This document shows, piece by piece, positions 1-64,000 of a stretch of DNA of 64,000 bases. Made by a program: the position numbers and the translations under genes. Source of the stretch: Nocardia sp. BSTN01 (GTDB taxonomy: Bacteria > Actinomycetota > Actinomycetes > Mycobacteriales > Mycobacteriaceae); the NCBI RefSeq assembly GCF_015354405.1, contig NZ_JADKYP010000025.1:24166-88165 (forward strand), given 5' to 3'. The stretch's first letter is position 1. Every line of letters begins with the position of its first letter. The notes under the pieces were generated by a model. The model was not told the origin of the DNA. It saw nothing but the letters and a program-made list of their open reading frames with translations, and did no database searches.

Positions 1-480
1 GCCGGTGAGGGCTGGGAGGTGCCGACGCTGCTCGAGCATCTGCCCGCGGCGCCGGACTTCTACTTCGATGCGATGGCTCAGATCCGGATGCAGACATGGT
101 CGTCGGGCCGGGTCGCGCTGGTCGGCGACGCCGGTTACTGCGCGTCGCCACTGTCAGGGCAGGGCGCGGATCTGTCGCTGGTCGGCGCCTATGTACTGGC
201 TGCCGAACTGGCCGCGGCTCGTGGTGATCACCGCGCGGCGTTCGCGCGCTACGAGGAACGGATGCGACCGATGGCCGACGCCTGTCAGAAGTTCGCCGAG
301 GGTGTCGGCGCGTGGTACGCGCCCAGCAGCAAGGCGATGATCGGGTTCCGCAACCTCAACGTGCGGATGCTGCGCTACCTGCCGTGGCGCGGACTGATCG
401 GCGGAGCGCCGCAGAAGGTCGCGCGCACGATCTCGCTGGACGATCCCGAAACGCGGACGCCGGACACCTCCGCCGCGTGA
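1..480 (+). CDS. FAD-dependent monooxygenase, C-terminal part (5' end outside window)
   Basis: The reading frame is already open at base 1 and ends at TGA 478-480, so only about 159 C-terminal residues are visible. They contain the second FAD-contact motif of PHBH/TetX-type flavoprotein monooxygenases: a GDAG core followed by SPLSGQGADLSLVGAYVLA, where Asp contacts the FAD ribityl chain. A helical tail typical of FAD_binding_3 proteins follows. These enzymes hydroxylate aromatic or antibiotic substrates using NAD(P)H and O2; the substrate cannot be read from this piece. The Rossmann GxGxxG at the N terminus lies outside the window. Confidence 0.85.
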   Translation, partial: AGEGWEVPTLLEHLPAAPDFYFDAMAQIRMQTWSSGRVALVGDAGYCASPLSGQGADLSLVGAYVLAAELAAARGDHRAAFARYEERMRPMADACQKFAEGVGAWYAPSSKAMIGFRNLNVRMLRYLPWRGLIGGAPQKVARTISLDDPETRTPDTSAA

Positions 481-693
481 CCGTTCGGCAGGTATGTCTG
501 TTATGCGAAACCGATCGGTCGGAAATAAACATCACATTTCAGTAACGGTGCCGGACGGGGGGTCGATACGGGCGTGACACGCGCAGTGTGGCGGACACCG
601 GCGAGGCGGGGGTTCGGGGCGGCGGCACTGGGCACCGTCGCGGCCGGGCGGGGGCACGGCCCGCCGCGTTCGATCACGAAAGGTTGCTGTGAC

Positions 694-1755
694 ATGCGAC
701 GATTGCGTCGGCAGAGATCCGGCCGCTCCGGTGCGACGCCGGGGCGGACCCTGCTCGCCTTGGCCCTGGCTCTGTTCGTACCGCTGACCGCGGCGGTATC
801 GGGCCAGCTCCCGCGGGCCACGGCGGCCTTCGACCCTTCCGGCTTCGACTTCTGGGTCGATTCGAGTATGGGGCCGGTCAAATCGCGCGTCTTCCGCGCC
901 GCCGACGGCAATACCGACCGCGTCGTCTACGCCCTCGACGGCATGCGCGCTCGCGAGGACCTCAACGGCTGGGAGATCGAGACCGATATCGCCCGCCTGC
1001 TGACCTCGTGGAATATCAACGTGGTGATGCCGGTCGGCGGTCAGTCCAGCTTCTACGCGGACTGGAACGCGCCCTCCAGCTTCCTCGGCGTCGCGCCGGG
1101 CTCGGGCTCCTCGTCCGGTTCGACATCGGGATCTGGTGCGCTGCAGGCGTTTTCGGCCGGGCCGGGCAAGTCCTACACCTACAAGTGGGAAACCTTCCTG
1201 ACGCAGAACCTGCGCGACGCGCTGCGCGACCGCCTGGGATTCCGGGCCGACCGCAACGGCGTCTTCGGCCTGTCGATGGGCGGTAGTGCCGCGCTGACCC
1301 TGGCCGCCTACCATCCCGACCAGTTCAGCTTCGCCGGCTCCTTCTCCGGGTACCTCAACATCTCGGCGCCGGGTATGCGCGAGGCGATCCGTGTCGCGAT
1401 GCTCGATGCCGGCGGCTACAACGTCGATGCGATGGCTCCGCCGTGGGGCCCGCAGTGGCTGCGGATGGACCCGTTCGTCTTCGCGCCCAGGCTGATTCAG
1501 AACCACACGCGACTGTGGATCTCGGCCGGCAGCGGCATCCCCACCGCCACCGACGGGCCGAATATGGGCACCGTCAACGGCATGGGACTCGAGGCCCTGG
1601 CGCTGGTGAACACCCGCGCATTCCAGGTACGGATGGCGTCCCTGGGCGCGCAGAACATCGCCTACGACTTCCCGGCCGCGGGCATCCACGCCTGGAACAA
1701 CTGGCGTGACGAGGTGTACCGGATGGCTCCGGACCTGTCGGCGAACATCGGCTGA
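694..1755 (+). CDS. Secreted esterase of the antigen 85/mycolyltransferase-like alpha/beta-hydrolase family
   Basis: This 353-aa protein starts at ATG 694, behind a GAAAGG ribosome site at about 679-684; an in-frame ATG at 574 has no such site. An Arg-rich N terminus and a hydrophobic helix ending near ATAAF form a signal peptide, so the protein is exported. The mature part has the esterase D/antigen 85 pattern: an ALDGMRAR block, VMPVGGQSSFYADW, and the nucleophile elbow GLSMGG (Ser is the presumed catalytic residue), with a late His in GIHAWNNW. Family members transfer mycolic acids to trehalose or arabinogalactan, or act as esterases. A Ser/Gly-rich insertion follows the FYADW block. Mycolyltransferase activity is inferred, not shown. 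Confidence 0.85.
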   Translation: MRRLRRQRSGRSGATPGRTLLALALALFVPLTAAVSGQLPRATAAFDPSGFDFWVDSSMGPVKSRVFRAADGNTDRVVYALDGMRAREDLNGWEIETDIARLLTSWNINVVMPVGGQSSFYADWNAPSSFLGVAPGSGSSSGSTSGSGALQAFSAGPGKSYTYKWETFLTQNLRDALRDRLGFRADRNGVFGLSMGGSAALTLAAYHPDQFSFAGSFSGYLNISAPGMREAIRVAMLDAGGYNVDAMAPPWGPQWLRMDPFVFAPRLIQNHTRLWISAGSGIPTATDGPNMGTVNGMGLEALALVNTRAFQVRMASLGAQNIAYDFPAAGIHAWNNWRDEVYRMAPDLSANIG

Positions 1756-2435
1756 CACGGGTTCGCCGACGTTTTCCTCTGCGGATCGTCGGCAATCCGG
1801 GTCGGGACCGCCACCCGGTGGCGATGTCGGGAGGCAAAGGCCCATGACGGGAGCGCAGCGGTGGTCATGGTCGAAGATACTGGGCCCCGGTGGCCCGCCG
1901 GCCGTGATCTTCCCGCTCGCTGCTGGACGACCTGCTCGCGACCACCTGGCGAATACCCTCATATTCCAGCTCTTTTCGCCCACCTCGACACCGGGCGGCT
2001 ATTTCCGGGTGCTGCCGGCGTCGACGGTGAGTGGCAGACCGGTGATGTGGCGCGCCTCGAGCTTGCCGCGAATCCTGGTGATGCAGAACAACTTCGGCTT
2101 CACACCGGGGCGTGCGGACCGGAGCCGGCGGCATCGAAACCTGCCGGCGGGTGAGGACCGACCGGTGTGACGGCGTGCCGGTCGAACCCTTTCATCCGCA
2201 TGGATTTCCGGAGTTGAGCGCGACTCCGAAGATGTGGCCCAGCCGCTCTCCTTCGAACAAGAGCAGGAACAAGCCGTAGTACACATCGAGCATCAGAGCA
2301 TTGTGCACCGCCGCGGTGTCGTACGGCGTCGAGATGCGCGAGTTCGGTCCCACTGAGCGGGTTCGGTGATATTCGGACCACCCGGGATGTGACACGGTTC
2401 ACGCCATCTTGTTCACCTGTTACTCCGGAGGGCAC
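1756..2435 (+). other. 680-bp region without a convincing gene
   Basis: No open frame here has a ribosome site plus family-like sequence. Two minus-strand stretches read more like protein than background: about 2000-2110 (containing KLEARHITGLPLTVDAG) and about 2195-2320 (containing MLDVYYGLFLLLFEGERLG). They lie in different frames, so they may be remnants of a decayed gene. The right end (about 2340-2430) must hold the promoter of the MFS gene. Confidence 0.4.
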
Positions 2436-4049
2436 ATGTCCACCTCCCTCGAAGCGACGACACCGTCGGAGCCGGTCGATACGACCGGCCGACTCGACGG
2501 TGCGTCCAAGCTGCGTATCTTTACCGTGCTCGCGGTGATCGTGCTGTTCACCGAGGTCGCCCCCATGCAATTCGTCATGGTGTCGGCGGCACTGCGCCAG
2601 ATCGCGCCGACCTTCCCCGACCAGGGCGCGAACATCAACTGGGCGATCATCATCTTCGGCGTCATCGGCGCCGCGGCCTCACCGCTCATCGGCAAGATGA
2701 GCGACATCTGGGGCAAGAAGCGGATGTTCATGCTCTGCGGGGTGTTGTTCCTGATCGGCTGCGCGCTGTGCGCGATCACCAGCAACTGGATACTGTTCCT
2801 GCTCGGCCGAGGTCTGCAGGCCACCGCGATCGCCACCGCGGTGATCTCCTACGGCCTGATCCGCGACCTCATGCCGCGCAAATATGTGCCGATCGGGCTG
2901 GGTGTGGCCTCCACCGGCCTGGGCGTTTCGGCCGTGGCCGGACCGCTGATCGGCGGCTACATCGTCGATCACCACAGCTGGCGGGCGATCTTCTGGTTCC
3001 TGTTCGTCTTCACCGTGATCATGCTGCCGCTGGTCGCGCTGATCGTGCCGGAGTCGCGGCTGCGCACGCCGCAGCGGCTGGACTTCATCGGTGCGGTGCT
3101 GCTGGCCGCGGGCGCGGTGCTGACGCTGATCTACCTGGACAAGGGTCAGGATTGGGGGTGGGCGAAGCCGTCCACACTCGCCTGGCTGGTCGGCGGGCTG
3201 GTGCTGCTGGCCGCTTTCCCGATCGTGGAAATGCGTGTGCGGCAACCGATCATGGATATGAAGCTGCTGTTCCACCCGCGGGTGAGTGTGGTGCTGTTCG
3301 TCGCGCTGCTGGCGTCGTTCACGATCGGATACCAGGGTTATGCGGTGGGGTACATGACCCAGTCACCGCCCGCCGCGGACGTCACCGCCGGTGTCGTGCA
3401 GGGCACGCTCGCCGAGATCCACGCCCAGACCGGGCAGATGTTGCCGGCGCAGGCCGTTCAGGTGAGCCTGAATCCGGGCTACACCTACGGCGACAATCTG
3501 ACGCTGCTCGGATATGCGGTGCACGTGGCCCTGGCGCAGGCGGTGATCGGCATGATCGCCGGACTGATCGGCGGCTTCTGGATTCGCCGCTCCGGTGCCC
3601 GGATGCCGCTGATGTCGGCGCTGGTGGTGATGGTGCTCAGCGGGCTGGCCTATGCGGTCCTCGATCACGGCTGGAGTGTGATCGCGCTGATCAGCGCCGT
3701 GTACGGCCTCGCCTTCGGCTTGTACTACGCCTCGACGCCGAACCTCATCGTGGAGGGCGTCCCGGCCGAACAGCAGGGCATCAGCGCGGGCATGCTCGGG
3801 GTGATGCAGTCGATGGGCGCCGCGATCGGCATCGCGGTGGCGACCGCCTTCCTCAACGCCAATCCGGTGCGCGCCGATATCTCGGTGGCGGGAAATCATG
3901 TGGCCACCAAGGAGATTCCGCTGTTGTTCGCCGACCGCGGATACGAGCTGGGTTTCTACTTCGTGGCCGTATCCGCGGCGATCGCGCTCGTGGGTGTCGT
4001 GTTCATGAAGCACGGTCGCAGCGCGGCCACCGGTGGTACCGCGTACTGA
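2436..4049 (+). CDS. MFS drug/metabolite exporter, DHA2-like (14-helix type)
   Basis: The protein has 537 aa, starting at ATG 2436 with GGAGGG at 2427-2432; an upstream in-frame start at 2409 lacks a site. It is a polytopic membrane protein with the MFS motif A (GKMSDIWGKKRMF) after the second helix, a motif-C-like GLGVSAVAGPLIGG region, and a long periplasmic loop around residues 310-350. Size and helix count fit the DHA2 proton-antiport drug exporter family. No substrate is implied by its neighbours. It is transcribed alone and converges on the GGDEF-EAL gene, with a shared terminator between them. Confidence 0.85.
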   Translation: MSTSLEATTPSEPVDTTGRLDGASKLRIFTVLAVIVLFTEVAPMQFVMVSAALRQIAPTFPDQGANINWAIIIFGVIGAAASPLIGKMSDIWGKKRMFMLCGVLFLIGCALCAITSNWILFLLGRGLQATAIATAVISYGLIRDLMPRKYVPIGLGVASTGLGVSAVAGPLIGGYIVDHHSWRAIFWFLFVFTVIMLPLVALIVPESRLRTPQRLDFIGAVLLAAGAVLTLIYLDKGQDWGWAKPSTLAWLVGGLVLLAAFPIVEMRVRQPIMDMKLLFHPRVSVVLFVALLASFTIGYQGYAVGYMTQSPPAADVTAGVVQGTLAEIHAQTGQMLPAQAVQVSLNPGYTYGDNLTLLGYAVHVALAQAVIGMIAGLIGGFWIRRSGARMPLMSALVVMVLSGLAYAVLDHGWSVIALISAVYGLAFGLYYASTPNLIVEGVPAEQQGISAGMLGVMQSMGAAIGIAVATAFLNANPVRADISVAGNHVATKEIPLLFADRGYELGFYFVAVSAAIALVGVVFMKHGRSAATGGTAY

Positions 4050-4060
4050 TTCCGGGCTGA

Positions 4061-4106
4061 ACGCGGGCGGTGCGGTGACCGGCGACGGCCACCGCACCGC
4101 CCGCGT
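4061..4106. terminator. Bidirectional terminator between convergent MFS and GGDEF-EAL genes
   Basis: There is a perfect 17-bp inverted repeat: ACGCGGGCGGTGCGGTG at 4061-4077 and its complement at 4090-4106, with a 12-nt loop. It lies between the two convergent stop codons (4049 and 4116). Confidence 0.75.
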
Positions 4107-4115
4107 GCGTAAAGA

Positions 4116-6338
4116 TCAGCGGCCGTGCGGATTCGGCAGCGAGCCCGGCAGCTCGAGCGGCAGCGACCCGGGCTCGACGAGTTCGCGCGCGAGCAGATCC
4201 GCGATCACGTCGGCGTGCACCGGATGGTGGAAGTACCAGCCCTGGGCGGTATCGCACTGCAGTCCGAGCAGCCGATCGGCCTGATGCCGGGTCTCCACAC
4301 ATTCGGCGGTCACGCTCAGACCCAGATCGTGGCTGAGGTCGATGATCGTCTCCAGGATCAGCAGATCGCTGCGGCCGACCGTGCCGGCATTGCGGATGCG
4401 GTGGATGAACGGCCCGGCCAGTTTCACCACGTGCAGCGGAAGCTGGCCCAGATAGGCGAGATTGGAATAGCCGGTACCGAAATCGTCGATGGCGATGCGG
4501 ATTCCGGATTCGGCGAGGGTGTGCAGCGCCTGCAGGGGCCGCCCGATCGCATGCATGAAGGTGCGCTCGGTGAGTTCCAATTGCAGCCGGTCCGGCGGTA
4601 TTCCGGTGTCGGCCACGATCTTCTGCACCCGCTCCAGCCAGGCCGGATCGGCGACCTCTTCGGCCGAGACGTTCACACTGACCACCGGCGCCTGGTCGCC
4701 GAAGCGGTCACACCAGCGCCGTCCCTCCCGGCACGCCTGCTCGAGCACCACCGTGCCGAGCGCGATGATGTGGCCGCCGCCCTCGGCCAGGTCGATGAAC
4801 CGTGCGGGACTGAGGATTCCCAGCTGGGGGTGGTGCCAGCGCACCAGCGCCTCCACCGCGACCGGCCGATGGTCGCCGAGATCCACGATCGGCTGGTAGT
4901 CGAGGAAGAATTCGCCGCGGGCCAGCGCGCCCGGGAGGTCGGCGAGCAGTTCGGCGCGGGTGTGCTCGCGGCGGCGCCGGCTGGGATCGAAGACCGCGTA
5001 GCGGCCGCGGCCGTCGGTCTTGGCCCAGTACATCGTGGAATCGGCGGCCTGCAGTAGCTCTTCGGTGGTGGTTTCGGCGGCCTGTTCGGAGATGACGCCG
5101 ATACTGACCCCGATCCGCAACCGGTGCCCGTCGATGTCGAACGGGACGGTGAACGCGTCGAGCACCGTGCGGGCCAGATCGATCAGTTCGCGCCGGCGGC
5201 GGGTGCGGGGTACCAGGATGACGAATTCGTCGCCGCCCATGCGGGCCACCAGATTGTTCTCCCCGACCGCGCAGGCGCACAGCCGGGCCGCCGCGCGGGT
5301 GAGCAGTTCGTCGCCGATGGAATGGCCGAAGGTGTCGTTGACGGCCTTGAAATGGTCGAGGTCGACGTAGCACAGGCCGACGCGGGCGTCCGGGTCGGCG
5401 AAGGCTTCGGTGAGGGCGTCGAAGAACCGGGACCGGTTGGCCAGCCCGGTGAGCGGATCGTGGTGGGCGCGGTAGCTCAGTCGCTCGCGCAGCTCGCGCT
5501 GTTCGGAGATGTCCTCGACCAGCACCAGCGTGTACTGCGGCCGGCCGTGATCGTCGCGGATCAGTGAGACGTTGATATTGGTCCACACGGTGTGCCCGTC
5601 GCGATGGCGATACGCCTTCTCCATCTGCGCATGCTCGTGATCGCCGCGCAGCACACCCGCGTACAGCTCCCACATGCCCGGCGGATCGTCGGGGTGGGTG
5701 AGGTCGGTGACCTCGAGTTCGTACATCTGTTCCGGTTCGTAGCCGAGCATGGCGGCGAACGCGTTGTTGACTTCGATGATCCGGCCGGTCATATCCGACA
5801 GCCCCGTGCCGATCCCGGCCTGGGAGAACACGGCCCGCAATCGGGCCTCACTGGCACGCAACTGTTCCTCCACCACACTGCGCGCCGCGATATCGGCGGT
5901 GCGCACACTTTCCTGTTCGCTGAGCAGCCAGGTCCGGAACGCTCGCACGTAACCGCCGGCGAAGGCGCCGATCAATTCCGCGGCCCGGCCGGAGGCGATG
6001 TCGAGTTCGGCGAAGTAGGTGGCCAGCACCGTCATGGTGCGGCCGAGAACCTCGTCGCCGACGAAATGAGCGCGGGCCAGATCGCCGCCCAGTTCGGCGA
6101 CCCGCGCGGTACCGCCGGAGTCGGCGGCGTCGATCAACCCCCGGGCGAGGGTGAGCAGCAACTGGTGGGCCTCGGAAACGCTCATGGGTACGACGTGATC
6201 GCGGACCCCGCCGCCGAGCGCCGCTGCCCATCGGTGCGCCAGGTCGGCGTGCGGACCGTGGTGTTCGGACCCATCCCACGCCATGTCGATGATGGTAGCC
6301 GGGGCGTGGACTTCGTGTGAACCGCGGGAGTTTCGCAC
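4116..6338 (-). CDS. Bifunctional PAS-GGDEF-EAL cyclic di-GMP protein
   Basis: The longest frame gives 740 aa. It has an uncharacterised helical N-terminal sensor region (about 50-155), a PAS domain (about 160-280, ending QYTLVLVEDISEQREL), a GGDEF domain (about 290-450) with intact MGGDEF, and an EAL domain (about 465-725). The EAL domain keeps EALVRW, VSVNVS, ELTE, IDDFGTG, a Lys in VVKLAG and QGW, so the main metal and catalytic residues are present. Both c-di-GMP synthesis and hydrolysis are therefore plausible. The GTG start at 6338 has no clear ribosome site; ATGs at 6284 and 6185 are alternatives. It is divergent from the methyltransferase at 6401, with 62 bp between them. Confidence 0.9.
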   Translation of the reverse strand: MRNSRGSHEVHAPATIIDMAWDGSEHHGPHADLAHRWAAALGGGVRDHVVPMSVSEAHQLLLTLARGLIDAADSGGTARVAELGGDLARAHFVGDEVLGRTMTVLATYFAELDIASGRAAELIGAFAGGYVRAFRTWLLSEQESVRTADIAARSVVEEQLRASEARLRAVFSQAGIGTGLSDMTGRIIEVNNAFAAMLGYEPEQMYELEVTDLTHPDDPPGMWELYAGVLRGDHEHAQMEKAYRHRDGHTVWTNINVSLIRDDHGRPQYTLVLVEDISEQRELRERLSYRAHHDPLTGLANRSRFFDALTEAFADPDARVGLCYVDLDHFKAVNDTFGHSIGDELLTRAAARLCACAVGENNLVARMGGDEFVILVPRTRRRRELIDLARTVLDAFTVPFDIDGHRLRIGVSIGVISEQAAETTTEELLQAADSTMYWAKTDGRGRYAVFDPSRRRREHTRAELLADLPGALARGEFFLDYQPIVDLGDHRPVAVEALVRWHHPQLGILSPARFIDLAEGGGHIIALGTVVLEQACREGRRWCDRFGDQAPVVSVNVSAEEVADPAWLERVQKIVADTGIPPDRLQLELTERTFMHAIGRPLQALHTLAESGIRIAIDDFGTGYSNLAYLGQLPLHVVKLAGPFIHRIRNAGTVGRSDLLILETIIDLSHDLGLSVTAECVETRHQADRLLGLQCDTAQGWYFHHPVHADVIADLLARELVEPGSLPLELPGSLPNPHGR

Positions 6339-6400
6339 GTGCGTCGAATACGATTGCGTGGCTTCGCCTTCCGGCGGGGTTCAATTCCTGAGAGGTTGCG

Positions 6401-7207
6401 ATGACCAGACCTAGTTGGGCGCCGGAAGGTATCGACCTGGATCGGCCCAGCGCATCCCGGGTCTACGACTTTTTCGTCGGCGGGATGCACAATTTCGAGA
6501 TCGATCGCACACTGGCACGCCAGATCGAATCGTTCACTCCGAATGTCGCCGAAACCATGCGCGCCAATCGAGATCTGTTGCGTCGCTGCGTGCGTCATCT
6601 GGTCGACGCCGGTATCACGCAATTCCTGGATCTGGGCTCGGGTATTCCGACCGTCGGCAATGTGCACGAGGTGGCGCAGGCGCGCAATCCGCAGGCGCGG
6701 GTCGTCTACGTCGATATCGATCCGGTGGCGGTGGCGCACAGCCGGGCGATTCTGGACGGCAACCCGCATGCGGCGGTCGTGCAGGCCGATGTCGCCGAGC
6801 CGGACACGATTCTGAACGATCCGCTGGTGCGGGAGGTGCTGGACTTCGAGCGGCCGATCGCCGTATTGCTCCTGGGAGTACTGCATTTCGTCCCGGACGA
6901 GGCCGATCCGGCGGGATGTGTGGCACGGCTGCAGCAGGCCGTCGCCCCGGGCAGCTATCTGGCGATCACCCATGCCACCGCCGACGGGCAGCCGGTCGAA
7001 GTGCTGGAGGCGCAGAAGCTCTCGGGGCGCACCTCGACCGAGATCGTGCTGCGCGACAGAAACCATATCGCGGGATTCTTCCACGACTGGCCGTTGCTGG
7101 AACCAGGACTGGTGCATCTGCCGTTGTGGCGGCCGGACAATCCGGCGGACGTGGGGGAGCATCCCGAATTCTCCGGGGCCTATGGCGGTTTGGCGTTGCT
7201 GAGCTGA
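6401..7207 (+). CDS. SAM-dependent methyltransferase, DUF574/Methyltransf_19 family
   Basis: This 268-aa protein starts at ATG 6401 with AGAGG at 6391-6395. It opens with the family signature DLDRPSASRVYDFFVGG and has SAM-binding motif I LDLGSGIPT (about residue 72), an acidic residue in VYVDIDP, and ADVAEPD. This family is greatly expanded in actinomycetes and its substrates are mostly unknown. The divergent GGDEF-EAL gene shares its promoter region, but I see no functional link. Confidence 0.85.
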   Translation: MTRPSWAPEGIDLDRPSASRVYDFFVGGMHNFEIDRTLARQIESFTPNVAETMRANRDLLRRCVRHLVDAGITQFLDLGSGIPTVGNVHEVAQARNPQARVVYVDIDPVAVAHSRAILDGNPHAAVVQADVAEPDTILNDPLVREVLDFERPIAVLLLGVLHFVPDEADPAGCVARLQQAVAPGSYLAITHATADGQPVEVLEAQKLSGRTSTEIVLRDRNHIAGFFHDWPLLEPGLVHLPLWRPDNPADVGEHPEFSGAYGGLALLS

Positions 7208-7254
7208 GCACGACTGTAGGGTGTGGACGCCCGTTTGAATATGGAAGGAATGCG

Positions 7255-7689
7255 GTGCGTACACCTTTGCTGATGGTTGTGTTCGGTCTGGCGCTGACGG
7301 CCGGTGGGGCGAATGCGGTTGCCGGGGCCGACCCGATTCCCGCGGTGCCCGGTGCCGTGCAGGCGGTATCGGAGCCGATCATCGTCGGTACCGACGGCGA
7401 CGGCGGGACCACGACCCTCGACGTCGGTCAGGAACTGGCGGTGGCCCTGCCCGACAACCCGACGACCGGTTACGTCTGGCAGATCGGTGAAGTCGACCGC
7501 GGGGTGCTCGCTCAGGAGGGTGATCCGGTATTCCGGCCGGGCAGCTCGATGCCGGGCGCGCCGGGTACCAGCGTGTGGACCTTCACCGCTGCTCGCGCCG
7601 GCAGCACCCGGCTGAGCCTGGTGTCGGTGCGGCCGTGGGATCAGGCCAACCCGGGCCAGCGGTTCTCGATGACCGTCACCGTGCGGTAA
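7255..7689 (+). CDS. Secreted chagasin-family (MEROPS I42) cysteine protease inhibitor
   Basis: This is a 144-aa protein. The start is GTG 7255 behind a GGAAGGAA ribosome site at 7243-7250. A signal peptide (hydrophobic core, cleavage near ANAVAGA) is followed by a compact beta domain carrying the three chagasin loops: NPTTGY, an SVW segment in place of the usual Gly-rich loop, and RPW. In characterised chagasins these loops block papain-like proteases. Bacterial members are secreted or periplasmic and their targets are usually unknown. It stands alone with a terminator behind it. Confidence 0.8.
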   Translation: MRTPLLMVVFGLALTAGGANAVAGADPIPAVPGAVQAVSEPIIVGTDGDGGTTTLDVGQELAVALPDNPTTGYVWQIGEVDRGVLAQEGDPVFRPGSSMPGAPGTSVWTFTAARAGSTRLSLVSVRPWDQANPGQRFSMTVTVR

Positions 7690-7705
7690 TACCCCCGGTA
7701 TCGAT

Positions 7706-7733
7706 ACGGCCCGTACCGGAAGGGACGGGCCGT
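7706..7733. terminator. Terminator between the chagasin and ABC-F genes
   Basis: A 9-bp inverted repeat (ACGGCCCGT at 7706-7714, ACGGGCCGT at 7725-7733) with a 10-nt loop lies 16 nt after the chagasin stop and upstream of the convergent ABC-F stop at 7774. Confidence 0.6.
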
Positions 7734-7773
7734 TCGTGTGTCCGGGGACGCCGTACCCGGCCGCGGACACGTA

Positions 7774-9432
7774 TCACCGGTGCGGCGGTTCGTGTCCTGG
7801 TGTCGCGGCGGCGTTGTCGTCGAGCAGGCGGCCGTCGGCGAGTCGCAACCGCCGGCTCACCCGCACCTCGGCGAGGAACCGTTCGTCGTGACTGACGACC
7901 ACGATCGCCCCCCGATAGGACTCCAGGGCGCCGACCAGCTGCCCGACGCTCACCAGATCGAGGTTGTTGGTGGGTTCGTCGAGCAGCAACAGCTGCGGCG
8001 GCGGTTCGGCGAACAGCACGCAGGCCAGGGTGGCTCGCAGTCGTTCCCCGCCGGAGAGGACACCGACCGGCAGGTGGGCGCGGGAGCCGCGGAACAGGAA
8101 GCGCGCCAACAGGTTCATCCGCTGCGCGGCGGGCAGGTGCGGGGCGGCGGCGGCCAGATTCTCCGCCACGGTCCGGTCGGGGTCGAGCAGGTCCAGCCGC
8201 TGGGACAGGTAGGCGATGCGACCGTCGGCGCGGGTGACGGTCCCGCTGTCGGGGGTGAGATCGCCGTGCACGATGCGCAGCAGCGTGGATTTGCCCACGC
8301 CGTTGGGGCCGGTCAAGGCGATGCGCTCGGGTCCGCGGATGGCGAGATCGGCGCCCTCGCCGGCGAACACTTCGCGGTCGCCGAAGCGGAACCGGAGGTG
8401 CTCGGCGGCGAACAGGGTGCGCCCGGCCGGGACCTCGGTATCGGGCAGATTCAGCACGATGCGCTGTTCCTCGCGCAACGCCCGCCCGGCTTCGTCGAGC
8501 CGGTTCTTCGCGGCGTCGAGTCGGGCGCCGTGGGTTTCGTTCGCGCGTCCCGCCGACTGCTGGGCGTTGCGTTTCATGGTGCCGGCGAAGATCTTCGGCA
8601 GTCCGGCGTTGCCGAGGTTGCGCTGCGCGTTACTCGCCCGGCGCGCGGCGCGTTCGCGGGCTTGTTGCAATTCCCGCTTCTCGCGTTTGACCTCCTGTTC
8701 GGCGGTGCGGATGTTCTTCTCCGCGACCGCCTGCTCGGCCTGCACCGCCTGCTCGTAGTCGGTGAAACTGCCTCCGTAATAACGGATTTCGCCGTCGTGG
8801 AGTTCGGCGATGCGATCGGTGCGGTCGAGCAGGGCGCGGTCGTGGCTGACCAGCAGCAGGCAGCCGCTCCAGTCGGTGAGCACGTCGTAGAGCTGGTGGC
8901 GGGCCTCGAGATCGAGATTGTTGGTCGGTTCGTCGAGCAGCAGTACGTCCGGTCGCCGCAGCAGCTGGGCGGCGAGTCCGAGTGAGACGATCTGCCCGCC
9001 GCTGAGGGTGTGCAGCCGCCGCTCGAACGGCAGCTCGCCGAGCCCGAGCCGGTCGAGTTGGGCGCGGGTGCGTTCCTCGATGTCCCAGTCGGTGCCGATG
9101 GTGGTGAAGTGCCGCTCGTCGGTGTCGCCGGATTCGACGGCGGCCAGCGCGGCCAGCACCGGTGCGATGCCGAGGACTTCGGCGACGGTCAACTCTCCGG
9201 TGAGCGGCAGATTCTGCGGTAGGTATCCGAGGACGCCGTCGACGGTGATACTGCCCGCCGAGGGGGTCAGCTCACCGGCGATCAGCCGCAGCAGGGTGGT
9301 CTTTCCGGCGCCGTTGGGGGCGACCAGGCCGGTCCGTCCGCCCGGCACACTGAAGGACAGATCCCCGAACACCGGGGTGTCGTCGGGCCAGGTGAACGAC
9401 AGATTCGAACAGACGATGAAGGCATCGGACAT
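7774..9432 (-). CDS. ABC-F family ATPase (ribosome-associated, possible antibiotic resistance)
   Basis: This 552-aa protein starts at ATG 9432 (MSDAFIV), preceded by GAGGT. It has two ATP-binding domains: Walker A in APNGAGKTT and GPNGVGKST, LSGGQ and LSGGE signatures, and LLLDEPTNNLD in both halves. A charged helical linker rich in Arg/Lys/Glu (about residues 240-330) separates them. There are no membrane helices. This is the ABC-F layout of translation factors that displace antibiotics from, or modulate, the ribosome. The Lys/Arg-rich linker is of the length seen in resistance-type members. The leader ORF upstream (9554-9583) supports induction by translation stress, but substrate and resistance are inferences. 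Confidence 0.85.
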   Translation of the reverse strand: MSDAFIVCSNLSFTWPDDTPVFGDLSFSVPGGRTGLVAPNGAGKTTLLRLIAGELTPSAGSITVDGVLGYLPQNLPLTGELTVAEVLGIAPVLAALAAVESGDTDERHFTTIGTDWDIEERTRAQLDRLGLGELPFERRLHTLSGGQIVSLGLAAQLLRRPDVLLLDEPTNNLDLEARHQLYDVLTDWSGCLLLVSHDRALLDRTDRIAELHDGEIRYYGGSFTDYEQAVQAEQAVAEKNIRTAEQEVKREKRELQQARERAARRASNAQRNLGNAGLPKIFAGTMKRNAQQSAGRANETHGARLDAAKNRLDEAGRALREEQRIVLNLPDTEVPAGRTLFAAEHLRFRFGDREVFAGEGADLAIRGPERIALTGPNGVGKSTLLRIVHGDLTPDSGTVTRADGRIAYLSQRLDLLDPDRTVAENLAAAAPHLPAAQRMNLLARFLFRGSRAHLPVGVLSGGERLRATLACVLFAEPPPQLLLLDEPTNNLDLVSVGQLVGALESYRGAIVVVSHDERFLAEVRVSRRLRLADGRLLDDNAAATPGHEPPHR

Positions 9433-9502
9433 GAGTGAGACCTCGAAAGTCGTTGCGGCACGGTGCGACCGCGCCACAGGGTGATCGGGTGAACGACGAC
9501 AT

Positions 9503-9540
9503 GGCCACGTCGGCGGCGCCGCGTGCGCCTACCGGTGGCC
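9503..9540 (-). promoter_or_regulatory. Possible attenuator hairpin between leader ORF and ABC-F gene
   Basis: GGCCAC at 9503-9508 pairs with GTGGCC at 9535-9540, and the loop contains a GGCGCC palindrome. It lies between the leader ORF stop (9554) and the ABC-F start (9432), where an attenuator would sit. The arms are short, so this is a weak call. Confidence 0.35.
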
Positions 9541-9553
9541 GTGACTTCCGGGT

Positions 9554-9583
9554 CTATCCGGAGATGTCGAGTTCACCAACCAT
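9554..9583 (-). CDS. Leader peptide MVGELDISG upstream of the ABC-F gene
   Basis: This nine-codon frame runs from ATG 9583 to TAG 9556-9554. A near-ideal AAGGAG ribosome site (9596-9591) sits 7 nt before the ATG, stronger than that of the ABC-F gene itself. It lies about 120 nt upstream of the ABC-F start on the same strand. Short translated leaders that stall under ribosome-targeting drugs and relieve attenuation are known for erm and several ABC-F genes. The peptide sequence matches no leader I know, so function is inferred from position and ribosome site only. Confidence 0.5.
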   Translation of the reverse strand: MVGELDISG

Positions 9584-9673
9584 GTCTGGTCTCCTTGATC
9601 TACCGACTCCGCCCGACGATAACAGCCGGACCGTATCTCGCGGAAAAAGCCGAGGTCGGATTGCTCTCGTGCG

Positions 9674-9716
9674 TTGACAGGCCGCCGCGGCAGCTCTAAT
9701 CTTGACACTGTCAAGA
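9674..9716 (+). promoter_or_regulatory. Promoter and palindromic operator of the DoxX gene
   Basis: A consensus -35 TTGACA (9674-9679), a 17-bp spacer and -10 TAATCT (9697-9702) are followed by a perfect palindrome, TCTTGACACTGTCAAGA (9700-9716; 8-bp arms, 1-bp centre). The palindrome overlaps the -10 and the expected transcription start, so it should be a repressor site. The repressor is not identifiable in the window. Confidence 0.65.
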
Positions 9717-9739
9717 TGGACCGATCCGGAGGGTGTCTC

Positions 9740-10174
9740 ATGGCCCCGCTCGTCGTACTCGTCGTCGTCACCGCACTGGCCCGGCTCGCCGGTGTGATCG
9801 ACCTCGCGGACTGGCTCGACTCGTGGCCGCACGCCCTGCGCGTGGGGCTGGCCGCGATGTTCCTGCTGACCGCGTCGGCGCACTTCCAGCAGCCGCGGCG
9901 CGACGCGCTGATCGCGATGGTCCCGCCCGGGCTGCCGTCCGCTGCGGGGCTGGTGACGCTGACCGGTATCCTCGAGGCGGCGGGTGCGGTGGGACTGCTG
10001 ATACCGCCGGTCGCGCCCGTCGCCGCCGCCGGTCTGGTCGCGTTGATGATCGCGATGTTCCCGGCGAATGTGCGGGCCGCCCGGGCCGATCTGGGAATCA
10101 AGACCATGCCGCTGCCATTGCGCACGGCCGTGCAGGTGGTGTTCATCGCCGCTGCCGTCGCGGCGGCGTTCTGA
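9740..10174 (+). CDS. DoxX-like small membrane protein
   Basis: This 144-aa protein starts at ATG 9740 behind GGAGGG (9728-9733). Four hydrophobic helices make up most of the protein: LVVLVVVTALARLAGV, GLAAMFLLTASAHF, a helix around GILEAAGAVGLLIPPVAPVAAAGL, and the C-terminal VQVVFIAAAVAAAF. This matches the DoxX/DoxD-like family, whose members are often stress-induced and linked to redox or thiol homeostasis. It is the only gene behind the tight promoter-operator at 9674-9716. Confidence 0.75.
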   Translation: MAPLVVLVVVTALARLAGVIDLADWLDSWPHALRVGLAAMFLLTASAHFQQPRRDALIAMVPPGLPSAAGLVTLTGILEAAGAVGLLIPPVAPVAAAGLVALMIAMFPANVRAARADLGIKTMPLPLRTAVQVVFIAAAVAAAF

Positions 10175-10323
10175 TCCGTCCCGGCTGGTGATCGCGCACC
10201 GGAGTCCGCTCGACCGTCGGGAGAACCGATAGTGTCGACGGCGCCGAGGTCGCTCGGCGTGTTGCTATCGCCCCGCGGTGGCCGGCGTCGCCGGGCGCCG
10301 GGACCGGACAGGAGTGTGCGCGG

Positions 10324-13032
10324 ATGTCGCTGGTCGGCCGGGAATCGGAACTCAAATATCTGGACGAAGCGATCGCCGGCATCGAGGAGCGCGGCGGCGC
10401 CGTCGTCGTCGTGGGCGAAGCGGGGATAGGTAAAACCGCACTGCTGCAGGAAGTTTCGGCGATGGCCACACTGGCCGGTGTCCGGACGGTGGCCGTGACC
10501 GCCGGCGAGGCCGAACAACAGCTGCCGTATGCGGGGTTGCACCAGATCGTCTTCCCGCTGCGGTCCGGTCTCGATGCGCTGCCGCCCACCCACGCCGCGG
10601 CCCTGAACGCCGCGCTCGGATTCGTGGACGCGGCCGCACCGAACGAATATCTGATCGGTTCGGCGCTGTTGACCCTGCTGAGCGATCGGGCGGCCGAACA
10701 ACCGCTGCTGCTGGTGGTGGAGGACCTGCACTGGCTCGATGCCGCTACCGCCGGGGTGCTCGCCTTTCTCGCGCGCCGCCTGGAATCCGAGCCGATTCTG
10801 CTGGTCGCCGCCACCCGGGACGCGGATACGGCGCTGACGCCGGGACATGCGACGCTGGCGCTGTCACGGCTGGCAGAGGAGGAGGCGCGGCAGCTGCTCG
10901 ACACCGTCGCCCCCGGCCTCGACGATCGCCGGCGGGCACGGGTGCTGGCGGCAGCGGCCGGAAACCCCTTGGCGCTGAAGGAATTACCATCGGCCGCCGA
11001 CCGGCCGGACGCTCCGCTGCCGCTCACCGCGCGCCTGGAACGCGCCTTCGGTCTGCGGGCCGATCAGTTGCCCGAGACGACCCGCACCGCCCTCCTGCTC
11101 GCCGCGCTCGACGAACTCTCGGTAGCGGAGACGCTGGCGGCCGCCGCACTGCTGACCGACGGTCCGGTCGAGGACGTGGAGCTGACCCCCGCGATCGCCG
11201 CCGGGTTGATCGAGATAGATTCGGGCGCAGTGCGATTCCGTCATCCGCTGATGCGTTCCGCGATCCCCGCGGCGGCGCCACCGGCCGCCCGCCGCGCCGC
11301 CCACCGTGCCCTGGCCTCGACCCTGCGCGATCAACCGGATCGCGCCGCGCGCCATCACGCGGCCGCCGTCGTCGGACCGGACGACACCGCCGCCGCGGAA
11401 CTCGAGGCCGCGGCCGAGCGGGCGTTGCGCCGGGGCGGAGTCGCGGCGGCGATCACGACCCTGGAATATGCCGCGCGCCTGACCGAAACACCGGCAGTGC
11501 GGGTGGGGCGACTGTTGCGCGCCGCCGAACTGGCCGTGGAATCCGGCGGGCGCGACACCGTCGATCGGCTGCTGCGGGAAGCCGGACGCCAGGATCTCGA
11601 CTCGCGCCAGCGCGCCTTGGCGACATGGCTGGTGAGTGGATTCGACGACGGCGTCGGCGAGGATCCGGCCCGCACCACCGAGCTCGCGACCCTGGCCGAA
11701 ACCATTGCGGCAGAAGGGGATCGGGACCTCGCCATGCGCATTCTGTGGGGGACCGCCATGCGTTGCTTCTGGTCCGAGCCCGGTCCGGACGCGCGCCGCG
11801 CACTGCTGGCGGCCGCCGACGGCATGGGCCTGCCCGCCGGTGATCCGCGGCTCGTGGCGATCACCGCCTATGTGGCCCCGTTCGAGCGCGGCGCGACGGT
11901 CTCCGACGAACTGCGCGCACTGGCCGGGCGAACCGGCGCCGATCCGGAGGTCGACCGCTACCTCGGCAGCGCGGCGCTGCAGATCGGCGCCTTCGCGCTG
12001 GCCGGGCGCTTCTCGGCCACGGCGATCACCGGTCTGCGGGAACAGGGCAGGCTCGGCCTGCTGACCAGGGCGCTGGCGGTGCGGGCCTGGAGTTGTGCCC
12101 GCACCGGCGATCTGGCGGGCGGTGCGGCGGCCGCGGCCGAGGCCGGACGCCTCGGACCGGAAACCGGACAGCACTTCATGTACGGTCTCGCCGTCGCCGT
12201 CGCGGCCGAAATCGCCGCGCTGCGAGGCGATTTCGACGAGGCGATGCAACAGGCGGCGGAGGCCGGACGGATCGGCGCGGCCGCCGGCGCGCGACCGGTG
12301 CTGGCGACCGTGCAACGGGCCCGCGCTCTCGTCGCACTCGGACAGGGCCGCTACGACGACGCGCTCGCCGATCTGCGCCGGATTCTCGACCCCGCCGACC
12401 CGGCCTACCAGCTCGCCCTGCGCGCCTACATCGTCGGCGACCTGGTCGAAGCCGCGGTGCGCGCCGGGCGCGTCGAGGAGGCGGAGGACATCGTGCGCGA
12501 ATTCGAGCAGCAGGCGACGCGCACTCCGTCGCCGGCCCTGCACGCCGGCCTGCGCTACGCCCGCGCCCTGCTCGCCTCGGCCGAGTCCGCGGAGGAACTG
12601 TTCACCGCCGCACTCGACGCCGATCCGGACGGGTGGCCGCTCGAACGCGCCCGCGTCCAGCTCGCCTTCGGGGAGTGGTTGCGCCGGCAGCGACGCATCG
12701 TCGAGTCGCGCGCCCATCTGCGCGCGGCCCGCGACACCTTCGACGCCCTGGGCGCGCGGCCGTGGGGTGATCGGGCGCGCCGCGAACTGCGGGGCGCGGG
12801 GGAGACCAGCCCGCGCCGCGACCCCGACGCGCGCGACAGCCTGACCCCGCACGAACTGGGTATCGCGCAGCTGGCCGCCGAAGGGCTCACCAATCGGGAG
12901 ATCGGGCAGCGACTGTATCTGTCGCATCGCACCGTCAGCACCCACCTGCACCGCATCTTCCCGAAACTCGGCGTCACCTCCCGCGCCGAACTGGCCGGCG
13001 CGCTGCGCACCGCAGCGGATCCGGTGACATAG
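10324..13032 (+). CDS. Large ATP-binding LuxR-family (LAL/MalT-like) transcriptional regulator
   Basis: The protein has 902 aa from ATG 10324. An N-terminal AAA/NACHT-type ATPase has Walker A GEAGIGKT (about 36-43) and Walker B LLLVVEDLHW. A long TPR-like helical middle of repeated Ala/Arg-rich helix pairs follows, and a C-terminal LuxR helix-turn-helix (LTPHELGIAQLAAEGLTNRE to VTSRAELAGAL). LAL regulators bind an effector and ATP and then activate transcription. Its target is unknown; it sits upstream of the lipoprotein hydrolase and downstream of the DoxX gene, and is not near the biosynthetic cluster. Confidence 0.88.
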   Translation: MSLVGRESELKYLDEAIAGIEERGGAVVVVGEAGIGKTALLQEVSAMATLAGVRTVAVTAGEAEQQLPYAGLHQIVFPLRSGLDALPPTHAAALNAALGFVDAAAPNEYLIGSALLTLLSDRAAEQPLLLVVEDLHWLDAATAGVLAFLARRLESEPILLVAATRDADTALTPGHATLALSRLAEEEARQLLDTVAPGLDDRRRARVLAAAAGNPLALKELPSAADRPDAPLPLTARLERAFGLRADQLPETTRTALLLAALDELSVAETLAAAALLTDGPVEDVELTPAIAAGLIEIDSGAVRFRHPLMRSAIPAAAPPAARRAAHRALASTLRDQPDRAARHHAAAVVGPDDTAAAELEAAAERALRRGGVAAAITTLEYAARLTETPAVRVGRLLRAAELAVESGGRDTVDRLLREAGRQDLDSRQRALATWLVSGFDDGVGEDPARTTELATLAETIAAEGDRDLAMRILWGTAMRCFWSEPGPDARRALLAAADGMGLPAGDPRLVAITAYVAPFERGATVSDELRALAGRTGADPEVDRYLGSAALQIGAFALAGRFSATAITGLREQGRLGLLTRALAVRAWSCARTGDLAGGAAAAAEAGRLGPETGQHFMYGLAVAVAAEIAALRGDFDEAMQQAAEAGRIGAAAGARPVLATVQRARALVALGQGRYDDALADLRRILDPADPAYQLALRAYIVGDLVEAAVRAGRVEEAEDIVREFEQQATRTPSPALHAGLRYARALLASAESAEELFTAALDADPDGWPLERARVQLAFGEWLRRQRRIVESRAHLRAARDTFDALGARPWGDRARRELRGAGETSPRRDPDARDSLTPHELGIAQLAAEGLTNREIGQRLYLSHRTVSTHLHRIFPKLGVTSRAELAGALRTAADPVT

Positions 13033-13161
13033 TCCGGGCGCCGATGACGTACGCACATACCGTCATCCGACGGGCGCGTCCGCACACCGGTGCCGCCTAC
13101 CGTTCGTCCTATCGAAGCCGTGGCAGTGGGCGCGGCGGACGAGGACACGGGAGATGAGCAG

Positions 13162-14193
13162 ATGTTCACCAAGAAGCGGTTCGCGCAGATCATCGCGGCG
13201 ACGGCGGTAGTCGCGTCACTGGCGGCGTGCTCGTCGGGGACGGATGCGCAGGCTCCCGCCGCTCCGGCGAGCGCCGCGGGCGTCGGCGCCGGTGAACACA
13301 CCGCCCTCGGCCCGATCAAGCACATCGACGCCGGTGTCCTCGATACCGCCTACGTCGAATACGGTCCGGAGAACGGGCCGGCGGTCGTGCTGATCCACGG
13401 CTGGCCTTACGATCCGGCGAGCTACATCGACGTCGGCCCGCGGCTGGCCGCCCAGGGCTACCGGGTGATCGTGCCGTATCTGCGCGGCTACGGTCCGACG
13501 CGATTCCTGTCTCCGGACACCGCGCGCAACGGCGAGCAGGCGGCGGTCGCGCACGACGTCATCGCGCTCATGGACGCCCTGCACATCGACAAGGCGGTCT
13601 TCGGTGGATATGACTGGGGCGCAAGGACTGCCGACGTGATCGCGGCGCTGTGGCCGCAGCGGGTGAAGGCGCTGGTGGCCGTGAGTGGCTATCTGATCAC
13701 CGATGTCGCGGCCAATCAGCAGCCGCTCGCGCCGGCCGCGGAGGCCGGCTGGTGGTATCAGTACTACTTCGCCACCGACCGCGGCGTGCTCGGCTACCGC
13801 CGCAACGTCCACGATTTCGACAAGTACATCTGGAAGACCGCCTCGCCGAAGTGGAACTTCGACGACGCCACCTACGATCGCAGCGCCGCCTCGTTCGGCA
13901 ATCCCGACCATGTCGACGTCGTGATCTCCAACTACCGCTGGCGCCTGGGCTTGGTCCCCGGCGAACCGCAGTACGCGGCGGAGGAGACCACGCTGGCTCA
14001 GGGCCCGGCGATCACCGTCCCGACCATCACCATCGGCAGCGATTTCGACGGCGCCAACGCCGACGGCAAGAGCTACCGCGCGAAGTTCACCGGCAAGTAC
14101 GAGCACCGCACGCTGCCCGGGGTCGGCCACGACGTCCCGCAGGAAGCGCCCGCGGCCTTCGCGCAGGCCGTGATCGACGCCGATCATCTCTGA
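13162..14193 (+). CDS. Alpha/beta-hydrolase lipoprotein, epoxide hydrolase-like
   Basis: This 343-aa protein starts at ATG 13162; an earlier in-frame codon at 13090 lacks a ribosome site. A lipoprotein signal ends in the lipobox LAAC, so Cys is predicted to be lipidated and the enzyme anchored outside the membrane. The fold motifs are HGWP (oxyanion hole, as HGxP in epoxide hydrolases) and the nucleophile elbow GGYDWGA. The nucleophile is therefore Asp, as in epoxide hydrolases and haloalkane dehalogenases, not Ser. The catalytic His is likely in GVGHDVP. An extracytoplasmic, lipid-anchored member of this group is uncommon. Confidence 0.8.
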   Translation: MFTKKRFAQIIAATAVVASLAACSSGTDAQAPAAPASAAGVGAGEHTALGPIKHIDAGVLDTAYVEYGPENGPAVVLIHGWPYDPASYIDVGPRLAAQGYRVIVPYLRGYGPTRFLSPDTARNGEQAAVAHDVIALMDALHIDKAVFGGYDWGARTADVIAALWPQRVKALVAVSGYLITDVAANQQPLAPAAEAGWWYQYYFATDRGVLGYRRNVHDFDKYIWKTASPKWNFDDATYDRSAASFGNPDHVDVVISNYRWRLGLVPGEPQYAAEETTLAQGPAITVPTITIGSDFDGANADGKSYRAKFTGKYEHRTLPGVGHDVPQEAPAAFAQAVIDADHL

Positions 14194-14212
14194 AACCCGC
14201 TCGCAGACAGCA

Positions 14213-14248
14213 GAACACCCGCGCCGCGATGATGCGGCGCGGGTGTTC
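14213..14248. terminator. Strong bidirectional terminator
   Basis: There is a perfect 15-bp inverted repeat: GAACACCCGCGCCGC at 14213-14227 and its complement at 14234-14248, with a 6-nt loop. It lies between the convergent hydrolase stop (14193) and the small secreted protein stop (14259). Confidence 0.85.
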
Positions 14249-14258
14249 GAGCGTTGGG

Positions 14259-14486
14259 TCAGGGCAGCGGGATCCACTGGCCGAACAGCCAGAAGCCGTG
14301 CTGGGCCGGCTGCGGGTTCGGCTGCTGATTCTGATGCTGCTGCGTCGGCTGATGCTGTTCGGGAGCCGGTTGCTGCTGCTGGTGGCCGGGGTCCGCGCTG
14401 GCGACACCGGCGCCGATACCGACCGTTCCCAGTACGACGCCACCGGCCACCGCCGCCTTCGCGAGCTTCGACTTCATCATCTTCAC
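14259..14486 (-). CDS. Small secreted Gln/Pro-rich protein
   Basis: This 75-aa protein starts at GTG 14486, 8 nt after an AAGGAG site (14500-14495); ATGs at 14480 and 14477 are less well placed. A short basic N terminus and hydrophobic stretch end in ASA-DP, a standard signal peptidase site. The mature peptide, about 45 aa, is dominated by Gln, Pro and His and ends in an aromatic tail (GFWLFGQWIPLP). I do not recognise a family. Similar low-complexity secreted peptides are common in mycolic-acid actinobacteria. Confidence 0.65.
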   Translation of the reverse strand: MKMMKSKLAKAAVAGGVVLGTVGIGAGVASADPGHQQQQPAPEQHQPTQQHQNQQPNPQPAQHGFWLFGQWIPLP

Positions 14487-14576
14487 CGTGAATTCTCCTT
14501 CGGCACATTCCGTTCGGGTACGCACCGATCCTGTGTGGTGCGGATGTGTGCGCCCGCGGTCTGGCCTGTGCGGCGG

Positions 14577-15218
14577 CTATGACTGTGCCGCGAGGGGCCG
14601 CAGACGGGTGAGGACCTCACGGTCGCCGCGCGCGGTGAGCCCGATCCGCCGCGCCACCTCGAGATCGATCACGCCGGTGAGCAGGCCGAGGACCGCATTG
14701 GCGGGTCCGTCGAGGACCAGATCGGCGGCGTCGGTGCTGCCGACGCGGGTCTCGACGCGGCCCGCATCGACGTCGACGACAGCGTGCACGTCGTCGACGA
14801 CGAGCTGAATCACCACCGGCGCGGCCGAGGGGTCGGCGTCGGCGGTGAACCAGGTGGGTACGTAGGCCAGCCACTGCGGAAGGAACGTGTCCGTCGGGGT
14901 GACCGTCTCCATGTACCGCAGTCCCCAGCGCCCGAGTGCGCGCAAGGCGGGTTCCAGTTCCCGCCCGGATTCGGTGAGCCGATAGAGCGCCGTCGCGACG
15001 GGCGGCGGCGCATCCTCGCGGTCGATCAATCCGGCGTCCTCCAGTTCGCGGAGGCGGGTGGACAGCAGATTCGCGGCGATGCCGGGCAGCCCGTTCTTCA
15101 GGTCGGTGAATCGGCACGGCCCCTGGATCAGCAGTTCGCGCACGATCAGCAGGGTCCAGCGATCGCCGACCACATCCAGGGCGCGAGCGATCGAACAGTA
15201 CTGGCCGTAGCTTCGCAT
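14577..15218 (-). CDS. HxlR-family transcriptional regulator with C-terminal extension
   Basis: This 213-aa protein starts at ATG 15218. Residues 1-100 carry the HxlR winged helix: a CSIARALDVVGDRWTLLIVREL segment in which Cys begins the family signature, then PGIAANLLSTRLRELEDAGLI as recognition and wing. The remaining 110 residues resemble a small SCP2/hydrophobic-ligand domain often fused to such regulators. It is divergent from the methyltransferase at 15349, and an inverted repeat lies between them, so it probably controls itself and that gene. Many HxlR proteins sense redox or electrophiles through the N-terminal Cys. Confidence 0.85.
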   Translation of the reverse strand: MRSYGQYCSIARALDVVGDRWTLLIVRELLIQGPCRFTDLKNGLPGIAANLLSTRLRELEDAGLIDREDAPPPVATALYRLTESGRELEPALRALGRWGLRYMETVTPTDTFLPQWLAYVPTWFTADADPSAAPVVIQLVVDDVHAVVDVDAGRVETRVGSTDAADLVLDGPANAVLGLLTGVIDLEVARRIGLTARGDREVLTRLRPLAAQS

Positions 15219-15237
15219 GCGTCCACTATATCGGTTC

Positions 15238-15277
15238 AAGTAGAGTTTCCGTATTTATTAGTTGAAAATCTCTACTT
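15238..15277. promoter_or_regulatory. Candidate HxlR operator in divergent promoter
   Basis: AAGTAGAG (15238-15245) is repeated in inverted form as CTCTACTT (15270-15277), with 24 bp of AT-rich sequence between. It sits between the HxlR start (15218) and the methyltransferase start (15349). The wide spacing with GTA...TAC arms resembles HxlR sites. Confidence 0.5.
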
Positions 15278-15348
15278 TGCGGCTCTAGCATGAAAAGGAA
15301 AGGTCGGTCGCCGAGTGGCCGGGCATTCCTCTGTATCGGAGTAAGCGC

Positions 15349-16158
15349 ATGACTCGCACCCAGATCCCCGCCCAGTACGCCACCGGCGCGGCCCGAACCG
15401 ATATCGAACGCGCGCTGCTCGCCGCCGGCAAGGATCTCGACCGCCTGCGGCTCGCCGATCTGGCGATGCTCGAGGACTTTCACACCAGCGGCCGCATCGC
15501 GACCGGCGAACTGGCCGACCTTGTCGAAATAACTTCTGCCACAGAGGTTCTCGACGCCGGCACCGGCATCGGCGGCACCGCCCGGTACCTGGCCGACCGA
15601 TTCGGATGCCGGGTCACCGGCGTCGACATGGTGCAGGAGTACTGCGAGATCGCCCGCTGGCTCGACGAACTCGTCGGCCTGGGCGATCGAATCGCCGTGC
15701 GGTGCGCCGATGTCACCGCACTGCCGTTCCCGGACGGCGCCTTCGGCGTCGTATTCAGTCAGCACGTCCAGATGAATATCGCCGACAAGGACGGCCTCTA
15801 CCGCGAAATGCGCCGGGTGCTGGCGCGTGGGGGACGGCTCGCACTCTGGGACATCACCACCTCCGGCGCCGGTGAACCCGACTATCCGCTCCCGTGGGCC
15901 GACAGTCCCGGCTTCGGGCACCTCGTCACCCCCGCCGCCCTGCGCGCGACGATCGAGGCGTCCGGATTCGCCGTCGAGCGGTGGGACGACCGCACCGACG
16001 AGGCCGTGGCCGTGATGCGCATGGTGCGGGGGCTGCCGCCCAACCCACTCGGCCTGCACGCCTTCGTGCCCGACTTCGCCACGCGCGCAGCACATCTCAC
16101 CGACGCGCTGGCCGACGGACGACTGCGGGCGATACGGGCGGTGGCGCGGGCGCGGTGA
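15349..16158 (+). CDS. SAM-dependent methyltransferase (UbiE/Methyltransf_11 type)
   Basis: The protein has 269 aa from ATG 15349. SAM motif I is VLDAGTGIGG (about 67-76), an acidic residue follows in VTGVDM, and motif II is ALPFPDGAFGVVFSQHVQMNI. After the Rossmann core comes a C-terminal region with YPLPWADSP, similar to sarcosine/dimethylglycine-type methyltransferases. Its substrate is unknown. It is divergent from the HxlR gene, which probably regulates it, and its stop lies 4 nt from the convergent sigma factor stop. Confidence 0.85.
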   Translation: MTRTQIPAQYATGAARTDIERALLAAGKDLDRLRLADLAMLEDFHTSGRIATGELADLVEITSATEVLDAGTGIGGTARYLADRFGCRVTGVDMVQEYCEIARWLDELVGLGDRIAVRCADVTALPFPDGAFGVVFSQHVQMNIADKDGLYREMRRVLARGGRLALWDITTSGAGEPDYPLPWADSPGFGHLVTPAALRATIEASGFAVERWDDRTDEAVAVMRMVRGLPPNPLGLHAFVPDFATRAAHLTDALADGRLRAIRAVARAR

Positions 16159-16162
16159 CCGG

Positions 16163-17362
16163 TCAGCGCGTCAGCGCTGCGCTCCGGGTGGCCAGGTAGT
16201 CGCGTTCGCGCTGGTTTTCGGTGAGGCGGGCGGCGGTGTCGAAGCTGCGTCTCGCCTCTTCGGCCCGGCCCAGGCGGGCGAGCAGATCCGCGCGGACGGC
16301 ATGGAACAAATAGTGCTCGGTCAGGTCCACAGCGTCCACGAGAGTCAGTGCCGCGGCCGGTCCGTCGACCTCGGCCACCGCCACCGCTCGATGAAGTGCC
16401 ACAACCGGATTCGGGTCGAGGCGCGTCAACCGGTCGTAGAGCGCGAGGATCTGCGTCCAGTCGGTGACCGCATCGGTGTGCGCGGCGTTGATCGCGGCGA
16501 GCAGCTGGTAGCGGCCGGGGCGGTTGCGGCGCAGGCAGGCGCGCACGATGGCCCGGCCCTCCGGGACCAGTGCGGCATCCCAGCGGCCGCGGTCCTGGTC
16601 GCCGAGGCGGACGAAAGCGCCGGACGCGTCGGTGCGGGCGTCGCGGCGAGCGTGGGCGAGCAGCATGAGGGCGAGCAGGCCCGCCGCCTCCGGCTCGTCG
16701 GGCATCGAGGCGACCAGCGCACGAGTGAGCCGGACGGCCTCCTCGCACAGGTCCGTGCGCAGCAGTTCCGCGCCCGACGAGGCGACATATCCCTCGTTGA
16801 AGATCAGAAACAGGGTGGCGAGAACGGAGTCGAGCCGTTCGGGCAGATCGGTCTCGCCGGGCACCCGGTAGGGGATGCGGGCGTCGCGAATCTTGGCCTT
16901 CGCGCGGGCCAGCCGCTGCGCCATCGTCGTCTCCCGGACCAGGAACGCGCGAGCGATTTCGGGGGTCGTCAGTCCGCCCAGCAGCCGCAGGGTGAGCGCG
17001 ACCTGCGCGAGCCGGTTCAGCGCCGGGTGGCAGCAGGTGAAGATCAGCCGGAGTTGCTCGTCGGGCACGGCGCTGTCCTCGATGTCGTCGGACGGGGCGT
17101 GCGCGATCGCCGCCTCGGCGTACTTGCCGGCCCGGGCCGATTCGCGACGCAGCTGGTCGATGGCTCGGCGCCGGGCGGTGGTGATGATCCAGCCGGCCGG
17201 ACTCGGCGGCGGCCCGTCCTGCGGCCAGCGACGCGACGCGATGGCGAAGGCGTCGGCGACCGCGTCCTCGGCCAGGTCGATATCGCCGAGCATACGAATC
17301 AGCACGGCGACGGCCCGGCCGTATTCGGCGCGGAAGACGGCGGCGATCTGCTCCGGTGTCAT
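16163..17362 (-). CDS. ECF RNA polymerase sigma factor, ECF42-like, with long C-terminal extension
   Basis: The protein has 399 aa from ATG 17362. The sigma-2 region (VFRAEYGRAVAVLIRMLGDIDLAEDAVADAFAIA) is followed by a sigma-4 helix-turn-helix (LLGGLTTPEIARAFLVRE). About 200 residues of TPR-like C-terminal extension follow, with GYLASSG-type DUF6596 sequence and the family motif LYDRLTRLDPNPVVALHRAVA. There is no anti-sigma factor gene. In ECF42 systems the sigma factor is encoded next to a DGPF/YCII protein and the C-terminal domain controls activity. That is the layout here: the YCII gene ends 4 nt upstream. Confidence 0.88.
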   Translation of the reverse strand: MTPEQIAAVFRAEYGRAVAVLIRMLGDIDLAEDAVADAFAIASRRWPQDGPPPSPAGWIITTARRRAIDQLRRESARAGKYAEAAIAHAPSDDIEDSAVPDEQLRLIFTCCHPALNRLAQVALTLRLLGGLTTPEIARAFLVRETTMAQRLARAKAKIRDARIPYRVPGETDLPERLDSVLATLFLIFNEGYVASSGAELLRTDLCEEAVRLTRALVASMPDEPEAAGLLALMLLAHARRDARTDASGAFVRLGDQDRGRWDAALVPEGRAIVRACLRRNRPGRYQLLAAINAAHTDAVTDWTQILALYDRLTRLDPNPVVALHRAVAVAEVDGPAAALTLVDAVDLTEHYLFHAVRADLLARLGRAEEARRSFDTAARLTENQRERDYLATRSAALTR

Positions 17363-17366
17363 CGCG

Positions 17367-17711
17367 TCAGAACGGTGGAACGTCTCGGAACGGGCGGATT
17401 TCGATCGGTAACGTGGTGGCCGCCGCCGCCTTGCGTCCCCATGCCAGCGCCGCATCCAGATCGGGCGCGGTGATCACCCAGATCCCACCGATATGTTCCT
17501 TGCCCTCCAGATAGGGCCCGTCGGTGAGCAACCCGTCGGCTCGCACCACGGTCGCACTGTCGGGCCCGTGCAGGCCGCCGGTGAACACCCACGACCCGCT
17601 GTCGCGCAGTTCTTCGTTGAGCCGGTGCAGGTCGGCCACGATCCGGTCCATGGTCTCGGCATCGGGCGCACCGCTGTCGGGTTGGTAGATCGAGAGCAGA
17701 TATTCGGGCAC
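17367..17711 (-). CDS. YCII/DGPF-domain protein of the ECF42 operon
   Basis: This 114-aa protein starts at GTG 17711. It has the YCII alpha/beta fold pattern: MPEYLLSIYQP, a central FTGGLHGPDSATVV block, and DGPYLEGKEHIGG, which holds the DGP signature that names the family. It lies directly upstream of the sigma factor (4-nt gap) and 10 nt after the DHFR-like gene, so the three form one operon. DGPF proteins are the conserved partners and likely regulon members of ECF42 sigma factors. Their biochemical role is unsettled. Confidence 0.85.
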   Translation of the reverse strand: MPEYLLSIYQPDSGAPDAETMDRIVADLHRLNEELRDSGSWVFTGGLHGPDSATVVRADGLLTDGPYLEGKEHIGGIWVITAPDLDAALAWGRKAAAATTLPIEIRPFRDVPPF

Positions 17712-17721
17712 GGCCCTCTCC

Positions 17722-18303
17722 TCAGCGCCGGGCGTAGCGGGCGATGATCACGCCCGTGGTGGTCGCGACGCTACCGAGGAGGCGAAATTCGGTCAACGGC
17801 GCGGCATCTTCGAACAACCTGGTCCCCGCACCGAGGGTGAGCGGGTGGATCACCAGCGTGTACCGATCGATCAACCCGGCGCCGTGCAGGCTGCGCACCA
17901 GGGCCGCGCTGCCGATGATCGACAGATTCTTCCCGGGACGCGACTTCACTTCGCGCACGGTCCGAGTCGCGTCGCCGCGCAGCAGGATCGAGTTCTGCCA
18001 CGCGTCGACGTCGTCCAGGCCGGTCGACGCGACGTACTTCGTCGCCGCGTTCATATGTCTGCTGTACGGATTGTCGTCGGCCCGTCCCCACACGGTGGTG
18101 AAGTCCTCCCAGGTGCGCCGCCCGAACAGCATGTCGCCGGGCTCGGCCATATCTTTGCCCATCTCCCGGACGAGCACGTCGTCGTGGAATCGCTGCCCCC
18201 ACCCGCCGAACGGGAAACCGCCGCGGGTGTCCTCGTCCGCGCGGCCCAGTCCCTGTACGACACCGTCGAGCGTGACATTCATCGTCACCGTGATCGTTCG
18301 CAT
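17722..18303 (-). CDS. Dihydrofolate-reductase-like (RibD C-terminal domain) protein
   Basis: This 193-aa protein starts at ATG 18303 behind GAGGAG. It has the RibD_C/DHFR fold: TVTMNVTLDGVVQG at the N terminus, MLFGRRTWEDF, NLSIIGSAALVRSL as the NADPH-binding strand-helix, and LVIHPLTLGAGTRLF. Members reduce pterin-like or other small substrates with NADPH. Its position as first gene of the operon with the YCII protein and ECF42-like sigma factor makes it a probable member of that regulon. Confidence 0.82.
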   Translation of the reverse strand: MRTITVTMNVTLDGVVQGLGRADEDTRGGFPFGGWGQRFHDDVLVREMGKDMAEPGDMLFGRRTWEDFTTVWGRADDNPYSRHMNAATKYVASTGLDDVDAWQNSILLRGDATRTVREVKSRPGKNLSIIGSAALVRSLHGAGLIDRYTLVIHPLTLGAGTRLFEDAAPLTEFRLLGSVATTTGVIIARYARR

Positions 18304-18426
18304 CGCGCTGCTCCTCTCGATTCCGGGGACGCGCACGATCGCGACCCTTACCTCCCATACGAACGGCCGCCGCCGAAATCGACATCGGGCGGAAAAGTCG
18401 AACCAATGCCGACCATCCGCCGGCTG

Positions 18427-19353
18427 TCACCGGGTTCGCCCGAGGCAGATCTCGTCGGCGGGAAGATCCGCCAGACCCAGGACCGCGGGCAACGCGTGCA
18501 CACCCGGCGAGGTGTCCGGTGCGCGCGCGGCGGCTGCCGCGGCGATCACGCCGGTGGCACGGGACTGGCCGTGCCCGTGCGCCCACCGCGTGCCGCCGTG
18601 ACGATCGCGGGCGAGCACGATCCACCGGTCGCTTCCCGGAAAATGCAGTCCGCGCGGGACTCTCGAGGCGCCCGGCAGCCAGGTCGCGGCGGCCAGGGCG
18701 GCGGTGGCGGTCCGGGAATCCAGTCCGAAGAAGGTGCGGACGGGAACTCGCAGTTCGTCGCTCAGGGTGTGCTGGTCGGCGAAGTCGGCGCGGTACAGCA
18801 GACGCGGCCGGCGATGCCCCGGGAAACGGAATGACTTCGGCCGGGTGTAGTTGCGAACGCGTTGGCCGTGCGCGTGGAAGTGCCTGCCCAGCAGCCGATA
18901 CGACCACTCCGTGGCTGCCGCGCCGTGGTGCTCGCCCGCGCCGAGCAGCACCGCCAGATCGATCGGCCCGGGGGCGTCCCGGTGGACCGCGTGCGCCAGC
19001 AGATCGGTCAGTCCCGGAGCGAGGCCGACATCGACCAGAATCGGTGCGGCCGTCGGCAGCCGGCGAAGCGCCTCGATATAGGCGGAGGTGGCGGTGATGT
19101 CGACGAACGCGCAGCGGGCGGCGCCGGCCACCGCGGCCAGTGCCGGATTTTCGGCGCCCGAGGCATTGACGACGACATCGGTTCCCGCCAGCGCCGCTCG
19201 ATATCCGGTGAGCAGCGGATCGCCGAGGTCGACGGGCGTATCGGCGCGGGCGGGATTCCGTCCGGCCGCTACCGCCGTGACACCGGTTCGACGAAGTTCG
19301 GTGACCACATGTGTGCCGACGGCGCCGTATCCACCGAGTACGAGGACCTTCAC
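18427..19353 (-). CDS. NAD(P)-binding saccharopine-dehydrogenase-like protein
   Basis: The protein has 308 aa from GTG 19353. A Rossmann N terminus (VLVLGGYGAVGTHVVTEL) is followed by VVVNASGAENPALAAVAGAARCAFVDI and LAPGLTDLLAH, the pattern of saccharopine dehydrogenase-type and homospermidine synthase-like oxidoreductases. The substrate is unknown. Its GTG overlaps the upstream gene's TGA by 4 nt, so the two are translationally coupled and probably act in one pathway controlled by the divergent AraC gene. Confidence 0.75.
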   Translation of the reverse strand: MKVLVLGGYGAVGTHVVTELRRTGVTAVAAGRNPARADTPVDLGDPLLTGYRAALAGTDVVVNASGAENPALAAVAGAARCAFVDITATSAYIEALRRLPTAAPILVDVGLAPGLTDLLAHAVHRDAPGPIDLAVLLGAGEHHGAAATEWSYRLLGRHFHAHGQRVRNYTRPKSFRFPGHRRPRLLYRADFADQHTLSDELRVPVRTFFGLDSRTATAALAAATWLPGASRVPRGLHFPGSDRWIVLARDRHGGTRWAHGHGQSRATGVIAAAAAARAPDTSPGVHALPAVLGLADLPADEICLGRTR

Positions 19354-19919
19354 CGCGCGGGATCCGATGCGGTGGCCGTCCGCTGCCGGTCGTGGCGGGC
19401 CCACCGGTCGCGCGGTTCGCCCACGCGCCGCCCTTCGCCCGCGTCCAGGCGACGGTGCGCCTCGGCCATCGACTCGCCGATCGATCGATGCCGGCCCCAC
19501 CAGTGGATGTGGCGCAGATAGCCGCGGGAGCGGTAGGTGTTCATCACCGTGACGTGGTCCGGGCTGCCGGTGAACTCCTCCAGCGCGTCGGCATCGGCCC
19601 ACAGCGACAGCGAATAGGTGATCCGTCCCCACGGCTGATAGCTGGTGACGATGCCCAGCGCGCCGTCGGTCCGCAGCACCTGCTTCTCCAGCCGTGCCGA
19701 GATCGTGGCGACCGGGACCAGGTCGGACAGCCGGTGCGGGCGGAATTCGTTGACGCTCAACAGTATCCGCTCGGGCCAGGCGGTGGTGGCGGTCGGATAC
19801 CACGGGCGGTACAGGCGGAAATCCGAGGCGCCGAAGCCCGACTGCGCATGTGCCCGCAGCGTTGTCGCCGCCGACAGCCGGAAAGCATCCGCGGTGGCGG
19901 AGATGCCGAGTGGGGACAT
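19350..19919 (-). CDS. ABM-like (antibiotic biosynthesis monooxygenase fold) hypothetical protein
   Basis: The protein has 189 aa from ATG 19919, with a GAAAGAG site nearby. A core of ILLSVNEFRPHRLSDLV, GALGIVTSYQPWGRITYSLSLWADADALEEFTGSPDHVTVMNTYR looks like a dimeric alpha/beta-barrel of the ABM or spheroidene-monooxygenase-like type, where the W-containing middle strand precedes a helix with HVTVM. The tail is Arg-rich and disordered. It overlaps the next gene by GTGA. The family call is tentative; function unknown. Confidence 0.5.
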   Translation of the reverse strand: MSPLGISATADAFRLSAATTLRAHAQSGFGASDFRLYRPWYPTATTAWPERILLSVNEFRPHRLSDLVPVATISARLEKQVLRTDGALGIVTSYQPWGRITYSLSLWADADALEEFTGSPDHVTVMNTYRSRGYLRHIHWWGRHRSIGESMAEAHRRLDAGEGRRVGEPRDRWARHDRQRTATASDPAR

Positions 19920-19979
19920 GGTGGTCACTCTTTCTCGAAGGGGTCGACGCGTAGCCGTCGTGGCGCTAGCGTCGCAGGT

Positions 19980-20780
19980 GTGCGCACCGCGGGACTTCCG
20001 AAAACGTGCGGTGACCAACCGCCGCTGGTGTGGATCAGGCCCGATCACGCCGGGTATCTCGGTCCCAACATCGGGGTGAGGCCGCACGCCGCGGCGGTCG
20101 ACGTGCTCAATGTGGGTGTGGACGGGCCGCTGATCTTCGACTCTCCGGCAGTGGGCTCGATGCGCCCGGGCAGTGTCTACGCGCCTGCGCGCGTTCCCCA
20201 TCGGGTACTGGTTCCCGAGGGGCGAGTGTTGCTGTTGTTCGCCGATCCGGCGCGCCGGCCGGTATCCGATGCGTCGGGCACGGTGCGAGAGTCCTTCGGT
20301 CCCTTCGGTTTCGGTTATCGGTCCGAGGCCGGGATCGCCGCGGCCTGCCGCGACGGTGCCGCGCCCGACGTGATCGCCGGCTACACCGGGCTGCGGGCCG
20401 CGGGGCCGACGACCGGCTCGGCCGCCGATCCGCGGATCACCAGGCTCGCCGAGACCATCCGGAACGCGCCCGATCGGGTGTACCGCGCCCCGGAGGTCGC
20501 GGCCCGGCTCGGAATGTCGACCTCGTATTTCCTGCGTCTGTTCGCCCGGGACACCGGCACCACCTTCCGCCGATACCAGCAGTGGGCGCGTCTGCTCCGG
20601 GTCGTGCACGGCCTCGCTTCCGGATACGACCTGACCCGCAGCGCGGTCGATGCCGGTTTCGCCTCATCGTCGCATTTCAGTGACACCTTCCGGCACACCT
20701 TCGGGCTCTCCGCGACCGACCTGCTGCGAACCGGGGTGCGGTTCGACGTCTCGGATTCCGAACCGCACCTACCGATCTGA
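19980..20780 (+). CDS. AraC-family transcriptional regulator
   Basis: This 266-aa protein is read from GTG 19980; the start has no clear ribosome site and a later GTG near 20028 is possible. The N-terminal half is a cupin-like sensor (VLNVGVDGPLIF to VLVPEGRVLLLF). The C-terminal 100 residues carry two AraC helix-turn-helix motifs (VAARLGMSTSYFLRLFARDTG and DAGFASSSHFSDTFRHTFG). It is divergent from the ABM-like/oxidoreductase pair with about 60 bp between, and is the obvious candidate regulator of that pair. Confidence 0.82.
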   Translation: MRTAGLPKTCGDQPPLVWIRPDHAGYLGPNIGVRPHAAAVDVLNVGVDGPLIFDSPAVGSMRPGSVYAPARVPHRVLVPEGRVLLLFADPARRPVSDASGTVRESFGPFGFGYRSEAGIAAACRDGAAPDVIAGYTGLRAAGPTTGSAADPRITRLAETIRNAPDRVYRAPEVAARLGMSTSYFLRLFARDTGTTFRRYQQWARLLRVVHGLASGYDLTRSAVDAGFASSSHFSDTFRHTFGLSATDLLRTGVRFDVSDSEPHLPI

Positions 20781-20794
20781 GCACCGCCCAGCGG

Positions 20795-22162
20795 TCACGG
20801 TGCCGGATTCGATGCGGGCGTGGACTGTCGTGGTCGAGTGGCGAGCGCTGCGCGTTCCGCCGAGATCTGGGTGTGCAGGGCGTGGCATCGGCGCAGGACA
20901 TCGGCGCGGTCGGGTTCCTCCGGTATGAGCGGCACCGCGTGCTCGATCATCGTCGCCTGTTCGAGGATCACCCGGAGCCGGTCGGGATCGGTGACGCGGT
21001 CGGCGATCTGCGCCAGGGCGTCGAGCTGGCGGATCATCACCGCCGGTTGCCCGGCACCGGCTTGGCGGATCTTCTCGAAGGCGCGCTGAACCAGCCGCTC
21101 GTAGCTGACCTGTGCGGCGAGCACCCGGATGTGACCGTCCTTGTCGCGGCGCACCGGATTCGGTTCCCAGGTGACCGCGATGCGCGACAGGCAGTCGCCG
21201 AGCCAGTCGATACACGTCAGCACCGTGAACGTGTCGTTGGTCGCGGAGGCGAGCGCGCGCAGGGCGATCTCGACGATCTGATCGACACCGAAGGACACGT
21301 CCTGCACCAGGCTGCGCATCGAGCCGGTGACGTGGCCGCGGGAGAACTTCTTCTCGATCCCCTTCGCGGCCTGCGCCGGCCACACTCGCGCGATCACCTG
21401 CCCCTCGGTCACGAAATGCCCTGGGCGATAAGGCAAATGGATGACCGCATCCGCCTCGGCGGCCAGCCGGACCAGCCGCTCGTAACGGATGTACTGGAGA
21501 TATCCGCTGTTGGAGGTGCGCACCTCGCCGCCGGACCGGGCCAGCAGATCGCGTAGTTCACGTGCCGACGGACCGTGTTTCGCCCCGCTCGCGGTGGTGT
21601 CGGCGTTGGCGTCGACCGCGGTGCGCACTTCGCGCGCGATGTCGGCGACCACATTAGGCAATTGGATCTGCCCGCCGATGTGATTGATGAAGTAGATGAG
21701 CACCGCCAGATCGACCACCAGCGAACCGATCGACACCGTGGCGCTGATGTGCGGGACGAAATCCTCGCCGACCGACACCAGCGCCGCGATCGCGTACACG
21801 AAGGTCGCGACGAAGGTGCCGAGGGTCAGCTGGGTGCCGCGGTCGCGGATGAAATTGCGCAGCATGCGCGGCCCGAACTGAGTGGAGGCCAGCGTCAGCG
21901 CGAGGATCGTGATCGAGAAGACGACACCGACCACGGTGATGATCGCGGCGGCGATGGAGGTCAGTACCTGGCGTGCAGCATCGGGCGTGCCGCCCAGCAC
22001 CCAGGTGGGCAGGCTCGTTCCGCTGTGGTAGGCCGTGCGGTCGAGGGTGAAGGTCAGTGCGAACAGCGCTACCGCGGCCAGGACTTCCAGGGTCGGGACG
22101 AACCACAGATTGGTGCGTAGCCGTTCCCGCCAGCGGTCCGCCTCCAGCGAGATCCCGTGCAC
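20795..22162 (-). CDS. DUF2254 integral membrane protein
   Basis: The protein has 455 aa from GTG 22162, with a perfect AAGGAGGT ribosome site (22175-22168) 5 nt upstream. Four transmembrane helices occupy the first 170 residues (for example LEVLAAVALFALTFTL and AIITVVGVVFSITILALTL), followed by the family motif STQFGPRMLRNFIRDRGTQ. A large soluble C-terminal domain contains the conserved GYLQYIRYERLV block. Function of DUF2254 is unknown. It is transcribed alone, converging on the AraC gene 14 nt away. Confidence 0.85.
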   Translation of the reverse strand: MHGISLEADRWRERLRTNLWFVPTLEVLAAVALFALTFTLDRTAYHSGTSLPTWVLGGTPDAARQVLTSIAAAIITVVGVVFSITILALTLASTQFGPRMLRNFIRDRGTQLTLGTFVATFVYAIAALVSVGEDFVPHISATVSIGSLVVDLAVLIYFINHIGGQIQLPNVVADIAREVRTAVDANADTTASGAKHGPSARELRDLLARSGGEVRTSNSGYLQYIRYERLVRLAAEADAVIHLPYRPGHFVTEGQVIARVWPAQAAKGIEKKFSRGHVTGSMRSLVQDVSFGVDQIVEIALRALASATNDTFTVLTCIDWLGDCLSRIAVTWEPNPVRRDKDGHIRVLAAQVSYERLVQRAFEKIRQAGAGQPAVMIRQLDALAQIADRVTDPDRLRVILEQATMIEHAVPLIPEEPDRADVLRRCHALHTQISAERAALATRPRQSTPASNPAP

Positions 22163-22276
22163 GCTGGACCTCCTTGCGCTCTCGCCGACGGCGACTCTCG
22201 GCCTGTCGTCCCGAACCTACCTCCACTTCTCGGCGGAGATCGAATTGTGGCGCGGTGCCATCGAACCGGTCGAGAC

Positions 22277-22308
22277 GACAATAGGTTCACAATTGCGCAC
22301 CTATTGTC
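22277..22308. promoter_or_regulatory. 32-bp dyad operator upstream of MFS-ArsR operon
   Basis: GACAATAGGT (22277-22286) and ACCTATTGTC (22299-22308) form perfect 10-bp arms, and the 12-bp centre is itself dyad around CAATTG. In total 14 of 16 base pairs match about one axis. Its place 18 bp before the MFS start fits an operator for the ArsR repressor encoded as second gene. Confidence 0.75.
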
Positions 22309-22326
22309 TTAAACTGGCGGTGTTCG

Positions 22327-23601
22327 ATGCGTTCCGCGGATTCCGGAGGTCCCGACGTGCTGGAGGTCTTGCGGCACGACCGTTTCCGGCGCTTGTTCAC
22401 CGCGCAGGTGGTGGCTCTGGTCGGGACCGGTCTGCTGACCGTCGCGCTGGGTTTGGCGGCCTACGATCTGGCCGGAACCGATGCCGGTGCGGTGCTGGGT
22501 ACCGCGCTGGCGATCAAGATGGTCGCCTACGTCTTCGTGGCGCCGGTGATCTCGGCGCTGACCGACCGGGTGCCGCGGCGGGTGCTGCTGGTATCGGCCG
22601 ATGTGGTCCGGCTGGTCATCGCATTGCTGTTGCCGCTGGTCACGCACGTCTGGCAGATCTATGTCCTGATCTTCGTACTGCAGGCGGCCTCGGCCACGTT
22701 CACCCCGGCCTTCCAGGCGGTCATCCCGTCGATCCTGCCGGACGAGGAGGACTACACCCGCGGGCTGTCGCTCTCGCGGCTGGCCTACGACCTGGAATCG
22801 CTGCTCAGTCCCGTCGTGGCGGCGGCATTGCTGACCGTGGTCGGCTATCACCTGCTGTTCGTCGGCACCGCAGCGGGTTTCGCGACCTCCGCGATCATGG
22901 TGGTGCGCACCACGCTGCCTCGATCGGTGCCCGCCGACCGGACCGGTTCGCTGCCGGCCCGGATCACCTCGGGCGCACGCCTGATGGCGGCGAGTCCGGT
23001 GCTGCGCGGGCTGCTGGCGATGAACGTCGCCGTCGCCGCGGCGACCGCGCTGGTCGTCGTCAACACCGTGGTCTACGTGCGCGACCTGCTGCACGGGCCG
23101 GCGTCCGCGGTCGCGGTGGCGCTGGGCTGCTTCGGCGGTGGTTCGATGATCGTCGCGCTCGCGATTCCGCGGCTGCTCACCGGCATTCCCGATCGCCGCC
23201 TCATGCTGATCGGGTGTGCGATCCTGCCCGCCGGTCTCGCCGGCGCCGCGATGCTCGCCGCCCTCGAGCCCGGACCGCGGGCGGGCTGGACGCTGCTGGT
23301 GGTGGCGTGGTCGGATATGGGCGCGGGTACCTCGCTGATCAACACACCCTCGGCGCGGCTGTTGCGCGCCCAATCCGACGGCGGCACTCGCACCGCCGTG
23401 TTCACCGCGCAGTTCTCGCTCTCGCACGCCTGTTTCCTGGTGACCTATCCGATCGCCGGCTGGCTGGGCGCCACCGCCGGACAAGCCTGGGCGGCGGTGG
23501 TTTCGGCGGTCCTGGCCGCTGCCGCCGCCGTGATCGCCGCGCGGATGTGGCCGGTCCACGTATCGTCGGGTGCGCAGATGGCCACAGCAGGAAGTCGGTG
23601 A
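22327..23601 (+). CDS. MFS transporter, first gene of MFS-ArsR operon
   Basis: The protein has 424 aa from ATG 22327. Twelve predicted helices are present; the loop after helix 2-3 carries SALTDRVPRRVLL, the MFS motif A variant, and QAVIPSILPDEEDYTRGLSLSRLAYDLESLLSP is typical of the MFS_3/enterobactin-exporter-like group. The stop TGA overlaps the GTG of the ArsR gene. Control by ArsR suggests export (or import) of a metal complex or toxic small molecule; the substrate is unknown. Confidence 0.82.
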   Translation: MRSADSGGPDVLEVLRHDRFRRLFTAQVVALVGTGLLTVALGLAAYDLAGTDAGAVLGTALAIKMVAYVFVAPVISALTDRVPRRVLLVSADVVRLVIALLLPLVTHVWQIYVLIFVLQAASATFTPAFQAVIPSILPDEEDYTRGLSLSRLAYDLESLLSPVVAAALLTVVGYHLLFVGTAAGFATSAIMVVRTTLPRSVPADRTGSLPARITSGARLMAASPVLRGLLAMNVAVAAATALVVVNTVVYVRDLLHGPASAVAVALGCFGGGSMIVALAIPRLLTGIPDRRLMLIGCAILPAGLAGAAMLAALEPGPRAGWTLLVVAWSDMGAGTSLINTPSARLLRAQSDGGTRTAVFTAQFSLSHACFLVTYPIAGWLGATAGQAWAAVVSAVLAAAAAVIAARMWPVHVSSGAQMATAGSR

Positions 23602-23981
23602 ACCAACCCATGACAGGTGAGGAAACCCCCGCAGTTGACGCCCTGCCGCCCAGCCTGGTGCACCGCGTCGCACCAGACCCGGCCCGTCTCGACGCCGCCA
23701 CCTCGGTGTTCCGGATGCTCGCCGATCCGACCCGGCTGCACATCCTCTGGGTCCTCGCCGAGGGCGAGGCCGACGTCACCGCCCTCACCGAAGCCTGCGG
23801 CGGCTCCCGCACCTCGGTCAGCCAGCACCTGGCGAAATTGCGCTTCACCGGCATGGTCGAGACCCGCCGCGAAGGCCGCCGCATCATCTACCGCATCCGC
23901 GACGGCCACCTCGCCCGCCTCGCCCGCGAAGGTCTCAACCTCGCCGACCACATCGTCACCGGCGAACTGCCGCACGAATAG
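23598..23981 (+). CDS. ArsR/SmtB-family repressor
   Basis: This 127-aa protein starts at GTG 23598, 4 nt after AGGAAG and overlapping the MFS stop by GTGA; ATG 23610 is an alternative. The winged helix is clear: FRMLADPTRLHILWVLAEGEADVTAL, a recognition helix GGSRTSVSQHLAKL, and the wing EGRRIIYRI. The family's alpha3 CVC metal motif is absent. A single Cys (in TEACGG) and C-terminal His residues (DHIV, PHE) remain as possible ligands, so an alpha5-type metal sensor is conceivable. It probably binds the dyad at 22277-22308. Confidence 0.87.
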   Translation: MNQPMTGEETPAVDALPPSLVHRVAPDPARLDAATSVFRMLADPTRLHILWVLAEGEADVTALTEACGGSRTSVSQHLAKLRFTGMVETRREGRRIIYRIRDGHLARLAREGLNLADHIVTGELPHE

Positions 23982-24164
23982 CAAGGTCCGGGAAGCGCTT
24001 CTCGCATCGGTTCGCCGGCGACCGGCCCGGTGCCCTAGCGGACAACGATCGGTCACGGAGTGGGATCGATCCGGGGACGGCGGTGAATGCGTTGTCCTTT
24101 CGAGGGCAACGGCGCCGAATCAGTTCTGGGCCGTGCCGATCGGCCCGGAAGGGTATGAGCCGTC

Positions 24165-25538
24165 ATGTCCGCCGATGATCGAGATGCCCGCCCACCGCAG
24201 TCGGATGCGGAACTGTCCGCCGACGATCGTGCCGAACTCGAGCGCTTGCGCGCCTATGTCGCGGCGCATCCACCGCACCCGACCCGCCGGCACGCGTGGC
24301 GCTGGACCGGGGTCGTGCTGCTGCTGATCCTGACCGCGGTGCTGATCATCGGATCGGTGACGACGCGGTTCGTGCGCAGCCAGATCTTCGACACCGACCG
24401 CTACGTCACGACCGTCGCACCGCTGGCGACCGATCCGGCGATCCAGAAGGAGTTGGCCGACAAGATCACCGACGCGATCGTCACCCGCGTCGACATCAAG
24501 GCGTACACGGCCGACGCGGTCAACGCGCTCACTCAGAACGTCGGGCAATTGTCGGATCGGCCCCGTGCGGTCGCGGCCTTGAACAGTCTGCCCGCGCTGG
24601 TGGCCGACCAGGCCGAGAACTACATCCACCAGGCCGCGACGGCAGTGGTGACCAGCGATCAATTCCGCGAGGCGTGGGACACGGCCAACCGCCGCGCGCA
24701 CGACGCGCTGGTCCACGTCGTCAAGGGGGAGACCAGACCCGGGATCGAGGTCAGCGACGACGGCACCGTGAGCATTTCGCTGAAGCCGATCCTGGCGACG
24801 GTGCGCGAACGGCTCGACGCACGTGGAATCAGCTTGGCGGACAAGATTCCTGATGTCGACGCGCAATTCGTCATCTTCCACGCCACCGAACTGCCCAAGT
24901 ACCAGTCGTGGCTGCGTACGCTCGATCGGTCGGCGAACATCCTGCCGTGGGTGGCATTGGCCACCGCGGCGGGCGCGGTGTGGCTGGCTCCCCGCGGGCG
25001 GCGGCTGCGGACCCTCGCCTTGGCCGGCGTCGCCGGCGCGGTCGCGATGGTGCTGCTGGCCATCGGGGTGGTGATCGCTCGCAGTATCTACCTGGATGCC
25101 GTTCCGCCCGATGCTTTGTCACCGCCGGCCGCCACCGCATTGTTCGACACCGTGATCCACCCGCTGCGGGTGTCGCTGCGCGCGGTCGCGGTGGTGAGCC
25201 TGGTCGTGGCCGCGGTGGGGTATCTGGCCGGGTCGTCCCATTCGGCGCAGTCGGTGCGTTCCGGTTTCGGGCGGCTCATGGTCGCCGTCCGCGGCCGGCG
25301 TCGGCGCCCGCCCACTGTGGTCGAGACGTTCGCCGCGCACTATCGGACGCCGCTGCGCCTCGCGGTGCTGGCCGGCGCCGTGCTCGTCCTGGTGTTGTGG
25401 CCCTACGCCACCGGCTTGGTCGTGGTGGGCATCGTGCTGGTCGCGGGTGCGCTGCTGCTGATCATCGAAATTCTCGCGCGGCCCGCGGCCGCACCGGAAA
25501 CCCCTGCCGGGCCGCAGCCCTCGTCGACTGCCGGGTGA
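24165..25538 (+). CDS. Actinobacterial multi-pass membrane protein of unknown function
   Basis: The protein has 457 aa from ATG 24165. It has a charged cytoplasmic N terminus, a transmembrane helix around 45-65 (WTGVVLLLILTAVLIIGSV), then about 190 extracytoplasmic residues starting with a DTDRYV motif seen in many actinobacterial membrane proteins. Four more helices lie between about 260 and 440, and a Pro-rich tail ends the protein. I do not recognise a characterised family and assign no function. Confidence 0.7.
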   Translation: MSADDRDARPPQSDAELSADDRAELERLRAYVAAHPPHPTRRHAWRWTGVVLLLILTAVLIIGSVTTRFVRSQIFDTDRYVTTVAPLATDPAIQKELADKITDAIVTRVDIKAYTADAVNALTQNVGQLSDRPRAVAALNSLPALVADQAENYIHQAATAVVTSDQFREAWDTANRRAHDALVHVVKGETRPGIEVSDDGTVSISLKPILATVRERLDARGISLADKIPDVDAQFVIFHATELPKYQSWLRTLDRSANILPWVALATAAGAVWLAPRGRRLRTLALAGVAGAVAMVLLAIGVVIARSIYLDAVPPDALSPPAATALFDTVIHPLRVSLRAVAVVSLVVAAVGYLAGSSHSAQSVRSGFGRLMVAVRGRRRRPPTVVETFAAHYRTPLRLAVLAGAVLVLVLWPYATGLVVVGIVLVAGALLLIIEILARPAAAPETPAGPQPSSTAG

Positions 25539-25826
25539 CGCCGGAACCGGCAATTCGGTTACGTTTCGGGGTCGATCGACCGGTCCACCGGTTCGTGATA
25601 ATCCGCGACGTTTTCCGCGACGAATCGTTAGATGCCCGGTTGGCTCGCCGAATTCGTCCATCGAGGGATGTACCAGGTCGACGAGCGAACCGGGACCATC
25701 ATCCGCCGCGGCGGCTGGTCAGGAGGCAGCGCAGGGCCGCATGTCACAACCCACCAGGACCGACGCATGTCGGTGCACGCCGGCGGACGGCCCGCCGGCG
25801 AGGTTCACGAAAAGGGGTGAGCCGTC

Positions 25827-26249
25827 GTGACGGCTACGCAACACGGAACACCGAACGGGCGATCCGACACCCGGCATGCGGTAGCAGCCGGTACGTCGCT
25901 GGCCGCGGCGGCCCTGCTGGCCGTCACCGGAGTCGTGTCCATCCTGCAGGGCGTTTCGGCCATCGCGAAGGACGACGTCTACGTCTCGGGGCCGGACTAC
26001 ATCTACAAGTTCGACATCAGCGGATGGGGATGGATCCACCTCATCCTCGGCGTCCTGATGGTGGCGGCCGCCGCCGGTCTGTTCACCCGTTCGACGTGGG
26101 GACAGATGCTGGCGATCGCGCTACTGGGCTTGTCCATCATCGCCAATTTCCTGTGGCTGCCGCACTATCCGTGGTGGTCGATCCTGGTCATCGCCCTCGA
26201 CATCGTGGTGATCTGGGCGATCGCCACGTGGGATCCGCACCGAGTCTGA
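25827..26249 (+). CDS. DUF7144-type small membrane protein
   Basis: This 140-aa protein starts at GTG 25827 with a purine-rich AAAAGGGGTGA upstream. It has four helices and the conserved GWGWIHLILGVL segment plus NFLWLPHYPWWSILVIALDIVVIWAI. This pattern is widespread in actinobacteria as a DUF7144/hypothetical membrane protein. Role unknown. Its last 129 bp overlap, on the opposite strand, the end of the methyltransferase frame at 26121. Confidence 0.75.
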   Translation: MTATQHGTPNGRSDTRHAVAAGTSLAAAALLAVTGVVSILQGVSAIAKDDVYVSGPDYIYKFDISGWGWIHLILGVLMVAAAAGLFTRSTWGQMLAIALLGLSIIANFLWLPHYPWWSILVIALDIVVIWAIATWDPHRV

Positions 26250-27119
26250 CAGCTCGACCCGGCCGGACCGCGTCTCGGGGACACGGTCCGGCCGCCGTGC
26301 TGTCATCTGCAGCCACCGCATCGGCGCGCCGAATTCGCCGCGCCCGAATCGGCCGCGCAGTGCCTCGGCCGCGATCGCGGTAGCGGACTCGATATCGAGC
26401 GACGAGTGTCGTTCGATCTCGCCGCGCAGCGGGGTGCCCTGGCAAAGGGCCACCGCAGCGGTCTCGGCAGTCGCCCGGCTCGACCCGTCGAGGTACTCAC
26501 CGGTGATCTGTTCGAAGCCGGCTTCTGCGAGTTCGCCGCGAATCCGGTCGAGGTCGAAGTATCCGTGCGGTGTGCGGCGGAAGAACTCGAGCGGTTCGCC
26601 GGGTGCCGCCGCGCACAGCGCCTCGGTGACGACCAGGGCCAAGGCATTGGTCTCGAGCCGGTCCCAGACGTTGAAGGCGAACACGCCGCCCGGGCGCAAC
26701 ACCCGCAGGGTTTCGGCGTATCCGGCGACCTTGTCGGGCAGAAACATGGCGCCGAACTGGCAGGCCACCACGTCGAACGAACATGCGGCGAACGGCAGAT
26801 GCCCGGCGTCGGCCACCTGCCACCGCACCCGATCCGACGCCGAGCGGTTCGCTGCGGTCGTCAGCATGGGTTCGTTCAGGTCGGTCGCCACGATGTCGCG
26901 GCCCTCCAGCCGTGCCAGCTCTCTGGTCAGCACCCCGGTCCCCGCCGCGGTTTCGAGAATGTCGACCGCGGCGGTCGCGGCCACCGCCTGCGCGAGCAGC
27001 CGAGCGGGCTCGGCGAAGATCATCGGAACCAGCAGCGTGTCGTAGATCTGCGGGATCGATCCGGTGAACGACGTGTCCCCGCCTCCGGCCGGTGGGCCCG
27101 GCCTCGGATCACCACTCAC
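26121..27119 (-). CDS. SAM-dependent methyltransferase (Methyltransf_11 type)
   Basis: The open frame gives 332 aa from GTG 27119. Motif I is ILETAAGTGVLTREL, with an acidic residue in VATDLNEPML, then PFAACSFDVVACQFG and LRVLRPGGVFAFNVWD, all standard class I methyltransferase features. The domain ends near residue 285 (MRWLQMTARRP). The last ~45 residues are encoded opposite the end of the neighbouring membrane protein gene and read as low-complexity charged sequence, so the true stop may have been lost by mutation. Substrate unknown. Confidence 0.78.
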   Translation of the reverse strand: MSGDPRPGPPAGGGDTSFTGSIPQIYDTLLVPMIFAEPARLLAQAVAATAAVDILETAAGTGVLTRELARLEGRDIVATDLNEPMLTTAANRSASDRVRWQVADAGHLPFAACSFDVVACQFGAMFLPDKVAGYAETLRVLRPGGVFAFNVWDRLETNALALVVTEALCAAAPGEPLEFFRRTPHGYFDLDRIRGELAEAGFEQITGEYLDGSSRATAETAAVALCQGTPLRGEIERHSSLDIESATAIAAEALRGRFGRGEFGAPMRWLQMTARRPDRVPETRSGRVELSDSVRIPRGDRPDHHDVEGDDQDRPPRIVRQPQEIGDDGQAQ

Positions 27120-27194
27120 GGCAGCGATGCTACGCGCGCCCTCCCGCTGCCGGGCGAGATCACCGCAGCGCCGGGACGTTTCGGCTCGCGGCGA

Positions 27195-28814
27195 TCACAG
27201 GGCGCGTGCGTACGCCAGGGCGTCGGGCGTCTGCTCGAAGATCTGCGTCTCGCCGCCCGCGGGCAGCGCTCCGAGCATCGCGAGCCGGCGGCGGTGGTCT
27301 TCGCGCAGCCCCGACATCAGGACCGTGATGTGGCGGTGCTGCAGTTTCGTGACGGCGTCCTTGAGGACCAGTGCCCCGGTGGTGTCGAGTGCGGTGACAT
27401 GTGACATGCGCAGCACCACCACGTGGACGTCGGCGACCTCGGTCAGCTCCAGCAGGAAGCGGTGCGCGGCGGCGAAGAACAGCGGCCCGTCGATGCGGTA
27501 GGCGACGATGCGGTCGTGCAAGAGGCCGTGTTCCTCGGCGAGGTGGTCGGCCTCGTCGAGCGGAACCTGATGCAGCCGAGCCTCTTTCGCCACCGAACGC
27601 AGGGCGAGCACGACGGCGATCGCGACGCCGGCACCGACCGCGGTCACCAGGTCCAGGGCGACCGTGACCAGGAATGTCGCGGCCATGATGAGTGCGTCGC
27701 CGCGCGACGCGCGCGCGATGGCGGTCACAGACGCGGTTTCCACCATCCGAACCGTCGTGGCCAGCAGCACACCGGCCAGCGCGGCAACCGGAATATCGGC
27801 GACCAGTGGTGCGGCCAGGTAGATGATCGCGGCCAGGACCACCGCATGCGTCAGCGCGGCCAGCCGGGTGCGGGCGCCGGAGCGGACGTTGACGGCGGTG
27901 CGTGCGATCGCGCCGGTTGCGGGCACCCCGCCGAACAGTGGTGCGGCGATATTGGCCAAACCCTGTCCGAACAGTTCGCGATCGGGATCGTGACGGGTGC
28001 CGACGGCCATGGCGTCCGCGGCGGTCGCCGACAGCAGTGATTCGAGGGCGCCCAGTGCGGCGACCGCCAGCGCCGGCGCCACCAGTGATCCGAGGCTGCC
28101 CCAATCGAGGAAGTCCAGGGTCGGTGCGCTCAGCCCTGAAGGCAGGGCGCCGATGGCCGCGGTGTGGATGTCGAAGACCGCGACCACGACGGTCGCGCCG
28201 GCGACGGCCAGCAGAGCGAACGGCAGCTTCGGCAGGAACCGACCGCCCACCAGCATCATCGCGGCCACCGCCAGGGCGATCACGACCGGCGCGAGATGCG
28301 GATGCGAAATATATTGGCGCACAGCGTCGTAGGCCGACTGCCAGACCTTGTCCCCGTGCGCGTGTGCGATTCCCAGGGCGTTGGGGAACTGCTGCAGCGC
28401 GATCACCACGGCGATGCCGGCGGTGAAGCCCTCGATCACCGGGGCCGGCATGTAGCGCACCGCACGCCCGGCCCCGGCGACCGCGAGCGCCACCAGCACG
28501 ATGCCGGCCATCAGGCCCACGGCCAGCACCCCGCCCCCGCCGTGCTGGTGGACGATCGGAACCAGCACGACGGTCATCGCCCCGGTCGGCCCCGACACCT
28601 GGAAACGGGAGCCGCCGAATATCGCGGCCACGATGCCCGCCACGACCGCGGTGGTCAGTCCGGCCGCGGCGCCGAGCCCGGAGCTGATGCCGAAGCCCAG
28701 TGCCAGTGGCAGCGCCACCAGGGCGACGATCAGCCCCGACAGCAGATCGGGGCCCGGGGCGCGCACAGCCGGACGCCAATCGGACCAGCGGGGGAGTAGT
28801 GCGGCGATGTTCAC
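27195..28814 (-). CDS. SulP-family anion transporter with STAS domain
   Basis: This 539-aa protein starts at GTG 28814, overlapping the pckG stop by GTGA. The membrane part has the SulP signature ([34 protein letters not shown], a [20 protein letters not shown] segment). About 120 C-terminal residues form a STAS domain ([20 protein letters not shown]). SulP proteins move sulfate, bicarbonate or dicarboxylates. Coupling to PEP carboxykinase makes bicarbonate or a C4 dicarboxylate attractive, but that is inference. Confidence 0.85.
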
Positions 28815-30646
28815 AACCGGGCTGCCAGACGCAGTTTCAGCGCGGCGAGCTGTTCCCGCAACGGTTCGGGCAGCCGATTGCCGCCGATGGTGGCGTACCA
28901 GTGGTCGATATCGGACACCTCGGCCACCCACTCGTCGATGTCGACCGCGAGCGAGGCTGCGGCCCCGGCGCGCTGCCGGTCGTCGAGTCCGGTGAGGTCG
29001 AGCGCCTCGACTGGCGGCACGTAGCCGATCGGCGTCTCGACCGCCTCTGCGATGCCGTCGAGACGGTCCAGTGCCCACTTCAGCACGCGCACGTTGTCGC
29101 CGAAGCCGGGCCACAGGAATTTACCTTCCGGACCGCGGCGAAACCAGTTGACCTGGAAGATCTTCGGCAGTTTCGCCGGGTCGACGGCGGCGCCGAGCCG
29201 GAGCCAGTGGGCGAAGTAGTCACCGACGTGATAGCCGAGGAACGGCAGCATCGCCATCGGATCGCGCCGCACGACGCCGACTGTCCCGGCCGCGGCGGCG
29301 GTGGTCTCCGAGGACAACACCGAGGCGGTGAACACTCCGTGCGCCCAGTCGAAGGACTCGGCGACCAGTGGGACGGTGGTCGCGCGGCGGCCGCCGAAGA
29401 AGATCGCCGAAATCGGCACGCCGGCCGGATCGTCCCATTCCGGAGCCACCGACGGGCACTGGCGAATCGGCGTGCAGTATCGCGAATTCGGGTGCGCGGC
29501 AAGCGTTCCCGATGCGGGCGTCCAATCGTTGCCGTGCCAGTCGACGAGATGGGCGGGCGGCTCGGCGGTCAATCCCTCCCACCACACGTCCCCGTCGTCG
29601 GTGCGGGCGGTGTTGGTGAAGATCGAATCGCCCTTCGCGATGGTGGCGATGGCGTTGGTGTTGGTCGTGGCGCCGGTGCCGGGGGCGACACCGAAGAATC
29701 CGGCCTCGGGATTGACCGCGTAGAGCCGGCCGTCGGCGCCGAAGCGCAGCCACGCGATATCGTCGCCGACCGTCTCGGCGGTCCAGCCGTCGAGCGCGGG
29801 CTCGAGCATGGCCAGATTCGTCTTGCCGCACGACGACGGGAACGCCGCGGCGACATAGTGTGTCTTCCCTTGCGGGGAAGTCAATTTCAGGATCAGCATG
29901 TGCTCGGCCAGCCATCCTTCGTCGCGGCCGAGCACCGAGGCGATGCGCAGCGCGAAACACTTCTTGCCCAGCAGAGCATTGCCGCCGTAGCCGGATCCGT
30001 AGCTCCAGATCTCGCGTCGCTCGGGGAAGTGGGAGATGTATTTGGTGGTATCGCACGGCCACGCGGCATCCGGCTCACCGGCGCCCAGCGGTGCCCCGAC
30101 CGAATGCAGGCATTTGACGAATTCCGTTCCGGCCGTGAACTTTTTCCACACGGCGTCACCGGACCGCGTCATGATCTGCATCGACACCGCCACGTACTCC
30201 GAATCGGTAATCTGCACACCGAATTTCGGATCCTCCGCATCCAGCGGCCCCATGCAGAACGCGATGACATACATCGTCCGACCGGCCATCGCGCCGCGAT
30301 AGTGTTCGGTCATCACCGTGCGCATATCCACCGGGTCGACCCAGTTGTTGGTCGGACCGGCGTCGGTCTCACGTTCGGAGCAGATGAACGTGCGATCCTC
30401 CACCCGCGCGACGTCCTCCGGATCGGAGACGCACCAGAACGAGTTCGGCTTGCCGGTCAGCGGAACGAAGGTTCCCTTCTCGACCAACCGTGCGGTCAGC
30501 CGATCCCACTCCGCGCGGGAGCCGTCGCACAGGACGATGTGCTCGGGCGCCGTCAGCTCGGCCACTTCGGCGATCCACGCCAGAACGCTCTCGTGAGCCA
30601 CCGGAACCTCGTCGAGCCGTGCGATGACACGTGAACTATCGGACAC
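28811..30646 (-). CDS. pckG: Phosphoenolpyruvate carboxykinase (GTP)
   Basis: This 611-aa protein has the usual length for GTP-type PEPCK. It starts at GTG 30646, 8 nt after AAGGAGG (30661-30655). Diagnostic motifs are the kinase-1a loop [12 protein letters not shown] (about residue 269, with Ser where most have Ala, keeping the hyper-reactive Cys and Gly-Lys-Thr), [37 protein letters not shown] and WFRRG. The reaction is oxaloacetate + GTP to PEP + CO2 + GDP in gluconeogenesis. It is followed by a coupled SulP transporter. Two 11-bp direct repeats lie just upstream. Confidence 0.97.
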
Positions 30647-30664
30647 GAGACCTGCCTCCTTGAT

Positions 30665-30700
30665 AAAGCTGCAATGTAGTTAGTTTAGAAAAGCTGCAAT
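30665..30700. promoter_or_regulatory. Direct repeats in pckG promoter region
   Basis: AAAGCTGCAAT occurs at 30665-30675 and again at 30690-30700 (25-bp period). AGTTTAGAA lies at 30682-30690. A related AGTTTAGCAA with an adjacent ATTGCA lies upstream of the ArsR gene (31137-31151). The shared words suggest one regulator, possibly the neighbouring ArsR protein, acts at both promoters. Confidence 0.45.
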
Positions 30701-30755
30701 CAGACATGTATTCGGCCCCCCGGCGCCGATAGTTCCGGCCGCTACCGCCGGATCG

Positions 30756-31085
30756 TCAGGCGGGCTCTTCCAGTGCCTCCGCTTGGCCCGCGACCACGCC
30801 GGTCAGGATCGCTCGTGCCACCGTCAGCAATTCCGCGACCTGCGGTGAGGTGAGCTCGTAGGTGACCGATAGCCCCTCGCGCCGGGCCGCGACCAAACCG
30901 GCTCGGCGCAGAATCGCGAGCTGCTGCGACAGATTCGCCGGTTCGATACCGATTTCGGTCAGCATCTCGGAGACGGCGTGTTCGCGCTCGCTGAGCAGTT
31001 CGAGCACGCGAATCCGGATCGGATGCCCCAGTGTTTTGAAGAACTCCGCTTTCATCTGATAGAGCGGCCTGCTCAGTCCGGGCAC
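30756..31085 (-). CDS. ArsR-family transcriptional regulator
   Basis: This 109-aa protein starts at GTG 31085 with GGGAG 7 nt upstream; an internal ATG (MKAEFF) is possible. The winged helix includes FFKTLGHPIRIRVLELLSEREHAVSEML, the recognition helix PANLSQQLAILRRAGLV, and the wing EGLSVTYEL. It has no Cys at the alpha3 metal site, so it is not a classical arsenic or cadmium sensor. It lies between pckG-sulP and the VOC gene, all on the minus strand. Shared upstream sequence words suggest control of itself and pckG. Confidence 0.82.
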   Translation of the reverse strand: MPGLSRPLYQMKAEFFKTLGHPIRIRVLELLSEREHAVSEMLTEIGIEPANLSQQLAILRRAGLVAARREGLSVTYELTSPQVAELLTVARAILTGVVAGQAEALEEPA

Positions 31086-31185
31086 GCAATCACTCCCTTT
31101 GGTCCACGGCTCTCGGCCTGCCCCGCCGCTCTTGATTGCAAAGTTTAGCAAGCAAGGAAAGTGCCGCGCTGCTCGCGCCCGCCGA

Positions 31186-31563
31186 TCAGCCGGGCAGCCG
31201 CCACGGCGGATCGCGCCTGTTGCCGGCGGCATGGAACAGGCACAGCCGGTGGCCGTCGGGGTCACGCAACCGGGCTTCGCGCCACAGCCAGGGCATATCG
31301 GCGGGGGACTGGTCGAATGCGATGCCGGCGTCGGACAGGCGCCGATACTCGCCGTCGAGGTCGTCGGTCTCGAAATACAGGGTGATTTCCTCGCCGGCCG
31401 GCACCGCGTCGACACGGTCGACCGAAAAGGTGCTCTCACCGGCGGGACATTCGAACCGCAGATAGTGATCGTTCTTGACGATCAGGCGCAGGCCGAGCAG
31501 CCGGTAGAAACGCTCGGAGCGATCGAGGTCCGTGCTGCCGACGGTGACCTGGTTCAAACGCAT
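31186..31563 (-). CDS. VOC/glyoxalase-superfamily protein
   Basis: This 125-aa protein starts at ATG 31563. It is a single VOC unit: LNQVTVGSTDLDRSERFYRLLGLRLIV, a central LRFECPAGESTFSV strand, EITLYFETDDLDGEYRRLSDAGI, and the terminal LRDPDGHRLCLFHA. The last contains the DPDGH motif of glyoxalase, bleomycin-resistance and dioxygenase members. Substrate cannot be inferred; a lone gene on the minus strand. Confidence 0.8.
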   Translation of the reverse strand: MRLNQVTVGSTDLDRSERFYRLLGLRLIVKNDHYLRFECPAGESTFSVDRVDAVPAGEEITLYFETDDLDGEYRRLSDAGIAFDQSPADMPWLWREARLRDPDGHRLCLFHAAGNRRDPPWRLPG

Positions 31564-31980
31564 ACCGTCCAGTGTCGTCGTCGGGGTGCCGGATCGGCCA
31601 GCCCCTCGGCAGGCGTCGGTGAGGCGGTGATCGCCGCCGGGCGGTCACCTCGCCGCCACGGAAGAGTCGGACTCCATCCTCGACTACTGCGCGCCGCATG
31701 TCGTGAACACCGGGTGTGGGGAAACGGCGACCGGCTGCTCGAAACAGTTTGTCATGCAAACCTTTCCGGCTCGATGTGGAAAGCGATTGTTTCCGAGCGG
31801 TTTTGTCGGCTACCTTGCCGTGTCCTCGGCGGTCGGCAGGGATGCTGGCGATCGAATGTCCAACTGCCACCTGGTCGTTTCCGCGATGCTGCGTGAACCT
31901 GCCGTGAGCGGGACGGACAGAAGACGTTAATTCCCCGACCTCCCGGGTATGACGAAATACGCAGTCCGCAAATGTTACCG
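31564..31980. other. 417-bp region without recognised gene, upstream of small peptide
   Basis: No frame here shows family-like sequence. It must contain the promoter of the peptide gene at 31995. A 19-codon ATG frame starting at 31951 overlaps the peptide's ribosome site and is probably fortuitous. Confidence 0.4.
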
Positions 31981-31994
31981 AAAGGAGGAACCCG

Positions 31995-32075
31995 ATGATT
32001 ATCGGTGATTTGTCTCAGGTCGTGAACATGGTCGTGGACTGGTTCGATCAGATGCGAAGCGTGATCGGCATCTGA
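31995..32075 (+). CDS. 26-aa amphipathic peptide gene
   Basis: ATG 31995 to TGA 32073-32075, with a very strong AAAGGAGG ribosome site (31981-31988) 6 nt before the start and a 19-bp terminator stem beginning 15 nt after the stop. The peptide runs from MIIGDLSQVV to MRSVIGI. Hydrophobic residues fall at 3, 6, 10, 13, 17, 20, 24 and neighbouring positions, with Asp, Gln, Asn and Ser on the other face, so it should form one amphipathic helix with net charge about -2. It has no signal peptide. The IGDL start and overall pattern recall delta-hemolysin/modulin-type peptides or small helical porins, but I know no actinobacterial homologue. Confidence 0.6.
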   Translation: MIIGDLSQVVNMVVDWFDQMRSVIGI

Positions 32076-32089
32076 CTCCGGTCCCTCAC

Positions 32090-32128
32090 CCACCCGCCGA
32101 ACCGCATCGGATGCGGTTGGGCGGGTGG
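32090..32128 (+). terminator. Terminator of the small peptide gene
   Basis: Arms 32090-32108 and 32110-32128 pair over 19 bp with a single mismatch, followed by TTCTCTGTT. It directly follows the 26-codon gene, which supports that gene being a real transcription unit. The downstream cutinase remnant points towards it from the other side. Confidence 0.8.
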
Positions 32129-32221
32129 TTCTCTGTTCGAAAAGCCAGCTGGCACATCGCTTGTCGAATGCGGCGATATCTTCCCCACGGGCCCAACGCT
32201 TTCCGTTTCTCGCAGAGGGTG

Positions 32222-32919
32222 TCACAGATGCCCGACGGCGAAGTCCGCCGCCTCGCCGGCCTCCACGGTGTGGCTGGTCCGGTGCACTTTCCAACTCGTG
32301 CCCTTCGGATCGCAGACCGGGTCGTTCGCGGTGCAGGTGTCGAGGTGCGGCTCCCGTAAGGGCCGGTGACGCTGTGACCGATACCGCGAATGGGTTGCCG
32401 AACAACAGAATCGCGGCGATCTTCGGCGCCCACCGACACGGGCAGGGTGGCGAGGATCGGCCCGCCGACCTTCGCGCCCACACTGCTGATACCGATCGAA
32501 TTGTCGACCACGTTCGCCCGTTGCGAATACCCGACCAGGACGAAGCGCTGGTTCGGGCACGCCTTCGCCGCGCCGGTCACATGGTTCAGCAGGTCGCGGT
32601 TACCCTGCTGCACCGACCACGGTTGGGCCAGGCCGGCCGGGTACCGAACGCGATAGGCGCTGTGCGAGATCGACAAGCGCTGTGCGAGTGCGTGATACAC
32701 CGGATCGCCGACGACAGCGCCGAGACCGGGGCCGTCGCCGAGCGGTTCGCCGGTGCCGCGAGCGACGACGACGTCGACATCGGCACACGTCGTCTGCGCC
32801 GCCGCGGGCGTGGCTGCCGAGATGCCGACCACGGCCGGCGTGACAGCGATCGACGCGACCGCCGAGGCCCCAGCCATCCCGCGGACATGGCGCGGCCTCT
32901 CCCTGTCGAACAGTGCCAT
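32222..32919 (-). pseudogene. Cutinase-like serine esterase, frameshifted
   Basis: ATG 32919 follows a GAGGAG site. A signal peptide (SIAVTPAVVGISAATPAAA) leads to a cutinase start (CADVDVVVARGTGEP). The nucleophile elbow reads GYSQRA, not the usual GYSQGA. After AKVGGPILATLPVSV the sense continues in a second frame (APKIAAILLFGNP), returns to the first (IRGIGHSVTGPYGSRT), and ends in a third (LDTCTANDPVCDPKGTSW to FAVGHL, stop at 32222). Each shift is a single base, mostly in C runs. Intact, it would be a secreted lipid or cutin esterase typical of mycolic-acid bacteria. Confidence 0.8.
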
Positions 32920-33323
32920 CTGCGCAGTCTCCTCTGCCGATCGAGCCGGTACCGATGCTGATCGGACGTTAGAACCGCGACCGGGGTCAGGAGAGCCGAG
33001 GCGTCGGACTTCAAGATTTCCACCAAGCCCCTCCGGCGGCGCTGGTCGGGCGCACAGCGTCTCCAATTCGCCGGGTTCGATATCCGACCCACCCCATCCG
33101 GGGGCGAGGTATCCGACTGGGCCGGGGCGCTCTGGCCGACACGCCCGTGAGCGCGCCCATCTCGGCCGCCAGCTCCAGCAGGTGAAACCTTGTCGTGTGG
33201 AGCGGTTTTCAGATGCTCCAACCCGGCGAGACCTGCGACACATGGCCTTCCGAGAGTAGGTACCGGAAAGCCGTTGCCAGAACATCACCGAACAGCATGG
33301 TGGGACGGGTTAACGTGGCGACC
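32920..33323. other. 404-bp intergenic region, no gene seen
   Basis: It lies between the divergent cutinase remnant and the DUF402 gene. No frame has both a ribosome site and family-like sequence. It should contain promoters for both sides. Confidence 0.4.
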
Positions 33324-33860
33324 ATGCCCAAGTTCGCGGTCGGGTCCACGGTGCAGCGCCGCGAGGCCCTGCACGGAGAAGTGTGGATGACGATGTCGGT
33401 CCAGGTAGTCGCCGACGACGACGTACTCGCTGTATGGATCGATGAAGGCGCCCCGTTCGAATTTCCGCCGCATCCATTCGGCCCACATCCCTGGTCGAGC
33501 AGGGACCGATGGAGCGGCAGTAGCGTGCTGCAGCTCTACCGTCCCGGCGATGCGCATTCGGTGTGGGGATTCTTTCGGCACAGCCGTTTCGATCACTGGT
33601 ACATCAACTTCGAAAGGCCATACCATCGCGGCGACACCTACTTCGACACCGATGATCACGGACTCGACATCGTCCTGCGAGACAGCGGATGGCAGTGGAA
33701 GGACCGCAACGACGTCGCAGGGCAGGTCGATTGCGGTCGCCTCACACCTGCGGAGGCGGACATGGTGTGGGCCGAGGCCGAGCGCGTCGCATCGGCATTG
33801 GACCGGGGCGACTATTGGTGGCTCCCGCGCTGGGAGGACTGGTCACCGGAGCTCAGGTAG
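33324..33860 (+). CDS. DUF402-domain protein
   Basis: This 178-aa protein starts at ATG 33324; ATG 33297 in the same frame is possible and neither has a strong ribosome site. The DUF402 barrel is recognisable: VWGFFRHSRFDHWYINFERPY, RGDTYFDTDDHGLDIVL and WKDRNDV, with the conserved acidic residues D-x-D-x-x-L-D-I of the FomD/DUF402 fold. A helical C terminus rich in Glu and Trp follows. Relatives include FomD, a nucleotidyl hydrolase, and RNA-degradation-linked proteins; the function here is unknown. Confidence 0.8.
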   Translation: MPKFAVGSTVQRREALHGEVWMTMSVQVVADDDVLAVWIDEGAPFEFPPHPFGPHPWSSRDRWSGSSVLQLYRPGDAHSVWGFFRHSRFDHWYINFERPYHRGDTYFDTDDHGLDIVLRDSGWQWKDRNDVAGQVDCGRLTPAEADMVWAEAERVASALDRGDYWWLPRWEDWSPELR

Positions 33861-33918
33861 TCGGTGGCGCACCGAACAGCGTTCGGAGGTCCCGACCGCA
33901 GCGCGCATCGGCGGGCCC

Positions 33919-34420
33919 TGTCAGAAGATTTCAACCACGACAAGCGTGCACCCGATGGCTGTGCTCAGCAGGGCCGGCGACAGCGGCAGGAACCAGAGGA
34001 GCTGACCGCTGGGCTTGCCCTCGACCCGGAACCGCTCCGGCTCTTTCGGCAGATACCTGACCCAACGGCCTCACCCGGCGTCCACGTTCGCCCCTTGCCA
34101 CTATCCACGCTGGGAAGCGGCCACGAACCGGACATTGCGCCGAGTGGCCATCGTGCGTCCGCGCGCGAAAATCGCCGACCGCGCATCTCACGACAGTCGG
34201 CGGTCCGGAAGGCAACCACCGGAGACGAGTACTCCACGAACGTTTCGTCGCCATCGATGTCCACTTCGGTCTCGTGACGGCGCTCGATATCGACGACCCG
34301 CTCCGGCACCACAACCCCGTCCCGAACGAAGCGCACACCGAATCGAGCGGCCTTCGCACTCACGTGAACCGAACTTCCAGACTGCCAAACGGTGATTACC
34401 CAAGGGCGCCAAGTCCATTC
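33919..34420 (-). pseudogene. DUF3592-like membrane protein remnant
   Basis: The minus strand reads RFGVRFVRDGVVVPERVVDI to FVEYSSPVVAFRTADCRE in one frame (about 34240-34400). It then continues in another frame as VRYLPKEPERFRV, EGKPSG, and a C-terminal hydrophobic helix ending VVVEIF, stop at 33921-33919. The order TADGRE, YLP-x-x-P-x-x-x-R-V, transmembrane helix is the DUF3592 pattern. Since the parts lie in different frames and no N-terminal membrane helices are seen, this is a decayed gene. The family call is moderate. Confidence 0.45.
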
Positions 34421-34664
34421 GAGTCGCCGGCCTGCCGCTGCATCGGTGGAAGTGCCCGCCGCCAACCGGCCCCGCGCCCGCCCAGGAGCGCCGACACACG
34501 AGCTTTCTGAGGGCCTCCGATCCACCTCCGTAGTCGCTGATCAAGAAGCTGCACCGGAGCCCCGACCGACCTCCCGCCCCGGTCGGCGTCGCCCGCATCC
34601 AGCCGATTTGGTCCAACAAGGGGGTAGTGAGGTAATCTCTTCGAGCACCCGCAAGCGGGAGCCA

Positions 34665-34738
<74 letters not shown>

Positions 34739-34744
34739 CAGAAG

Positions 34745-34777
34745 AAAACCCCTCCTGACCTGGTCGGGAGGGGTTTT
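34745..34777. terminator. Terminator shared by tRNA-Pro and the integrase gene
   Basis: AAAACCCCTCC (34745-34755) and GGAGGGGTTTT (34767-34777) form a perfect 11-bp stem with A/T flanks working in both directions. It lies between the tRNA end and the integrase stop at 34779. Confidence 0.88.
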
Positions 34778-34778
34778 G

Positions 34779-35981
34779 TCATTCGCCGACGACATGCAGT
34801 TGGGGACCATTCGGGGACCGTAGATGCCGTGACAGCATGTTTCCGTCTTCGGTCAGCGCCGCCATATCCGGATGCAGATACCGCTGCGTGATGCGCGGGT
34901 CGGTGTGGCCGGCTATCCGTTGGAGCCGATGCAGCGGCACCCCGGCATCCGCCATCCAGGTGAGCCCCGTATGCCGGAGATCGTGACGCCGAAGGTGGTC
35001 GTATCCCAGCTTCGTCACCACCGCATCCCAATGCGTTGCCCGCCGAAGAACGCCAGTGCTGATTCGTCCGCCGCGGGGCCCCACGAACAGCCGCGCGTCA
35101 GGTTGATCCTGGCGGCCTTCCAGTCGCCTGGCGACGATCGGGCGTAACTCCTCGATGATCGGAATACGTCGAGCCCGTTTGCCCTTCGTGCCCTTATCGG
35201 CCATCCCACCGGGGCCCGGGGTGGTCTGCCGACGCAAGGTCCACACCCACCGATCCGCATCGATATCACCGACCCGGCAGCCGGATGCCTCACCGATCCG
35301 GGTAGCTGTGCACGCCATGAACGTCACGACATCACCCCAGCCCCGATACTTGTCCGCCGATGCCGCTACCAGCGCATCCGCCAACGTCGTCAGTGCCCGC
35401 CAATCAGGCAATGCCAGTGCTCGCGGGTCTTCCAGCTCGTCCTCGTATCGCGCGAATTGCTTCTGCCAGCCCACGACGGCCACGGGATTCTTGTCGATCA
35501 ACTCGTCACGCACGGCCTGTTCCATGACCCGTACGAACGCGGCCAGCGAGTTCTTGACCGTCGATTTTCCGCACCCGTCCGCGATCCAGGCGGACACGGC
35601 CCGGTCGGCAATACCCGCCGTGATCATGGTGACGGGCAGATGGCCGACTGTCGGAACGACACGTTTACGCCAGCCCGCGAGGTACGGATCGAGCGTCTTC
35701 GGCTCGACGCCGCGCATGGCGAAATCCATGTTCGCTTTCCCGTAGTCCGCCAGCTTGGCCGTCGCTGTCTTCGGATCGACACCCCGTGACGCAGCGCGTT
35801 TGATCTTGTCGAGCCATTCTTGCGCCCCCTCCTCGGTATCGAACGACTCGGACTTGGACGGCCGTGTCCCAGTCGCCGGGTCGGTCCAGCGAACACGGGC
35901 CCGAAACGGCTTGGCGCGATCCCGCTTCTCGATGTCACCCCGAACGACGACCCCCAGCGGCACAATCTGCTTGTCGACCAT
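34779..35981 (-). CDS. int: Tyrosine integrase of an integrative element
   Basis: The protein has 400 aa from ATG 35981; a GTG one codon earlier is possible. It has an AP2-like N-terminal arm-binding region (RARVRWTDPATGTRPSKSESFDTEEGAQEWL), a core-binding SAM-like domain (about 95-185), and the catalytic domain. All catalytic residues are visible: Arg in ATRIGEASG, His and Arg in HDLRHTG, His in GHTD, Tyr in ITQRYLHP. Its stop lies 40 bp from the 3' end of tRNA-Pro, the standard position for an integrase that uses that tRNA end as attB. The ATG overlaps the excisionase stop. Confidence 0.93.
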   Translation of the reverse strand: MVDKQIVPLGVVVRGDIEKRDRAKPFRARVRWTDPATGTRPSKSESFDTEEGAQEWLDKIKRAASRGVDPKTATAKLADYGKANMDFAMRGVEPKTLDPYLAGWRKRVVPTVGHLPVTMITAGIADRAVSAWIADGCGKSTVKNSLAAFVRVMEQAVRDELIDKNPVAVVGWQKQFARYEDELEDPRALALPDWRALTTLADALVAASADKYRGWGDVVTFMACTATRIGEASGCRVGDIDADRWVWTLRRQTTPGPGGMADKGTKGKRARRIPIIEELRPIVARRLEGRQDQPDARLFVGPRGGRISTGVLRRATHWDAVVTKLGYDHLRRHDLRHTGLTWMADAGVPLHRLQRIAGHTDPRITQRYLHPDMAALTEDGNMLSRHLRSPNGPQLHVVGE

Positions 35982-36199
35982 CACGCCGCCATCGGATCAA
36001 CACGTTTGCGCCGCAGATACTCGGCCACGTCAGCCGAGTGATACCGGATCACACGATCCGAGACCTGAACGAAGGGCGGCCCCTGTGGGGGACGAGCCAC
36101 ACGCCACCGCCGCAAGCTCGATGGGTCGATCTTGAGCATTGCCGCAACCTCTTCCGTTGTGTACCAACGATTCTCGATCACTTCGACCTCCGTTGTCAC
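35981..36199 (-). CDS. xis: Excisionase-like MerR/HTH_17 protein
   Basis: The protein has 72 aa. GTG 36199 overlaps the stop of the upstream Rep fragment (GTGA). It is a single winged helix: NRWYTTEEVAAMLKIDPSSLRRWRVA, then FVQVSDRVIRYHSADVAEYLRRK. Small HTH_17 proteins between repSA and int are the excisionases of actinobacterial integrative elements and bind the attachment region to direct excision. The order Rep-Xis-Int with tight overlaps is preserved. Confidence 0.8.
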   Translation of the reverse strand: MTTEVEVIENRWYTTEEVAAMLKIDPSSLRRWRVARPPQGPPFVQVSDRVIRYHSADVAEYLRRKRVDPMAA

Positions 36200-36540
36200 G
36201 CCGCGATCTGCGTTGCCGAATGTTTTTGTTCGCCTGGTGGACTGGCTTCCAAGCGTGCGGTTTCGTATTGGGCGCGCCATTTGATCCGCTGCGCGATCGA
36301 GGCCATGATCAGGTGCTCTCGCGGTGGCACGTTCTTGTCTCCCGGCTCGACCGGTTTCACAATCAGCCGCGACGGGTCCGGGCGTTGGATACCGACCGCG
36401 GCGAGGATTTGCCGAACGAACTCGGCGCGGTCGGCCTTGTGATCCGGGAGGGTCTTCCCGGTCCAGCGACGCGAGACCAGGACGCGGCGGCCGCGCAGGC
36501 CGAGGGTTTCGCGGCGGTGGGCTTTGCCCTTGCACCCAGC
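36196..36540 (-). pseudogene. Replication initiator (RepSA-like), C-terminal fragment
   Basis: The minus-strand frame ending at TGA 36198-36196 reads GCKGKAHRRETLGLRGRR, VLVSRRWTGKTLPDHKADR, then PGDKNVPPREHLIMASIAQR and a short tail. This is the C-terminal end I associate with rolling-circle RepSA-type initiators of actinobacterial integrative elements. Only about 115 residues remain; the N-terminal catalytic part with the HUH motif is missing. Upstream DNA runs directly into a different HTH gene in another frame, so a deletion removed most of rep. The element can no longer replicate by this protein. Confidence 0.65.
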
Positions 36541-36712
36541 GCAGTAGATCCGACAGGCGATAACGTCTGTACCGCCCCATGCGTGCGAAGCGCGGGCCGC
36601 GTTCCGCGGCTGCCCAGCTGGCCAAAGTCTTCTTGGGAATCTTCAGACGCTCGGCGACCTCACCGGTGCTGAGCCATACTTCGTCATCTCCCATGATCGC
36701 CTCGGTGGGCAT
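36520..36712 (-). pseudogene. HTH_17 DNA-binding protein, N-terminal part, fused to Rep fragment by deletion
   Basis: From ATG 36712 or 36694 the minus strand reads an excisionase-like helix-turn-helix: VWLSTGEVAERLKIPKKTLASW, then RFARMGRYRRYRLSDLLRWVQG, where family members normally stop soon after. Here the frame runs on for about 150 codons through the Rep fragment in the wrong frame and re-enters the true excisionase in phase. The long frame is an accident of the deletion; the intact HTH part may still be expressed. Confidence 0.5.
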
Positions 36713-37437
36713 TAGTCGAATGAAAAACGCTGCCGGCCAAGCAAAGCCAGGCATCGAGAAGAATGGCGCGTACGGAACGCCCCTGAGACGTGACCTCGCG
36801 CTGCCGGCCCTTGACGGAAAGGGGAAGGCTCCCGAAGGCGGCGCCGCAAGGTGGCTCATCGGCAGTCTTGGAGCGACAGCCTGCGGCGATCGTGCTCAGG
36901 CAATGACGCGTGCGTGTGTATTCGGGACTACTGCTGCAATCGACACAGCGAAGATTCTGGAGTCGCAACATAGACAAGGCCTCGATTCGGTTCTGATCGA
37001 GTCCCTCGCTCTACGCCAGATGAAATCGAGGATTCCATCTGTGTTTCCAAAAGGGAAGGGGTTTTGTCGATTCGGGCACCTTCTTGGGCGACCCTCAGGC
37101 GATCGAAGGAACCCGACGCTCGTCAGATTCCCGACTGTCGTCCCCGGCGATCGCGTGGCTCGGTGCCGCTTGTACTACAAGGGCCGTCGCGCCGCAGGCG
37201 ATAGAGCGGTACCTGCACGCGAGAGGTTGCTGGTTCGAAACCAGCTGGGACCACCGTGAGGTCCTTATTCGAACCGCAGACCTTTGGTGCGATTCGATTC
37301 TCTTTTAACCGCTTTGACCTGGTTGTTTGCGGGCTTGTGCAACGGTGGGCCGCCGTGTGGAGGTCGGCGAAGACCGGAACCTTCTCATCGGTCACCCGCG
37401 GTGCCACCGTGTCCTCCAGATCGTCGATGTAGAAGCA
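36713..37437. other. 725-bp region without intact gene; tRNA-like T arm near 37230
   Basis: Lower-GC sequence within the element remnant. No frame carries a recognisable domain. At 37229-37253 GCTGG-TTCGAAA-CCAGC followed by TGGGACCA looks like the T arm and 3' acceptor strand of a tRNA, but no matching 5' acceptor strand (GGTCCCA) is found upstream. It may be a tRNA fragment left by an integration event. Confidence 0.35.
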
Positions 37438-37968
37438 TTGAATGGTGTTCACCTGTCGGCCTTCGACGAGGATGCGGGCATTGACGTAGCCGAGGTTTGC
37501 TCGGCCGCAGGTGCCGCCGTTCATCGCCTTGTTCAGCATCTTGATGCTGATGTCCTGGCCGGACAGCTTGTTCTGGATGTCGTTGAAGATGTCGGTGATG
37601 GCGGCCATCATGTCGGCGTAGATGCCGTCATCGAAGTCTTTGCGGGCCGAGATCAGCTTCACGCCCATCATGTCCAGCTGCCGCTTGGTGACCGCAGCGT
37701 CGATGTAGTTGCGGAACGCCCGGGACAGCGCGTACACGATCACATACTCGATCTCCGGATGCTCTTTGAGGTAGACCAGCATCTCCTGGAACACGGCACG
37801 CTTCTCGATGCTCTGGGCAGAAACACCGGGTTCGACGAACTCCTTCACGATCCGAGCAGTGTTCAACTGCTTCTTGTCGGAGATACGCAGGTACGCGACC
37901 GCGGGATCGGGGATGCCAGCATTTTCACGGAGACTCCTCGACCTCTTTGGATTCTTTTGCCAGCGCAA
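37438..37968 (-). pseudogene. Large serine recombinase, N-terminal fragment
   Basis: The frame starting near 37968 reads AVAYLRISDKKQL, which retains the catalytic Ser of the Y-x-R-[VI]-S motif. It then jumps directly to IVKEFVEPGVSAQSIEKR, VIVYALSRAFRNYIDAA, GIYADMMAAITDIFNDIQ and NLGYVNARILVEGRQVNTI. About 25 residues expected after the catalytic Ser are missing, and family similarity stops at 37438. The recombinase, zinc ribbon and coiled-coil regions (some 300 aa) are absent. It is therefore a dead integrase of another element. The long trailing frame down to 37123 is not family sequence. Confidence 0.75.
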
Positions 37969-38162
37969 TGACGGCCCGACTCAGGCGGCGCAGGTCCGGC
38001 GGATCACGGCGATCACTGTCTACGACGAGGTGGTGTTCGCGTGACTCCCCAATGCGAGTGCCGCGACGTTTACGCATCGCGCGGCCTCGAGGGAGTGCTA
38101 GTGGTGCTCACACTCCGCAAAGCGCTGACATCACGCATCGCTAACCCTCGATCCACCCCGGG

Positions 38163-38775
38163 ATGTGCGCGGGCGCGGACAGCATTGACGACATCGACCT
38201 GCTGCGCAGCGGTGGCGGCGGCGAGTCGTTCGCCGGAGTGTACGCACCCTCGACGGTCGGAACATTGTTGCGCGAGTTCACTTTCGGGCACGCGAAACAG
38301 CTGGAATCGGTGCCGGCTCAGCATCTGTGCGCGCTCGCGGCTCGGGTGGATCTGCTGCCTGGCGCGGCGACCCGCTGTTTCCTCGACATCGATTCGCTGC
38401 TGCGGCACGCACACAGTCGTGCGCGCAGCCCTGCGCGCGGGCGCGAAGTTCTCCCTCGTCCTGACCCACAACCCCGCGGTCACCCGCGCGATCGAGGTGA
38501 TCGCCGCCGACGCGTGGACACCGGTGAAATACCCCGGCGCGGTCCGCGACCCCGACACCGGGGACTGGACCTCCGATGCAGAGGTCGCCGAAATCTCTTA
38601 CACCGCTTTCGCTTCCACAAAACACAAGACCACCGCGCGACTGATCGTGCGACGCGTCAAAGACGCCCGATATTCCGACGGGCTGTTCCCGCTCTGGCGA
38701 TACCACCCCTTCTTCACCAACTCCGACGAGCCCGCCTCGCCGACCTCTATCAACACCTGTCCCACTGATCACGCG
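38163..38775 (+). mobile_element. IS1380-family-like transposase remnant (frameshifted, internal deletion)
   Basis: One frame reads AGADSIDDIDLLRSGGGGESF, YAPSTVGTLLREFTFGHAKQLESV and TRCFLDIDSLLRHAHS (to about 38420). The sense then moves to another frame: AALRAGAKFSLVLTHNPAVTRAIEVI, AEISYTAF, TTARLIVRRVKDAR, LWRYHPFFTN. The order matches IS1380-type transposases, but the central catalytic segment between LDIDS and the second part is missing. There is no intact reading frame and I see no inverted repeats. Confidence 0.65.
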
Positions 38776-38811
38776 ATCCCACCTGGACTCGGCGTCCACA
38801 GTTCTTGACAA

Positions 38812-39935
38812 TATCTCCAGTTCGAGCGGGTGTGTCGTGAGAATGGCATCATCCAGCGGCTGACCAAGCCGCGGACGCCGACCACGACGGGAAAGATCGG
38901 ACGATTCCACAAGACCCTGCGGCGCGAGATGCTCGATCACTCTAGGCCGTTCGCCGACCCTGCCGCCGCCCAGGCCGCGATTGATGCCTGGGTCCACGCC
39001 TACCACCACACCCGACCTCACCAATCACTAGAAATGGCAACTCCGGCGCAGGTTTTCCGCCCGCATACCCTGCGCGTCATTCCGTCGTCCAGCACCGATC
39101 CGACTGCGGTCGAGTCGGCGTTCGAGCCCTCGCGGCCGCCGGTGCTCCCGCCGCCGGGTTCGTCGGAGGACGGCGACAATGTCCGATTCCACGCGGTGGA
39201 GTTGGAGGCGGTGATCAGTCTCGGTCGGCACGTGATGTTGCCGCGCGCCCAGAGCTTGAAGTTCAGCCCGACCTTGGTCGGGCGGACGGTCACCGTCTGG
39301 ATCAGCGACCGCACAGTTCATGTCCTGCTCGATGGGCAGCTGATCCGCACCCGCGCAATGAGTTTCATCGACGCCGGCCTGCAATCGATGCTCCTGCGCG
39401 GCGGACGCCCGGCCGGGCCCGAGCCACAGGGCGGCATCAGCGCCGACACTCCGCTGGCACCAACTGTGGTGGTCGAGGTCGACCGCAAAGCGACCAGGGA
39501 CGGGATCGTCTCGCTCGGGCCGGTGCCGGTCGCGCTCGGCCCCGGTCTGATCGGCAAGCAGCTCACCCTGCGCTTCGACGGCAGCATCATGTATGTCATC
39601 CACGCCGGACTGCTGGTCAAGACCCTGCCCGCGCCGATTCCGCGTGAACAGCGCGCCAAGCTCACCGGGGCCGGACTGCTACCACCCCCTGCCTCCGCCT
39701 CCGTCTCAGCCGCGCAAGGCCATTCGCCGGATCGGGGCCCGATGGGACGTTCATGATCGCCCGGCAGAAGCTCCGACCCGGCCTCGCGCACGCCGGGAAG
39801 ACCGTCACCGTCGTCATCGACTAGACCTGCTTCCGCATCCTCGACGGCGAGGTCGAAATCTCCACCCACCCACGCAAAGGCGACCCGGTCACCCGCTACA
39901 ACCCGAACCCCCGCTCATCGTCCAGCATCACCTGA
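38812..39935 (+). mobile_element. IS481/rve-type transposase C-terminal remnant
   Basis: The frame enters in mid-protein (FERVCRENGIIQRLTKPRTPTTTGKIGRFHKTLRREML to YHHTRPHQSLEMATPAQVF), the C-terminal part of the rve integrase core with its last acidic residue replaced near GKIGRF (usually GKIER). It continues with a long actinobacterial C-terminal beta domain (TVTVWISDRTVHVLLDGQLIRT; SIMYVIHAGLLVKTLP) to 39756. A second piece (KLRPGLAHAGKTVTVVID, stop, TCFRILDGEVEISTHPRKGDPVTRY) runs to 39935 in another frame. The 5' half is missing, so it cannot transpose. Confidence 0.7.
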
Positions 39936-39936
39936 A

Positions 39937-39970
39937 ACCGTCAATCATCCTGCGAGACACCGTCAATCAT
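39937..39970. repeat. 12-bp direct repeat at end of IS remnant
   Basis: ACCGTCAATCAT occurs at 39937-39948 and 39959-39970, separated by 10 bp. It lies just past the transposase remnant and before the biosynthetic operon, so it may be part of an IS terminus. Confidence 0.5.
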
Positions 39971-40093
39971 GTACCAGGAACAAGCCGTCAAGAATCTATC
40001 CGGACTTCATATACGGGGAGAATTCACTGGCCGCTGACATCCCAGTGCTACAGCGTAGTCAGCATCGGGCGATCGCAGTGAGATCCGTTGCCC

Positions 40094-40133
40094 CTCAACA
40101 CCTGCTCAAGATCTACTCAAGATTTGGTTCAGA
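40094..40133 (+). promoter_or_regulatory. SARP-type activator site (four repeats, 11-bp period) of the biosynthetic operon
   Basis: Heptamers CTCAACA (40094), CTCAAGA (40105), CTCAAGA (40116) and GTTCAGA (40127) recur exactly every 11 bp with 4-bp spacers. A -10-like CAGGAT starts at 40143, 9 nt after the last repeat. Direct repeats with 11-bp spacing placed about 8 bp before the -10 are the hallmark of SARP (OmpR-like, AfsR/ActII-ORF4) binding sites. The site lies 93 bp before the ACP start. No SARP gene is in the window. Confidence 0.7.
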
Positions 40134-40225
40134 CGTCTCGGTCAGGATTGGGCCCATACCAACCGAATCCGGTTCTTCCGGTGGGTTGTACGGCGGTAGT
40201 GGCCCAGATCGAGGAAGGTGGATCG

Positions 40226-40501
40226 ATGTCCGACATCACTATTGACGGTGAGTTGCGTGCCGAGATTGCGGAGATTGTCGCCAGGATCCTGGAAGTGGAT
40301 GTCGCCGACGTAACGTGGGACGGCGACTTCCGTGACGAGCACGACGCGGATTCCTTGCAGGGCATCGAGATCCTGTCCGCCCTCGAGCGTGGCTTCGCCA
40401 TTACGATCGACCAGGAACGGCTGCCCGATATCGTTACCCTGTCGCGCACCTACGCCGTCGTCGCCGAGGCACAGCGGGCAGTGGGCGACAATGGATGCTA
40501 A
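40226..40501 (+). CDS. Acyl carrier protein of a type II PKS
   Basis: The protein has 91 aa from ATG 40226, with a GAGGAAGGTGG ribosome site. The phosphopantetheine site is DADSLQGIEIL with Ser43; the rest follows the four-helix ACP pattern (EIAEIVARILEV at the start, YAVVAEAQRAV at the end). It would carry the growing polyketide or acyl chain and hand it to the first condensation domain of the NRPS. It is the first gene of the operon and overlaps the ketosynthase start by 11 nt, so the two are translationally linked. Confidence 0.9.
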   Translation: MSDITIDGELRAEIAEIVARILEVDVADVTWDGDFRDEHDADSLQGIEILSALERGFAITIDQERLPDIVTLSRTYAVVAEAQRAVGDNGC

Positions 40502-41708
40502 ACGGCGTCGGGTCGCGATTACCGGTCTGGGCATCGTCAGCAGCATCGGTGTCGGCCCGGCCGAATTCTCCGATGCATTGCGCGCCGGACGATCGGTGGT
40601 GGGTCCGATAGCGGCGTTCCCCACCGACGGCTTCGATCACGCAAATGCCTGCGAGGTGCGCGATCACGATCCAGCCGATTCGATCACGACATTGAATCCC
40701 GAGACCATGGGGCGAGCCACCAGGTTCGCTGTCGCCTGTGCGAGACTGGCTCTGCACGACGCGGGACTCTCTCAGCAGTATGTCCGCGAGTTGCGCTCGT
40801 TGATCTCGGTAGGCACGACGAACGGGGAGAGCCGGGAAATCGAGGCGCAGGTTGAGCGCCAGGTCGCCAACGGGGTTACGGATGTCGATCCGTCGGCAGC
40901 GCGTCGAGCTCGTCCCGGGCGGCTGTCCGCAGATATCGCGAGGGAATTGGAACTCACCAGCACTGAGGCGGTCACGATTCCTACCGCGTGCGCGGCGGGC
41001 AACTACGCCATCGGAGCGGGGTTCGACGCCATTGCGAGTGGCGACGTGGATCTCGCGCTATGCGGCGGCGCGGACGCGCTGGTACGAAATACCTTCGTCG
41101 GATTCTACCGGCTGGGAACCATCGCTCCCGACCTGTGCCGGCCGTTCGACCGGGGGCGGCGCGGAATCCTGACCGGTGAGGGCGGCGCGGTCCTGGTCCT
41201 CGAACATCTGGACGCGGCCCTGGCCCGCGGTGCGCGCATTTACGCGGAGATCTTGGGATACGGATTGTCGTGTGACGCGAGTCATCCTGTGGCTCCGGAT
41301 CGAGACAGTGTGGCGCGGTGCATGACTCGTGCCCACGCCCAGGCCGGAATCAAGCCCGAGGAGGTGGATTTCATCTCCGCGCACGGCACTGGAACCAAGG
41401 CGAACGACCTGACCGAAGTCGCTGCCATCCATCAGGTTTTCGGCGCTGCGGCGCCGCCCACCGTATCGGTGAAGTCGATGCTCGGCCATGCCATGGGCGC
41501 TGCCAGCGCGCTCGCAGCGGCAGCCTGCGCGCTCGCGCTGCGAGAGGGCTTCATCCCTCCGACAATCAACTATCTCGAGGCTGACCCGGACATCGCTATC
41601 GACTGCGTTCCGAACCAGGCGCGCATCGCTGACGTCCGAATCGCCCAGAACAACGCGCTCGCTTTCGGTGGCAACAATGCCGTCCTCGTCCTCGGGAGGC
41701 ACGGGTGA
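40491..41708 (+). CDS. Beta-ketoacyl synthase (KSalpha, FabF-like), active type
   Basis: The protein has 405 aa from ATG 40491. The thiolase-fold catalytic set is complete: Cys167 in PTACAAGNY, His298 in SAHGTGTKAND, His333 in KSMLGHAMGAA with its Lys. The N terminus (RRVAITGLGIVSSIGVG) and C terminus (NNALAFGGNNAVLVLG) are FabF-like. It would catalyse decarboxylative condensation of malonyl-ACP onto the acyl chain. It is followed by a catalytically dead KS-like partner (GTGA overlap), the arrangement of type II PKS KS/CLF pairs. Confidence 0.93.
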   Translation: MDAKRRRVAITGLGIVSSIGVGPAEFSDALRAGRSVVGPIAAFPTDGFDHANACEVRDHDPADSITTLNPETMGRATRFAVACARLALHDAGLSQQYVRELRSLISVGTTNGESREIEAQVERQVANGVTDVDPSAARRARPGRLSADIARELELTSTEAVTIPTACAAGNYAIGAGFDAIASGDVDLALCGGADALVRNTFVGFYRLGTIAPDLCRPFDRGRRGILTGEGGAVLVLEHLDAALARGARIYAEILGYGLSCDASHPVAPDRDSVARCMTRAHAQAGIKPEEVDFISAHGTGTKANDLTEVAAIHQVFGAAAPPTVSVKSMLGHAMGAASALAAAACALALREGFIPPTINYLEADPDIAIDCVPNQARIADVRIAQNNALAFGGNNAVLVLGRHG

Positions 41709-42745
41709 AGACCATCATCACGGCGTGGGACGCGTTGTCCGCGTCGGGCCGTGGCCTCGATGACCATGTGGGCGCTCTGGGCGGCGATGTCACGGTCGGC
41801 GGTGGCGACGAGCCCCGGCTGGTCTCGGGCTTCGACATCGAGGTCGCGCTAGGTCGGCGCGGAACGCGTGCCATGGAGCGGTCCACCGGTCTCGCGGTCG
41901 AGACGACCGGTCGGCTGCTCGATCGGGTGGGACTCGGCCGGGAGAATCGGACCCCCGATGCCGACGATGAACTCGGAATCGTTCTGAGCGTTTGTGACGG
42001 TACGCAGGCGATCGTCGATTTCGCCAATGACACGTGGGTTTATGCCAAGCCCTATCAAGTGAACCCGGCGAAGATCCCGGCCAATTTGATGAACTTCCAT
42101 GCTGGGCAGTGTGCGATCTGGCATCGGCTGCGGGGACCGAATGCCACGGTGTGCGGCGGTCCCGCGGGCGGACTGCTCGCCCTCAACTACGCACGACGAC
42201 TGCAGCGCGGCGGGCACGCGCGGACTCTCCTCTGCGGCGCGGTCGAGGAGTACAGCGCGGCACGTGTGAAATATGAAGTAGCACAGAGCGTTACCTCAGA
42301 GCAGCGGGCTTTCGGGGAAGGTTGCGTGGTGTTCCTGGTGGAATCCGATAGGCCGAAGGGTGCTTCTCGAGAGCCACTGGCCGACCTGCTGGCCGTGGAA
42401 TTCGGTGCGTACACGAGGCTGGACACCATAGACACCGCGCTGTCCGAGTGTATTCGGCGGGCACTGCGGCGTACAGATGTGAAGGCCGACAAGGTCCGGG
42501 TGGTCGCACCTTCGCCGGGGGTCGGGCTGCGGGGACGGGCTGAATTGGCGGCGATCTCCGATGTGTTCGGTCGAATACGGCTCGCGACATCGGGTCTCGA
42601 TGCCCTAGGGGATACGGGAGCGGCAGCGGCCGGATTCCAAATTGTGGAATTGCTGATCGGTCCTGGCGAGCCGGGCCGGATTGCGATGGCGACGACGAGC
42701 GATGACGAAGGGCGGGTGGGATGCGCATTGTTGCGAATATGGTGA
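41705..42745 (+). CDS. KS-like chain length factor (KSbeta/CLF), lacking the catalytic Cys
   Basis: The protein has 346 aa from GTG 41705. It aligns with ketosynthases over its whole length but is shorter. At the nucleophile position, where active enzymes have TACAAG, it reads GGPAGG, so Cys is replaced (Pro by my alignment). The His of GHAMGAA is replaced in ALGDTGAAAAG. It should therefore form a heterodimer with the upstream KS and set chain length, as in type II PKSs and aryl-polyene or highly reducing systems. It overlaps the first dehydratase gene by 25 nt. Confidence 0.82.
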   Translation: MKTIITAWDALSASGRGLDDHVGALGGDVTVGGGDEPRLVSGFDIEVALGRRGTRAMERSTGLAVETTGRLLDRVGLGRENRTPDADDELGIVLSVCDGTQAIVDFANDTWVYAKPYQVNPAKIPANLMNFHAGQCAIWHRLRGPNATVCGGPAGGLLALNYARRLQRGGHARTLLCGAVEEYSAARVKYEVAQSVTSEQRAFGEGCVVFLVESDRPKGASREPLADLLAVEFGAYTRLDTIDTALSECIRRALRRTDVKADKVRVVAPSPGVGLRGRAELAAISDVFGRIRLATSGLDALGDTGAAAAGFQIVELLIGPGEPGRIAMATTSDDEGRVGCALLRIW

Positions 42746-43086
42746 CGCCATTCGAGTGGCGATTCACCGAAACGGGTCCTGCGGTGCTGACGACGGTGGT
42801 GAATCCCCGGTCGGCGATCTTTCTCGGTCATTTCCCAGGGCGGCCGGTGGTACCCGGCGTGTGCTTGATCGACTTGGTGGATCGAGCGGCCCGAGCCAGC
42901 GGCATAACCGCAGCAGCCGTATTGACCGGCGTTGTCTCGGCGAAGTTTGCCGACGCGGTGCTGCCCGCAGACGAACTGACGGTCTCGCTAACCCGCGACG
43001 GTTCGAACGTCACCGGTGCTGTGCACACCATACGCGGCGAAAACTGCCGCATCACATTGCGTTACGAGGAGCAGGCGTGGAATTGA
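42721..43086 (+). CDS. Hot-dog-fold dehydratase, FabZ-like (DH1)
   Basis: The protein has 121 aa from ATG 42721, inside the end of the CLF gene. It carries the FabZ central-helix signature GHFPGRPVVPGVCLID. His is present; the residue 14 positions later, Glu in FabZ, is Asp. The hot-dog strands continue in KFADAVLPADELTVSLTRDG. It would dehydrate 3-hydroxyacyl-ACP to the trans-enoyl-ACP. The second dehydratase has the complementary Glu but an altered helix, so the two may work as a heterodimer. Confidence 0.8.
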   Translation: MRIVANMVTPFEWRFTETGPAVLTTVVNPRSAIFLGHFPGRPVVPGVCLIDLVDRAARASGITAAAVLTGVVSAKFADAVLPADELTVSLTRDGSNVTGAVHTIRGENCRITLRYEEQAWN

Positions 43087-43484
43087 CCAGTGTGCTCCCG
43101 CATCGCTGGCCGGTCCTGCTGCTCGATCGTGTCGCCGATGTCGAGCCGGGTGTCAGCCTTAGCGGCTTTCTGACTATTCGTGCTGACCAGCCCTGGTATG
43201 CCGACCATTTCCCGCCGTATCTGGTGTTGGAATCCTGGCTGCAGGCTGCGGCGGTGCTGGGGCGCTGGAAGGTACCTCACCACGACATTCCGGTGCTGGT
43301 CGGTCGCGTGCGCGGGGTCAGGTTTCTGCGACGAGCCTTCACTGAGGAGACGGTGCACCATCGGGTGCGGATCGTGAAAACTGCTGCGGGCCTGTCTATT
43401 TGCTCTGGCATCAGCACTATCGCGGAGTCGGCGGTGCTCGAGGTCGATCAGGTGACGGTCAGTTTCGGCGGGGGTATCAGATGA
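43077..43484 (+). CDS. Hot-dog-fold dehydratase, FabZ-like (DH2) with shortened active-site loop
   Basis: The protein has 135 aa from GTG 43077, overlapping DH1 by 10 nt. It begins with the FabZ-like VLPHRWPVLLLDRVADVEPG and has YADHFPPYLVLESWLQAAAVLGRW: the His of HFP and a Glu in LES are kept, but the usual G-x-P-x-x-P-G turn is missing, so the His-Glu distance is 8 instead of 14. Its stop overlaps the ketoreductase ATG (ATGA). Paired, non-identical dehydratases are known from aryl-polyene and ishigamide-type clusters; a heterodimer is inferred here. Confidence 0.78.
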   Translation: MELTSVLPHRWPVLLLDRVADVEPGVSLSGFLTIRADQPWYADHFPPYLVLESWLQAAAVLGRWKVPHHDIPVLVGRVRGVRFLRRAFTEETVHHRVRIVKTAAGLSICSGISTIAESAVLEVDQVTVSFGGGIR

Positions 43485-44129
43485 GTGAATCTCGGCCGGT
43501 GGCGCTGGTCTCGGGCGGCTCCCCCGGCATCGGGCGTGCCGTGGTGTTGAAGTTGGCCGAGAACGGCTACGACGTGAGCTTCTGCTATCAGGCCGAAGCC
43601 GAGGCCGCAGGATTGTGAGAAGGATTCGGTCCGATCGACGCTGTCGTCACCTCGGCCGGGATCACTCGAGACGGTATGACTGTAATGCTCCCCGGCGACG
43701 ACTGGCAGGCCGTGCTACGCACTAACCTGGACGGCACCTTTCACATCTGCCGGTCCGCAGTCTTCGGAATGATCAAGCGTCGGCGGGGTGCGGTCGTGAC
43801 GCTCTCGTCGATTTCGAGAATCAGCGGAAACCCGGGGCAGCCCAACTATTCCGCGGCGAAGGCGGGCATCTGCGGCTTCACCAAGGCGCTGGCGCGGGAA
43901 GTTGGCCGCTACGGTGTGCGGGCGAACACCGTCGCACCGGGTTTCATCGACACTGAAATGACACGGGCCGTGCCCGATGAGGTGTTGCTGCGAGCCGTGG
44001 AACGCACCGCCCTTGCCCGCCTCGGACGGGCCGAGGAGGTGGCCGACCTCGTCGGCTTCTTGGTGTCCGAGCGCGCGTCGTTCATAACCCGGCCAGATCA
44101 TTGGAATCGATGGCGGACTGATCCTCTGA
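43481..44129 (+). pseudogene. 3-ketoacyl-ACP reductase (FabG-like), disrupted
   Basis: ATG 43481 begins SRPVALVSGGSPGIGRAVVLKL, a Rossmann TGxxxGIG variant with Pro where Arg is usual. After 45 codons an in-frame TGA (43616-43618) follows AEAEAAGL. The same frame then resumes at GFGPIDAVVTSAGITRDGM, so about 35 codons of the usual protein are missing. The catalytic Ser-Tyr-Lys remain (TLSSISR, NYSAAKAG). Near the end one extra C at 44088-44090 shifts the frame; in the shifted frame the expected IIGIDGGLIL end and TGA (44127-44129) appear. Two independent lesions point to real inactivation. Confidence 0.85.
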
Positions 44130-44149
44130 TGACTTCGTGAAATCAGCTC

Positions 44150-44168
44150 TACGATAGGAACTTTCGTA
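44150..44168. promoter_or_regulatory. Inverted repeat just before TetR gene
   Basis: TACGA (44150-44154) and TCGTA (44164-44168) flank a 9-bp centre, ending at the base before the ATG of the TetR gene. It could be an autoregulatory operator, but it also includes the ribosome-site region. Confidence 0.35.
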
Positions 44169-44750
44169 ATGCGGGAGTCGATCGTCAGCAGAACCACCCG
44201 GACTGCCGGGATGTCGAGCAGACGCATGACAGGACTACAGCGGCGGGAGCACATACGCGACATCGCCCGTGATGTTTTCGCGGAGTTCGGGTATTCGGCA
44301 ACGAGCACCGACATGATCGCTCGTGGGGCGGACGTCTCCCAGGCCTACGTGATTCGGCTGTTCGGTAGCAAGCGTCAACTGTTCCTCATGGGCTTGGAAC
44401 AGGCCTGGGACGGATTGGAGGCCATTGTTCGTGGCGCCTGGTTGCGAACAAATCCTCCTGCAGAGACACGGGATTGTCGTGCGGCACTGCTGGAGGATCC
44501 CATCCTGCCGATGCTGATCCAAGGATTCGCGGAGAGCGCGGATCCCGTTATCGGCGCGAGCATGCGCGACCGCTGCGGGGACCTGTACCGGCTGCTGCTT
44601 TCACATCCGCGGGCGTCGGCGGCCGAGGCTCGCCGGTTTCTGGCCGAGTGCGCCCTGATGGGGGCGTTGGTGGCGATCCGGGACACCGGGGCCGATGACG
44701 AACCCGCGCCGGGGCTCAGGGAACTGTTTGCGGCCTTCGGAATTAACTAG
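44169..44750 (+). CDS. TetR-family regulator within the biosynthetic operon
   Basis: The protein has 193 aa from ATG 44169; internal ATGs at 44211 and 44226 are possible. The DNA-binding part is typical: [51 protein letters not shown]. The C-terminal ligand domain is unlike characterised subfamilies. It sits between the broken ketoreductase and the NRPS (20-nt gap), so it is probably the pathway-specific regulator or controls export of the product. A small inverted repeat precedes it. Confidence 0.82.
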
Positions 44751-44770
44751 CTTCGAGGATTGGACCAATA

Positions 44771-47700
44771 ATGCAGCGTGATCGAACCCGGCTTGAACTG
44801 ACTGCGGCTCAGCGCGAACTGCTGCTCGCCGAGGACCTCGACCGCGGTCTGGTTGGCAATCAATTCGGGTACATCGACCTGCATGCCGAGATCGATCCCG
44901 GAGTACTGTTCGATGCCATGCGCCACGTGTGGCGGGAGTCACGGACGCTTCGTGTGAATGTGGTGCGTGAGGGTGGCCGGGCGTGGCTGGTGGAGCGTGA
45001 CCGCGACGAGTTGTCCATCGGATTCCACGATCTTGGCGGCAACGACGATGCCGAGTATGCCGCGGACAGATTCATGGCGACCGAGTCCGAGGTGGCTTTC
45101 GATCCCGAACACGATCGGCTGCTGCGGGCACATCTTCTGCGGCTCGACGCGGGTCACTACTATCTCTATGTCACGTTCCACCACCTGATCATGGACGGAG
45201 TCAGTGTCCTGATCTGGGTGCAGCGCGTACTCGACGTCTATGCCGCCCTGGTGTCGGGTTCGAGTATCGAGCCCGCGGTGTTCGCCGGTCAGCAGGAAGT
45301 CCTCGAACACGAGCACGGTTTCCACGCCGCCGCACGAAGAGCAGCGCAGGAGTATTGGGCGGCGCTGCTGCCCCCGGACGTGGAGCCGCTCGCGCTGCCT
45401 GGAAGCGGGAACCCGGCACAGGCCGAATCCTGCCTCTCCCGCGGGGCCGCGATCCCGGCTCACATCCTCGACCAGCTAGCGAAGGCGGGGGCCGCCGAAC
45501 GACTGGCGCTTCCGTGTCTGCTGATCGCGGTGGGAGCCGCGCTCTCGTGGTCGCTCACTGGACGTGGTCAGTTCTGCCTCCAGGTCCCGGTCTCGAATCG
45601 TCGTGGGGCCATTAAGAATACGCCCTGCCTGCTGGCCGACTCGATCCCGGTACCGATCGAAATGAATTTCGGTGACTCTCTCCTCGCCGTCGCCGCGCAG
45701 GTACAGCACCACCTCGGCGCCGCCCGCCGCCATTCTCGGTACGGTCTGGTGAATATTCGCCGCGACCTGGACCTCGCGGACAGTGGGCGAAACCCCTTCG
45801 GCCCATCGGTCAATGTGATCTCCTATCCCGACACCATGCTCCCGTCCGCCGAAGCCGCGGCCCCCCACATCGGCTCCACTGGGATCGCGGGTGACCTGTC
45901 GATCTTCTTCCAGTTTCCCGCGGGCTTATCGTCGGACGGATTCGTGACTATCGAGGCCAGCTCTCGCTTCTACTCCGACGCCGATCTCGAACTCTTCGTG
46001 AGAACGCTCGTCGCGTATCTCGATCGCGCAGTACTGGATCCGTCCGCGCCGGTCGGATCGGTACAGCTGCTCGATGCCGGTGAGCGCGCCCGAATCCTGA
46101 GCTGGAGCGGCGTGGCGTTAGAGGTCCCAGCCGACGCCACGACGGTTGTCGACATGCTCGAACGGCAAGTCGAGGCCGCCCCCGGCGCAATCGCCCTTGT
46201 GTCGGGGACGGAACAACTTTCGTATCGCGAGCTGCACGCGCGGGCGAATCAGCTGGCTCGTGTGCTCATCGAACACGGCGTCGGCCCGGAATCGATTGTG
46301 GCCGTCGTATTGCCGCGGTCGATGGAGTTGATCGTCGCCCTGCTTGCGGTGTGGAAGGCCGGCGGGGCGTACCTGCCCGTGGACCCGGCCTATCCGCGTG
46401 AACGGCTCGATCACATTCTGACCCCTGCCCGTCCTGCACTGGTCATCGCCAATGGCGAGCAGGCTGCCGCGATCCCGCGCCTCGCAGGGGACACGGCGCC
46501 GCCCGTCCTGGCCATCGATGCCGATGGCACCGCTGTCACGATTGCGGCACAAAGAGATTCGAAGATTGCCGAAACTGAGCGCCGAAATCCGCTATGGCCT
46601 TCGCATCCCGCCTACGTCATCTATACCTCGGGCTCGACCGGGACGCCGAAGGGCGTCGTCGTCACCCACCGCAATGTCCGGGCCTTGTTCTCCGCCACCG
46701 CCGACCGATGCGGATTCACACGCGATGACGTGTGGGCCTGGTGCCATTCACAGGCGTTCGACTTCTCGGTGTGGGAGATCTGGGGTGCACTGGCGCACGG
46801 CAGCCGGCTGGTGGTGATTTCAAGCGAGATCGTCCGGTCACCCCGGGCCCTCTGGCGAGAGCTCATAGCGACGGGGGTCACGATCCTGAACCAGACGCCG
46901 TCGGCGTTCTACGGACTGATCGCCGAGTTGCCGTCCGTCGAGGCGGAGGCGCGGTTGCGCATGGTTGTCTTCGGCGGTGAGGCGCTCGACCCGGAAAGGC
47001 TCACGGAATGGCATGCCTATCGGGCGGATTCCGCGGCTCCTGTGCTGATCAACATGTATGGCATCACCGAGACGACCGTGCATGTCACCCACCTCGAACT
47101 CGCCGCCGAGCATTCGCAGTCGAATGCCAGCCCGATCGGCGTTCCCTTGTCGAGCCTGCGGGCCTATGTAATGGACGGCTGGTTGCGTCCGGTGCCGGTA
47201 GGCGTATCTGGCGAACTGTATGTGGCCGGTACTCAATTGGCCCGCGGGTACCTGGGGCGTGCAGGTTTGACGGCCTCCCGATTTGTCGCGGATCCGTTCG
47301 ACCTGGCGGGTGGCGGTCGGCTGTATCGCACCGGTGACGTCGTACGTTGGACCGCGGACGGCCGACTGGAGTATGTGGGCCGTAGCGATGACCAGGTGAA
47401 AATTCGAGGCTTCCGGATCGAACCCGGCGAGGTCACCTCGGTGCTCGAAGCGCATCCAGCGGTATCGCGTGCGGTGGTGGTCGCTCGAGGGAGCTCGACG
47501 GGTGGCGGAAGACAGCTGATCGGATACGTGACGACGGACGAATCGGTGCGGGGGAGAGGCGGCAACGGGGAGACCGAGCTTTTCGACCAGTGGCAGCGCG
47601 TCTACAAAGAGTCGTATTCGGGTCCTTCATCTTTCGAGTCCGATGCCGACTTCACCGGGTGGAACAGCAGCTACACCGGGCAGCCCATTCCGCTCGCGGA

Positions 47701-50700
47701 GATGCGGGATGCGGCGGGCGCGCATATCCGAGAGCTCGACCCGCGCCGGGTGCTCGAGGCGGACATCGGATCGCTCGCGATCGAGTTGCGACGTCACGTT
47801 GCCGACCGGCTGCCCGCGTTCATGGTGCCGGCTGCGGTGGTCGTTGTCGACCGATTCCCGTTGACGCCGAACGGGAAACTCGACAGGGACGCATTGCCGG
47901 ATCCGCAATTCCATGCGACTGCGCTCTATCGCGCTCCCGGTACCCGCGCCGAGGCGTTGCTGTCGGCGCTGTTCGCGGACGTGCTGGGTGTGGACCGCGT
48001 TGGCATCGACGACTCGTTCTTCGATTTGAGCGGCCATTCGCTACTGGCTACGCGCTTGGTGAGCAAGATCCGGTCGGAGTTGGGCGTCGAGATTCCGGTG
48101 CGCGCGGTCTTCGACCGCCCCACTGTCGCCGAGTTGGCGACCCAACTGTCCGACAGCGGCGGTGGTCGCGTTCCACTGGTCAGGACCGAACAGCGGCCAC
48201 TCCAGGTGCCATTGTCGTACGCTCAGGGACGGCTGTGGTTCATCCACCGGCTCGAGGGGCCATCGGCGACCTACAACATGCCGCTGGTACTGCGGCTGTC
48301 CGAGGATGTGGACGCGGCGGCAATGACTTCCGCGATCGGTGATCTCCTTGCTAGGCACGAGAGCTTGCGCACCGTGTTCACCGAAACCGACGGTATTGCC
48401 GCACAGCGGGTACTGGATGTGGACGCCTTCGCGCTGCCTGTGTCGGTAGCCGCGATCTACGACGACGCCGTCGATGACGCGGTGTCGGAGGCGGTCCGGT
48501 ATCCATTCGATCTGGCGGCCGAATTCCCGGTGCATGTACGCCTTCTACGCTGCCGGGACGTCGTGACCTCGGTGGTCGAGGGGCATGTGCTGGTCCTGGT
48601 GCTGCATCACATCGCGGGTGACGGATGGTCGCTCGCGCCCTTGCTGCGGGACCTCGGGGCCGCATATCGGGCCCGCCGCGCCGGATACGCGCCTACCTGG
48701 CGGCCGCTGCCGGTGCAGTACGTCGACTACACCCTGTGGCAGCGCGACCTGCTGGGGGACCCGGCAGATTCCGACAGCGTCATCGCCACCCAATTCGCTT
48801 ACTGGCGTGCGGAACTGGCCGGACTCCCGGATGTGATTCGGCTGCCCGCAGATCGGCCTCGCCCGCGGATCGCCTCCTATCGCGGCGATGCGATCGAGCT
48901 CGTTATCGATGCCGGGTTGCGGCGGAGGATCGAGGACCTCGCGGCGGCGACAGGTGCGACACCATCTATGGTGCTACAGGCGGCGCTGACGGTCCTGTTG
49001 TTCAAACTCGGTGCTGGCGAGGATATTTCGATCGGTTCACCGATCGCGGGCCGGACGGACGAGGCCCTCGACGAGCTGGTCGGGTTCTTCATCAATACCT
49101 GGGTATTGCGGACCGCTGTGAAGCCGACGGCATCGTTTTCCGACATCGTGTGGCAGGTTCGGGACAAGGCCCTGGAAGCGTACACGAACCAGGATCTTCC
49201 CTTCGAGCTCTTGGTCGAACTGCTGAACCCGGTCCGATCGCCGGCGCATCATCCGCTGTTTCAGGTCGCGCTAGCTTTCCAGAATAACGGCTGGCCGACA
49301 TTGGATCTCGGTGGCGACCCTGTCACACCGCGCTTCGTATTGACCAGCACGTCCCGGTTCGACCTGTTCTTCAGCATTGCCGACGTGTCCGGTACGGCGG
49401 GCTGGATCGGGTTCGTTGAATACTCGACCGACTTGTTCGACCGCGGCACCGTTGAGCAACTCGTGGAGCGGTTCGTGCGCCTGCTCTCGGCACTGACGGC
49501 CGCTCCTGACCGGCCAATCGGTGCCGCCGAAATCCTGAGCGATGGTGAGCGCGGCCGAATTCTCGAATTGTGGAGCGGGGCAGCGGAAGCCCACGCCGAA
49601 CCCGCTGCCGCCACTCTGACCGGACTGCTCGACAGGCAGGCCACCGTCACCCCCGACGTTGTCGCCTTGGTCTCGGGACCACGGGAATTGACCTACGATG
49701 AGCTGCATGCGAGCGCCAATCGGCTCGCGCGCGTGCTCATCGACTACGGGGTCGGTCCGGAAACTATTGTCGCCGTGGCCTTGCCCCGGTCGAGTGAACT
49801 GATCGTCGCGCTTCTGGCGGTGCTGAAGGCGGGTGGCGCGTATCTTCCGATCGATTGGGACTATCCGGCGGACCGGATCGGCTTCATCCTCACCGATTGC
49901 GCTCCGGTGCTGGTGATCACCGAGACCGCACCGGCCGGGCGGGTCGCTGAGCTGAGCCTCACCACGCCACCGCCGGTTCTCGTCCTCGACAACCCCGGGA
50001 CGATGATATCGGTCGCGCGGCGCGACAGCGAGCCGATCACCGATAGCGAACGCCGCCGCCCCCTCGAGCCACTGCATCCGGCCTACGTCATCTATACCTC
50101 CGGATCCACCGGCCGCCCAAAGGGCGTGGTGATCACGCAGCGGAATGTGGCGGCGGCGTTGGCCGAACTCGCCGCTAGAACCGGAATGACCAGCAGTGCC
50201 AGCGTACTCGCGAGCACATCGGTGGCGTTCGACGTCTCGGTGCTCGAGATCTTCACGGCCCTCGGCGTTGGAGCCCGGCTGGAGGTGGTCGACGACATTC
50301 TGGCGCTGATTGACCGCGGTGGCTGGACCGGCACCCTGCTCAGCACTGTTCCGTCCGCGTTCGTGGCATTGCTGGGCCGTGCGGATATACAGCTACGCTG
50401 CGAGACGATCGTTTTCATCGGCGAGGCATTGACCGACGCCCTTGTGGAGCGAATCGGAACCGAGTTGCCCGGTGTTCGCATCGTCAATGGCTACGGTCCG
50501 ACCGAGGCAACGGTCATAGTCACCGGTCAACCCATCGAACCCGGGATCACCGCCGTCTCGATCGGCGTTCCGCTCCCGGGTGTGCGGGCCTATGTGCTCG
50601 ACGGATGGTTGCGGCCGGTACCGGCTGGGGTCGCCGGTGAACTGTATGTGGCCGGGGAACAACTGGCCCGCGGCTATCTGGGGAGCGCCGGGTTGACGGC

Positions 50701-53700
50701 CGCACGATTTGTTGCCGACCCGTTCGATCCGAGTGGCGCGGGGCGGCTGTATCGGACCGGCGATGTGGTGCGTTGGACCACGCAGGGCGCCCTCGACTAT
50801 CTCGGCCGCGCCGACGACCAACTGAAGCTTCGGGGATTCCGCATAGAGCCCGGCGAGATTCAAGCGGCGATCGCGGCGCACCCGGCGGTCACTGCGGCGG
50901 TGGTCGTTGCCCGCGAGAGTGCCGATGGAGAGGGAAAACAGCTCATCGGATACGTCACGGCCGATGACACGACGGACAGCGACGTCGGCGCGGAAGTCGA
51001 ATTGGTAGGGCAACGGGTCTGTGACGAGCTGTGCGCGGGTGCACGGAGCGCGGTGCTCCCGGCGTCGGGGCCGGTGACCGATGTGTACCTGCCGGATTCG
51101 CCGCTGGCGGAGTCCGCGCGGTACACCAATACGCCTCGTGGTGGACTGCTCGCCGCCGACATCCGCCGTCATGCGGCGAAAACTCTGCCAGAGTATATGG
51201 TGCCCGCCGCGATTGTGGTTCTCGATCGGTTCCCGCTGACGCCCAACGGAAAACTGGACCGGGGGGCGCTGCCGGATCCACAGTTCGGTGCAGCCGACCG
51301 CTATCGCGCTCCGCGCGTACCCGTGGAGGAGCACCTGGCCGGGATGTTCGCGGCGGTACTGGGTCTGGCACGAGTCGGTATCGATGATTCGTTCTTCGAC
51401 CTGGGCGGGCATTCGCTGCTCGCAACTCGCCTGGCCAGTAGAATTCGTGCCGAGTTGGGTGTCGAGGTGCCGATCCGGACGATCTTCGACTGCCCTACGG
51501 TCGCCGAGCTTGCCGGACGGCTCAACGTGTCACAAACCGTGCGTCCGGCATTGGCGCGATGCCAGAGGCCCGATGCGGTTCCACTGTCGTTCGCCCAGCG
51601 GCGGCTGTGGTTCATCCACCGGCTCAAGGGACCATCGGCCACCTACAACATGTCGATGGCGGCGCGCTTGATCGGTGAGCTGGACATCATCGCGCTCATC
51701 GCCGCAGTAAGGGATGTCCTCGACAGGCACGAGTCACTGCGGACGACATTCGACGAGATCGACGGCGTACCGGTCCAGATCGTCCGCCCGGTCGTCGATA
51801 TCGGATCGCCGCTGGTCGTGGCAACCGCCGACACGGAGGCGGAGCTTGCCGACCTGGTGCGGCGCGCGGCCGATCACGAATTCGACATCGAGTCCGAGCT
51901 TCCGGTACGTGGGTGGGTGATTCGCGGGCCCGCAGGAGATCACACGCTGGTGCTGGTACTGCATCACATCGCGGGCGACGGCTGGTCGGTGACGCCTCTG
52001 TTCCGCGATCTTGCCCTCGCGTATCGGGCTCGCCGGGACGGGTACGCGCCGAGGTGGCAGTCGTTGCCGGTTCAGTATGTGGACTACACGCTGTGGCAGC
52101 GCGAGTTGCTGGGCGACGCCTCCGATCCGGAGAGCATGCTGTCGGGTCAGTTGGCCTACTGGCAGCGGGAACTGGCGGAGCTGCCCGATCTGATCCGCCT
52201 GCCGCTCGATTACTCCCGGCCTCGCGAAGCCACCCATCACGGTGAAACGGTGCCGTTCACCATCGACCGGTCGATGCGCCTAGCGGTGGAGCGCCTGGCC
52301 GCCGCGGCGGGAGCGACCCCGGTGATGGCGCTGCAGGCGGCATTGGCGGTGATGTTGTTCAAACTTGGTGCGGGTGAAGACATCCCGATCGGCTCACCGA
52401 TCGCCGGACGAACTGACGAGGCGCTCGACGAGCTGGTGGGCTGCTTCATTAATACCTGGGTCTTGCGTGCGCGGATCACCGCATCGGCCTCCTTCGATGA
52501 CCTGCTCGCCCAAGTGCGAGACAAGGCCCTGGCCGCATACGTGAATCAGGACCTGCCCTTCGAACTGCTGGTCGAACTACTCAACCCGAACCGTTCGACG
52601 GCGCATCATCCACTGTTCCAGGTCGCCTTGGCCTTCCAGAACAACCGCCCTTACGAGCTCGAGATCCCGGGTGTGGAGACCGTTGCCATCGCCCTGCCCG
52701 CTTACACGTCTCGATTCGACCTGTCGTTCACGTTCACCGACGACCCGTCCGTGAACGCTCTAGGCGGAGGCTGGGCCGGATCCGTCGAATTCGCCACCGA
52801 TTTGTTCGACCGGGTCACGGTCGAGCGGCTCGCGGCTCGCTTCCTGTGGGTATTGGGCACGCTGGTGGCCGCGCCCACTCTCGCGGTCGGCACCGTCGAC
52901 CTGCTCGACGATGCCGAGCGTGAACGAGTCCTTGGCGTATGGAGCGGTGCTGCCGTTGCGGCGCAAGAATATTCGTCGTCGACGATCCTGGAGCAGCTGG
53001 AAACGCAGGCCGTCAGGACACCCGAGGCCATCGCCGTTATCTCCGGCGCCGAGCAGCTGACATACCGCGAGCTGCACGCCCGAGCCAACCAGGTCGCGCG
53101 CCTGCTGATCGAGCGCGGAGCAGGACCGGAGACGATCGTTGCCGTCGCCCTGCCGCGGTCGAGCCGATTGGTCGTCACCCTGCTCGCAGTGCTGAAAGCC
53201 GGTGCCGCCTATCTGCCCATCGACCCGGACTATCCGCCGGACCGCATGGCGTTCATGCTGTCCGACGCCGACCCGATCCTGATTGTCGACACCGAGAACA
53301 TCATCGAATCTGCTGCGGTGCAGGATGATTCGACCGTCACAGACAACGAACGCCGGTACCCCGTCGAGTCCGCGCACCCCGCATACGTCATCTACACCTC
53401 CGGGTCCACCGGCACTCCGAAGGGCGTCGTGGTCAGCCAGGGAAATATCGCCCGCCTCGTACCCAACGCCTGGCGACCGGAGGTTAGGGAGTCGGTGCTG
53501 GTGCATTCGACGACGGCCTTCGACGCATCGACATATGAAATCTGGCCGACGCTCGCCTCGGGTGGTTCATTGGTTGTCGCCGAGCCGGGTTCATCGACCC
53601 CGACGGACATGGCCGCATTGATTCAGCGGCACCAGATTTCGAAGATCTTCGTGTCACCCGCGATCATGGCGGGGCTCGCCGACATCATCGCCGCCGACTC

Positions 53701-56700
53701 GGAAACGGGCGCGCTGAGATCGTTGACCGAGATACACACCGGCGGCGATCTGCTCGACCCGCTCGCCGCCCGCCGAACCACCTCGGCCAGGCCCGAGATC
53801 GGGATCCGGAATCTATACGGGCCGACGGAGGCGACCGTCGCCGTCACCTCGTTCGCGGTATCCGCGAATGACGACGGGCCGGTTCCCATCGGCGGTCCGA
53901 TGGCGGGCACACGGGTCTACGTGCTCGACGCTGGAATGCGGCCGGTCCCGGTGGGCATAGCCGGAGAACTATATGTAGCGGGCGGTCAATTGGCGCGCGG
54001 CTACCTGAGGCGGTCGGCACTGACCGCGACCAGATTCGTCGCAGATCCCTTCGACCGCGCCGGTGGCGGGCGGATGTACCGGACCGGCGATATGGTCAGG
54101 TGGAACACGGCGGGGTTCCTCGAATTCGTCGGCCGGGTAGACGACCAGGTGAAGATCCGAGGCTTCCGCATCGAACCGGGCGAGGTCGAGTCAGTTCTGG
54201 CGGCTCATCCTGGGGTCGGGCAGGCGATCGTGGTCGCCAGAGATGACAGGCTGATCGCGTATGTCACGCCGGCGCTGTCGAGATCGGGTGACCTCGACTC
54301 CCGTGACGTTCGGCGCTTCGTCGGCGCCCGACTCCCCGAGTTCATGGTTCCCGCCGCGGTCGTAGTCCTGGATCGATTCCCCGTGACGGCCAACGGAAAG
54401 ATCAATAAACGCGCGCTGCCCGAACCTCGATTCGTGTCGACTGCCGCCTACCGTGCACCGCGCGCAACCGCGGAGCAGGTGCTCGCGGATGTATTCGCCG
54501 ACGTGCTGGGCGTGGACCGGGTCGGTATCGACGACGACTTCTTCGAGGTCGGCGGCGACAGCATCCGCTCGATCCAGGTCGTATCGCGTGCGCGGATGGC
54601 CGGAGTGGTGCTCTCTCCGCGAGAAGTGTTCCAGCACCGCACGATTGCCTCGCTGGCCGCCCTAGCGGCAGACCGCCGCGACACCGGCCCTTCACTGGAC
54701 GAGTTGCCCGGAGGCGGCCTGGGCTGGGCGCCGTTGCTGCCGGTCGCCCGATGGGTCGGTCGGCACCAGGCCGGATTCGCGGCCTTCTCCCAGTCGTTGT
54801 TGCTGGATCTGCCCCGCGGAATCGACCGTGCCGCACTGGTGGCCACACTCACCGCGGTCGTCAATCACCATGACGGATTGCGCTCGCGTCTGGTTGAAGA
54901 CGACCGCGGGCAGGGCATAGAGATGCTGCCCCCGGGCACGGTGGACATCGAGGCATGCCTCAAGCGTGTCGAACTGGCCGATTCCGATGCGGCGGAGCGG
55001 ACGATCACGGTCGAGATCGATGCTGCGGCGCTGCGACTGCGCCCGCTCGATGGCGTCATGTTGCAATTCGTATGGTTCGACCGTGGACCGGACCAGCCCG
55101 GCCACCTGGGCTTCGTCGCCCACCACCTGGTGATCGACGGTGTGTCGTGGCGGATTCTGCTGCCGGATCTGATGGCCGCGTGGTCCGGGCTCCGCGCGGG
55201 GAACGACCCGGCGTTGCCTGCCGTTGGTACCTCCTTACGACGCTGGTCTCACGCAGTGCTCGCGGATGCCACCTCGAGCAGACGCGAATCCGAACTGGGA
55301 CAATGGCTATCGATTCTGGACTCGCCAGGCTCGGCATTGGGGGCACGCGTGCTGAACCCGGCCGTGGATGTGGTCGCTACCATCGACAGGATCGAAGTCG
55401 AGATCCCCGCCGTGGTTAGCGAGGCGGTACTGACCACGCTTCCAGCCCTCTTCCGCACTAGCGCCAATGACGGATTGCTGGCGGCCCTGGCCATATCCAT
55501 CGCGCAGTGGCGGCACGACCACAATGCCGCCATCGAGCCAATGCGGATCCAACTGGAAAGCCACGGCCGCGACGAGGACGCCGTCCCGGGCGCCGATCTC
55601 AGTCGTACGGTCGGCTGGTTCACCTCGGTCTTTCCCGTCCTGCTGGATGTCGGCGACCTGAATGTGAACGACGCGTGCGCGGGTGGCGCCGCGGCCGGGG
55701 TCCTGATCAAGCGGATCAAGGAGCAAGTGCGTGCCGTCCCGGACAGTGGGATCGGCTTCGGGCTGCTGCGGTACTTGAATCCAGATACAGCACCACTGCT
55801 GGGGCAATCGGCGGCTAGCGAGATCAGCTTCAATTATTTGGGCCGGTTCGCCGATCCCAGCGCGCGCACCGATGCCGAGGGTGGCGGCTGGACGCCGACT
55901 CCGGGCCGGTTTGGGGGCCCAGCGCTCGATCCGATGATGCCCGCGGTAGCGGCCCTGGACATCAATGCGATAGCTGTCGACACCGACCGGGGGCCGGAGC
56001 TACGCGCCGTCTTCGCGTTTCCGACCGGAGTACTCTCGCGGGAGACCGTGCGGCAGCTGGCTGATGGGTGGCGTACTGCGCTGGACGGGCTTGCCCGTTA
56101 CGTGGGCACCGTGGCAACCGGTGGGCTGACCCCGTCGGATCTGCCCCTGGTGCCATTGGATCAGGTGGGCATCGAAGCGCTCGAAACGCGTTATCGCGGC
56201 CTGGTCGACGTGTGGCCGGTGACGTCCATGCAGGCCGGGTTCTTGTTCCATTCCCAACTAGCCGAATCCGCATTCGATCCATATCAGATTCGGCTCACGA
56301 TGAGGATCGACTCCGCCGTGGACGCGGACCGGCTACGTCGGGCGGGACAAGCCCTGATGGAGCGATACCCCAGCCTGCGAACCGCGTATGTCGATGCCCC
56401 CCAAGGCAACCCGGTCGCAGTCGTCGTCGACGGTGTGGAGTTGCCCTGGCAGCTCCTCGATCTGAGTGAGCTACCGGATGCCGACGTGGCCGCCATTCTC
56501 GCCGAATTGGCGCAACGAGACCGCGAGACCCACTTCGATCTCGGCACCCCGCCGTTGCTGAGACTGGCCGTCGTCCGCACCGGACCCCGGCGCGCGCACA
56601 TCGCCCTGACGATTCATCACCTGGTATTCGACGGTTGGTCGCTGCCATTGATGATGCGGGATCTATTGCGGCTCTACGCCTTCGAGGGAGATCTCCGCGC

Positions 56701-59700
56701 TTTGCCACCCGTGCCGGACTATCGGGACTATCTGGTGTGGCTGTCACAGCGGGACCGTGTCGCCGCCGAGGAGGCATGGGACGCGGCACTGGCAGGGATA
56801 ACCGAACCTACGCTGCTAGAGCCCGTGCTGCGGGCCGCGGATCGTGATCGGCACGATACTCCGGGGATCGATCGGGTCGCCCTTCCGCTGCCCGACAGCG
56901 TCTCCCAGCAGCTAACCGCCTATGCGGCCGAGCTGCGCATCACAGTCAACACCGTCGTGCAATGCGCGTGGGCAATCCTGCTGGCCAAGCTCACAGGACA
57001 GCGTGATGTGGTTTTCGGTGCCACGATTTCTGGCCGCCCAGCCGATCTGAATGGCGCAGATTCGATGGTCGGGGTCTTCGTCAACACGATTCCCGTGAGG
57101 GTCGACCTGTCCGGGGACCGCGAGGTGACAGAGCTTCTGACCGCGTTGCAGAACGGCCAGGGCGCCCTGCTCGATCACCACCACTACGACCTGAGCGCAA
57201 TCCATCGGCGAACCGGACTGAATCCGCTGTTCGACACGGTGATTGTCTTCGAGTCGTATCCGGTCGACGACGTGGCGATCCGGACATCGGCGGAGAGCGG
57301 CGGCCTGGCTGTCATGGACTTCGAGGTCGAGGACGGCACCTCCTATCCGCTGGCCCTCATTGCGGCTGCGACACCCGATCTGCGACTCGTATTCCAGTAC
57401 GCGACTGATGTTTTCGACCGGGCATCGGTCTCCGATCTCGCCGATCGATTCGTCCGGGTCGTCGAACAACTGATTGCGGAGTCGGCGCCGACCGTGTCCT
57501 CGATCGAACTCCTCGATCAAGTGGAGCGACGACGGATCCTCGCGACATGGAACGACACAGCGGCGGACGTCGGTGCCAATCCGACCTTGGTGGACCTGTT
57601 CGCGCGACGGGTGGCCGAGCATCCGGAGGCACCAGCGGTCCGGTATGGCGGCCTCATGTGGACCTATCGTGAACTTGAGCTGCGGGCGAACCGCGTCGCC
57701 GGGGCGATCCTGGCGCACGGCGCCGGACCCGAGACGATCGTTGCCGTCATGATCCGGCGCTCGGCGGATCTGATTGCCGGGCTATTGGGGGTGCTGAAGG
57801 CCGGAAGCGCCTACGTGCCCATCGATCCGGCGTATCCGCCGGATCGAATTCGCTACATCCTTGCGAACGCGAATCCGACGTGCCTGCTGACAGATGACGC
57901 CGACTTCGCGGCGGGAAGCCTACCCGCGGGCCTGGATCTTCTGCGGATCGAGCGGGCGTACGAGGGTTTCGATGACGGCGGGCAGATGCCTGCTTGCACG
58001 GTGCACCCCGGCAACCTGGCATACGTGATCTATACCTCCGGCACGACCGGCGCGCCCAAGGGCGTCGCGATCACGCACTCGAGCGTGGCGAACGCGATGG
58101 TCGTGATGCGAGAGCTATACGGCGAGGATCGCTCTCCGCATGTGCTCGCCGGCACCTCGGTGTCGTTCGACGTGTCGGTCTTCGAGATCTTCGCGACCCT
58201 GTGCGCCGGCGGCACCGTGGACATCGTCCGGGATATCCTCGCACTTGCCGAACAGGATCGATGGCGCGGCGGCATGATTTGCGCGGTGCCCTCTGCGCTG
58301 GCGGCGATCATCGATCGGATCGGTGACCGGGTCGATACCGATACGATTGTCCTCGCGGGCGAGGTGCTCCCGAAGTCGTTGGCCGACAAGGTGAAGCAAG
58401 TGTGGCCGGGGACTCGACTGATCAACGGTTACGGTCCGACGGAGACCTTCTACGCCACCGCCCACGTCGTGGGTTCCACGCCGATCGCCGAGGGCGCGTC
58501 GGTGCCGATCGGTACGCCGCTTGGCAATACCCGGGTATACGTGCTCGATTCCGGGCTGCGCCCGGTGCCGCCGGGGGTTGTCGGTGAGCTGTACATCGGT
58601 GGCGCACACGTGGCGAGAGGATATGTGGGGCTTCCGGTTTCGACGGCTTCGCGATTCGTAGCCGATCCGTTCGCACACGTGCCGGGCGAACGCCTGTATC
58701 GCACCGGGGACCTGGTGCGCTGGTCGCCAGAAGGGATACTCGACTACGTCGGCCGGATCGACGAGCAGATCAAGGTTCGCGGACATCGGATCGAACCTGG
58801 GGAGGTCGAGGCGGCCATGAAACGGCACCCGATGGTGGAGCGGGCGGTCGTGTTCGCCCGGGAATCCGCCTCCGGTTTGCCGGACCTGGTCGGTTATGTG
58901 ACCGTGGCCGATCAGGATTCGGTGACGCCCGCCGAGTTGCGCCGGTTCGCCGACAACCGCTTGCCTTCTTTCATGGTTCCCACCGCGATCATGATTGTGG
59001 ACCGCTTCCCATTGACCGCCAACGGCAAACTCGACCGGCGCGCGTTGCCCGCGCCGACATACGACTCGGCGGTGGCCTACCGAGCCGCCGGTACCCGTGT
59101 CGAACAGGTCCTTGTAGATCTGTTCGCCGCCGTGCTGGGCGTCGACGACGTCGGCCTCGATCACGATTTCTTCGACTTGGGCGGGCATTCGCTGCTGGCG
59201 ACGCGTCTGGTGAGCCGCATCCGGATGGAACTGGGCGTCGAGGTCGAGATTCGACGGGTCTTCGAGTGCCGCACGCCCGCCGAGCTCGCGTCGCGCATCG
59301 GCGACGCAACCCGAGCCCGGTCGGCGCTGGCGGCCTACGAACGCTCTCGAGTGGTTCCGCTGTCATTCGCACAGCGGCGACTGTGGTTCATCCACCGCCT
59401 CGACGGGCCGTCGGCGACCTACAACCTGCCTATGGCGCTTCGGCTGTCCGGCGAGCTGGACCTCCCGGCGCTCGAGGCCGCACTCGGTGATGTGGTTGGT
59501 CGCCACGAGGTCCTGCGTACGGTATTCACAGAATTCGACGGCGTTCCGAGGCAGGTAGTGCGGGACCCAGACGAGGTGGACATACAGCTCTCGATCTATA
59601 CCGCGACCTCCGAGTCCGTTCTGGCGGAGCTGGTGACACGCGAGGCCGCCGCCACGTTCGACCTTGGTTCCGAGATCCCGGTGCGCGGTGCGGTGATCCA

Positions 59701-62700
59701 TAGCGCGGCCGGTGATCACGTCCTCGTCCTGGTGCTGCATCACATCGCCGGCGACGGTTGGTCCCTCGCGCCGTTGCTGCGGGACCTCGGCACGGCCTAC
59801 AGTGCGCGTCGAGCCGGATCGCCGCCGCAGTGGCGTCCGCTACCGGTGCAATATGCGGATTACACGCTGTGGCAGCACGAACTCCTGGGACAGCAGCCGG
59901 ATCCCGACAGTCTTCTCAGTCGGCAATTCGAATACTGGCGTGGGGAACTCGCCGGACTTCCCGACCGGCTGTCGCTGCCGGTCGACCGGCCGCACCCGCG
60001 CGTCGTGACCCATCGAGGCGATATCGTGGATTTCGAGGTTGCGCCCGAATTGCGTTCGCGGGTCGAAGAGCTCGCGCGCACGCTGGGTGCGACTACGGCG
60101 ATGGTCTTGCAATCGGGGTTCGCGGTCCTACTCAACACGATGGGGGGCGGCGAAGATATCGCGATCGGTTCGCCGATCGCCGGCCGTACCGATGCGGCGC
60201 TTGACGACCTGGTGGGGTTCTTCGTCAACACCTGGGTACTGCGAGCCGACCTTTCCGGACACCCGTCGTTCTCGACGATCGTGCATCGTGTTCGACGAAA
60301 AGCACTGGCTGCCTACGAGAATCAGGACGTTCCCTTCGAGCGACTCGTCGAACTGCTGAACCCGCCGCGGTCTGCCGACCACCATCCACTCTTCCAGGTG
60401 ATGTTCGCGTATCAGAACAATGAGTTGCCCGATCTCGATTTCGCCGGATCGAGGGCAGAGATCTACCCTGTGCACACCGCCACGGCCCGCGTCGACCTAC
60501 TGCTGAGCGTCGGCGAAGGACTTACCGCCGCAGGCGGTTTCACCGGAACCTTCGAATTCGCCGCCGACCTGTTCGACAGGGAAACTGTCCTATCGATCGC
60601 AGAGCGGTTCCTGCGGGTTCTCGAACAGGCCACCGCGGATCCGCAGGCGCCACTGGGACGGTGGGACGTGCTCGGTGCCGACGAGCGCCGGACGATGCTC
60701 GAGGTCGCGCACGGCACCGCGGTGGCGGTCCCGGGCACGGGTGTCGTGGAACTATTCGAACGGCAGGTGCAGTCCCGTCCGGGTGCTGCGGCGATCGTGT
60801 CCGATGAGGGCGAAACCTGGTCCTATGATCGGTTGAACAGGATTAGCAACCAGACCGCGAGGCTGCTGATCGCGCGAGGCGTCGGCCCCGAATCGATTGT
60901 CGGTGTGGCCGTGCGGCGTTCGCCTGCACACGTGGCTGCCGCGCTGGGTGTGCTGAAGGCGGGCGGAGCGTACCTGCCGATCGACCCGAACCATCCGGCG
61001 CAGCGCATCGCCTCGATACTCGCCGATTCCGCGCCTGCCGTTGTGGTGACCGACCGGGCGAGTGCGGCAGCATTACCGCCGGTGGTGGAGACCCTACTGA
61101 GCGAAGGGATTCTCGACGACGTCGCCGCTGTCGAGGATGCAGTGAATATCACCGCGGCCGAACGCCGAGGACCCGTGCGCCCGGAGAATCTCGCCTACGT
61201 CATCTACACTTCGGGATCAACTGGCCGGCCAAAGGGCGTACAGGTCACCCATCGCAACCTCGCGAACCTGGTGCACTGCGGGTGGCCCGGGGTCCCTGGC
61301 GAACGGGTTCTCGTGCACGCACAGCCGACATTTGATGCATCGGTCTACGAGCTCTGGCCTGCCCTCGCACATGGGCGAACCCTGGTCTTGCTCACGTCGA
61401 ATCTGCTGGACGTCATGGATCTTCGGAGTGTCGGACCCGGGATCGGCCCGGACTCCCTGGTGCTGACCACCTCGTTGTTTCGGGTACTGGTCGAGGATCC
61501 GCGTGCCGACGAGGTGTTTGCTGATGCCCGGGAGATCGTCGTCGCGGGCGAGCGGCTCGATCTTCACTCGGTGGCGGTCGCTGCGCGGCGATTCCCGGGC
61601 GCGGCGATCTTCAACGCCTACGGCCCGACCGAAGCTACCGTGTGCACCAGCCTCTTCGGAATATCCGTCGATGAGGACCGATCCGGCATCTCGGTACCGA
61701 TCGGCCGTCCGATCGGCAATATCAGTACCTACGTGCTGGATTCGGCTCTGCGGCCTGTGCCGGTCGGTGCGATCGGCGAGCTGTACATCGGCGGTGCACA
61801 GGTGGCTCGCGGGTACGCGGGACTGGCCGGGGTGACTGCTGCGCGGTTCGTGGCCGATCCGTTCGACGCCGTCGGCGGGGGCCGGTTGTACCGATCCGGC
61901 GACCTGGCGCGCTGGACTCGCGGCGGTGTGCTCGAGTACGTCGGGCGCGCCGATGAGCAGATCAAGGTTCGTGGCTATCGAGTCGAACCAGGCGAGGTCG
62001 AAGCCGTTCTTCTGGAACATTCGACGGTCGCGCACGCGGCAGTGATGGCGCACGAATCCGGCGGATCCACGCGATTGGTCTCGTATGTGGTCGGAGCCGA
62101 GGGGCATCCGCTCGACACGGGTGAGCTTCGGGCATTCCTGGGAGAACGACTGCCGGAGTTCATGGTTCCGGCGGCGATCGGTGTCGTGGAGCGTTTTCCA
62201 TTGACCGCCAACGGAAAACTCGATCGGCGAGCGTTGCCGGTTCCGGAGTTCGTCTCCGCGGTCGCCTATCGCGCGCCGCGGACTCCGGTAGAGCACACCT
62301 TGGCCGAGGCCTTCGCAGCCACGCTGTGCGTTGACCGCGTTGGTATCGATGACGACTTCTTCGAGCTCGGCGGGCATTCACTACTCGCCACCCGGTTGGT
62401 CAGCCGAATTCGGGCCGAGCTCGCGGTGAAGATCGGGATCCGATCGGTCTTTGACCATCCGTCGGTTGCTCGGCTGGCGACGCACCTCGACGAGGGCGGG
62501 GCTGTCGACCACTTCGCCAGCGTGTTAGCGCTGCGCCGAGCCGGAGGCAAGACTCCGCTGTGGTGCGTCCACCCGGCGGGCGGGCTCGGATGGACCTACC
62601 GGTCGCTCGCGGGGCGGCTGCCCGATCGCCCTATCTATGCCCTTCAGTCACAGGGATTCGATGGCGATCCGCTCGCCGAGTCCTTCCACGACATGGTCGA

Positions 62701-63274
62701 ATCCTATGCAGACAGCATTGTGGCGACCCAGCTCGAGGGCCCGTACCTGCTGCTGGGCTGGTCGTTCGGAGGCGTTGCAGCACACGCAATCGCCGGTGTG
62801 CTGTCGGCTCGAGGGCATGAGGTCGGTGTGCTAGCCATCCTGGATGGGATTCCACGCGAACATATCTCAGAGGAAGCTCTCGATCGGGAGAGGGCGGTCG
62901 ATGTGCTCGAGGCATGGCTCTCGCAGACTTACGGGGAGGACGGCGATGCACCCGACCTTTCGGAGGTGATCGGCCGGGGCATGGGCATTTTCATGAATAA
63001 TATTGCGCTGCTGGAGGATTGGCGAACTCCTGTGTTCGGGGGCGACGCGCTCGTATTCCGGTCTACCTTGGACGAGGACGGCTCGTCGAGGCGCATCGGC
63101 GACTATCCGCTCGGAGCGATGTGGAGCGACTTCGTCAGCGGCGAGATCGTGGAGATCGATATTGACTGCACCCACCAGGGGTTCGGTGAACCCGGTCCGC
63201 TCGGTGCCGTCGCCGAAAAGCTCGAGACCGTTCTGGATTCCGTTGATGAACTACTGAAGGATGGTGAGAAATGA
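44771..63274 (+). CDS. Five-module non-ribosomal peptide synthetase with terminal thioesterase
   Basis: The protein has 6167 aa from ATG 44771. Modules are C1-A1-T1 (C motif HHLIMDG about aa 137; T Ser1090), C2-A2-T2 (HHIAGDG 1279; Ser2215), C3-A3-T3-E3 (2398; Ser3264 in GGDSI; E with HHLVIDG and FNYLGRF), C4-A4-T4 (DCL-type C with HHLVFDG; Ser4807), C5-A5-T5-TE (Ser5870; TE triad Ser5998 in GWSFGG, Asp6025, His6135). All A domains have YTSGS/TTG-PKG and the A10 NGK. There is no loading module, so C1 should take an acyl chain from the ACP. Specificity codes by my alignment: A1 DFWNVGMVHK (Thr), A2 DVLSVIGVIK, A3 DAYFHGLVAK, A4 DVFCVAGYAK, A5 DAY-x-VAAVCK (aromatic-like). Product: acyl-Thr-x-D-x-x-x, probably released as a lactone. 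Confidence 0.95.
47540..47760 (+). other. Remnant of N-terminal part of a methyltransferase domain inside A1
   Basis: Between A8 and A9/A10 of A1, where N-methyltransferase domains are inserted, about 70 extra residues read [32 protein letters not shown] and ELDPRRVLE. This is how NRPS methyltransferase domains begin, up to the first strand of SAM motif I (VLEIGxGxG). The sequence then jumps into the A-domain tail ([18 protein letters not shown]). The SAM-binding core is gone, so it cannot methylate. Confidence 0.7.
50970..51147 (+). other. Probable remnant of C-terminal part of a methyltransferase domain inside A2
   Basis: A2 has about 55 extra residues at the same A8-A9 position, compared with A3, A4 and A5. 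The segment ends [22 protein letters not shown], similar to the last strand and linker of NRPS methyltransferase domains (T-x-V-Y-x-P ... Y-x-N-x-P before the A-domain tail). It looks like the complementary end to the A1 remnant. The match is weaker than for A1. Confidence 0.5.
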
Positions 63275-63617
63275 ACCCGTTTGATGACGACTTGGGCCAG
63301 TTCCTAGTACTGGTCAACGACGAGGGCGGTATTCACTGTGGCCCAGTTTCGCCGAGATTCCCCGGGGATGGTCCTCGGTATTCGGTGTTGCGAGCCGCGC
63401 CGACTTTCTGACGTTCATCGAGACCGAATGGACCGATATGCGTCCGAAGTCGCCGATCGCCGCGATGGAGCGGGACGGCTCGGACAGACCGCTACTCCCA
63501 ACGGTTAGTGGTCCGGCTTGTACGGGCCTTGTGAGCTTGCCGGCATGCCACTCAGCGCCGCGACGTGGATGCGGGCAACGTTTTCGGCCGGCACGCACGG
63601 CTGTACCTGATGCCTAG
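63271..63617 (+). pseudogene. MbtH-like protein, frameshifted
   Basis: ATG 63271 overlaps the NRPS stop (ATGA). Frame one reads [20 protein letters not shown], the MbtH start, then loses sense after IHC and stops at 63409-63411. From 63339 a second frame gives [41 protein letters not shown], the rest of MbtH with its conserved Trp residues. A loss of 1 (or 4) nt near 63337 explains it. MbtH proteins activate A domains, so the NRPS would need another copy from the genome. The tail after PLLPTVSG is not family sequence and includes a copy of the ahcY end. Confidence 0.85.
63506..63530 (+). repeat. Near-copy of the ahcY 3' end (left copy)
   Basis: Twenty-five bases matching 63912-63936 at 24 positions (TAGTG, one mismatch, TCCGGCTTGTACGGGCCTT). 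The right copy encodes the last residues of AhcY on the minus strand; this copy lies in the tail of the mbtH remnant. Confidence 0.85.
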
Positions 63618-63901
63618 ACAGTGACGGTCTTATTGGTCCTGGCAATCAGTCCTCGAATCAGGCTGGCCGGTCGACAAATGTAGACGACCGATGTCGTCGA
63701 ACTACATGCAGGTCAGGCGGTTTGAAGCACACTGATACAGAAAGGCCGAGCTCGAGCGAACACGAGGGTCCGCAACTGGGTCCGGAACAATCGATCGCGG
63801 GTTAGCGGGATTAACACGTTATCGGCTGACATGACTATCGATGCGACCGCAACCTTCATCCAGGGATCCGTACGAATCGTCAATTGCTACAGCGGAGTTC
63901 G
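63618..63901. other. 284-bp region between mbtH remnant and ahcY, no gene seen
   Basis: No protein-like frame. ATGTAG (63678-63683) and CTACAT (63702-63707) enclose a second inverted repeat ACGAC/GTCGT, giving a possible hairpin or operator. The segment is bounded on the left by the ahcY-like repeat and on the right by ahcY itself. Confidence 0.45.
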
Positions 63902-64000
63902 CTCAGTAGCGGTAGTGCTCCGGCTTGTACGGGCCTTCCACGTCCACGCCGATGTATTCGGCCTGGTCCTTGGTGAGCTTGGTCAGGGTGCCGCCGAGGG
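63902..64000 (-). CDS. ahcY: Adenosylhomocysteinase, C-terminal end (rest outside window)
   Basis: The minus strand from the window edge reads [20 protein letters not shown] then [11 protein letters not shown] and TGA (63904-63902). This is the invariant C terminus of S-adenosylhomocysteine hydrolase, whose Lys-x-x-x-Tyr-Arg-Tyr tail contacts the NAD cofactor of the partner subunit. The enzyme splits S-adenosylhomocysteine to adenosine and homocysteine in the methyl cycle. It is a core gene, so it marks the right chromosomal border of the biosynthetic island. Confidence 0.97.
63912..63936 (-). repeat. 25-bp repeat in ahcY 3' end (right copy)
   Basis: Functional copy within ahcY of the sequence duplicated at 63506-63530, 406 bp apart, same orientation. 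It may be the remains of a recombination or insertion junction. Confidence 0.8.

Follow-up and report, generated by a model that had tools for sequence, protein, structure and literature searches.

Several cinnamoyl-containing peptides have Thr as the first residue and a lactone, and ADEP/enopeptin carries a polyenoyl tail on a small depsipeptide. Skyllamycin, WS9326A and kitacinnamycin obtain their acyl tail from a type II polyketide synthase (PKS) and are assembled on a nonribosomal peptide synthetase (NRPS) with a terminal thioesterase (TE). The excerpt of PMC6510318 gives as marks of such clusters an isomerase and intact ketosynthase (KS), ketoreductase (KR), dehydratase (DH) and acyl carrier protein (ACP) genes, and reports that the knock-out of the KR gene kcn14 abolished kitacinnamycin. 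The excerpt of PMC11446937 counts the ADEP/enopeptin cluster among those with a reducing type II PKS. For ishigamide, a discrete set of ACP, DH and KR around the Iga11-Iga12 pair feeds an NRPS. A natural N-methyltransferase (MT) deletion is described for mcyA, where the MT inside an A domain was deleted and the synthetase retained (Fewer et al. 2008, as cited in the excerpt of PMC8097286).

Here we describe an operon of Nocardia sp. BSTN01 (draft assembly GCF_015354405.1, 206 contigs), located at positions 40226..63617 of a stretch of 64,000 nucleotides from contig NZ_JADKYP010000025.1. The whole stretch is called the window, and its right end is the end of the contig. The operon resembles the ishigamide set in its discrete PKS genes but has a five-module NRPS and a broken KR. 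It shares the type II PKS and the terminal TE with the cinnamoyl-peptide clusters, from which it differs by its five modules, its broken KR and the lack of an isomerase or desaturase candidate among the operon's genes. The likeness to ADEP/enopeptin is one of described chemistry, and the acylated residue is predicted to be Thr here. Compared with mcyA, which concerns one module with a shown product (excerpt of PMC8097286), the window has two modules with differing cut points. In a literature search, we recognised no paper describing this cluster. We consider it likely that the locus encodes an acyl-Thr pentapeptide line shaped by the loss of methyltransferases, the swap of a core and the gain of an epimerase.

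Organisation of the operon

All genes lie on one strand in the order ACP, KS, chain-length factor (CLF), DH1, DH2, broken KR, TetR, NRPS, broken MbtH (Table 1). An earlier note on this DNA had listed a complete PKS/NRPS gene set, including a FabG-like gene and MbtH, with overlapping starts and stops throughout. Most of this inventory was found again, but the set is incomplete because both KR and MbtH are broken. Overlaps of a few bases occur at ACP/KS, KS/CLF, CLF/DH1, DH1/DH2, DH2/KR and NRPS/MbtH. TetR is separated from its neighbours by short gaps, and the wording 'all overlapping' was therefore slightly too strong.

The FabG-like KR is interrupted by an in-frame stop, and its C-terminal motif lies in another frame. 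The pieces align to residues 1-43 and 81-235 of an intact homologue of 247 residues from Nocardia sp. CDC159, compared with which about 37 residues are missing. An MbtH-like sequence is present, split over two frames. The genome carries three MbtH genes besides the broken one; for the KR, the next-best relative in the genome shares 45% identity.

To the left of the operon, the first 31.6 kb of the window are mostly filled by 21 long open frames, in a list of open frames only. Few intact genes lie between 31.6 and 40.2 kb, a region with genes for integrase, resolvase and transposase. The G+C content of the island is 0.650, compared with 0.689 in the left part of the contig.

Three relatives were used for comparison: N. 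suismassiliense S-137 (G080), N. ninae NBRC 108245 (G017) and Nocardia sp. CDC159 (G012). In the first two, the same PKS genes adjoin an NRPS of seven modules, which has the same Thr code as A1 of the window. Both have C1-A1-T1-C2 in the window's order at 70-73% identity, the values for N. suismassiliense being 71%, 70%, 73% and 73%. Unlike the window, both lack an E domain, retain an intact MT in each of four modules and have two or three NRPS frames. The CDC159 strain shares the order ACP-KS-CLF-DH-DH-KR with a KR that is 77% identical, but its KR is intact, its C1 is different and it has two NRPSs with six modules. A Lys/Orn N-monooxygenase gene follows its NRPS genes.

Table 1. Features of the operon, in window positions
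Feature	Position	Strand	Evidence or details
ACP, DSL serine motif	40226..40501	+	PP-binding 4.7e-11; 55-66% to ACPs of three relatives
KS, active-site Cys in TACAAG	40491..41708	+	74-77% to relatives
CLF, no active Cys	41705..42745	+	61-63% to G080, G012, G017 pieces
DH1, FabA/FabZ-like, HFPG motif	42721..43086	+	PF07977 5.8e-06; 60-67% to relatives
DH2, FabZ-like, DHFPP motif	43077..43484	+	56-60% to relatives
Broken KR	43481..44138	+	pieces 43481-43615 and 43619-44089; stop (TGA) 43616-43618; tail motif 44091-44117
TetR-family regulator	44169..44750	+	PF00440 9.2e-12; 42% to TetR near N. ninae cluster
Five-module NRPS, 6167 aa	44771..63274	+	one uninterrupted open frame
C1, starter-type condensation domain	44786..46078	+	PDB matches, tree
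A1, code DFWNVGMVH (Thr)	46136..47920	+	69.5% to A1 of G080
MT remnant in A1: N-terminal part, breaks off at SAM motif	47573..47773	+	alignment, PDB match, shuffles
T1	47933..48115	+	motifs
C2, LCL-like	48200..49543	+	motifs, PDB matches, tree
A2, code DVLSVIGVI	49607..51295	+	flanks like A1 of G080; core like A4/A5 of G080
MT remnant in A2: short weak N-terminal bit and clear C-terminal tail	50993..51157	+	alignment, shuffles
T2	51308..51490	+	80% to T1 of G080
C3-A3-T3; A3 code DAYFHGLVA	51551..54634	+	motifs
E3, epimerization domain	54689..56080	+	motifs; TIGR01720; placed beside G012 E domains in the tree
C4, condensation domain after E, DCL-like	56195..57520	+	tree
A4-T4; A4 code DVFCVAGYA	57575..59266	+	motifs
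C5-A5-T5; A5 code DAYVVAAVC (aromatic-like)	59348..62455	+	motifs
TE, GWSFGG	62468..63271	+	PF00975 5.5e-24; 38% to TE of G080
Broken MbtH-like gene	63271..63467	+	two pieces, two frames: 63271-63324, 63327-63467

The polyketide synthase

The top PDB match of the KS is 6kxd_A with 490 bits (next 334) and that of the CLF is 6kxd_B with 175 bits (next 42). We take 6kxd to be the ishigamide KS-CLF pair Iga11-Iga12. A Cys-bearing KS with a Cys-less CLF of this type, together with a discrete ACP and dehydratases in the same operon, supports the assignment to the reducing type II PKSs of the polyene kind, as had been claimed. The operon contains a piece of a KR of the right type in place of a dedicated intact one. 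The acyl chain would presumably be unsaturated and of polyenoyl length.

Architecture of the synthetase

The NRPS has the order C-A-T-C-A-T-C-A-T-E-C-A-T-C-A-T-TE, and the core motifs are complete in the five A, five C and five T domains, E and TE. A motif regex missed two A1-motif cells, one T cell and the C5-motif of C1; all T serines were seen otherwise. Five modules with C first, TE last and E in module 3 had been described before and were found again. The A codes gave substrate calls for two of the five domains, A1 and A5. With DFWNVGMVH taken to be the Thr code, the A1 code, E3 and the A5 code agree with the earlier prediction of Thr1, a D-residue at position 3 and an aromatic-like residue 5.

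C1 has the HHxxxDG motif of a lipo-initiating first C domain. Its PDB matches are headed by ObiF1, CDA-C1 and 7c1k, none of which is among the 39 PDB matches of C2. In a tree of 38 C and E rows, C1 of the window and of N. suismassiliense grouped with 17 C domains of the genus, of which 16 are the first in their protein, and this group was split from 18 later-acting C and E domains with a support of 100/100. The earlier note had made its reading depend beforehand on C1 belonging to an acyl-accepting clade, and both lines of evidence place it with the starter type. Its predicted reaction is the transfer of the acyl chain onto Thr.

Conserved columns were then compared with the relatives, admitting among the C domains only those with an exact HHIAGDG (18 rows) and leaving out the near-copies of N. 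suismassiliense and N. ninae together. Changed invariant columns were more frequent in the window than in the relatives for C3 (13/157) and for T1 and T4 (3/19 each). The A domains, with 2-7 of 100 invariant columns changed, as well as C2 and C5 were conserved like those of the relatives. The test gave no general sign of relaxed selection on the NRPS, with C3, T1 and T4 at the high end.

MT remnants within two A domains

A1 and A2 contain short inserts that align with MT domains; like the mosaic make-up described below, these had gone unnoticed in the earlier note. Only 69 residues are left in A1 and 53 in A2, compared with 357 in an intact relative. The cuts are in frame and at different places, and the A motifs are kept on both sides, as in the mcyA-type deletion. 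A1 has a changed SAM motif and A2 has none, unlike an N-methylating A-MT module. The domain at the position of A1 in N. suismassiliense and N. ninae retains the MT in full. The spacing from the MT start to motif A9 was called in 21 of 29 other Nocardia loci (8 without a call) and was 295-346 residues, with a short gap in none; in the window it is 6 residues.

A Pfam search of both remnants gave nothing even at E 0.1; the call therefore rests on the alignment to relatives, the PDB match and shuffles. The sole PDB match of the A1 remnant was 5wmm (E 2e-10). Against the MT module of N. suismassiliense it scored 207, which was reached by 0/500 shuffles, and against three MT-less A domains no signal was observed. 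The A2 C-terminal tail scored 106 against MT modules (0/500 shuffles as high), and the N-terminal bit of A2 was weak (17/500). The structure model of A1 has a mean pLDDT of 66; the remnant at 470-542 lies below 50 between better-scored parts, and other stretches are low too. In the A2 model the pLDDT is low over the whole C-terminal part.

In the A1 remnant 7/25 invariant columns are changed (compared with 0/34 and 1/13), which is suggestive of excess change. For A2, 4/11 (compared with 3/34 and 1/13) would be a thin indication, and with looser columns there is no excess (5/23, compared with 9/48 and 3/18). We rejected this drift as proof of selection on the NRPS after the deletions, because it holds for A1 only and the intact MT of the CDC159 strain changes as much (54/157).

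Probable origin of the A2 core and of T3-E3-C4

The A2 core (49991-50530) resembles A4/A5 of N. suismassiliense, whereas the flanks resemble A1. The bootstrap for A1 of N. suismassiliense as the nearest sequence was 0.93, 0.00, 0.97 and 0.86 along the domain. The substrate core of A2 looks foreign and replaced. T3-E3-C4 is closest to the T-E-C units of the CDC159 strain and resembles a unit of another Nocardia lineage.

Proposed pathway and alternatives

ACP, KS-CLF and the two DHs would build the unsaturated acyl chain, which C1 would join to Thr on T1. The five modules would give acyl-Thr-x-D-x-x-aromatic-like, and the TE would release the peptide, probably as a lactone on Thr. The ancestral NRPS probably N-methylated residues 1 and 2; as the MT domains of A1 and A2 were later excised, the product should lack N-methyl groups there. 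Since its own KR and MbtH are broken, the line can work only with a FabG-type KR and another MbtH in trans; otherwise it would be freshly silenced. With MT leftovers in two modules and two broken helper genes, the line looks rebuilt by evolution and is perhaps now silent. We propose tentatively, as quite possible, that a line for a methylated lipopeptide was converted so as to make a new acyl-Thr pentapeptide, unmethylated and containing a D-residue, by excision of the MTs from two neighbouring modules, exchange of a core and addition of an epimerizing unit, with the 18.5-kb frame unbroken and KR and MbtH acting in trans.

Alternatively, the cluster may be dying, with KR and MbtH as pseudogenes in an island rich in decayed mobile DNA, the NRPS still open as the loss is recent, and no product made. 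The several KR lesions, the split MbtH, the mobile genes and low G+C of the island and the high values of C3, T1 and T4 point to this. The broken KR may mean no product, as no kitacinnamycins were made without kcn14 (excerpt of PMC6510318). The 18.5 kb of NRPS have no stop or frameshift, however, the A domains, C2 and C5 are conserved, and MbtH copies are found elsewhere in the genome. The KR can also be replaced, since N. suismassiliense and N. ninae have only a 31-32% SDR and not this KR type beside their PKS genes (at most one 40-kb region each). We regard a dying cluster as a serious possibility, somewhat short of probable.

It is unlikely that the lesions are sequencing or assembly faults in a complete operon. 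Frame changes in both genes of a draft assembly would fit such faults, but the adjoining NRPS and the long frames on the left are open, and base-calling errors do not explain the missing KR residues. A cinnamoyl-containing peptide of the skyllamycin, WS9326A or kitacinnamycin type, with the polyene cyclised to an aryl group, would use the same logic of type II KS-CLF-DH-ACP, starter C and TE; with the KR broken and no candidate among the operon's genes for the isomerase mark of PMC6510318 (excerpt) or for a desaturase, we consider it improbable. That the inserts are ordinary linker variation, for which the silence of Pfam and the weak N-terminal bit of A2 could speak, is most improbable. Within the limits of sequence evidence, it is refuted for A1 and the A2 tail by the alignment to MT domains, the 5wmm match of A1 and scores that exceeded 500/500 shuffles when MT modules were the target but not when MT-less ones were.

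If the rebuilt line is active, it offers two natural pairs of break points for removing an MT from an actinobacterial A domain; next to them, the same protein has a core swap and an exchanged T-E-C unit that arose naturally, and its methylated relatives allow comparison. An active line would further test whether PKSs of the reducing type II kind can rely on a KR that is not their own. A silent line would instead date the steps by which such a pathway fails, with the helper genes first and the giant NRPS last.

Distribution of related genes

At E<=1e-90, the C1 type was found only in the window's own genome among 397 genomes of the order and 396 of the phylum; this search says little, since scoring was limited to four candidates in each genome and the samples did not yield the two Nocardia positives already known. 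In plasmid records, CLF relatives of less than 60% identity were found in 27 records, all of Streptomyces.

Organization of the operon

On the plus strand of the window (bases 24166-88165 of an 88165-base contig; the genome is a 7.79-Mb draft in 206 contigs), the genes for an ACP, a KS, a chain-length factor (CLF) and two dehydratases were followed by pieces of a ketoreductase (KR), a TetR gene, the NRPS and pieces of an MbtH gene. The top PDB matches of the KS and the CLF were 6kxd_A (490 bits, runner-up 334) and 6kxd_B (175 bits, runner-up 42), which we take to be the ishigamide KS-CLF. CLF relatives of at least 60% identity were found only in N. suismassiliense S-137, Nocardia sp. CDC159 and N. 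ninae NBRC 108245 among the 149 genus genomes searched, and the best match outside the genus had 50% identity (397 genomes of the order).

The domain order of the NRPS is C-A-T, C-A-T, C-A-T-E, C-A-T, C-A-T-TE. Core motifs were found throughout by a regular-expression scan of the domains; the cells missed (the A1 motif of A4 and A5, the lead-in of T4 and the C5 motif of C1) were variant spellings. With the PDB matches, this order bears out the class and the five-module order claimed in the earlier note. As sequenced, the operon is not complete, because the KR is broken by a stop, missing residues and a frame change, and the MbtH gene is divided between two frames.

Coordinates of features in the window
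Feature	Position	Strand	Remark
tRNA-Pro(GGG), then phage-type integrase, resolvase, transposase-like gene	34665-39753		left of the operon
In-frame stop of the KR	43616-43618		
NRPS	44771-63274	+	one open frame, 6167 aa
A2 substrate core	49991-50530		apparently exchanged
Two pieces of the ahcY 3' end	63506-64000		25-nt direct repeat at 63506 and 63913

Loss of two methyltransferase domains

We regard the natural removal of two N-methyltransferase (MT) domains as the most interesting part of the locus. In N. suismassiliense and N. ninae, A1 carries a whole MT between the core motifs A8 and A9 (Pfam Methyltransf_12, 3.7e-14; SAM motif LEIGVGSG). In the alignment, A1 of the window keeps the first part of the MT up to an altered SAM motif and then continues directly with the A9 side; what is left in A2 is a short first bit together with the final tail. 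This leaves 69 MT residues in A1 and 53 in A2, versus 357 in A1 of N. suismassiliense. The sole PDB match of the A1 remnant was 5wmm (E 2e-10), presumably an A-MT-A protein. Against A1 of N. suismassiliense the A1 remnant scored 207 and the A2 tail 106, both above 500/500 shuffles; neither stood out against three MT-less A domains. The A2 tail did not stand out against the CDC159 MT module (99/500 shuffles as high), and the first bit of A2 was weak (17/500).

MT starts of the same kind were present in 55/151 genus genomes, own included. The gap from MT start to A9 was surveyed in the 29 best non-window loci, at most one per genome. The A9 motif lay 295-346 aa beyond the MT start in 21 and 8 gave no motif. 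A short gap was seen in 0/29, versus 6 aa in the window, and the deletion is therefore unusual among these fetched loci.

Columns invariant in the relatives were changed at 7/25 in the A1 remnant, versus 0/34 and 1/13 in its flanking parts, and at 4/11 in the A2 remnant, versus 3/34 and 1/13. With looser columns the difference persisted for A1 (13/39 versus 5/48 and 1/18) but not for A2 (5/23 versus 9/48 and 3/18), and the intact CDC159 MT was changed at 54/157. The drift is thus suggestive at most of old deletions in a kept NRPS.

Judged by its invariant columns, the NRPS appears maintained overall; the highest shares of changed columns are those of C3, T1 and T4. The window A domains depart at 2-7/100 columns (relatives 2-9 of 99-104). 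C2, C5 and C3 are changed at 5/157, 9/157 and 13/157 (relatives 5-11 of 146-161), and T1 and T4 at 3/19 each (relatives 0-2 of 14-15).

Mosaic structure of the NRPS

A2 was nearest to A1 of N. suismassiliense in the N-flank, the C-flank and the A9-A10 part (bootstrap 0.93, 0.97 and 0.86). For its core this bootstrap was 0.00, and A4/A5 of N. suismassiliense were nearest instead (52%). The core looks exchanged within an A1-like module. T3-E3-C4 was nearest to CDC159. Core swaps and T-E-C exchanges in NRPSs are described in the accessible text of PMC8097286, where a legend gives the mcyA MT deletion, citing Fewer et al. 2008; signs of all three changes are present in the window NRPS.

C1 and the predicted product

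The leading PDB matches of C1 were ObiF1 (132 bits), CDA synthetase C1 (110) and 7c1k (108), presumably all starter C domains. None of them was among the 39 PDB matches of C2, the control, which were other C domains. A tree was built from 38 C and E domains, with N. ninae omitted as a near-copy. In it, C1 of the window and of N. suismassiliense grouped with 17 genus C domains against 18 later-acting C/E domains (support 100/100); the first C domain of CDC159 lay on the C1 side on a long branch. Sixteen of these 17 domains open their protein, and for the remaining one an upstream stop was not seen. The starter type proposed earlier for C1 is upheld by these matches, the control and the grouping. 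C1 identity was 71% in N. ninae and N. suismassiliense and 35-39% in the others among the matches listed (151 genus genomes). About 20 Nocardia genomes have NRPS frames of roughly 5000 aa that begin with a starter-type C domain of 35-39% identity (loci L039-L055).

The A-domain codes are DFWNVGMVH (A1), DVLSVIGVI (A2), DAYFHGLVA (A3), DVFCVAGYA (A4) and DAYVVAAVC (A5). Only two of the five are readable, A1 probably as Thr and A5, loosely, as aromatic. The predicted peptide would be acyl-Thr-x-D-x-x-aromatic, without N-methylation by cis domains and released by the TE; its lactone form and acyl chain length are putative.

In CDC159 (L028/L029) the same PKS set accompanies a six-module NRPS with three A domains sharing the code DVFSVAAYA and two Gly-coded MT modules, directly followed by a Lys/Orn N-monooxygenase gene; an acylated trihydroxamate siderophore is a candidate product. 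In N. suismassiliense (L026/L027) a seven-module NRPS with four MT domains adjoins the same PKS genes, and a highly N-methylated acyl-Thr heptapeptide is predicted.

The broken KR

The KR pieces align to residues 1-43 (67%) and 81-235 (77%) of the intact 247-aa KR of CDC159, and the tail motif lies in a different frame. The own genome has many SDR genes, the nearest to the KR at 45% identity, and three further MbtH genes above the Pfam cut-off. No KR of the window type was found in the stretches examined of N. suismassiliense and N. ninae, which have an SDR of 31-32% identity upstream of the ACP. According to the accessible part of PMC6510318, a KR knock-out in kitacinnamycin biosynthesis abolished all products. 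The broken KR is therefore the chief ground for doubting production by the window line.

Genomic setting

The operon region has features as in an acquired island, since its left side has a tRNA-Pro gene, an integrase, a resolvase and a transposase and the G+C content drops from 0.689 to 0.63-0.65; the right end of the island-like region lies beyond the contig. About 43 nt of the tRNA-Pro 3' half are repeated without a tRNA on another contig of the genome (C174, near 221590), beside low-G+C DNA. The two copies look like the attachment sites of an island. The two ahcY pieces are 80-91% identical to a long ahcY frame on contig C19 of the same genome.
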